Assembly (NCBI GenBank): GCA_001316125.1
Contig: BBCS01000015.1
Span: forward strand, 1 to 35,559
DNA length: 35,559 bases
Reading direction: 5' to 3'
Source: Vulcanisaeta distributa JCM 11213
Lineage (GTDB): Archaea; Thermoproteota; Thermoprotei; Thermoproteales; Thermocladiaceae
The translations under genes were made by a program, and so were the position numbers. Positions 1-35,559 of this stretch are shown piece after piece; the first letter of the stretch is position 1; every line of letters starts with the position of its first letter. The notes beneath the pieces were generated by a model. The model made no database searches. It was given only the letters and a program-made list of their open reading frames with translations, and was not told the origin of the DNA.

Positions 1-1
1 A

Positions 2-145
2 CCTCCACCACCGCCACCACCTCCACCGCCCAAGGTCACAAAGCCGCCAACAATAAGCACAACACTACTAATAGCCATAATAGTGATTATAGTTGTAATA
101 ATAATTGCTATAGGTGCATGGCTAGCTGTTAGAAGAAGAAGATAA
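2..145 (+). CDS. C-terminal end of a membrane-anchored peptide ABC transporter solute-binding protein (partial)
   Basis: The window opens inside a reading frame that gives a run of about ten prolines, a short KVTKPP linker, a strongly hydrophobic helix of about 25 residues rich in Ile and Val, and a final WLAVRRRR before the TAA. A proline-rich (in other archaea often Ser/Thr/Pro-rich) stalk followed by one membrane helix and a basic tail is the usual C-terminus of archaeal extracellular solute-binding proteins, anchoring the binding domain outside the cell. The Opp/Dpp permease genes start about 110 bp downstream on the same strand, which fits an oppA/dppA role. The ligand-binding domain lies outside the window, so the substrate class is inferred from neighbours only. 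Confidence 0.6.
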   Translation, partial: PPPPPPPPPPKVTKPPTISTTLLIAIIVIIVVIIIAIGAWLAVRRRR

Positions 146-224
146 TTAACTTTGTAAAAATCATCTCTTTAAAAATTTATTTTCTTATATTTATTCTAGA
201 TTGACCTAAATAACGTTAGTAAGG

Positions 225-232
225 CTTAAATA
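225..232 (+). promoter_or_regulatory. TATA-like box for the permease operon
   Basis: CTTAAATA lies about 28 nt before the ATG at 257, so transcription would begin almost at the start codon (leaderless). Position and composition only; no TSS data. Confidence 0.4.
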
Positions 233-256
233 ACGCGAGGATTCTCTTCAACTTCG

Positions 257-1372
257 ATGGGTCTTGCGAGGACGCTTGCCGTTAGAGCCGTGACACTGGT
301 TGTTTTGCTATTCATAGTGCTCTTTGTAATATCCTTCGCCCTGGCCGGGCCTGCGTCTAAAATACTTAAGGATGAGATATTTATGGAGACGAAGTCGATA
401 ATAATGAACTTAATGCTGCACGGTCACTATAACTCAACGCAGATACAGCAATTACAGCAGCAAATCATGACCGAGCTGGAGAACGCCTATGGACTTAATA
501 AACCACCTGCAATTAGGACCCTTTACATAATGTATAACATGATTGTCTTTAACTGGGGCTATTCATACTTCCCAAGTGAGTATGGTAATATTGGTGGTGG
601 TAAGGTCGTAGATATAATATTATCAGCACTTCCCGGAACAATACTTCTTGACACCTTTGGCATATTACTAAGCGCTTTCATTGGAATTGAGATAGGGCTT
701 AGGTCCGCCCTTAAGTACGGCTCTAAATCCGATAGAGCCGTTATGTATTATGCGGCATTGGCTAATGGCATACCACAGTGGTGGCTCGGTATTGTAATGC
801 TACTCATATTCTCATTTTACCTGGCACAGATACACTCACCAATTTACTTCCCAACGGGTGGTATAATAAGCCCTAAGTACTATGAGTTATGGTTAACAGA
901 CCCTGCTAAGGTATTTACAATACCGCAGGCAGTCCTTGACCTACTATGGCACTTCGCATTACCTTTAATAACGGTATTAATAATTAATATTGGCGGTTGG
1001 GCATACTTCGCGAGGACTGTTGTACTTAATATTTCTCAAGAGGATTTCGTGACCTTCGCAAAGATTAAGGGATTGCCTGAGAGCCACGTGGTTAATAGAT
1101 ACATACTTAGACCCGCTGCCCCCCCATCGATATTAACGAGCATATTCATAACAATACCATTCATAATATTCGGCGGCTTCCTAGTCACGGAGATGGTATT
1201 CCATTGGTGGGGGCTAGGTTATGTATACAATATTGCTATTGTTGGATCCCCCCCAACGCCTGATTTACCTGTCGTTGTTGCGCTAACATACGCATCAACA
1301 CTGCTTTACATCGTGATTATATTTATAATGGAGATCGTATATATAATACTCGACCCAAGAATTAGGGAGTGA
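257..1372 (+). CDS. Peptide ABC transporter permease, OppB/DppB type
   Basis: Inner-membrane subunit of an oligopeptide/dipeptide importer (BPD_transp_1 fold). At 371 aa it has the family layout: an N-terminal helix (about residues 8-30), an extracytoplasmic stretch, then about five helices. The cytoplasmic coupling (EAA-type) loop is visible as TVVLNISQEDFVTFAKIKGL followed by RYILRPA. The ending GSPPTPDLPVVVALTYAS resembles the conserved TPDxPV end of DppB. Two C7 runs (about 1109-1115 and 1248-1254) each give PP where one Pro is expected (AAPPS, SPPTP). The frame is intact. The next gene follows at once, so B and C are co-transcribed. Peptide versus sugar oligomer cannot be decided; some archaeal Opp systems import oligosaccharides. 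Confidence 0.88.
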   Translation: MGLARTLAVRAVTLVVLLFIVLFVISFALAGPASKILKDEIFMETKSIIMNLMLHGHYNSTQIQQLQQQIMTELENAYGLNKPPAIRTLYIMYNMIVFNWGYSYFPSEYGNIGGGKVVDIILSALPGTILLDTFGILLSAFIGIEIGLRSALKYGSKSDRAVMYYAALANGIPQWWLGIVMLLIFSFYLAQIHSPIYFPTGGIISPKYYELWLTDPAKVFTIPQAVLDLLWHFALPLITVLIINIGGWAYFARTVVLNISQEDFVTFAKIKGLPESHVVNRYILRPAAPPSILTSIFITIPFIIFGGFLVTEMVFHWWGLGYVYNIAIVGSPPTPDLPVVVALTYASTLLYIVIIFIMEIVYIILDPRIRE

Positions 1373-1382
1373 GGTGGTGGAT

Positions 1383-2808
1383 ATGGCGAGGAAACAGCGT
1401 GAGTTCAGGATCCTTGGAATGACGCCAAGCGAGATCGCTAAGGAGTTCTTCTCATCAGGTACAGGTAAGGTTGCGGCTGCATTATTCATAGTATTAGTGG
1501 TGGTATCAATATACGCATTAATAGTATTACCACCAAACTTCGCAAATGTATGGAATAACCCAAAGTATTGGGAGTTAAATCCGCAGTACGCACCACCTGC
1601 CTGGGTTGATTCAATAATAGGGCCTGTTTATTCACCGCAGATTTACGTAAACGATTATACATTTACCGTCCAACAACAGAGTGGGGGGGTTACTTACATT
1701 ACGGTGACATTTAGCGTTAATTATGAGTATGATAAACCATGGAATGAATTGTTTATTGTAATTAATAACCCAGCCATATATAGCATGTCTCAACCCCCCC
1801 CAGTGGTATCAATAACAGTTTATAGGCCGACGGGAGTAAGATAACACTCGGTCCACTACCCATTAATACGAAGGTAACAACGCTTGGTGTGGCTCCAGAA
1901 GTCATTAGTCAGGTTAACCTATTCTATAATGAGGAATATCACATTAGCAGTATTGTGCCCACCGGATCATCTGCGACACCATACCTATTTTATACAGTTG
2001 ATAATGGTAAGTTAATGCCGTTAAAGGGGGCCGTATAAGTTCGTTATGGTGTTTTACGTATTTTCGCAGATTCAACCGTGATTAATAGGAACGACCTTGA
2101 GATTGTGCTTCAGGGGGCAGATATATGGTTTAATGGGTACTGATAATGAGGGTCATGACCTATGGCTTGGCTTATTGGCAGGTTTCCCAATAGATCTCGC
2201 TGTTGGTCTTCTCTCTGCGTTGATAATAGTGGTTATAGCGGTAATAATTGGTATTGTGGCTGGATTCTATGGTGGGCTTGTTGATGAGACGTTAATGAGA
2301 CTTACGGACTTTGTAATATTACTACCAGCCTTTCCACTATTAATTGTCTTCTCAGTCTTATTTGGTTGGAGTATTTGGGATGCCGTAGTGTTCCTGGCGA
2401 TTGTGTCCTGGGGGGGCGCATCGGCTAGGATTATCAGGGCGATGATTATGCAGATAAGGAGTGCCCAATACATAGAGTCTGCGGTGATAGCAGGTGCCAG
2501 TAGGATGTGGATATTGAGAAACCACATACTGCCTCAGATAATTCCATACATACTTTATCTACTTGTCACGAATGTGCCTGGCGCAATACTGACATTGGCC
2601 TCTATAAACTTCCTAGGCTTAGCAGGTTCTGAGTACAACGTGGGGGGGTACACTTCTATATTACGCTGATGAGTTTGGCGCATTAACATCTGGTTATTGG
2701 TGGTGGGTCATACCACCGGGGCTTCTTGTTGCCTTCGTGGCGGTAGTGTTTATATTAACTGCCATGGCATCGGAGCCCGTGGTTAACCCAAGGCTTAGGT
2801 ATGGGTGA
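1383..2808 (+). CDS. Peptide ABC transporter permease, OppC/DppC type (frame broken)
   Basis: Second permease subunit. The first piece (1383-1844) holds the N-terminal helix; the middle is an archaeal-style extracytoplasmic insertion; the last piece (about 2100-2700) has the signature GTDNEGHDLWLGLLAGFPIDL, several helices and the coupling loop RSAQYIESAVIAGASRMWILRNHILPQ. The frame is lost at least five times: G4 to G3 near 1833, G4 to G5 near 2025-2029, one T missing near 2072, G4 to G5 near 2112-2116, and at the G7 near 2642. Restoring these gives one continuous protein ending in MASEPVVNPRLRYG. I prefer ATG 1383, behind GAGGTGGT, over GTG 1374. The stop overlaps the next ATG. Confidence 0.82.
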
Positions 2809-3795
2809 TGAGTATGGCGCTACTTGAGGTTAAGAATGCAAGGCTTTACTACACGACAACAAAAGGCGTCGTTAAAGCCGTTGATGACGTATCCTTCGAA
2901 TTAGATGAGGGGGGGGAGACTTTAGCCGTTGTTGGTGAGTCAGGCAGTGGTAAGTCCACCCTGGCTAAATTGCTTGTCAGGGTTTGGGAGAGGAATGTAT
3001 CGCTCGTTGATGGTGAGATTTACCTTGACGGTAAGGAGGTCCTTCACATACCTGAGGAGGAGTTTAGGAGGGAAATTAGGTGGAAGAAGATTGCATGGTA
3101 CCTCAAGCATCAATGAACGCCCTAAATCCAGTAATAAAGATTGGCGACCAAATGATTGAACCACTGCTGCTGCAGGGAACCAGTAAGGATGATGCATTAA
3201 AGATGGCAATGGACGCGCTCGAATCCGTTGGATTACCTAGAGATACTGTGAGTAGGTATCCACACCAACTTAGTGGTGGCATGAAGCAAAGGGTCATAAT
3301 AGCCATGGCCATAATGGCCCATCCTAAGGTAGTTATTCTCGATGAACCAACATCGGCCCTTGACGTAATAACCCAGGCAAACATAATGAACCTACTTAAG
3401 AAGCTTAAGTGGGAGTATGGACTTTCGTACATATTCATAACCCACGACCTAGCGCTGGCAAGCGAACTTGCGGACTCCGTAGCCATAATGTACGCTGGTA
3501 AGATGGTGGAAATTGGTGGTGCTGAGGATATTTACGGAAACCCAAGCCACCCATATACTCAGGCTTAATATCTAGTGTGCCAACGCTAAGGGTTGATAAG
3601 ACCTTATCATTCATACCCGGTGAGGTGCCGAGTTTAATAAATCCACCGCCTGGCTGTAGGTTCCACCCAAGATGCCCATTCTATAGGGATAGGGATTACC
3701 TAAAAGGTCTTTGCGATGCTAAGGAACCACCAATGGTAGAACTTGAAGGTAAAGCAAATAGGAGACACCTCGTGGCTTGTTGGTTATATAAATAA
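2808..3795 (+). CDS. Peptide ABC transporter ATP-binding protein, DppD/OppD type (frame broken)
   Basis: Cytoplasmic ATPase of the importer. Walker A GESGSGKST lies near residue 45, the signature is LSGGMKQR, Walker B is VVILDEPTSALD, the H-loop is FITHD, and the C-terminal Opp/Dpp domain has the cysteine cluster CRFHPRCPF...C. Three ORF pieces join if one A is restored near 3096 (IA-MVPQASMNALNP) and one G near 3564 (HPYTQGLISSVPTLR). A G8 at 2909-2916 reads DEGGE where DEGE is usual just before Walker A. The ATG lies in the overlap TGATG with the upstream stop, so it is translationally coupled. Length and domain order match DppD. Confidence 0.87.
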
Positions 3796-3835
3796 TTTAT
3801 ACGCAAATAAATTATAAATGCAAATATAGGTTAGA

Positions 3836-3844
3836 TTTTTAAAC
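3836..3844 (+). promoter_or_regulatory. TATA-like box before the DppF gene
   Basis: TTTTTAAAC lies about 30 nt before ATG 3870 in a 74-bp gap that follows the DppD stop, so the second ATPase may have its own transcript. Confidence 0.4.
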
Positions 3845-3869
3845 AATCCTTGAGTGGCATAATCGCTAT

Positions 3870-4883
3870 ATGCCTGAGATCTTTGAGGATGCGCCGTGGG
3901 TTAGGAAGGATAGTCTTGTTGTTGCCCATAGATTAAGGACATATTACACAATAAAACCTGGCTTATTCGCAAAGCCGAGGTATGTTAAGGCCGTTGATGA
4001 TATAAGCCTGAGCATTGATAGAGGCGATACATTGGCAGTTATTGGTGAATCAGGTAGTGGAAAGACAACGCTGGGTAGGACGCTCATTAGGCTTCTCGAA
4101 CCCATATCAGGAGAGATCTACTTTGATGGTGTTGATATAACGCATATGAAAGAAGAGGGGGGGTTGAAGAAGATAGGGTTTAGAAGGAGGGTTGGTATGG
4201 TGTTTCAGGATCCATACGCAAGCCTTAACCCGTTCCATAGCATTCACTTCATACTTGAGGAGCCACTCATGGTGCAGGGAGTACCGAGAGAGGAGAGGGA
4301 GGAGAGAATTTACAAAGCCCTTGAGGAGGTTAAGTTAACACCACCCGAGGACTTCATTAATAAATACCCGCATATGCTCAGCGGTGGGCAGAGACAAAGG
4401 GTTGCCATTGCAAGGGCTATTATAACGAATCCAGACTTCATAGTTGCTGATGAACCTGTATCAATGCTCGATGCCTCAATAAGGGTTGAGATACTAACAA
4501 TACTCAAGGATATTCAGCAAAGACATAAAATGGCGTTTATGTACATAACCCATGACATATCAACCGCGAAGTACTTCAGCGACTATATATTGATAATGTA
4601 TGCTGGTCAATTCGCTGAGTACGGTCCATTCAGGGATGTTGTTAAGAACCCACTTCACCCATATGCACAGTCACTTATTGAGGCAATACCAGACCCAGAC
4701 CCGAACAATAGACTGAGAGAGAGGAAGGTGGCTCCTGGCGAACCACCTAACTTGGTCAATCCGCCGTCTGGCTGTAGGTTCCACCCAAGATGCCCATACG
4801 CGATGGATATCTGTAAGAGGCAGGAACCACCAGTAGTTGAGGCAAGGCCTGGCGTGTTCGTTAAGTGCTGGTTATATCGTTAA
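3870..4883 (+). CDS. Peptide ABC transporter ATP-binding protein, DppF/OppF type
   Basis: Second ATPase, partner of the DppD-like subunit. The gene is intact at 337 aa, usual for DppF. In order: Walker A GESGSGKTT (about residue 59), Q-loop VFQDPYASLNP, signature LSGGQRQRVAIARA, Walker B FIVADEPVSMLD, H-loop YITHD, and the C-terminal domain with CRFHPRCPYAMDIC. One G7 (4157-4163) gives KEEGGLKK, an extra Gly in the region before the Q-loop. With the upstream genes it completes an A-B-C-D-F layout. Confidence 0.92.
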   Translation: MPEIFEDAPWVRKDSLVVAHRLRTYYTIKPGLFAKPRYVKAVDDISLSIDRGDTLAVIGESGSGKTTLGRTLIRLLEPISGEIYFDGVDITHMKEEGGLKKIGFRRRVGMVFQDPYASLNPFHSIHFILEEPLMVQGVPREEREERIYKALEEVKLTPPEDFINKYPHMLSGGQRQRVAIARAIITNPDFIVADEPVSMLDASIRVEILTILKDIQQRHKMAFMYITHDISTAKYFSDYILIMYAGQFAEYGPFRDVVKNPLHPYAQSLIEAIPDPDPNNRLRERKVAPGEPPNLVNPPSGCRFHPRCPYAMDICKRQEPPVVEARPGVFVKCWLYR

Positions 4884-4911
4884 GAAATAGCTAAATTAAT
4901 TAGGAACAAGG

Positions 4912-4919
4912 TTTTAATA
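4912..4919 (+). promoter_or_regulatory. TATA-like box, flavin reductase
   Basis: TTTTAATA is centred about 29 nt before ATG 4945. Confidence 0.4.
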
Positions 4920-4944
4920 ACATAGTAATAAATATCACATTACA

Positions 4945-5441
4945 ATGGACATAACGGGTGAATTACTTAAGGCGGTAATGAGGAATTACCCAACAGGTGT
5001 CACAATAGTGACCACGGTCTATAACAATGAGTATTACGGGTTGACCGTAAACTCCTTCACATCCCTATCACTCGACCCACCACTGGTACTTATAGCGATT
5101 GATAAGAGGCTGGCTAGTCATGAGGCTATTGATAAATCAAATGCTTATGCCGTTAATATACTACCCGACGATATGAAGGACTTAGCCATAAAATTCGCCA
5201 CCGCACCAAGGGAGGAGAGGTTTAAGGGATTGAAAATTAAAACCGCAAAGACCGGTTCACCAATAATTGAGGGTGCAATAGCATACCTAGACTGTAGGGT
5301 AACCGCTAAATATCCAGGTGGTGATCATACAATATTTGTTGGCGAGGTTGTTGATGCCAAATAATGAATAATAAACTGCCATTAATTTACTATAATAGGG
5401 GGGGTTACTATAGTATTAAGCAGGCAATACCATTGCAATAA
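4945..5441 (+). CDS. Flavin reductase-like FMN-binding protein (frame broken near the end)
   Basis: Split-barrel flavoprotein of the DIM6/NTAB (flavin_Reduct) family, which uses NAD(P)H to reduce FMN or FAD for partner enzymes. Family marks are NYPTGVTIVTT at residues 14-24 and LTVNSFTSLSLDPPLVLIAIDK, which lines the FMN site, then the DCRV and GDHTIFVGEVVDA strands. The frame stops after VVDAK at 5364; adding one A to the AAA run at about 5360 continues it as IMNNKLPLIYYNRGGYYSIKQA to a TAA at 5441. The family normally ends with a YYxRGxYY-like segment, so the longer version is probably real. A G7 at 5398-5404 gives RGG there. Physiological partner unknown. Confidence 0.8.
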
Positions 5442-5445
5442 TTGG

Positions 5446-5454
5446 AATAAAAAC
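5446..5454 (+). promoter_or_regulatory. TATA-like box before the C/D box sRNA
   Basis: AATAAAAAC lies about 35 nt before the C box, placing initiation a few nt upstream of the sRNA. No protein-coding start lies downstream on this strand. Confidence 0.35.
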
Positions 5455-5480
5455 CATTTAAGTAGGTGAATTAGTAGTAC

Positions 5481-5538
5481 CTAAGTGATGATGGGTATCA
5501 AAACTGAACCGTGAAGACCTCACGACGAGCTGATTAAG
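5481..5538 (+). ncRNA. C/D box guide sRNA (2'-O-methylation guide), predicted
   Basis: All four boxes of an archaeal C/D sRNA occur in order: C box GTGATGA (5485-5491), D' box CTGA (5504-5507), C' box GTGAAGA (5511-5517, one change from RTGATGA) and D box CTGA (5530-5533). Both guides, C to D' and C' to D, are exactly 12 nt, and the D'-C' spacer is 3 nt, typical of symmetric archaeal guides. Flanking TAA and TTA can pair as a short terminal stem. By the D+5 rule, guide one (TGGGTATCAAAA) would methylate the G in TTTTGATACCCA and guide two (CCTCACGACGAG) the first U of CTCGTCGTGAGG. It lies in a 92-bp gap whose only other neighbour is the convergent Pop5 gene. L7Ae would bind the box pairs. 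Targets were not searched. Confidence 0.75.
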
Positions 5539-5863
5539 ACTGTCCGAGAAATTCGTTAAACGTGTAAGGCACTGAGGATGCTATAGCCAATGCCTTCCTC
5601 ATGGTGCCCGTCACCTTAACAGTGACAACAGCCGCATTACTCCCCCCCCTACCAGCCATTGCGACTGATGACCTTAGGTACTTAAGCAAGTCATTAGGTA
5701 CCTGAATAACTAACCTGCCCCCCCTTCCTTCATATTTCGCAATAATTCTTAATTCAATACCAATGGCATCCTTACCGGCAAAGAACCTAAACCAATTATT
5801 TAATTCACTAATCACCTTATCGATGTATTCCCTTGGGTAAACATCAATTACTACATACCTCAT
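5534..5863 (-). CDS. Ribonuclease P protein component 2 (Pop5-like)
   Basis: Small protein of 109 aa fitting archaeal Pop5: an N-terminal RYVVIDVY strand, a helix, the central segment IELRIIAKYEGRGGRLVIQVP, and the closing AAVVTVKVTGTMRKALAIAS, which matches the VxGTxR-like end of the family. Pop5 pairs with Rpp30 to help the RNase P RNA cleave tRNA 5' leaders. Its ATG overlaps the stop of the Rpp30-like gene (ATGA), which is strong support, since these are functional partners. C-runs of 7 and 8 (near 5642-5649 and 5718-5724) give RGG twice where one Gly is likely. Its 3' end abuts the D box of the sRNA on the other strand. Confidence 0.72.
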   Translation of the reverse strand: MRYVVIDVYPREYIDKVISELNNWFRFFAGKDAIGIELRIIAKYEGRGGRLVIQVPNDLLKYLRSSVAMAGRGGSNAAVVTVKVTGTMRKALAIASSVPYTFNEFLGQS

Positions 5864-6452
5864 AAACAGACGCCCCTTCTATACAAAGCATCAACAAGTA
5901 CCTCATATGGATTGTCACTAACCAGCGGCTTAGCATTGACATTAGTTAATACCTCTATTAATTTCGCGATATCCCTGGGATTTCTAATATCAGACACTTT
6001 ACTTACGCCCTGGGACACTATTATCCTAAGACCATCGATCGTTGAATACTCATTAATAACATCCCTAAGGAATGCAAGTCCAGCCTCGCCATTACTCACA
6101 ATAGGGTTTATAACGATCTCTAACGCCTTACCCTCCCTAGCCATAATCCTGGCCTGGGCCTTTGATGGTAGGATGTCCCTATTAACCTCGTTGATTGTTA
6201 TTACATCAACCCTATCATCGCTTATCAACTTATTAAGTACGAACCTACTCCACGGCACCACAGACACTAGGTCGAAGTTTTTAAACATCCTTATTTTCCA
6301 GGCACTACCTCTCGTAATCACAAGCTTCCTAAAGGTCGTAATTCCTCAACGTCATTACCACCAATCACCAACGCCACTAAACCATAACCGTGCGCCTTCA
6401 ATAATCTAATCAATTTCCTATCCGTAGAGCCTAGGTGTAATTCTACGAACAT
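5860..6452 (-). CDS. Ribonuclease P protein component 3 (Rpp30-like), frame broken
   Basis: Rpp30 is the TIM-barrel-like protein of archaeal RNase P. The large piece (to about 6321) shows strand-helix repeats: FDLVSVVPWSRFVLNKLI, RVDVITINE, ALEIVINPIVSNGEAGLAFLRDVI, LRIIVSQGVSKVSDIRNPRDIAKLIEVL, ending near an NPYEVLVDALYRR helix. The N-terminus is in another frame (MFVELHLGSTDRKLIRLLKAHGYGLVALVI from ATG 6452) and joins if one T is restored at the AAA (plus strand) near 6331. That start gives the usual family length of about 200 aa. It lies just downstream of the exosome-type gene and upstream of Pop5, in one minus-strand operon. Confidence 0.72.
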
Positions 6453-6460
6453 TTAAATAC

Positions 6461-6867
6461 TTATTTACAAACCTCATTAATAAACTGCACGGCATCAACA
6501 CCCGTAACCCTGAACCTAATCCTAATCACGTCATCACCATCGCTAATCACGATACGGCCCCTCGCAAATTCCTGCTTATCAAGCCTAAGGAAGACGTTAC
6601 CGGAACCATCAACCCTATTCCCAAGGGTCTTCAATAGGTAATCCCTATTGACAAGTGATGAGCATATGGACCTTATGATACTCATTACTAAATCCCTATC
6701 CCTAATGGATGATTGAACCTATATATTGGGTTGCCATAATGCCCATAAAGCACCTCAACCACTATTGGCGCTTTATCCGTCAATAACCTGGTCAGGTAAT
6801 TAATCGCTCTATCTAAGTCCTCAGTTGCGTGTATATTAACTTCAAGGTCTAGTTGAGTAATTGCCAT
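6461..6867 (-). CDS. Exosome-associated RNA-binding protein, COG1325 type (frame broken)
   Basis: Archaeal protein of about 135 aa often encoded with RNase P and exosome genes. The N-terminal half reads MAITQLDLEVNIHATEDLDRAINYL and then EVLYGHYGNPIYRF; the GHxGNPI motif is typical. The C-terminal half, starting in another frame near 6710, reads NVFLRLDKQEFARGRIVISDGDDVIRIRFRV, where RLDKQxxxxG and DDVIRIR are family marks. One base is missing near 6711-6715 (TTCAAT-TCATCC restored). The role in the exosome is predicted from family context. Start ATG 6867 lies 20 bp after the L15e stop; the Rpp30 gene follows within 10 bp. Confidence 0.7.
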
Positions 6868-6886
6868 AGAAGGTGAGGATTTATGA

Positions 6887-7459
6887 TTATTGTGATTGAG
6901 ACTGCTCAGCCCTTTTCCTTAACCTTTCAATCAACTTCCTCTGCCTCTCCCTCAACCTTCTCCTCCTACGCCCCCCCTCCCTATCCTCCTTACCAACAAG
7001 CCAGGCAAAGTCAGGGTCGCTTCTAATGGCTGGGTGGCTTGGGTCAACTAGTATTACCTCGTACCACACGTACGTGCCATCTTCACCAACCCAATACGAA
7101 CCAAGAACCTCCATATTCGGGTGCTTCTTGGCGGCCCTCTCCTCGGCAATTAATTGAAGACTCTTGCTGGTGGTTATTCCATAAACACCCATCCTCTTCG
7201 GTCTCCTCCCACTGTTAGGTCTCCTTCTGTTAAATGGGCCTCTCCTGAGCCTGACCCTAACGACTATTATCCCCCCCTGCTTAGCCTTATAGCCATACTG
7301 CCTAGCCTTGTTAACCCTCGTGGGCTTCTCGACCCTAACAATAGACGGCTCTCTACGCCACTCTATCAACCTCTGCTTCATTACCACATCCCAAACCCAG
7401 CTACTCCTGGCGCCAGCCCACGCCTCAGCTAAATAGTGGTAAAGCCCCCCCTTCGCCAT
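6887..7459 (-). CDS. rpl15e: Large-subunit ribosomal protein L15e
   Basis: Basic ribosomal protein of 190 aa from [14 protein letters not shown] to KRAEQSQSQ. Family marks are LYHYxAEAW at the start, [45 protein letters not shown], and the central [32 protein letters not shown]. The frame is open back to 7516, but a TATA box at 7481-7489 lies about 26 nt before the Met at 7459 and the homology begins there, so I choose 7459. Three runs of seven G (minus strand) give AKGGL, KQGGI and EGGRR, each one Gly more than expected. It is the first gene of the L15e, COG1325, Rpp30, Pop5 group. Confidence 0.93.
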
Positions 7460-7480
7460 CAAGACCAGGTTATGTGTGGG

Positions 7481-7489
7481 TATTAAAAA
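7481..7489 (-). promoter_or_regulatory. TATA-like box, L15e operon
   Basis: Minus-strand TTTTTAATA centred about 26 nt before ATG 7459; it decides the L15e start and marks a leaderless promoter for the RNA-processing operon. Confidence 0.5.
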
Positions 7490-7546
7490 CATTATGCTAA
7501 CCAAGCGCGTTTTCACACGGCCTCCTCAGGTCAAAGGCTAAATCCC

Positions 7547-8038
7547 TCAATACATTACCCTCAACCCCCCCACCCTCCCTGAGCGATGCTCCCTAAGCGC
7601 TATTGAGAGGAGCACGGTGGTATCCATGTCCTGATAAGCATTAACGAGCCTAGCCAACTCATTGAATAAATCCCTCAACCTAACTATTAAGTAATCACCA
7701 AATAATACATACTCATTACTTAAACCATACAACTCACCAATTAACCTCCTACCCCCCCTATCCGTGACTCTAATAATCGACCTACCATTCGAAGTCCTTA
7801 ATTCAATTAAACCCTCATTAATCAACTCACCTAAGTCCTTCAGAACAGACCTACTAATGATGGGTGGGTTCTCGAACACGTACCTAACAACATGCGATGC
7901 CAAGTAAGTTATGAGTAATAACCTATAGAGACTCATTGAGGAGCCCCCCCTCGAATACCAGACCATAAATAGTAATGCATACTTATTGGGCAGCGCTTTA
8001 AACCTTCCACGACCAATACTAACCTCTGGAAGCATCAC
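7547..8038 (-). CDS. Unrecognised protein with a winged-helix-like region
   Basis: 163 aa. I cannot place it in a named family. Residues about 45-110 (LASHVVRYVFENPPIISRSVLKDLGELINEGLIELRTSNGRSIIRVTDRGGRRLIGEL) look like a winged helix-turn-helix: helices, then a hairpin and VTDRGxRLI, as in PadR/MarR-type proteins. It overlaps the upstream THUMP-SPOUT gene by 20 nt, so it is co-transcribed. G7 runs give SRGGSS, DRGGRR and RVGGL. If the last run were five, the frame would continue as [22 protein letters not shown] to a stop at 7497, which looks more protein-like than the present end. DNA-binding is inference. Confidence 0.5.
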   Translation of the reverse strand: MMLPEVSIGRGRFKALPNKYALLFMVWYSRGGSSMSLYRLLLITYLASHVVRYVFENPPIISRSVLKDLGELINEGLIELRTSNGRSIIRVTDRGGRRLIGELYGLSNEYVLFGDYLIVRLRDLFNELARLVNAYQDMDTTVLLSIALREHRSGRVGGLRVMY

Positions 8039-8984
8039 TGCTCATTAGCCACGTTGTGTATATAACACTAATGGCGTAGGTCAATGCAATCGTGGTCCTC
8101 ATGGGATGACCAGTCATGGGACCAAGCCTAATCTCATACGTAGCCCTACTCCTCAGACCTAGGCTAACATCATCATACTCATTACCAAGTATCAAGCCGA
8201 TTCTCAAACCCTTACTTAACGCCTCCCTACTCACCTCAATCAGCTTCCTCTCATTATAATTGGCATGCATCGATAACACAATTGGTATGTCAATACCATT
8301 CAACGCATCATCAACATCCACAACCTTAACCCTGGGCAAAGAACTAAGTCTCAGAGCCTTCAACGCCCTATCAATAAGCAATGGGCTAGTTATTAATCTG
8401 ACCTCAATCCCAAGGGCATGACTAAGCTGTATCAAGTCCATAGTCTCGTAAACCTCCCTAGGACCCTCAACAATGCCGACCACGCGATCTACCCAATCAG
8501 CGGGTATCGCCTCCCTCCTCTTACGGAATAGCTCCCTAGTTGAATGGGCAACTATGAAGGAGTCCTCCCTAACCTCAACATATATTATGTAATCAGGATC
8601 CTCCAGATCAGCCTTAGCAAATTGGGCTAGGTACTCACCAAGCTTCTTGGCAAGTTCAATACTGGTCATTGGGTATTTCTTATCCATCCTCCTAACAATA
8701 ACCTTGAATGTCCTATCCTTATTATTAATAAGGCTCAGCAATACCTCCTTGGTCACCGCGAACAATGCATTCAAGTCCCTGCTAATTACTTGATCAATTA
8801 TTGATAAATGGGCTACATAATTAATATCCCTAAGAATCGATAATGCATCTGAACCGCAACCACTCAGATCAACTATGCATTTATTACGTCCCCACTCAAT
8901 GACTTGACCGCAGCTAATCCTGGATAATAAATCATATGGACTTATACTCCTTGCATACGGCTCAAACGTTACTAAAACCCTCAT
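8019..8984 (-). CDS. THUMP-domain protein with SPOUT-like methyltransferase C-terminus
   Basis: 321 aa, intact. Residues about 60-155 (KEVLLSLINNKDRTFKVIVRRMDKKYPMTSIELAKKLGEYLAQFAKADLEDPDYIIYVEVREDSFIVA) fit a THUMP domain: basic FKV strand, the MTSxELA helix, and a DPDYxIxVEV strand. After about residue 165 comes an alpha/beta domain ending GLILGNEYDDVSLGLRSRATYEIRLGPMTGHPMRTTIALTYAISVI; a glycine-rich turn, then GPMTxxPMRTTIAL and a helix recalls the trefoil knot of SPOUT methyltransferases. A tRNA or rRNA base methyltransferase is the best guess; its target is unknown. It is not ThiI, Tan1 or Trm14, which have different second domains. A TATA-like box at 9006-9015 sits 26 nt upstream. Confidence 0.6.
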   Translation of the reverse strand: MRVLVTFEPYARSISPYDLLSRISCGQVIEWGRNKCIVDLSGCGSDALSILRDINYVAHLSIIDQVISRDLNALFAVTKEVLLSLINNKDRTFKVIVRRMDKKYPMTSIELAKKLGEYLAQFAKADLEDPDYIIYVEVREDSFIVAHSTRELFRKRREAIPADWVDRVVGIVEGPREVYETMDLIQLSHALGIEVRLITSPLLIDRALKALRLSSLPRVKVVDVDDALNGIDIPIVLSMHANYNERKLIEVSREALSKGLRIGLILGNEYDDVSLGLRSRATYEIRLGPMTGHPMRTTIALTYAISVIYTTWLMSSDASRG

Positions 8985-9005
8985 TCCTACCTGCTAATTG
9001 ATATG

Positions 9006-9015
9006 AAAATTTATG
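9006..9015 (-). promoter_or_regulatory. TATA-like box, THUMP-SPOUT gene
   Basis: Minus-strand CATAAATTTT centred about 26 nt before ATG 8984. Confidence 0.4.
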
Positions 9016-9035
9016 AATTTAAAAGGCATAGGTCA

Positions 9036-10301
9036 CTACGGCTCCATAAGTAACGATGCGAGCACAGTCTTTATATCACTAATGACGTCACTAATGAGTA
9101 CGTGCTCGTCAGGTGCATGGGCTGTTTCCTTAGACGTCATCCAAACAGCCACGGGTATACCCCCTAGCCCTAAGGTAGCGCGCGTATGTACCACCACCAA
9201 TACCAAGTAACTTCGGCTCCAGGCCTTAACAATCCTTATAGCCTTAGTCAGCCTCCTAACTATTTCACTGTCTGCGCTTGTTGGTTGCGCAGGATCTTCC
9301 CTACTGACGATGTCAATATCGACCTTACAACCATGGGTATTGCAGTAATTGTTTGCCGTGTCCTTAATTACCCTGAGAACATCATCAATGCCATACTTAG
9401 GCAGTATTCTACAGTCAATATAGAATATATGCTTACCGGGTATTGTATTCACATTACCAACATTTGGCTCCACCTTCGTTGGTTCGAAGGTTGACTTGGG
9501 TGGTATGAACAATGGGTCCTCATAATTAAATGTCTCGTGTAACTTCCTATCAATTTCAAGGGTTAACTCACTACCAAGTCTATACGCATTAAGTCCAAGC
9601 TCAGGAAGCGATGCATGTGCTTGCTTTCCATAAACAGTGACCTTCACCCAGAGTATTCCCTTCTCCGCAACCTCTATCATCGTGCCATCGGCATTACCAG
9701 CGTCAGGGACCAATACGAGGTCCCTATTACTTATCAGGCTTGGTTCCTTATTAATCACGTATTGAATACCGTACTTACTACCAACCTCCTCATCACTCGC
9801 CAATATTACTCCATAATTAACCGGTGGCGTTGCGCCAAGCTCCCTTAATACCTTACCGACTGTTAATCCCATGACAATTCCCTGCCCATTATCCTCAACA
9901 CCCCCTACCGTATACCACATCACCAATTACCGTGGCGTTAAAGGGTTCGTAATTCCATAATGACCTATCACCCTCGGGTACCGTGTCCATGTGAGCAATG
10001 ACCCAGTAGGTCCTTGATTCATTAAGTCCTTTTATTAAGGCTATTATGTTTGGTCTCGAGCCCTTACTAACCCTGCTGTCTGGGGGCTTCTATTACCCTA
10101 ACCTCATCAAAGTACCTCTTAACTACGCTCAATAGATAATTTGCCCTATCCCACTCACCATCACCACCATTCTCAGGCGCCATTGCCTTTATCGGTATAA
10201 AACCCCCCTATACAACTCGATTATGAAGTCCCTTTGGTTATCGACGTACTTAAGAACATTACCTAAGTCAACCTTTGACCTCACGGATAATGGGTCTCCA
10301 T
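9036..10301 (-). CDS. M20 family metallopeptidase/deacylase (ArgE/DapE/CPG2 type), frame broken
   Basis: Zinc amidohydrolase of the M20 family. The reconstruction begins near ATG 10301 with PLSVRSKVDLGNVLKYV, passes AHMDTVPEGD (metal-binding HxDxVP), GRGVEDNGQG (metal Asp), ILASDEEVGS (catalytic and metal Glu), VLVPDAGN, a dimerisation domain with GKQAHASLPELGLNA, then GGGT and ends ETAHAPDEHVLISDVISDI with the last metal His. At least six frame breaks: near 10292 (CCC, one short), 10203-10208 (C6), 10082-10086 (G5), 9901-9905 (C5), 9224 (one C short) and 9171-9175 (C5). Substrate (succinyl-diaminopimelate, acetyl-ornithine or a LysW-linked amino acid) cannot be told. The C-terminal break alters the GGGT motif region. 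Confidence 0.8.
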
Positions 10302-10405
10302 AATTAATTATTTAACTTTATGCTTGTTTACAGCATAGTTATTTTACATTAGCACCTGAAACAATACTTAAAACACATCTGTACTCGATACTTAATGATT
10401 ATTGA

Positions 10406-11591
10406 ATGAGTAAGATTAAGTCATTAGTAATGACGTACCGGGATTACGACTTAGGCACATTGGCTAAGGTCTATTTCATGAACGAGGAATTGACAAAATT
10501 ATATAAATTGTACGACTCACTCATCGCATTAGAGACCTGTAATAGGGTTGAGTTTTACCTGGATGGCGATGAGGACGAAGCCGAATTAATAGAGTTAATT
10601 AATAAAAGGGCTGGGGTAAGGCCTAGGGTACTTTATGATTTAGACGCGGTTAAGCACCTATTGATGGTAGTGACTGGTCTAGACTCAATGTTTTTGGGAG
10701 AGAGGGAGATATTGTCGCAGGTTAAGAGGGCTTACGGTGCTGGTAAGCCATCGCCAAGATTAAGGATATTATTTGAATCAGCGATTAGGTTCGGGGGAGG
10801 GCTTTAGGCGTAGGCATAATCTTTACGATATTTCATTCGTGAGATTCCTGGCTGATTATGTAATGAGGAATGTTGATAAGGATGGTAGCATACTCGTTAT
10901 TGGTGGTGGTGAGGTTGCGAGGGGGGGTGTGGTTAGGGAGTTGTTGAGGAATGGTTATAGGGATATAACGGTGATAAATAGGACAACGGATAAGCTTAGG
11001 TATGAATTTAATGGTTCAATTAGGCTATTAGGTCTTGAATCGTTAATGGGCGAGTTAATGAGTGGTAGGTATGAGGCCATGGTCGTGGCCGTGTCAGTAC
11101 AGTCACCTTTAATTAACCTTAATGGTTCCATAGACGGTTCATTACCGAGGCTCATAATTGATGTCTCAACACCAAGCGCGGTTAATATTCAGAGTAAGAG
11201 TAATGGCCATGTCAGGGTTATCAGGCTTGAGGATTTGAGGGGACCATACTTAGAGTATGTGAATGGTAGGAGTAAGGTAATGAGTGGGTTGTTGGAGATA
11301 GATCATGAGGCTGAGAGGATAATGAGACTTATCATGCGTGTTGATGCCAATGAGGCTATTAGGGATGTAATGAGGTTTATTGAGGAGATTAGGGAGGAGG
11401 AGGTTAGGGAGGCATTGAATGCATTAAGGAGTGGTGAGAGAGCCGAGGCTGTGATTGATGCAATGAGTAAATCCTTGGTTAAGAAGATAATGCATAATTA
11501 CCTGGAGAATATGAGGAGACTTGCTGAGGTAGGTAATGAGGATGCTGTAAGGGAGTTAAGGAATTATTTAATGGAAATACTAAGTAAATAA
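10406..11591 (+). CDS. hemA: Glutamyl-tRNA reductase (frame broken once)
   Basis: First enzyme of C5 tetrapyrrole synthesis: reduces Glu-tRNA(Glu) to glutamate-1-semialdehyde with NADPH. The first 133 aa contain LIALETCNRVEFY with the catalytic Cys and GLDSMFLGEREILSQVKRAY, both diagnostic. The second piece has a Rossmann stretch SILVIGGGEVARGGVVRELLRNG...VINRT and the C-terminal helical dimerisation domain. They join if the G5 at 10793-10797 is four (AIRFG-EGFRRRHNLYD). G7 at 10920-10927 makes VARGGVV. The next enzyme, hemL, lies tail to tail 6 bp away, so the two steps are adjacent but not in one operon. Confidence 0.9.
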
Positions 11592-11597
11592 TGAGAA

Positions 11598-12931
11598 TTA
11601 GGTCTGTCTAAGGGCCTTAACTGAGTCCTTGATTTGCCTAAGCGTCTCCTCAACCACGTCATTGGTATGGCTTGAACTTGTGAACATGGCCTCGAATTGA
11701 CTGGGGGCTATGAAAATACCACGCTTAAGCAATTCCTCATGAAGCCTTAGGTATAGTTTTGTATCTGACTTACCTGCTGTTTCATGATCAATGACCTCAC
11801 CTTTAGTGAAGAACACCTGGAGCATTGTTGGTACCCAATTAACCACGTGATCGATACCAGACCTACTAAGTACGTCATTGATCCCCTCAGCTAACCTACG
11901 TGATGCGCTTATTGCGATGTCATACGCGTTCGTGGTCTCAAGAACCTCTATCGTGGCTAACCCAGCGATCATGGATATTGGGTGTCCATTAAATGTGCCA
12001 GCATTGAATACGGGACCTCTCGGTGATAGTAGGTCCATTATTTCGTCACGGGCACCCACGGCACCCACAGGAACCCACCACCAATTATCTTACCCAATGT
12101 GGTTATGTCAGCACTAACGCCGTAATACCTCTGGGCGCCACCTAAACCAAGCTATAGCCAGTGACAACTTCATCAAGTATTAATAGGGCTCCGTACTTAT
12201 CCGCAATCTCCCTAAGTCCTTTCAGGAAGCCCTCCCTAGGTGGTATCACTCCGTAGTTCGCCATTACTGGTTCGACGATTATCGCAGCCACGTCATTACC
12301 CTCACTCCTCATTACTCTCTCCACACTATCGAGATCGTTGTATCTAGCCACAAGCGTTAACTTAGCCACATCCTCAGGAACCCCCCCCGCCGATGATGGT
12401 GTGCCAAAATGCGCCGCGGCGCTGCCTGCCTTAACCAATACGTAATCAATGGCACCGTGATAACACCCCCCCTCGAATTTCAGGATCTTCCTACGCTTAG
12501 TATAGCCGCGGGCTAGCCTAATCGCCGTAGCCACAGCCTCGCCACCACTATTGACAAACCTAACCTTCTTAATACTTGGGAAGTGACTCACTATTTTCTT
12601 GGCTAGGGCAACCTCAATCTCCGTTGGCGCTCCATAAAGCCAGCCCCCTATTGATGTACTCCATTACCCGCTTAACCACGGGTTCAGGCGCATGTCCAAG
12701 GATCAATGGTCCATAACCAAGCACGTAATCTATTAACCGCTGACCATCAACCGTGAATATGTATGGGCCCTTACCCTCTCTCACGAAGAATGGGTATGGC
12801 CTGATCGCAGCCCTGACCGGACTATTGACGCCACCGACTAAAACCTTCATAGCTTCCTCATATAACTTGCTGGACTCACTCATCAATATTCCAGAAGTAG
12901 CCATATCATTAAGCTTTATCTTCATAGTCAT
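11598..12931 (-). CDS. hemL: Glutamate-1-semialdehyde 2,1-aminomutase (frame broken)
   Basis: PLP enzyme turning glutamate-1-semialdehyde into 5-aminolevulinate. Pieces cover the whole protein: GGVNSPVRA and [26 protein letters not shown] at the N-terminus; [55 protein letters not shown]; the PLP lysine in [12 protein letters not shown]; and [13 protein letters not shown]. Breaks lie at 12644-12648 (C5 for C4), about 12147 (one C short, restoring [16 protein letters not shown]) and about 12070 (one G short, GGGFPVGA). A C7 at 12466-12472 gives FEGGCYHG where the family has FEGCYHG, and a C8 near 12391-12398 gives SAGGVPE. The start may also be Met 12925. Confidence 0.88.
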
Positions 12932-12943
12932 AAAATTTTAAAG
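12932..12943 (+). promoter_or_regulatory. TATA-like box for ndk in the hemL-ndk divergent gap
   Basis: AAATTTTAAAGG lies about 33 nt before ATG 12971. The gap between the divergent hemL and ndk starts is only about 40 bp. Confidence 0.35.
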
Positions 12944-12970
12944 GGGGGCTTGACATCATCGATTCCCAGC

Positions 12971-13518
12971 ATGATTGAGAGAACCTGGTAATAATTAAGC
13001 CTGACGCAGTTAAAAGGGGGGGATTGATTGGGGGGGAGATAATTGCTAGGTTTGAGAGGGCGGGCTTGAGGATCGTTGCTATGAAAATGATTAGACTTAG
13101 TAAGGAGGAGGCCGCCAAGTTTTATCCAAGTGATGAGAATTGGCTTCGCTCAGTGGGTGGTAAGTCCTTGAAGTCCTACTCCGAGATTGGGAAGGATCCA
13201 AAGGTTGACCTGGGAACCGACGATCCAGTGGAGATTGGGAAGATAATTAGGGGTTGGCTTGCCGATTACCTATCAATGGGCCCAATAGTTGTAATGGTGC
13301 TGGAGGGTAATAGAGCGGTTGAGGTTGTTAGGAAGATCGTGGCTCAACAACGCCGTACTCATCACCGCCAGGTACGATTAGGGGGCGACTACTCCGTGGA
13401 TAGCCCAGACCTGGCAAATCTGGAGAAGAGGGCATTATTCAACCTAGTCCATGCCAGCGATAGCCCTAGGGAGGCGGAGAGGGAGATCAGGTTCTTCTTC
13501 CGTGAGGATGATTCGTAG
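12971..13518 (+). CDS. ndk: Nucleoside diphosphate kinase (frame broken)
   Basis: Transfers the gamma phosphate between nucleotides through a phosphohistidine. MIERT-LVIIKPDAVKRG is recovered from ATG 12971 by restoring one C at 12984. The active-site segment LVHASDSPREAEREIRFFF contains the catalytic His near residue 165. Two neighbouring G7 runs (13016-13022, 13030-13036) give KRGGLIGGE where the family reads KRGLxGE. Between about 13341 and 13385 a missing G and a surplus G compensate, so residues there read AQQRRTHHRQVRLG; in the other frame this is GSTTPYSSPPGTIRG, clearly the family sequence. It carries an archaeal insertion (YPSDENWLRSVGGKSLKSY), making it longer than the bacterial enzyme. 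Confidence 0.92.
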
Positions 13519-13544
13519 ATTATTCATAAAACCACCTTATCATA

Positions 13545-13557
13545 AGGCAACTCTATC
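13545..13557. repeat. Short palindrome between convergent genes
   Basis: CCTTATCATAAGG forms a 6-bp inverted repeat with a one-base centre in the 61-bp gap between the convergent ndk and dehydrogenase genes. It could be part of a bidirectional terminator; no clear U-tract. Confidence 0.25.
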
Positions 13558-13579
13558 ATTGTTCCTCCTTATTACGACT

Positions 13580-14644
13580 TCATAAACTTCTTATCTGTAT
13601 TACGGACTTTATGTCCTCATGGCCCCCCCAATTATATGCGTACTCGTACTCATCCAGCGTCACTTCCTTCGTTATTAACTTTCTAACCCAACCGCCGAAC
13701 TCGAACTTCGCCTTAACCAGGTCTGAGACTCCCATCTCGAAGGCCCTTATGCTTGCGTTGGTCGCACCGATTATCAGCTTATTTCTCCTCCAATCATCTA
13801 GTAACGGTCCGATATTAACATTTTTACTATCTAGGTAAATGCCCAGTAATACGGCTACACCATCAGCACCTAGATGCCTTAATGCCTCATATGCCGCATT
13901 AGTCGAGCCGGTAGCCTCAATGACTATGTCAAACTCGCCACTTATTTGATCGACATTAGTATTGACGTAGGTTGCGCCTATCTCCTTAACGAGCTTTGCC
14001 TTTAGGCTGTCGTAAGGTCTCGTAGCCGTTACGGTTACGTCAGTAAAGCCTCTAAGCCTCATGACCATTAATGCCAGCATGCCGATGGGCCCCCCCGCAC
14101 CCATTATTAAAACCCTCCTTGGACTCCAGGACTCAAATCTTGCCTTACCAAGCCTTATTGCCAAGTCGATGCCCTTCTCAACGATGCTTAGTGGCTCCGT
14201 GAGCACAGCGACATCTATGGCCTCCTTGGGAACCCTAACCAGGTACTGGGAGTCAGTCACGGCGAATTCGGCGGCAAATCCGTGTAAGTACCATATGCCG
14301 TGTTCTGCGTATGTACCCCCCCTTGGACAATAGTCTAACTCTGTTACTGGTAATGTGCACGTTGTTGGTCTTCTCACTGTTGGTACTACGATATCGCCAA
14401 CACCCACATTATCAACACCATCACCAAGCTCCACAACCTCAGCCACAGCCTCATGACCAAGAATAAGGTACTCTTCACCAGGTGGTGGTGCTCCATACTT
14501 ACCCTCAATAATATCCTTATCCGTACCACAAACACCAACCTCAATTGGACTTAGCAAAACCTGGCCGCGCTTAGGTGATGGCTTTGGCATATCCCTTAAT
14601 ACCAATGAGTCCTTTACCAATGGAACTACCGTAACAGCCTTCAT
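13580..14644 (-). CDS. Zinc-dependent MDR alcohol/sugar dehydrogenase, glucose 1-dehydrogenase type
   Basis: About 354 aa medium-chain dehydrogenase. VGVCGTDKDIIEGKYGAPPPGEEYLILGHEAVAEV holds catalytic zinc Cys and His-Glu, matching archaeal glucose/galactose dehydrogenases (CGTDxxI, GHExxG-like). VVPTVRRPTTCTLPVTELDYCPRGGTYAEHGIWYLHGFAAEFAV is the expected lobe region. The NAD(P) site reads MGAGGPIGML; the family GxGPIG has no such extra Gly, which comes from a C7 at 14090-14096. Two more runs give PRGGTY and NWGGHEDI, the latter in the usual WGHEDIKSVIQ end. Likely role is glucose oxidation in the Entner-Doudoroff branch; other polyols are possible. I choose ATG 14644 over TTG 14647. Confidence 0.8.
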   Translation of the reverse strand: MKAVTVVPLVKDSLVLRDMPKPSPKRGQVLLSPIEVGVCGTDKDIIEGKYGAPPPGEEYLILGHEAVAEVVELGDGVDNVGVGDIVVPTVRRPTTCTLPVTELDYCPRGGTYAEHGIWYLHGFAAEFAVTDSQYLVRVPKEAIDVAVLTEPLSIVEKGIDLAIRLGKARFESWSPRRVLIMGAGGPIGMLALMVMRLRGFTDVTVTATRPYDSLKAKLVKEIGATYVNTNVDQISGEFDIVIEATGSTNAAYEALRHLGADGVAVLLGIYLDSKNVNIGPLLDDWRRNKLIIGATNASIRAFEMGVSDLVKAKFEFGGWVRKLITKEVTLDEYEYAYNWGGHEDIKSVIQIRSL

Positions 14645-14784
14645 CAATGATCAAGGGAGTATTCCCCCTTAATAAACCAGATATGTATAGTGTTTTCAAT
14701 TCGTTAATACTCATTAAATTACGCCTAAACGCTCTAATGGGTTTAATCACTATATAGGTTATATACTCATGGGGGGGGAAATGC

Positions 14785-14794
14785 GTATTAAATG
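14785..14794 (+). promoter_or_regulatory. TATA-like box, cyclase gene
   Basis: GTATTAAATG is centred 26 nt before ATG 14816 and supports that start over 14792. A G8 run (14770-14777) lies just upstream outside any gene. Confidence 0.45.
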
Positions 14795-14815
14795 CGTCAA
14801 TGTAATAGACGTGGT

Positions 14816-15572
14816 ATGTCACAGACATTAAGAGAATTAATCAACCAATTAATGAACAAGAGACTCATTATGATAGACCTATCGCATGAACTATACAATG
14901 GAATGCCCACCTACCCTGGCGATCCACCCTTTAACCATGAGTATGTCAAGATTGGGAAAAACTATGGCGAATCAACATTATCAAAAATATCCGCCGGACT
15001 CCATAGTGGTACGCACATAGACCTGCCACGTCACTTTGTACCGAGTGGCTTAACTGCGGAGTCACTACCATTAACGGACTTCATAGCCTACGGCGTAATA
15101 CTAGACCTGAGCTATAAGAAGCATGGTGAAGCCATAACGGCCAATGACCTGAGGAGATTCGATGGTAGAATACAGCGCAATTACGCAGTAATGCTGTACA
15201 CGGGCTTCTCAAAGACCTGGGGTACAGAGGAATTCTTATATAACTGGCCGTACCTCGACAGGTCAGGGGGCGGATTACCTAGTCACTAAGGGAATTAAGG
15301 TTGTGGGTATTGAGGCCCTTAGCATAGCTGGTTGGCCGGGTAAGGAGGGTTATCCATACCCACCCAGGGTTTCTAGGGATGATGTGGTGTATGTTCACTA
15401 TAAATTATTATCAAGCGGAGTTTACATAATAGAGGGCGTTACCAACCTAGACGTTGCATTAAATACATGTAAGGATGGTGAGGGGGGGTTATTCATGTTC
15501 ATGCCACTTAAGATTAGGGGGGGTGCTGAGGGTTCGCCACTACGATTGATAATGCTATGTGAACCAAGGTAG
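14816..15572 (+). CDS. Cyclase/kynurenine formamidase-like metal-dependent hydrolase (frame broken once)
   Basis: Cyclase-family (PF04199) hydrolase of about 250 aa. The metal motif HSGTHIDLPRHF (HxGTHxDxPxHF) is clear, preceded by IDLSHELYNGMPTYPGDPP, the usual start. The second piece has VVGIEALSIAGWPG and then VYIIEGVTNLDVAL and FMFMPLKIRG-AEGSPLRLI, both diagnostic. The two join if the G5 near 15267-15271 is four (DRSGADYLVTKGIKVVGIEAL). G7 runs give DGEGGLF and IRGGAEG; the family has a single Gly in the latter. Substrate unknown: kynurenine formamide and isatin-like amides are family examples. Confidence 0.82.
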
Positions 15573-15573
15573 G

Positions 15574-16173
15574 TCAATAAGTGTCCCTTGGGTCCTTCGG
15601 CAAGTCAATGCCAAAGGCGTCCCTTAATAATCTACGTAGTATCCTATACGTCATGCCCCATATCGTTACATCACCCATGATTATTGCAGGTCTCGTTCTA
15701 CCCTTTATATTAACATCCAACTTAACATACTTCATAATATCATTAATATCCAGCCAAAACACCTTCGACAACTCAGCCCTATTTATCGTTAGTTGAGGAT
15801 TGCAATCCTTTAATGAAAATATTACCGGTACAACATTGATGTTAGGAGCATTGCTTGGTGAGAATGGATCCAAAACCCCCCCAAGTAGTTCTGCGTCTTT
15901 TGTGAGGTCAAGACCAACCTCCTCCTTAGCCTCCCTAATTGCTGTTTCCACCAGATCCCTATCCTTAGCAGGCTTAAACCTACCACCGGGAAATGCCGCA
16001 TCCCCCCCACTCCAGGGATCTTCAGGATTCTCCGTTCTCTTACCTATGAGGATTGCATTTAAGCATGGATTGTAAATAACGGCGACGGCGGCCCATAAGT
16101 GCTCATTATCTGGTGTTGGCCTATCATTCTTCACAATCCTCCTCAATTTATCAACATTATACGACCCCCCCAT
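15574..16173 (-). CDS. Nudix hydrolase, CoA-pyrophosphatase-like
   Basis: 199 aa. The segment DPWSGGDAAFPGGRFKPAKDRDLVETAIREAKEEVGLDL matches the CoA-diphosphatase branch (NUDT7/YeaB-like), where the SGxxAFPGG block precedes the Nudix helix; REAKEEVGL is the canonical metal-binding end. Such enzymes cleave CoA or related dinucleotides to phosphopantetheine and ADP. G7 runs add a Gly in SGGDAAF, LGGVLD and MGGSYN. A TATA-like ATAAATGATT at 16191-16200 is 26 nt upstream. It ends 2 bp from the convergent cyclase gene. Confidence 0.82.
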   Translation of the reverse strand: MGGSYNVDKLRRIVKNDRPTPDNEHLWAAVAVIYNPCLNAILIGKRTENPEDPWSGGDAAFPGGRFKPAKDRDLVETAIREAKEEVGLDLTKDAELLGGVLDPFSPSNAPNINVVPVIFSLKDCNPQLTINRAELSKVFWLDINDIMKYVKLDVNIKGRTRPAIIMGDVTIWGMTYRILRRLLRDAFGIDLPKDPRDTY

Positions 16174-16230
16174 AATACATTATACCTCATAATCATTTAT
16201 ACCCAGCTAATAAACACTATTCACCATAAA

Positions 16231-17263
16231 TCATATTAAAGCCTGAAGCGGTCTAACCGAAAGAACCTCAGGATTAGCTAGATACAGCGGTCTCTTACCC
16301 ATCAATATGTTTATTAAGTTTCTAACGGCAACCTCAGCCATCCTCTCCCTGGTCTCGTAGGTCGCAGACCCTATATGCGGCGTTAACACGACATTGTCGA
16401 ACTTCGTTAACTCATGAGTACTGGGTAGTGGCTCCTCCTCATATACGTCTAATGCCGCACCCGCTATCCAACCCTCCCTAAGTGCCTTCACCAACGCATT
16501 CGTATCCACAATGTCACCCCCCCTAGCCACATTTATTAGATACGCAGTCTTCTTCATTAACCTCAACCGCTCCTCATTAATTAGGTGCCTCGTCTCGGGG
16601 GTTGCGGCTACCGTTATTACGACAAAGTCAGACTCAGTAAGTACGGACTCCAGTGGCCTGTACTCAATACCAAGGGCAAACTCTATGTGGGGGGGCTTCC
16701 TAGTCCTCGACCAATAAATCACCCTCATATTAAATGCCTTAGCCCTCCTCGCCAACGCCGTACCTATGTTGCCCAAGCCTATTATGCCCAGGGTGGCGCC
16801 GTGAACCTCACTACCAAGAAGCCAGCCCCCACTTATCGTATATACCGCCCATCCTAATTAGCCTATCACCAAGCACTATCTTACGTGCAAGGGCTATTAA
16901 CAATCCCATGGCCAGGTCGGCCACAGCCTCAACGAGGACCTCGGGCGTGTGAGTTACATAAATCCCCTTCTCGGTGGCGGCCTTAACGTCTATGTGATCA
17001 ACACCAACACTATACGTACTAATTATGAATAATTTATCCGCCTCGTTAATTAATGACCTATCAATAATGTCGCCTAAGGTCACTATAGCCCCAACACAGT
17101 TCTTGAATACATCAACCAGACCTCCCTAGGTGGTGATGCTTGCTTACCCCCACATTGGCCCTGTCTCCTTCCACATCCTAATCTCCACAGGTAATTTATT
17201 GAGCTCTGAGTATATTATGGAAGGTAGGTTACTCCTACTCACGAATATGCAGGGCCCAACCAT
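16231..17263 (-). CDS. D-2-hydroxyacid dehydrogenase (glyoxylate/phosphoglycerate type), frame broken
   Basis: NAD(P)-dependent D-2-hydroxyacid dehydrogenase. The reconstructed protein starts at ATG 17263 ([21 protein letters not shown]), passes [50 protein letters not shown], then the Rossmann motif [35 protein letters not shown] and LTPHIGSAT with the catalytic His. Breaks: 17147-17151 (C5 for C4), about 17119 (one base short) and 16826-16830 (C5 for C4, restoring [11 protein letters not shown]). G7 runs give ARGGDIV and RKPPHI. Glyoxylate reductase or SerA cannot be separated; no ACT domain is present, so it is the short form. TATA-like box at 17285-17296. Confidence 0.83.
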
Positions 17264-17356
17264 TACGGTGCAGTGCTAAGGCGGATTAATTAATATTTTC
17301 AGGTTGGTGCACTACTATGGATAGTCAGTATTAAATAATTAGGCATGGCTGTCTTA

Positions 17357-17620
17357 ATGAGGTTAATGGTGACGATTAGGGACGTATTAAACAAGCTTAA
17401 GTGGACTAATCAAATTGATAATTACGTCGTCGTCTTCATATCAAGAGGTTCGCCAAATAATGAGGAGGTTGTTGACTTATCGAGGGTGGTCTCAATAAGT
17501 AGGGATGGATTTACATACATCAGTAGTAGTGGTAGGGAGACGTACATACCCTATCATAGGGTTGTGGAGATTAGGCGTAAGGATGGCACCGTGATATTTC
17601 GCAGAAACGTACCTCACTAA
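17357..17620 (+). CDS. DUF504 / MJ1316-type RNA end-recognition domain protein
   Basis: Small protein of 80-91 aa with TIRDVLNKLKW at the start, FISRGSPNNEEVVDLSRV in the middle and YIPYHRVVEIRRKDGTVIFRR at the end. This is the UPF0248/DUF504 family, also called the MJ1316 RNA cyclic-group end-recognition domain, linked to RNA repair or ligation. The frame opens at 17345, but a TATA-like TATTAAATA around 17327-17335 places initiation near ATG 17357 or 17366. Its 3' end overlaps the convergent dphB by up to 50 bp. The exact RNA substrate is unknown. Confidence 0.75.
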   Translation: MRLMVTIRDVLNKLKWTNQIDNYVVVFISRGSPNNEEVVDLSRVVSISRDGFTYISSSGRETYIPYHRVVEIRRKDGTVIFRRNVPH

Positions 17621-18460
17621 ACCAAGGGCCCCCCCTTTTAACCATCTTATTAATAAACGCCATGTGCCTACGTATCAACTCCTCATCAGCGCCCAGGACA
17701 TTGACTAGGTACTCCTGCTCCACTGGATTAAGTAGGCCTGGGATTACTATCGTGTGCGGCGTCTCTCCAATGTTAGGCGCATCCTCGATTGTCGATACCT
17801 TAATACTTTGATTACCCCAACCAATCCTTGCAGCATATACTACTGCTAAATCCCTGCTTATAATACCTAATTTGCCATTATCCTCCATCTTCTTAAGAAG
17901 CTCCACAGCCTCACTCACGCTCATGAAGTCGCCATCATCCTTAATATCAAGCAATAATATTGTGTGAAGCCCACGAATAAGATTATCACTTAATACCTCA
18001 TAGGCCCTCATACTCAACACACCCATTCTTGGGTATGTTATGGTTGCCACAGGACCAAGTTTATACGGCGATAACCCAAGTTGACTAAGCACTGCACAGA
18101 CAATACTTACGGAGTTAATGACCCTAACGTTGAAGCCCCTCCTCTTGGCAATAACGGCTATGGTCGTATGAGTCGTGGCTATCATTGGATCGCCAATAAC
18201 GAGAAGGGCCGCATTACGACCACCCTCTAGCTCCCTCATTATTACCTCGCCATTCCTATCCTCTAAATCCTTCCTCGAAACCTGGATTAGGTCTCCTCTA
18301 ATGCTTCTTAGTTGATCCATGAATTCGGCAGGTCCCTTCGACGTGTACATCTCCAGAAATACCGCATCTACCGAACGTATTACCTCCAATGCCTCAGCCG
18401 TAATATTAGCAGGCTCAATCCAAGACCAACAATATACAGCGTTGGTGCTTCCTGACCCAC
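17571..18460 (-). CDS. dphB: Diphthine synthase (frame broken near the N-terminus)
   Basis: SAM-dependent methyltransferase that modifies His of aEF2 on the way to diphthamide. Start is GTG 18460: GQEAPTLYIVGLGLEPANITAEALEVIRS is recovered by restoring one G near 18415. Then VFLEMYTS, ALLVIGDPMIATTHT, NSVSIVCAVLSQLGLSPYKLGPVATITYP, and LLLDIKDDGDFMSVSEAV are diagnostic. GDPMIATTH is the family's SAM-side loop. The C7 near 17631-17637 sets the end: seven or four Cs gives the long tail with a 50-bp overlap of the MJ1316-type gene, while five would stop at about KRGPLV. Confidence 0.88.
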
Positions 18461-18480
18461 GTTATTTTCCAATTATTGAA

Positions 18481-18492
18481 AGATTTAAAAAC
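18481..18492. promoter_or_regulatory. Shared palindromic TATA box for dphB and icd
   Basis: TTTAAA at 18484-18489 reads as a TATA element on both strands. Its centre is about 27 nt from the GTG of dphB (18460) and about 27 nt from the ATG of icd (18514), so two leaderless transcripts could diverge from one site. Confidence 0.5.
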
Positions 18493-18513
18493 GTAGTAAT
18501 TACGTAAATATAG

Positions 18514-19759
18514 ATGTCCTCGAGGGTAAAAATACCTGAGGATGGAGAACCAATTGTTGTTCAGGGTGGTGTATGGAATGTACCTAACAAACCAATAATA
18601 CTTTACATCGAGGGTGATGGTATAGGGCCTGAGATAACCAATGTAGCCATTAAGGTGATTAATAAGGCCGTTGAGAAGGCCTATGGAAGCTCAAGGGAGA
18701 TCAAGTGGGTTAAGGTCTATGCGGGTGAGGAGGCTGAGAAGGTTTATGGTAATAGGTTCCCTGAGGAGACGATAAACCTCATTACTAGGTATAGGGTTGT
18801 CCTTAAGGGTCCATTGGAGACACCAATTGGTGGTGGTTGGAGGTCGATAAACGTTGCCATTAGGATGCTCCTGGACGCCTATGCCAATGTGAGGCCCGTC
18901 AAGTACATGCCAGGTCTTGAATCACCGCTTAAGCACCCTGAGAGGGTTGACATGGTTATTATTAGGGAGAACACGGACGACCTGTACAGAGGCATTGAGT
19001 GGAGTTGGGATAGCCCGGAGGCTGCTAAGTTGAGGAAGTTCCTTAAGGAGGAGTTGAAGATAGAGCTTGAGGATGACACTGGAATAGGCATAAAGCCAAT
19101 TAGTAAGTATAAGACGCAGAGGGTTGCGAGGTTTGCCTTTAAATTCGCAATTGAAAATAAGAGAAGGTCAGTAACGATAATGCATAAGGGTAACATAATG
19201 AAGTACACGGAGGGTGCCTTCAGGGAGTGGGCTTACGAGGTAGCCTTAAGGAGTTCAGGGATTACATAATTACTGAGGAGGAGGTGAATAAGCTCTATGG
19301 TGGCAAGGTACCGCCTGGCAAGATACTTGTCAATGATAGGATAGCCGATAATATGTTCCAGCAGATAATCACGAGACCCGAGAACTACGATGTAATACTC
19401 GCACCAAACCTAAACGGTGATTACATAAGCGACGCCGCTGGAGCCCTCATAGGTGACATAGGGGGTACTTGGTGGTGCTAATGTTGGTGATACGGGAGGT
19501 ATGTTCGAGCAGTACACGGAACAGCGCCTAAGTACGCTGGTAAGAATGTAGCCAACCCAACGGGCATAATTAGGGCCGGCGAATTAATGCTTAGGTTCAT
19601 GGGTTGGAGGGAGGCTGCTGACCTAATTGATAGAGCAATAACTGAGGCCATAAACCAGAAGAAGGTCACGCAGGACTAGCTAGGTATATGGGTGTTCAGC
19701 CATTAGGCACTAAGGAGTTTGGTGATGCATTAATTGAAATAATTGACCAATTAAAGTAA
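18514..19759 (+). CDS. icd: Isocitrate dehydrogenase, NADP type (frame broken)
   Basis: TCA-cycle enzyme forming 2-oxoglutarate. [14 protein letters not shown] opens the beta-decarboxylating dehydrogenase fold; [53 protein letters not shown] contains the isocitrate-binding SxNxxxR and Arg residues; the Lys of [23 protein letters not shown] and the Asp in [11 protein letters not shown] and NLNGDYISD follow. The tail [23 protein letters not shown] segment is recovered as [34 protein letters not shown]. Breaks at about 19244 (one C short), 19461-19465 (G5), about 19509 (one G short) and 19676 (one C short). This is the prokaryotic homodimeric type, about 415 aa. Confidence 0.92.
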
Positions 19760-19831
19760 ATTCGGTGATTCGCCCTTAAATAAATTCAATTTAAAATTAA
19801 AAATACCCTTTAACGATAATTCACTGATTCA

Positions 19832-20721
19832 TTACTTATAACTACTGATTGCCGTGACCTCTCTTTCCTTAACCTTAACCTCAGGTAACTTCGGATTGAT
19901 ATACTCATTAAGTGCCTTTACCACGAGATCCACATCGCTTGGATCTAGGTCCTTAAGTATTGGTCTATGACTCCTATAATTAACGATATCGCTTGGGTCT
20001 ATCTCAATGGTCTTCACGTCCTCCTCATAGTACTTAGCCTTAATGAGTACATTACCCAATGGATTAACTACGTGACTACCACCAAAGAATCCAAGTCCGT
20101 CGTATTGACCAACGGTGTTTACGTAAACCGTATATGCACGTTCTCAAGTGCCTGGCCACCATGAACGTCTCAAAGTGAATCCTCGACATGTCTGGAGCCG
20201 CGCTTATGTACACATGCACCTCCGCACCCTTTAACATCATGACCCTCGATACCTCTGGGTAAAACGCATCATAGCATATCGCAATGCCAACTTTATGGCC
20301 ATTAATATTAATAACGGGGATGTCACCCTTACCAATGCCGAAGTACCTATACTCATCAAACACTCCATATGATGGTAAGTGCCTCTTCCTATAAACGGCT
20401 AATACGCCGTCAGGTCCCACGGCAACCGCCGTATTATAAAGCACGTGAGTATCCTCATTCCTCTCCGCAAACCCGACAATAACATGGCAATTCCTTCTCC
20501 TGGCTCCATGACTAGTCTCGTAATCGTCTTACCACCTATTGGCTCCGCAATTTGAAAGAACATGTCCCTAGACATATAACCCGGTAAGTAAAGCTCAGGG
20601 GTCACTATCAAATCAGCGCCATCACCCACACAAAGTGTTTCCATGGCCTTAATCAGCTATCTAGGTTGAATTCCACATCACCAAGCTTACTACTATATTG
20701 AAGCAAGTGTATTCTAAGCAT
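19832..20721 (-). CDS. Carbon-nitrogen hydrolase (nitrilase superfamily), frame broken
   Basis: Nitrilase-fold amidase of about 295 aa. The catalytic Glu lies in VTPELYLPGY, the Lys in VYRKRHLPSYGVFDE and the Cys in VGIAICYDAFYPEVSR, giving the full Glu-Lys-Cys triad. The N-terminus MLRIHLLQYSSKLGDVEFNLD from ATG 20721 and C-terminal ENVAYTVYVNTVGQYDGLGFFGGSHVVNPMGNVLIKA are recovered by restoring four bases (near 20657, 20493, and two around 20122-20150). This could be a free amidase or deaminated-glutathione/omega-amidase type. nadE is divergent next door; some NAD synthetases use a fused nitrilase domain as a glutamine amidotransferase, so a split glutaminase partner is possible, but unproven. 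Confidence 0.8.
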
Positions 20722-20745
20722 TAATCAATGATGCTAGTGGGGGGG

Positions 20746-20755
20746 TATTAAAAAT
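20746..20755 (-). promoter_or_regulatory. TATA-like box, nitrilase-fold gene
   Basis: Minus-strand ATTTTTAATA about 30 nt before ATG 20721; a G7 run (20739-20745) lies beside it in noncoding DNA. Confidence 0.35.
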
Positions 20756-20781
20756 ACAAACTCCATTTTGCAAATGAGTAA

Positions 20782-20790
20782 GTAATAAAA
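20782..20790 (+). promoter_or_regulatory. TATA-like box, nadE
   Basis: GTAATAAAA is centred 27 nt before GTG 20813, which selects that start over TTG 20795. Confidence 0.4.
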
Positions 20791-20812
20791 GTCGTTGATT
20801 ATTAATCCTCAC

Positions 20813-21682
20813 GTGCCCAAAATAACTCTTGAGAACCTAATACGCATTGATTATGAGTACGTAACGCAGAGAATCATCGACTTCATTAGGTCATACGTTA
20901 GAGATGCGGGGGGGGCAACCGGCGCAGTCATTGGACTTAGTGGTGGTGTTGATTCCAGCGTTACTGCATACCTACTCGTTAAGGCCTTAGGTAGTGATAA
21001 CGTTATTGGGCTGATACTGCCCTATAAGACGACACCGCCTGAGGACATTAGGGATGCTAAGTACGTAGCTGAGACCCTAGGGATTAAGTATTATTACATA
21101 GACATTGGAAGGATTAGGAATGCCTTTGCTGAGTCAATACCTGAGTTTGATGAGAGTGATAAGATAACCGTTGGTAACCTCCTCCCTAGGATTAGGATGA
21201 CGCTACTCTATTACTTCGCCAATAGGTTCAACAAGGTAGTGGCGGGTACTGGAGATAAGAGTGAGTTATTGATTGGGTATTTCACGAAGTACGGTGATGG
21301 TGGTGTCGATATATTGCCAATTGGCGACCTATACAAGACGCAGGTTAGGTACCTGGGCAAGTACCTGGCTTACCCGATAATATTGCCTTTAAGCCATCAA
21401 GCCCAAGGCTTTGGGAGGGTCAGACAGCCGAGGGTGACTTGGCGTTAAATATGAGGATGTTGATGTAATTCTACATGCGCTTGTTGATTATAGGATGAGT
21501 GTTGAGCAGGCTGCTGAGGCAACAGGTAAGCCCATTGAGCTTGTACAAACAGTGTGGCGCAGGATATTGAATACTGAGCATAAGAGGAAGCCGCCGATAG
21601 TGCTAGGGTTTCCATGAGGACATTGGGGATTGACTGGAGGATGCCCGTGAACAAGACTGGGGTGAGCGAGCTCATGGAATAA
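20813..21682 (+). CDS. nadE: NAD synthetase (frame broken)
   Basis: Converts nicotinate adenine dinucleotide to NAD with ATP and ammonia. The PP-loop VIGLSGGVDSSVTAYLL (SGGxDS) is plain, as are YKTTPPEDIRDA, GNLLPRIRMTLLYYFAN and VVAGTGDKSELLIGYFTKYGDGGVDILPIGDLYKTQV. The tail is recovered by adding one G near 21367 (LGLPDNIAFKPSSPRLWEGQTAEGDLG), one near 21441 (LGVKYEDVDVILHAL) and one base near 21612. The end reads IDWRMPVNKTGVSELME. No glutaminase domain: the ammonia-dependent form. G8 at about 20908-20915 adds a Gly in DAGGATG before the PP-loop. Start GTG 20813 fits the TATA box. Confidence 0.9.
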
Positions 21683-21716
21683 GCCTTAATAATTTTTCTA
21701 AACCTCCATCCTCAAA

Positions 21717-21955
21717 ATGAGTAGGCCTTTGTGGCACGTCATTGAGGATCCTGCATACATCATTAACCTATACGCTGGCATTATCATCACACTCATGCTT
21801 ATAGCGCCGTGGTTATTTATGTAATAACACAATCAATCACCGATGCCATACTCACCTCACTACCGCCAATCTTCATAGCCCTAATAATGATTGCGGCTAA
21901 GAGAGCCATTAAGAGGAGCGAGGTCATGATATATGGTGATAGTTCGTGGCGTTAA
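21717..21955 (+). CDS. Small two-helix membrane protein (frame broken)
   Basis: About 79 aa, not assigned to any family. The first piece MSRPLWHVIEDPAYIINLYAGIIITLMLIAPWLFM has one hydrophobic helix. Restoring one base near 21822 (FM-VITQSITDAILTSLPPIFIALIMIAAKRAIKRSEVMIYGD) adds a second helix and a basic cytoplasmic tail, with stop at 21955. A TATA-like TAATAATTTTT near 21687 suggests its own transcript. It overlaps the next gene by 10 nt. The conserved-looking N-terminus and coherent hydrophobic pattern support a real gene. Confidence 0.5.
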
Positions 21956-22230
21956 GAGGTACTGAGAAGATTGAGTTACCAATATATGAAGTAACCAGGA
22001 TTAGAGTAAGGCCCGTGATTAATACTGTGAGGGTTATTAACATTAGGTTAATACCAATATCCTCAATACCGAGGTTTAATACCTGGTCTGTCACGTTCAT
22101 ATCAGGTGATAGGGAGATCATTAAGGTGTGGATCAACGAGAATGAACTTGATAGATTAAGGGCAGCGATTAGGAAGTTATGTAATGAGAGGTTAATATGT
22201 ATAAACATTGAAAGTGCTATGTCCATTTAA
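21946..22230 (+). CDS. Unrecognised small protein
   Basis: 94 aa from GTG 21946. I do not recognise it. It is rich in Ile, Val and Arg with alternating short strands (IELPIYEVTRIRVRPVINTVRVINIRLIPI, then NTWSVTFISGDREIIKVWINENELDRLRAAIRKLCNERLICINI), so probably a small alpha/beta or beta-sandwich protein. It overlaps the small membrane protein by 10 nt, and its stop overlaps the next ATG, so it sits in an operon ending in the QueF-like gene. A link to archaeosine synthesis is possible only by position. Confidence 0.5.
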   Translation: MALRGTEKIELPIYEVTRIRVRPVINTVRVINIRLIPISSIPRFNTWSVTFISGDREIIKVWINENELDRLRAAIRKLCNERLICINIESAMSI

Positions 22231-22586
22231 TGATAAGGACAATAAAGGCGGGGGGGCCCGTTGATCATGCGCATCTTGAGACATCCTTCTCAGCAATATG
22301 CCCAGTGGACCACAGCATTGATAATTACGTAATTGAGGTTGATTATAAACCGACATGCAGTGATGATGGTTGTATCTATATAGAATTGAACAGCCTCAGG
22401 GAGTACCTGGACGGGTTTAAGGACAGGGTTATCTATCACGAGGACCTAATTAACGAGTTAATAAATGAGTTCGTAAGGACCTTAAACCCAATTGAAATAG
22501 CGGTGACCCTCACAAGTAATTATAAAGGCATTAAATACGTAATAAGACGAAGTATTAATAAACGAGATTCCCAACACGCACTCTAA
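22230..22586 (+). CDS. QueF-like protein (archaeosine synthesis, amidinotransferase type)
   Basis: 118 aa. The pattern HLETSFSAICPVDHSIDNYVIEVDYKPT matches the QueF/QueF-like active site: SFxxxCPVxxxxDxY, with the nucleophilic Cys near residue 24 and a nearby Asp. The later ELNSLREYLDGFKDRVIYHEDLINELINEFVRTLNPIEIAVTLTSNYKG matches E-SKSLKLYL and FHExxxN of the family. In crenarchaea without the usual archaeosine synthase, QueF-like enzymes convert preQ0 in tRNA position 15 to archaeosine (established for Pyrobaculum). G7 near 22250-22256 gives AGGPVD. It overlaps moaA convergently by about 30 nt. Confidence 0.8.
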   Translation: MIRTIKAGGPVDHAHLETSFSAICPVDHSIDNYVIEVDYKPTCSDDGCIYIELNSLREYLDGFKDRVIYHEDLINELINEFVRTLNPIEIAVTLTSNYKGIKYVIRRSINKRDSQHAL

Positions 22587-23530
22587 TCTTTATCCTACTC
22601 AAATCACCGGATGCACCCTCTACGAAATTAGGCTTCCTTAGTGAGTTTGCGTACGTCATCGCCTTCATCAAGCCCTCCCTATCCTTGCCTTTATATATGG
22701 CCATAAATCAACCACGGGCTCCTTATATAGGCAGGTCTTTAACCTACCATCACTTGTTAACCTCATTGTTGTACACCCCGCACAGAAGGTTGGGTTATTG
22801 TAATTCTTAACTATCTCAACCTTAACCCCATCGACCTCGTAAATGGGCCTATTATGAAGATCCTTCCTCGTCCCCCCCAATAATTTGCCGTGCTTATTTA
22901 ACCAATTAATTATGTCGCTCAAGTCATCGTAGTACCTGGCAAATACGGGGAAGCCATCACCCATGGGCATTAACTCTATTAGCTGAAGAACGAAGCCGTA
23001 CTTGGAGGCAAACCTTATCATCATCGGTATCTCATCCGTGTTAAGCCCCCCCTTAGTACGACCACGTTCAACTTTATTTGCTTAAAACCCAACCCACTTA
23101 CATAGTCTATGTTCTCAAGAACCTTATCTAATGCATCAACTCCAGTTATGAACTTATACTTCCTACGATCTAATGAATGAAGCGATATATTTAATCTACG
23201 TAACCCATGATTAAGCAATTCCTCGGCATAAACATCAAGTAAATAGCCATTGGTTGTTAATGATAGGTCCTTAGGACCAACCCTATTTATTTCATCTACG
23301 ACCTTGACAATATCCCTACGTAGCAACGGCTCACCACCGGTTATCTTAAAATCATCAACACCCAATTCCTTAGCCACAGAGGCTACAAAACCAATGTCCT
23401 CAGCACTTAACTCCCTACTTAGAAACTTACCCTGTCCCTCAAAGTGACAAAAGATACATCTGTAATTACATACACTGTTAACCACGATCCTAAGCTTCAA
23501 CCAGGGCCTCCCATAATTATCAATTAACAT
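22555..23530 (-). CDS. moaA: MoaA-like GTP 3',8-cyclase, radical SAM (frame broken)
   Basis: First step of molybdopterin/tungstopterin synthesis. The radical-SAM cluster motif is CNYRCIFCHFEG (CxxxCxxC), followed by DFKITGGEPLLRRDI, SLTTNGYLL and LNISLHSLDRRKYKFITG. The second 4Fe-4S site is in FCAGCTTMRLTSDGRLKTCLY, typical of MoaA. Breaks at the C7 near 23046-23052 (restored LRGLNTDEIP) and one A near 22698 (DLMAIYKGKDREGLMKAM); the tail continues to IRVRVGNLVY, stop 22555. The end lacks the usual Gly-Gly of many MoaA proteins. A radical SAM next to QueF-like could suggest QueE, but the C-terminal second cluster and length argue for MoaA. TATA-like box near 23556-23564. Confidence 0.83.
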
Positions 23531-23586
23531 TATGATGACATAACATAATTGCGCGTTTAAAATAATTATTCCTGCATTAATTGTGT

Positions 23587-24703
23587 TTAATCAATGAATT
23601 TATTACTGTGTATTTTATCGATCAGATAATCATGGAGGAACCTTAACCCGTGCGTTGATAAGGCCTCGATCTCAACCTTCTTCTTAGTCCTTAGGAAGAG
23701 CTCGATCTCCCTCTTCCAATGATCACTCTGGAACCAGGGATACCTGAGTAATTCCTGGGCCCTCTTCAAATCCCTATCCGTAGCCTTTATCACGTACTCA
23801 TCACTAATCTTATAGGCGCGTATGTCCGTTGCTGTGACACCCACAAACTTGGCCTCGGGTGTCGCCAACCTATCACTCTCATAACTTAGCTTTATTGAAC
23901 CACTCTTATAAACGCTGTATATGTACCACCCGTATGGATCGCCGTCAGTCAGTACGTAAACGGCAGTCCATATTCCTCATTAAGTCTCCTAACAAACCTC
24001 CTGGTTGCTCTGTCAGGCATGCCCTTAGCCGTAATTAATAAACAGCCCTCCTTATTCCAGAAGCCCTCCCTATTAAGCCTCTGGAATATTGCGTCCTTCT
24101 CAATAACGAGTACATAATTAGCCTCAACCTTGACAATGTCGAGATCATCGGGATTCGGCGGAAGGCTTAATGCGGTATCACCGAGTTTCGTGGCGTCAAT
24201 CTCAAAGCCCTTAGATCTAACGATTATTGGCCCCCCCACGACCTTACCCTTAACATCAGCCGAAAGCCCCCCCATCTCCTCCCTGAGAATTCCAGTGGCT
24301 ACCTCAATATCCTCAATGACTGCATTGGACTCTGACTGCTCATCCCACGTGTTTTCCCTAATCACTTTGTTTATTATGTCCGCCTTAAACTCCATTGTGT
24401 GCTTACCATTGTAATATAGGTCCCTTATCGTTGGATAAACGCCCTCCCTAATCGCCTGAACTATTAACCTAAGCATTAACATAGTCTGCATGAACCTCTT
24501 AGACTCCTTAAGATCGAGAAACTTCCTCCTCAATTTCTCAGGGCCAAGCACCAGCATCTTTTTCTTTGGGTCCCAATCGTATTGCTGAGAGTCCTCGATG
24601 GTATTTCGAGGATTGGCTCCTTATTATTAAGTATTGTGTTTGTTATGGAATCGCCCCCCCAATCCTCAAGAACCTTAAGTACTTCATCCCTGTTCTTAGC
24701 CAC
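23587..24703 (-). CDS. top6A: DNA topoisomerase VI subunit A (frame broken)
   Basis: Catalytic DNA-cleaving subunit, homologous to Spo11. Starts at GTG 24703 (AKNRDEVLKVLEDWGG), selected by a TATA box at 24724-24733. EIPSRTLSNTI-WDPKKKMLVLGPEKLRR follows after restoring one T near 24566. The 5Y-CAP region holds the active Tyr in PTIRDLYYNG; the Toprim domain has NYVLVIEKDAIFQRL (Glu) and VLTDGDPYGWYIYSVYKSGS (DGDPxG), the latter recovered by restoring one C near 23964. End is HSNKFID. C7 runs give DWGGDS, GGLSADV and VGGPII. Subunit B is not in the window. Confidence 0.92.
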
Positions 24704-24723
24704 GGCTCATGACAGAACACTCA

Positions 24724-24733
24724 CTATAAAAAC
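24724..24733 (-). promoter_or_regulatory. TATA-like box, top6A
   Basis: Minus-strand GTTTTTATAG centred about 25 nt before GTG 24703. Confidence 0.45.
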
Positions 24734-24750
24734 TTAACGCCGTGAGGTCA

Positions 24751-24760
24751 TGCTTTAATA
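24751..24760 (+). promoter_or_regulatory. TATA-like box, argF
   Basis: TGCTTTAATA about 26 nt before GTG 24783, back to back with the top6A promoter. Confidence 0.45.
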
Positions 24761-24782
24761 CTTTAATTCCTTAGTTATTATC

Positions 24783-25741
24783 GTGACCAATATAAAATCA
24801 CTTAGGGGGGGTAGGGACTTCATAACCCTCATGGATTACACAACGGATGAGATAAAATACCTACTAAGTTTATCCAGAGATCTCAAGTCCCGGTATTACC
24901 AGGGAGAGCGGTACAATGACACGCTGAGGGGGGGCAGGACATTACTTATGATTTTCGAGAAGCCAAGTACCAGGACTAGGGTTAGTCTCGATGTGGCGGC
25001 GACGCAATTAGGAATGCACGTAATCTACTCAAACCCGCAGGAGCTTCAATTGGGTCGTGGTGAGACCATAGCCGACACGGCAAGGGTCGTGGATAGGTTT
25101 GTGGATGCCATTGCGGCTAGGGTGTATAGGCATGAATCGTTAATAGAAATGGCTAAATACGCCGTGGCACCCGTGATAAATGCCTTAAGTGATAAGGAAC
25201 ATCCATTACAGGTACTGGCCGATGCATTAACACTGTGGGAGGTTAAGGGGGGGCGGCTTGATGGCATTAAGTTAGCGTTTGTTGGTGATGGTGACAATAA
25301 CATGGCACACTCATTAATGATAATAGGCGCAAGCTTGGCTGGGAGGTTAGGATAATATCCCCCCCGAAGAAGTATTGGCCAAGTAAATTCGCTGAATTGC
25401 TTACTGAGGATTCAAGGAGGACCGGCGCTAATATAGTAATCAGTGATAATATTGAGGATGTTAGGGGGGGTGTGGATGCCGTGTACACCGATGTTTGGGT
25501 TAGCATGGGTATGGAGGCTGAGGCCGAAGAGAGAAGGAAGGTGTTTAGGCCATACCAGGTTAATGCTGAATTAATGAGGAGGGCGGGTCCTCAAGCAGTA
25601 TTCATGCACTGCTTACCTGCCCACAGGGGGGGTGAGGAAGTCACTGATGATGTGATTGATGGTCCACAAAGCGTTGTTTGGGATCAGGCGGAGAATAGGC
25701 TGCATACGGCTAAGGCGGTGCTAATATCATTATTAGTATGA
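24783..25741 (+). CDS. argF: Ornithine carbamoyltransferase (frame broken once)
   Basis: Joins carbamoyl phosphate and ornithine to citrulline. [15 protein letters not shown] is the carbamoyl-phosphate STRTR motif; [17 protein letters not shown] holds the HPxQ-type residues; [19 protein letters not shown] is the HCLP motif. The frame breaks at about 25343-25346 (GGG for GGGG), restored as [31 protein letters not shown]. Five G7 runs and one C7 each add one residue to conserved motifs: [42 protein letters not shown] 24783 is the start and fits the TATA box. This gene is the clearest example of the +3 tract pattern. Confidence 0.92.
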
Positions 25742-25788
25742 CGCGGTGTTCACTCTCACCATGAGTTAAACTTTACTGAGTGTGTAAG

Positions 25789-25800
25789 CTTTATTAATTA
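25789..25800 (+). promoter_or_regulatory. TATA-like box, Lon-like protease operon
   Basis: CTTTATTAATTA is centred about 27 nt before ATG 25821. Confidence 0.45.
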
Positions 25801-25820
25801 AGGAATCACCGTCACCTTGT

Positions 25821-27744
25821 ATGGCAAGACATAACAAGTCATTAGGCATTATAGTATTAATAATGTTAGCTTTGACATTGAGTGTATTTACGTATGCATT
25901 AGCGGGTGAGTGGCAGGAATTAACGGTATATGTTAGGTCAATAACCATACATGCATTAGCCGTCTCATCGAATAACAGTGGTGCTGTAATCAATATAACG
26001 GTAACGGCCATGAAGCCAGGCTCGGGCTATGTATACGTTGCGTCAAGCCCATTACCAACCGCAGAGAGTGGCACATTCTTATCATCATCGCAGATAGCGG
26101 CGTTAGTAGCCACATACCTAGCAAATCAACCATTCAATGAATATAACTTCTTAATAAACGTTGAACCGACAACCCTCGAGATAGGTGGTCCATCAGCGAG
26201 TGGTTACATGACGGTTGCAATGTGGGCGTTGATAACAAACCATACTCTAAATCGAGACGTCACCATGACCGGGATGATACTGCCTGATGGCTCAATAGGG
26301 CCGTGGGTGGTTTACCGGCTAAGATCAAGCAGCGGCTCAGGAGGGTTATGAAATAGTGCTGATACCCTATGGACAACAAATATACCAAACCAGCACTGGG
26401 CAGGTAATTAATTTAATAAGCTATGGAAGGAGTCTTGGCATTGACGTAATACCCATTATGGACGTTAGGCAAGCCATTTACTACTTCACGGGCGTGAACA
26501 TGTCAATACCAGCAATACCATCACGGGCACTTAAGACTCAGGCGTATGTTAATGTTACTAAATTCCTATGGATGAGGATATACAATAGGATAGTGAGCAC
26601 GGGAGCCATAAACTCCACAGACCCAAATGTTTCCAAGTACATCAATGAGGCGATAAATTACGCTAACCAGGGCATGTACTACACGGCGGCAAGCCTTGGG
26701 TTCCAGGGATTAATTAATTATTACCAGGACGAAATGCAGAATTACACGGCCTCGCAATTAGAGGGCTTACTCAATCAATTAAGTAATGAATTGCAGTACT
26801 ATGAAAATACGCTGCAGCATTACAATGTGACTACCGCGAACATAGACATAGTGATCGGTATTTATGATAGGATATTCGATGCTCAGCAATCATTAAGCGC
26901 GGCATCACAGGACTTGTCAAGCAATGATATTAGTGACGCGATAAGTAACCTCGCCTACGCGAAGGCTAGGATAGAGACCCTGGGTGATTGGCTGGCTGTA
27001 TTGAACGCCATAAAGGGTGGAGCGCCAATATCGGAGAATTACCTCGAGGAATTAACAAGCATGTACCTAGTGTATGCGCAGTCAATAACTGAGTACACAC
27101 TTTCCCTATCAAATGCCGTGGGCGCATCAAGCCTCCTTCAAAGCATGAACTCGGTAACCCAGGAGGTTCAGGAGGCCCAGAATAATTACCAAAAGGGCCT
27201 TTACTCGCTGGCACTTGCACAGAGTCTCGATGTCATATCAAGCAATGATGCAATGCTGCACCTATTATTTACGCCTATAATAAATGGGCAGGTAAACACT
27301 CAATACCTAGTCAATATTACGGATTACGTGGAGGAATTAGCTGTATTTAACACGTACGAGGCAGAAAACAACTGCAACCTATTCCCAATGCTCGCGATTT
27401 CATACATAGATTTCGGCAATTACTACCTAACTAAATACAACTCAACAGGAGACGTAAATGACTTGGCAGCCGCACTTCAACTCTATGAATTAGCAGCCTC
27501 ATACTCACAGGCACTCTATGAATTAGCCTCATCAACAAACTCGTGCAGTGCTGCATTCACGATATCGAGTATAGTACCAATAAATGTAAATAATACCGTT
27601 AATGCATCATTAAACCCAGCATTTAATACATCAACGAATTACAATACAGCGGCCTTAGCGGCGGGTATTGCATTAATTGCACTAGCTGTGGGTATTGCAG
27701 TATTCTCAATAAAAAGCCTAAAAACAACCACGTCTAAACCCTGA
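25821..27744 (+). CDS. Exported, membrane-anchored Lon-like (S16) serine protease (frame broken)
   Basis: About 640 aa. A signal peptide or anchor lies at residues 7-28 (SLGIIVLIMLALTLSVFTYALA). The S16 protease domain follows: AVSSNNSGAVINITVTAMKPGSGYVYV, then LEIGGPSASGYMTVAMWAL with the catalytic Ser of the PSAS motif, and GMILPDGSIGPVGGLPAKIKAAAQEGYEIVLIP with the catalytic Lys, recovered by restoring one G near 26301 and one near 26325. The remaining 450 residues are mostly helical, rich in Asn, Gln, Tyr and Ser with many N-glycosylation-type NxS/T sites, and end with a C-terminal helix (AALAAGIALIALAVGIAVFSIKSL). The protease therefore acts outside the cell, without an AAA domain. ATP-independent; substrate unknown. 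Confidence 0.8.
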
Positions 27745-27749
27745 TTATA

Positions 27750-28371
27750 ATGAACATAACAGCATTATTAATAATGGACTTCCTCATAAGCTTCATAGGC
27801 AATGCACTACCATTCTTTGGAGAGGCATACACAGTATACGCCGCATTAACATTACTAGACATTAAATCGCCAATGCAGTACGTAGTCCTCGTAATCGCTG
27901 TAACTGCGATTGGCGCCTCAATTTCTAAGAACGTATCCTATGCCCTAGGTTACGCATTAAGGAAGCCCCCCCTCAGGAGGACCAGCGCCGTGAAGCTAAT
28001 AATGTTATTGTCTAACAAGGCACCACTCTGGGTGTTAGTGATAATTTTGGCTGCGCTTCCTGGGTTACCCCCTTGACGATTATTTATACATAGGTACTGG
28101 GGGGGCGGCGTCAATAAATCTGGCAAAACTAAATGCCTACATACTCATTGGCAAGCTAATAAAGGGCTCCGTGGAAATACCAATAGAGCTCCTTCTCTTT
28201 TCATCACTATACGGATTACTAAGACCGAGTATGGGTTTATCAACATTCCAGTTAATCATGGCCGTATTATTCACGGCACTCGCCTTTGTGATATTTAAAA
28301 TTGATTGGATAAGGATATATACAAAGCTTCAGAGGAGAATCAGTATACTACCAAGAATAGATGAATTTTAA
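27750..28371 (+). CDS. VTT/DedA-like membrane protein (frame broken once)
   Basis: About 206 aa polytopic protein following the Lon-like protease by 3 bp. It reads NALPFFGEAYTVYAALTLLDIKSPMQYVVLVIAVTAIGASISKNVSYALGYALRK, then ILAALPGLPLDDYLYIGTG-AASINLAKLNAYILIGK. The layout (two re-entrant-like segments with Pro, a central ALPGLPxDDxxYIGxG motif) resembles SNARE-associated/DedA (VTT) proteins, though the match is loose. One break at about 28067-28071 (C5 for C4). C7 at 27967-27973 gives KPPLRR and G7 at about 28089-28095 gives TGGAA. Translational coupling with the protease suggests a joint envelope role, inferred only from spacing. Confidence 0.55.
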
Positions 28372-28394
28372 TTTTAAGCCGTGATGTAGTATAC

Positions 28395-29225
28395 CTATGT
28401 CTGCACTATTCTCTTGGCAAGTGCGTATATTAATGGTATCACTATTATACCAAAGGCTATTGCTAAGCCCCCCCATGCCATGCGTAGATTATCTGCGTTA
28501 TGTTTGCGAAGGGCTGCACGATAATGGCTACGGTGACTAGTATGAAGATTGCGTAGAGGATTAGCCTTGCATAGCCAAGCACAGCCTTCATCTCTGGGTG
28601 CTCCTTACTTATGTCATTGATCGCCTTATTAACAATGCTGAAGCTGAAGAGTAGGATTATTGATGCTATTATTATGTCGTAGAATAGGTACGGGCTTATA
28701 TTGGGTATCCAATAGAAGATTGCCAGGTTAGCGGCTATCGTTATTATCACGGCATAAAGACCAAACCTAAGCACATTAATTATCGTTGCAAGCAACTCAT
28801 CAGTTGCGCCCATCTTCTTCTGCATATAATCAACCAGTAAATCAACAAGCAATAAGCCAGGGTCAGTAGGATAATGGCACCGGCCAATGATGGCAGGTAC
28901 TTGGCAATCATTGCAACCCAAACGGTGGCGGGCCCAAGGCTCAGTACTGAGAAGGCTATGGCAAGCGCTATCAGGATTATAAAGGCCTCAACGGCACCAG
29001 CAATAATACTAACAATCTCAGGACTTAGACCAGCCTGCTTAATCAACGCAGGTAAAAGTCTCTTAATAACCTTAGCCACAATAACAGCTATTGCATAACC
29101 TATCAACGCTATTATTATGAAAAGTATTAAAGTATTATAGATGGTATAGCAAGTATCAACTCACTCAACATACTAGACAAGGCACTAGTTATTGAAGTAG
29201 TTGCTTGAAGCACGAGACCGGACAT
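28395..29225 (-). CDS. Polytopic membrane protein, unrecognised (frame broken)
   Basis: About 275 aa after reconstruction. Starts at ATG 29225 (MSGLVLQATTSITSALSSMLSELILAIPSIILLILFIIIALIGYAIAVIVAKVIKRLLPAL), set by a TATA box at 29245-29254. It has about seven hydrophobic helices; KVIKRLLPALIKQAGLSPEIVSIIAGAVEAFIILIAL recalls the conserved TM-helix repeats ahead of some MscS-like channels, but there is no MscS pore or beta domain. Breaks at about 29138 (one T short), about 28846 (one T short) and at the C7 near 28468-28474; the tail then reads HGGLAIAFGIIVIPLIYALAKRIVQT. Function unknown. Confidence 0.55.
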
Positions 29226-29244
29226 CGCAGCTTATTCTTTGAGA

Positions 29245-29254
29245 ACTTTTTTAA
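29245..29254 (-). promoter_or_regulatory. TATA-like box, 28395-29225 membrane gene
   Basis: Minus-strand TTAAAAAAGT centred about 26 nt before ATG 29225. The AT-rich gap 29255-29418 shows no further gene. Confidence 0.4.
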
Positions 29255-29418
29255 GCATTACGTATATATTAAAATTGAAATATTACTAAAAAGCGTATAT
29301 TAAGATTAGAAATCAAAACAATAAACATAATAGACTAAATTTAATTAAACAAGGAATAGAACAAAACAAGGAAGTAAATGGCACCATAGACATAACCTAA
29401 GTCATGATGATTAATTCC

Positions 29419-29508
29419 TGGTGCGGGGGGGGTGGGATTTGAACCCACGCAGGCCTTCGCCAGCGGATCTTGAGTCCGCCCCCTTTGACCTGGCTCGGGC
29501 ACCCCCGC
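29419..29508 (-). tRNA. tRNA-Leu (anticodon CAA), CCA encoded
   Basis: The minus strand starts GCGGGGG-TG, then a D arm around CCCGAGCCAGGTCAAAGGGGG, anticodon stem GCGGA/TCCGC with loop CTCAAGA (anticodon CAA), a long variable arm (GGC-GAAG-GCC), T stem GTGGG-TTCAAAT-CCCAC, and a 3' end GC-A-CCA. The long variable arm and anticodon fit leucine. The acceptor needs CCCCCGC after the T stem, so a run of 6 C following the T-stem A; the sequence has 8, leaving two unpaired Cs between T stem and acceptor. No intron is seen, though many Thermoproteales tRNAs carry one. The archaeal genome encodes the CCA. Confidence 0.88.
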
Positions 29509-29530
29509 AAGACCAATAATTCCGTGCTCC

Positions 29531-29540
29531 CTTTTTAATC
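29531..29540 (-). promoter_or_regulatory. TATA-like box, tRNA-Leu
   Basis: Minus-strand GATTAAAAAG centred about 27 nt upstream of the mature tRNA 5' end. Confidence 0.45.
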
Positions 29541-29624
29541 TTTGCTTCATGAGTCAATATCAAGAATTATGGTAATTTGATTTTAGACTTGCTTAAGATT
29601 ATGGTTATATGAGGTTACGTACTT

Positions 29625-29976
29625 TTACTTATTACATTGTAATTCAGTGATTAGTCCTCCCATGTTGTAGTAATTTGTGGAGTTTATGATAATACCCTTG
29701 GGTAGAGGGACTGTGAATCGCCTGCACTCGTTACCTTCGGACTCCTAACTAATGTCACATACAACGGCGTATACTGCAATGGAAGATAAACATACACAAT
29801 GGCACTTAGGCCAAAGTTATTCTGATTCACAGTGCCGTATTCACAAATGCACCAGCTACGGTTAAGGCTGAGGAAACTCCTATGCTAAGGTATTTTATGA
29901 ATGTTAAAAGTGTTTGACTTGAACCCATGACCTCCGCTATTTGAGGTGCCGCCAAGGCAAATAAACCATCTATCAT
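29625..29976 (-). CDS. Hypothetical membrane-associated protein in a broken frame
   Basis: No single long ORF covers this 500-bp stretch, but three minus-strand pieces follow each other: MIDGLFALAAPQIAEVMGSSQTLLTFIKYLSIGVSSALTVAGAFVNTA; TVNQNNFGLSAIVYVYLPLQYTPLYVTLVRS; and SEGNECRRFTVPLPKGIIINSTNYYNMGGLITELQCNK. They join with about two single-base corrections (near 29838 and 29737). The first piece has one or two hydrophobic helices; the rest looks like an extracytoplasmic beta-rich domain with NxS/T sites and two Cys. A TATA-like box at 30002-30010 lies about 29 nt before ATG 29976. Family unknown; the start could be further upstream. Given the same type of breaks elsewhere, a real gene is more likely than chance. 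Confidence 0.5.
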
Positions 29977-30071
29977 AAATGCCCAGCCAATTATGTTTGT
30001 TCATAAAAAGTGAGTTAGACAAAGTTGAACAATAGCTTGGCCGAGACCTCCGGCATTGATTGACTTTGTTT

Positions 30072-30947
30072 TTACTTATTTCTCGATAATGGCCTTAGGA
30101 TTCTCCTTGGGTTGTCATCCACGATCTTCTTCATAACCTCCCTCGGTATTGGTATGTTTAGGAATTCCCTTAGGTTAGCCTTTATGTCATAAACCCCCCC
30201 AGGGCCTGGGTAATCACTACCGTAAATTGCCTTATCGCTTATCTCCGTGAGCCTTGGCAGGTACTCCAGGACCCTTCTCGGTGGTATGCTCGAGAGGTCA
30301 GCAATCATGTTCGGCCTTATCCTGATTAATTGAAACGCCGTGGGTACCCAGTTAGGCCTGCCCACGTGGGACATTATTATTGTCAGCCTTGGGAAGTCCA
30401 CCGCAACGTCATCCACAAATATCGGGTCACCATATTTATTCCTAGCCCTTGAGAAGGCGCTTGTCCCGGTGTGTATGTACACCGGTAGTCCGTGGTCCTC
30501 TGCAAATTGATAAACAAGCTCAAGCTGTCTTAAACCACCCTCCTCCGGCCTATATGCATTTGGCTTGAGCCACATGTGCGGTGGGTGTATCTTAATCGCG
30601 CTAATGCCGGCCTCGTACTGCCTCTCAAGCCAGTACCTGGTCTCCTCGATGGATAGTTCATTGGCCTCCACACCACCTATAACTGCAAACCTATCGGCAT
30701 AATCCTTGACGGCATCCATAACCCTTATTGCGTAATCCTCCTTCGCAATACCCAACTTCCTAGATGGGTAGGCCATGACACCCACGTAATCAATATCCGC
30801 ATCATCAAGTATCCTAACAACATCAGCAACGCTCATGGTCAGTACCTCACGTGGTGCGCCCCCCCATTCCCTAAGGGCGAAGTTCATTAATTCTTCCGTG
30901 ACCGTCTCCTTAAACACTATGTGGGTATGTGCATCGATATAACCCAT
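30072..30947 (-). CDS. Amidohydrolase-2 family metal-dependent hydrolase
   Basis: 291 aa TIM-barrel hydrolase of the ACMSD/amidohydrolase-2 group. IDAHTHI carries the HxH metal pair; ISAIKIHPP, GLPVYIHTGT and IIMSHVGRPNW give further metal or acid-base His; AIYGSDYPGPG holds the terminal Asp. The protein is intact. C7 runs add a Gly in EWGGAPRE and GPGGVYD. Reaction is unknown: family members decarboxylate or hydrolyse ring or lactone substrates. It diverges from an aldolase-type gene; a TATA-like box at 30971-30980 is 28 nt upstream of ATG 30947. Confidence 0.82.
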   Translation of the reverse strand: MGYIDAHTHIVFKETVTEELMNFALREWGGAPREVLTMSVADVVRILDDADIDYVGVMAYPSRKLGIAKEDYAIRVMDAVKDYADRFAVIGGVEANELSIEETRYWLERQYEAGISAIKIHPPHMWLKPNAYRPEEGGLRQLELVYQFAEDHGLPVYIHTGTSAFSRARNKYGDPIFVDDVAVDFPRLTIIMSHVGRPNWVPTAFQLIRIRPNMIADLSSIPPRRVLEYLPRLTEISDKAIYGSDYPGPGGVYDIKANLREFLNIPIPREVMKKIVDDNPRRILRPLSRNK

Positions 30948-31000
30948 TAAATTATGGTGCGTATACTACTGTTTATACGTTTTGCAGCGCATAGAGTATG

Positions 31001-31009
31001 TTTTTTATG
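31001..31009 (+). promoter_or_regulatory. TATA-like box, class II aldolase gene
   Basis: TTTTTTATG centred about 28 nt before ATG 31033; supports that start over 30982. Confidence 0.4.
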
Positions 31010-31032
31010 CCCATCACATAACGCCCCCTTGT

Positions 31033-31608
31033 ATGAATGAAGCATCCCTGAGAAGGATTATTGTTGAAATATTTAGGTTAGCATACGCGAGAAGGCTTGT
31101 AGACCTACTTGGCGGTAATGCAAGTGCTAGGTTAGGTGGTGATGAGGTATTAATCACGCCGACCTCAATGCCAAAGACGCTTATAAAACCACAGAGTATT
31201 GTTAAGATTAGGTTTGATGGGACTGTCGTGTCTGGCGGAAACCCCAGTAGTGAGTGGAGGATGCATGTAAGTATTTACAGGGTTAGGGATGATGTGAAAT
31301 TCGTACTTCACACGCACCCGCCCAACATACTGGCTTTGATTAGGGCAGGTCTTAAAGTTGATTTATCGTTAAGTGAAGCTATCTCATACGTTGGTGAAAT
31401 CGCAGAAGTTCCCTACCTAAAACCGGGAAGCGCTGAGCTTGCTGATGCCGTCGCGAGGGCAGTGTCTAAGAAAAATATTACTGCCGTGATTCTAAGAAAC
31501 CATGGATTAGTCACGGTGGGTTCAACGCCATATGAGGCACTCAATAGGGCTGAGGTCCTTGAAAACCTCGCATATATAACATTACTTTCAAATTGCTTCA
31601 CTAGGTAG
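31033..31608 (+). CDS. Class II aldolase/adducin-family protein (fuculose-phosphate aldolase type)
   Basis: 191 aa from ATG 31033. The phosphate-site segment GGNASARLGGDEVLITPTSMPK, the zinc pair HTHPPN and the later NHGLVTVG (third His) are all present, with SSEWRMHVSIYR holding the catalytic Glu/His neighbourhood. Such proteins cleave sugar phosphates (fuculose- or ribulose-phosphate) to dihydroxyacetone phosphate or glycolaldehyde phosphate and an aldehyde; archaeal members also act on fructose or on methylthioribulose phosphate. No partner kinase is adjacent, so the substrate is open. The frame also opens at 30982, but homology and the TATA box favour 31033. Confidence 0.82.
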   Translation: MNEASLRRIIVEIFRLAYARRLVDLLGGNASARLGGDEVLITPTSMPKTLIKPQSIVKIRFDGTVVSGGNPSSEWRMHVSIYRVRDDVKFVLHTHPPNILALIRAGLKVDLSLSEAISYVGEIAEVPYLKPGSAELADAVARAVSKKNITAVILRNHGLVTVGSTPYEALNRAEVLENLAYITLLSNCFTR

Positions 31609-31613
31609 TTAAT

Positions 31614-32324
31614 TCATAGAGTTACTAATACCTCAATTTCATCACCATCCCTAAGGCCAAGCTTATCCCTTAACTTATAAGGCGATATGACCTCTATGGT
31701 GTCAGGCCCGTGATGCGTCCTCTCAATTAGCAGGACGGCGCCGGGTAACCCCCCCTGAATCGTCGCCCTAAAGCACTTAACACCCCCCCCGTAAGTCCTA
31801 ACACCATTACTAAAGCCCTCTATGTAAATGCCAGGCAGTGCATCTAGGTAAAGTCTGTACTTAACGTACTCCGGCTTAAGCCTAATATTGAGGGTTCCAG
31901 GGTATGGCTTAAACCCAAGCTTCTCAACAAACTGCTTAACATAACCATCAAGGCTCATGTAGAATCCACCCTCACCAAGCCCGGAGACCACATGACCGAC
32001 AAGCCTAATCACCAACCTTTCATCGAGGTAATGCCTAATTGTGTCGATTACAAATTGAAGAGCCTCGGAAGCCCTTTGCGTGAACTTAATAGCCAACTGA
32101 CCACTAACGGTGGATTTAATTATCAATCCCTCCTCAGCAAGCCTATTTATGATCTTGAATACATTCTGTGGTGTTGTGCCGATGTCATTGGCGAGCCTCG
32201 TTAGATTTATTGCTGCGTAATCTTTATCGTTAATTCCGTACTTAACGAGAAGTATTAGGTATGGTATTCTTCGGAGGAGCTTATAATCAATTCCCAATGA
32301 AGCGCGGCTCACGGGATTTCCCAT
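31614..32324 (-). CDS. ribK: CTP-dependent riboflavin kinase with N-terminal winged helix
   Basis: 236 aa. Residues about 40-100 form a wHTH (TRLANDIGTTPQNVFKIINRLAEEGLIIKS), followed by the archaeal RibK (DUF120) domain: RLVGHVVSGLGEGGFYMSL, LGFKPYPGTLNIRL, GIYIEGFSNGVRTYGGGVKCFRATI and LLIERTHHGPDTIEVISPYKLRDKLGLRDGDEIEV. These match the CTP-using cradle-loop barrel that makes FMN. C-runs of 7 and 8 near 31749 and 31783 give IQGGLPG and TYGGGVK, each one Gly more than the family. The attached HTH suggests self-regulation by flavin level, as seen in related archaeal proteins. Confidence 0.9.
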   Translation of the reverse strand: MGNPVSRASLGIDYKLLRRIPYLILLVKYGINDKDYAAINLTRLANDIGTTPQNVFKIINRLAEEGLIIKSTVSGQLAIKFTQRASEALQFVIDTIRHYLDERLVIRLVGHVVSGLGEGGFYMSLDGYVKQFVEKLGFKPYPGTLNIRLKPEYVKYRLYLDALPGIYIEGFSNGVRTYGGGVKCFRATIQGGLPGAVLLIERTHHGPDTIEVISPYKLRDKLGLRDGDEIEVLVTL

Positions 32325-32415
32325 ACACTTCGTATTGGCGTAAAGAACCCATTTATTAACGCTTCCTTCTAAATATGATGAGATGAATCATTGAGAATAA
32401 AGGTGATGGACATTT

Positions 32416-32452
32416 CCGTAATCAGTGTGAGACAGTCTCGTCATTTTTACGG
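32416..32452. repeat. Nested inverted repeat in the ribK-wHTH gap
   Basis: CCGTAA (32416-32421) and TTACGG (32447-32452) are perfect inverted copies; inside them GAGAC and GTCTC (32429-32433, 32435-32439) form a second, tight palindrome. On the minus strand ATGACGA (32438-32444) and CTGA (32422-32425) lie exactly 12 nt apart. Possible roles: operator, terminator of the wHTH gene, or a minimal C/D-like RNA. Confidence 0.45.
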
Positions 32453-32506
32453 ATTCTGCCCGCCTCATCACCCACTCCCCCCCTATTTTATAAGGAATTA
32501 AAAAGC

Positions 32507-32806
32507 CTAAGTCTCCCCCCCTGTCGACTCCTCGCCCTCCATGACCTCCTCCTTAACCTCCTGTTCGAGTGCCTTAAGGGCCTCCTGGGCATTATCCGCA
32601 GCCTTCCAATAGGCCACCTTACCCCCCCTCTTAATCTCCCTAATCAGCCCATCCCTCTGAAGGAGCTTTAATGCGTAAAAGACCTGGCTGTGGCTTAGGT
32701 TTGTCTTCTTGACAATCTCGTTGGTGGGTAACTCACCCTCCTTAATTAATAGTTCTAGTATCTCCTTTTTCCTTTCCACGATTCGAACAGTCTGTTTGCG
32801 AGGCAT
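32507..32806 (-). CDS. Winged helix-turn-helix DNA-binding protein
   Basis: 99 aa. VERKKEILELLIKEGELPTNEIVKKTNLSHSQVFYALKLLQRDGLIREIKRGGKVAYWK is a standard archaeal wHTH: three helices with recognition helix SHSQVFYALKLLQRDGLI and a wing. The C-terminus is acidic (EQEVKEEVMEGEESTGGET). A transcription regulator of unknown target. It sits directly after the HMG-CoA synthase gene on the same strand but has its own TATA-like box at 32825-32837, 25 nt before ATG 32806. C7 runs give KRGGK and TGGET. Confidence 0.75.
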   Translation of the reverse strand: MPRKQTVRIVERKKEILELLIKEGELPTNEIVKKTNLSHSQVFYALKLLQRDGLIREIKRGGKVAYWKAADNAQEALKALEQEVKEEVMEGEESTGGET

Positions 32807-32860
32807 TGCGTTGTTTTTTAACTGTTTATTTTTAAAGATTAAGAGGCCGACAAATCGATA

Positions 32861-33924
32861 TTACTGAATCACCTTAATCAAGTTCCTGAATCTCAGGTAA
32901 AGTGCATAATCTATGTATGCCTTATTCTCAAGGTAATAACTAACAGTCCTCGCCCTACCCACCTTCTCGGGTAATAAGTCCGTGGTGATTAGGCTGAAGG
33001 CATTCGACCCAGCACCACTACCGAAGGAGACCATTAATATCCTAGAACCCGGCCTTGCATTCTCGAGTATGTTCGCGAGCCCTATCAATACTGCGCCATT
33101 GTACGTATTACCAATCCTATCAACCACGATACCAAGCTTTACCTTATCAAGAGGTATACCAAGCATTTGAGCAGCCCTCACTGGGAATCTGGCATTTGGT
33201 TGGTGGAATACGGCATAGTCAAAGTCGCTTGGCTTAAGTCCCGTAGCTCCATAAGCGCCTTCGCCGCATTCACAATATGCCTAAAATACGCAGGCTCGCC
33301 CGTGAATGACTCACCATGTACTGCATATGGTATGCCATCCCTACGCCAGAAGTCAGGTGTGTCTGAGTTATATGCATAAATGTGCTCAATCTCAGCTGCA
33401 ACGCCGTCGGACCCTATTATGTAAGCTGCCGCACCACCAGATACCGTGTAGTCGAGGTGATCCCCTGGCTCTCCATGACTATGGTCAACACCAACAGCAA
33501 GCCCATACTTAATTAGGCCGCTCTTAACAAGGCCCGTTGCGTTAACTATTGCATCCGAGCCAGCTTTACATGCAAATTCCATGTCAACAGCGAACGACTG
33601 CTTCCTCATTCCAAGAGCCTCAATTAGTATTGAGGCTATGGGCTTAACGGCATACGGCTTTGACTCAGTACCAACAAATACCGAACCCAACTCCTTAGGA
33701 TCAATACCCGCCCTCCTCAATGCATTTCTTGAGGCCTCCACCGCCATCGTGACCGCATCCTCGTCAGGACCACCAACACTCCTCTCCTCAACCCAGTAAA
33801 GATCCTTAATCCTAAGCGGGTCATCACCCCCCCATACCCTAGCGATTTCCTTTGTGCTTATTCTGAACCTTGGTATGTAGACACCCCCCCACCCAACAAT
33901 GCCTACCTTACCCACAAAACGCAT
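32861..33924 (-). CDS. Hydroxymethylglutaryl-CoA synthase, archaeal type (frame broken once)
   Basis: Condenses acetyl-CoA and acetoacetyl-CoA in the mevalonate route to archaeal lipids. Thiolase-fold marks: [53 protein letters not shown] with the catalytic Cys, [28 protein letters not shown], and [17 protein letters not shown] with the catalytic His, then [13 protein letters not shown]. The two ORFs join at about 33240, where GGG stands for GGGG ([20 protein letters not shown]). C7 runs near 33826 and 33884 give VWGGDD and GWGGVY. The usual partner thiolase and DUF35 protein are not in the window. Confidence 0.9.
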
Positions 33925-34010
33925 TATTTTATACCCTATTTAACTTTTAGCGTTGTTGAATTCGACAGTAAACGCATGGTATTGGCTTAGTGAGTTAGCA
34001 AGGTGAAGAT

Positions 34011-34020
34011 AATTATATAA
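34011..34020 (+). promoter_or_regulatory. TATA-like box, cdc48
   Basis: AATTATATAA lies about 38 nt before ATG 34054, so a short leader of about 12 nt carrying GAGG (34043-34046) is likely; an exception to the leaderless pattern here. Confidence 0.4.
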
Positions 34021-34053
34021 GCTGAGTTGAGGATTAAGCAGTGAGGATTAGTC

Positions 34054-35559
34054 ATGGGTTCTAATAATGAGGTTAGTCTTAGGGTTGCGGAGGCTAGGAC
34101 GAGGGATGTTGGTAGGCTCATTGTTAGGATTCCCCCCCAGCGGTACATGAGGTGCTTGGTATTGAGCCTGGGGGAGTATGTTGAGATAGTTGGTAATAAG
34201 CGCAGTGCCTATGCTCAGGTATGGCCTGCCTACACTGATGATGAGGATAAGGACTACATAAGGATGGATGGCGTATTGAGGCAGAATGCCGGTGTTAGTA
34301 TTGGTGATGTTGTTAAGGTTAGGAAGGCTAACCTAAGGTCTGCGCAAAGGGTCACAATAGCGCCTGTTGGCGAGTACATTAGGGTTGACCCTGATTATCT
34401 TAAGAGGGCTTACTTACTTGGCAAGCCTGTTTGGAAGGGCTCGATCATAGAGATACCGTATTACACGGGCTCCATTAGGTTCATGGTAACAAGCGTGACG
34501 CCAGGGCCGGCATCATACGTGGGTATAGACACGGAGGTCCAGGTCAGGGAGGAGCCGTTAGGGAGATGGAGCTAACAATGCCGAGGGTTACCTGGGAGGA
34601 CATTGGTGATTTGGAGGAGGCGAAGAGGAAGATTAGGGAATTGATAGAGCTACCGTTGAGGCATCCTGAGATATTTAAGCACCTTGGTATTGAGCCTCCT
34701 AAGGGCGTTCTCTTAATTGGCCCACCCGGTACTGGTAAAACTCTCCTAGCAAAGGCCGTGGCTTCGGAGCTAACGCCTACTTCATATCGATTAACGGCCC
34801 TGAAATAATGAGTAAATACTACGGTGAGTCTGAGGCTAAGTTGAGGGAGATTTTTGAGGAGGCTAAGAAGAATGCTCCTGCCATTATCTTTATTGATGAG
34901 ATTGATGCGATAGCACCAAAGAGGGAAGAAGTAACTGGAGAAGTTGAGAAGCGTGTTGTTGCTCAGCTCCTTACATTAATGGATGGTTTGCAGGAAAGAG
35001 GCCAAGTAATCGTAATAGGAGCAACCAACAGACCAGAAGCCGTAGACCCAGCACTAAGAAGACCAGGAAGATTCGACAGAGAGATATACATAAGCATGCC
35101 CGATAAGAATGCGAGGAAGGAGATACTCCAGGTACACACGAGGAATGTGCCGCTGTGCACCGAGGATGATGTTAAGGAGAAGATATGTGACCCAGGCGAC
35201 GTTGTGAATATCGATGAGATTGCTGAGATGACTCACGGCTATACGGGGGCTGACCTAGCGGCGTTGGTTAAGGAGGCCGCGATGATAAGACTTAGGGAGG
35301 CTATAGACGTTACTAAGGAGATTGATCTGGATCAACCACAGATACCGCCTGAGCAGTTGGCTAGGATTAGGATTAGGATGAGGGACTTCCTCGAGGCTAT
35401 GAAGTACATACAACCAACGGTACTTAGGGAGGTCATTGTTGAGGTTCCTGAGGTTCACTGGGATGATATTGGTGGTTATGAGAATGTGAAGCAGGAGCTT
35501 AAGGAGATGGTTGAGTGGCCACTTAGGTATCCCAGGTACTTTGAGGAGCTTGGCGTTGA
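34054..35559 (+). CDS. Cdc48/VAT-type AAA ATPase (partial, frame broken)
   Basis: Hexameric unfoldase that feeds the proteasome. The N domain (residues 1-170) has [22 protein letters not shown] and the double-psi barrel region. D1 contains [59 protein letters not shown] (Walker A), [17 protein letters not shown] (Walker B), [24 protein letters not shown] (sensor 1 and Arg fingers). D2 starts at [22 protein letters not shown] and runs off the window. Breaks: about 34559 (one G short, [14 protein letters not shown]) and about 34769 (one G short, [24 protein letters not shown]). A C7 at 34131-34137 gives RIPPQR. Confidence 0.93.

What the first reader, a model, noticed from the sequence alone, without database searches (positions are those of the whole stretch)
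1..35559. Uniform +3 expansion of G4/C4 runs: seven-base G/C runs at conserved Gly and Pro
I count about 50-60 runs of exactly seven G or C (several of eight) across genes on both strands. Compared with remembered family motifs, each adds one residue at a place with a single Gly or Pro: [26 protein letters not shown], HemL FEGGCYHG, cyclase IRGGAEG, a dehydrogenase GAGGPIG, HMG-CoA synthase GWGGVY. Lengths do not spread from 5 to 10 as random slippage would give; nearly all are original plus three. Other G4/C4/G5 runs (for example near 555, 2719, 10612, 11883, 22948, 31242, 35245) stay normal. Either a systematic sequencing or consensus error, or a real expansion process acting in codon units. 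I lean to error, as conserved catalytic motifs would not accept so many inserts.
Basis: partly seen in the sequence, partly recalled or inferred. Interest (0 to 1): 0.75.

Follow-up and report, generated by a model that had tools for sequence, protein, structure and literature searches.

The report
Seven-base G/C runs: sequencing artefact
The many seven-letter G or C runs in this archaeal DNA are almost certainly four-letter runs miscounted during sequencing or assembly: closely related strains lack them, and other records with the same fault carry it inside conserved ribosomal RNA.

Summary
In detail: 54 G/C runs of exactly 7 and 8 of exactly 8 in 35.6 kb, against 24 of length 4. The window is Vulcanisaeta. 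Its nearest whole genome, 94.5% identical, has the length published for the V. distributa type strain. The change is not codon-wise: 15 of 22 five-base runs are +1 and both six-base runs +2. In that comparison runs of 3 never grow and A/T runs hardly change. The same excess occurs in 3 of 81 whole genomes of the class, not in other members of their genera. In those three it also hits rRNA loci, where lengths saturate (4→7, 5→7/8, 6→8, 7→8) and a 16S segment recalled as universal is altered. This is a systematic G/C homopolymer length error of a sequencing or assembly pipeline. Ion Torrent is likely, since a draft with a neighbouring accession prefix is recorded as Ion Torrent PGM, but not proven.

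The parts
1..35559 (.). Whole window affected. Exact-7 runs start at G: 1683,2410,2642,4157,5398,10921,13016,13030,15482,15517,16689,20739,22250,24805,24928,25247,25464,25626,28099; C: 1119,1248,5718,6971,7271,7445,7565,7752,7944,12466,13623,14090,14316,15876,16002,16165,16517,17629,22872,23046,24231,24267,24654,25359,27966,28468,30194,30859,31749,32477,32515,32622,33827,33884,34132. Exact-8 runs start at G: 2909,14771,20908,29425; C: 1794,5642,12381,31783
   Evidence: positions; length change against G006
13016..13036 (+).
25626..25632 (+).
12466..12472 (-).
14090..14096 (-).
15517..15523 (+).
33884..33890 (-).
29423..29508 (-). tRNA-Leu gene; the run at 29425-29432 is 8 long (6 in G006) and, read on the minus strand, falls at the 3' end of the gene, in the acceptor side by my reading, while the five-base run at 29502 near the 5' end is unchanged. 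Anticodon called CAA here, GAG in two relatives
   Evidence: stem assignment read by eye
10203..10208 (.). Example of an out-of-frame length change: C6 against C4 in G006 (+2)
9901..9905 (.). Example of an out-of-frame length change: C5 against C4 in G006 (+1)

Best explanation
The long runs are a systematic homopolymer length error in the sequence record, not DNA of the organism. Shown here: in this window and in three other assemblies of the same class, G or C runs of length 4 or more in relatives are mostly written longer, most often as 7 or 8 (4→7; 5→7 or 8; 6→8; 7→8), while about a third of the 4-base runs stay 4. Shorter runs and A/T runs change little. Adding three to a 4-base run happens to keep the reading frame and adds one Gly or Pro, which gives the look of codon units. 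Inferred: the cause is the run-length estimate of a flow-based platform (most likely Ion Torrent PGM), a calibration step that acts on runs of 4 or more, or the assembler's consensus.
For: Against G006, 94.5% identical, 37 of 63 cleanly aligned G/C4 runs read 7, 16 read 4, 8 read 5 and 2 read 6; of 527 runs of 3, 510 stay 3, 17 are shorter and none grows; 58 of 60 A/T4 runs stay 4. G006 has 2 matches to the exact-7 pattern in 2.4 Mb. JCM 11216 (G002) against JCM 16159 (G003), 94% identical over 36 kb, shows the same: 45 of 86 G/C4 runs read 7, while G003 has 3 exact-7 matches in 2.2 Mb. The four comparisons among G001, G003 and G006 give no 7 from 4. rRNA loci of G002 (16S), G007 (23S) and G060 (16S) have 4→7, 5→7/8, 6→8, 7→8. 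The 16S segment AAGGGGATTAGATACCCC reads G7 and C5 in G002 and C7 in G060. Site states do not agree well between affected sequences, and flanking bases have no clear effect. The V. souniana draft BBBK01 is stated to be Ion Torrent PGM (PMC9872577, whole text read); affected JCM 11216 is NZ_BBBI01.
Against: The platform of the window, G002, G007 and G060 was not seen in any record; only that of BBBK01 was. Bragg et al. (PMC3623719, abstract and passages) report that PGM typically over-calls short and under-calls long homopolymers, the opposite for long runs. JCM 14467 (G001) and JCM 16159 (G003), also JCM strains, lack the excess. The affected sequences lie in one class (two genera), and none of 250 Thermoplasmata genomes stood out, so the error was not shown in unrelated organisms. 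A few short runs do grow in more distant comparisons (window against G003: one 3→6, one 2→7) and in G002 against G003 (one 3→7, one 2→7). The window itself holds no rRNA gene that I tested. No raw reads were available.
Confidence: 0.95

Rival explanations
1. The same artefact, but made by the assembler or consensus software rather than by base calling: reads hold mixed lengths and the consensus settles on 7 or 8. (A narrower form of the best explanation, so the odds overlap.)
For: A two-humped outcome (4 or 7, fewer 5-6) in all four affected sources; 7 makes up 58-69% of the runs of 4 or 7, with no clear dependence on flanking bases.
Against: Limited to G/C and to length 4 or more, which points to signal or calibration; cannot be told apart without reads.
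Confidence: 0.3
2. A real mutation process in these strains lengthens G4/C4 by one codon, tolerated in proteins.
For: +3 keeps the frame in 55 of 62 long runs; the affected sequences are all from one class, three of the four sources from Vulcanisaeta.
Against: Relatives 94-95% identical lack it, so the events would have to arise separately, by the thousand, in several tips; in other affected genomes it hits rRNA, and in the window a tRNA end; +1 and +2 changes occur at the same runs in coding sequence; all six conserved motifs checked are altered.
Confidence: 0.01
3. The extra Gly/Pro residues are native to Vulcanisaeta.
For: None, beyond a few runs shared with JCM 11216, itself affected.
Against: All six named motifs have a single Gly in G006; 55 of 62 long runs are three bases shorter there.
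Confidence: 0.005

Closest known systems
Ion Torrent PGM homopolymer (flow-call) errors, as in Bragg et al. 2013 (PMC3623719; abstract and passages seen)
   Same: Run-length miscounts limited to homopolymers and systematic across a genome; the platform is documented for a draft of this genus (PMC9872577).
   Different: The paper says PGM over-calls short and under-calls long runs, with error-prone flow positions tending to be A or T; here G/C runs of 4 or more are over-called, most often by three, and A/T runs are hardly changed.
Phase-variable or slippage-expanded homopolymer tracts (recalled, no call)
   Same: Lengthened G or C tracts.
   Different: Those, as recalled, spread over many lengths and sit at a few loci; here one or two lengths dominate genome-wide, including rRNA.

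Membership tests
Systematic homopolymer sequencing/assembly artefact | Absent from closely related genomes (94-95% identical) | tested here: met
Systematic homopolymer sequencing/assembly artefact | Present regardless of coding function, including rRNA/tRNA genes | tested here: met
   rRNA loci of the three other affected assemblies; one tRNA in the window
Systematic homopolymer sequencing/assembly artefact | Raw reads or accurate resequencing show the shorter runs | not testable with these tools
   no reads held
Ion Torrent PGM error | Record of platform for this sequence | tested here: inconclusive
   Only BBBK01 documented. One search found no paper holding the BBBI accession strings; the one paper is the type strain paper, seen as a listing
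Ion Torrent PGM error | Published direction of error (under-calling of long runs) | tested here: not met
   against passages of PMC3623719
Ion Torrent PGM error | Same pattern in unrelated organisms from the same platform or batch | tested here: inconclusive
   one further genus of the class affected; 0 of 250 Thermoplasmata stand out, platforms unknown
Real codon-unit expansion | Length changes in genes restricted to multiples of three, and no preference for three in RNA genes | tested here: not met
   10 of 62 coding G/C4 sites are +1 or +2; 4→7 is the commonest change in rRNA loci too

The most novel reading that the evidence does not exclude
The tracts are real DNA: a few strains of Vulcanisaeta and of a related genus acquired genome-wide G4→G7 inserts, including in rRNA genes, and neutralise them at the RNA level by slippage or processing.
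Probability: 0.01. Interest if true: 0.95.

Novelty: not a real feature. Interest (0 to 1): 0.15.

Why it matters
It says nothing about the biology of Vulcanisaeta. It matters for databases: three of the whole genomes held as one-per-species representatives carry 16,618 matches to the exact-7 pattern (4,803 + 3,857 + 7,958). By inference most are wrong, giving proteins with spurious Gly/Pro residues and rRNA genes that profile searches split or miss. A histogram of G/C run lengths (a bump at 7, few at 4) is a quick test for such records.

Tried and rejected
Native residues: rejected by G006. Codon-unit mutation: rejected by rRNA loci of other affected assemblies, by +1/+2 changes and by closely related unaffected strains. 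Local sequence context as the reason why some G4 runs stay 4: no clear effect (the smallest single-position p was 0.052, for the base before the run, C giving the lowest share). Inherited expansions: states agree poorly between affected sequences (17, 18 and 13 sites). Gene fragmentation as special evidence: dropped, because the draft JCM 16159, with a normal run histogram, is about as fragmented as the window (0.32 and 0.34 of bases in open frames of 250 codons or more, against 0.75 in G006; at 150 codons 0.76, 0.67 and 0.92). Spread beyond the class: not found in 250 Thermoplasmata genomes (highest count 1,021; their run-length histograms were not examined). Literature on a 4→7 over-call: searches were seen as listings, plus passages of one paper; nothing in what I saw describes it. 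One search (Ion Torrent, JCM, Thermoproteales, draft genome) gave no paper, and the listing named no draft that I could tie to these records. A homopolymer recalibration step that acts only on runs of 4 or more is recalled from memory of Torrent software and untested.

Full report
Observation. The window has 54 G/C runs of exactly seven and 8 of exactly eight, but only 24 of four, 22 of five and 2 of six. Simulated sequences with the same short-range composition average 2.3-4.8 runs of seven and 151-191 of four. A/T runs show no such bump.

Source. A genome scan with one window protein (isocitrate dehydrogenase by recall; 18514-19269) found Vulcanisaeta genomes as best relatives, with long collinear alignments. 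The nearest whole genome, G006, is one contig of 2,374,137 bases. That is the length given for the V. distributa type strain IC-017T (PMC3035369, start of abstract in the listings); the identification by length is an inference. Two alignments cover window 1-33954 with 1,867 substitutions in 33,732 aligned bases. No whole genome is held for the window itself.

Site-by-site comparison. Counting only runs whose flanking bases match, G/C runs of 4 in G006 read in the window as 4 (16), 5 (8), 6 (2) or 7 (37). Runs of 5 read as 5 (4), 7 (1) or 8 (3), and one run of 6 reads 8 (pooled). Of 527 runs of 3, 510 are unchanged, 17 are shorter and none is longer. A/T runs of 4 are unchanged in 58 of 60. Without the flank condition, 55 of the 62 runs of 7-8 are +3; the rest are one +1, four +2, one +4 and one unaligned. 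Fifteen of 22 five-base runs are +1 and both six-base runs +2.

Distribution. Of 12 Vulcanisaeta genomes, two have thousands of exact-7 matches: G002 (the genome of V. distributa JCM 11216, contigs NZ_BBBI01; 4,803) and G007 (unnamed; 3,857). The other ten have 0-5. Over the 81 held genomes of the class, only one more stands out, G060 with 7,958; the next has 310. G060 belongs to another genus, whose two other held members have 43 and 119. Stretches of about 20 kb (three of each affected genome) show the same kind of histogram as the window. JCM 11216 and JCM 16159 are 94% identical over 36 kb, yet G/C4 runs of JCM 16159 read 7 in JCM 11216 in 45 of 86 cases. The comparisons among G001, G003 and G006 give no 7 from 4. 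A few shorter runs do grow in other comparisons (one 3→6 and one 2→7 in window against G003; one 3→7 and one 2→7 in G002 against G003). In 250 Thermoplasmata genomes the highest count is 1,021, and none approaches the 1,800-4,200 per Mb of the affected three.

Not codon units. The rRNA loci (genes plus flanks) of the three affected assemblies show the same change: G060 4→7 in 10 of 18 against G006; G002 in 14 of 30 against G003; G007 in 22 of 44 against G006. In the same comparisons runs of 5 become 7 or 8 in 26 of 33, runs of 6 become 8 in 4 of 6, and both runs of 7 become 8. Control pairs of unaffected genomes stay at 4 in 78 of 81, 100 of 102 and 75 of 78. So the length function saturates near 7-8 rather than adding three. 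The 16S match is 1,580 bases long in G060 against 1,508-1,513 in five unaffected genomes; 16S is split in G002 and not found in G007; 23S is split in G007 and not found in G002 or G060. The 16S segment AAGGGGATTAGATACCCC (recalled as universal) reads G7 and C5 in G002 and C7 in G060. In the window, the only tRNA gene found has two extra bases in a run at its 3' end. In coding sequence 10 of 62 G/C4 sites are +1 or +2.

Not clearly inherited, not clearly context-driven. At sites with G/C4 in G006, expansion states agree poorly between affected sequences (window and G002: 10 of 17 agree; window and G007: 6 of 18; G002 and G007: 6 of 13). Among runs of 4 or 7, the share of 7 is 58-69% in all four sources, with no clear dependence on flanking bases.

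Cause. The V. souniana genome paper (PMC9872577, whole text read) states that the draft BBBK01 was made by Ion Torrent PGM. JCM 11216 has the neighbouring accession prefix BBBI. This makes an Ion Torrent batch the leading source, but no record of the platform of the window or of the three genomes was seen. Bragg et al. (PMC3623719, abstract and passages) describe PGM errors in the opposite direction for long runs, so if PGM is the source, a calibration or consensus step is the likely culprit. That last step is inference.

Verdict. Interest lies only in data quality.

Noticed in passing
window 29423-29508: ARAGORN calls this tRNA-Leu with anticodon CAA, whereas two relatives at the matching place give GAG and the JCM 11216 stretch gives no tRNA; the differing call is probably a by-product of the extra bases.
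   Followed up: partly
window 19244 and other places: G/C runs of 1-3 are shorter in the window than in G006 at 33 places, and some fall where open frames end, such as that of the query protein near 19244. Part of this may be real divergence: control pairs of drafts also show such differences.
   Followed up: partly
L119-L120 (JCM 16159, G003): This draft has a normal run-length histogram yet is about as fragmented in long open frames as the window, so it may carry a different kind of indel error.
   Followed up: no
L127-L129, L138 (G060): A genome of another genus of the same class has the strongest excess, 7,958 exact-7 matches in 1.9 Mb, and a 16S match about 70 bases longer than in five unaffected relatives.
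   Followed up: yes
window 29999; L115 (G006 syntenic region): The alignment to G006 breaks at about 29999, where G006 holds about 1.4 kb more.
   Followed up: no
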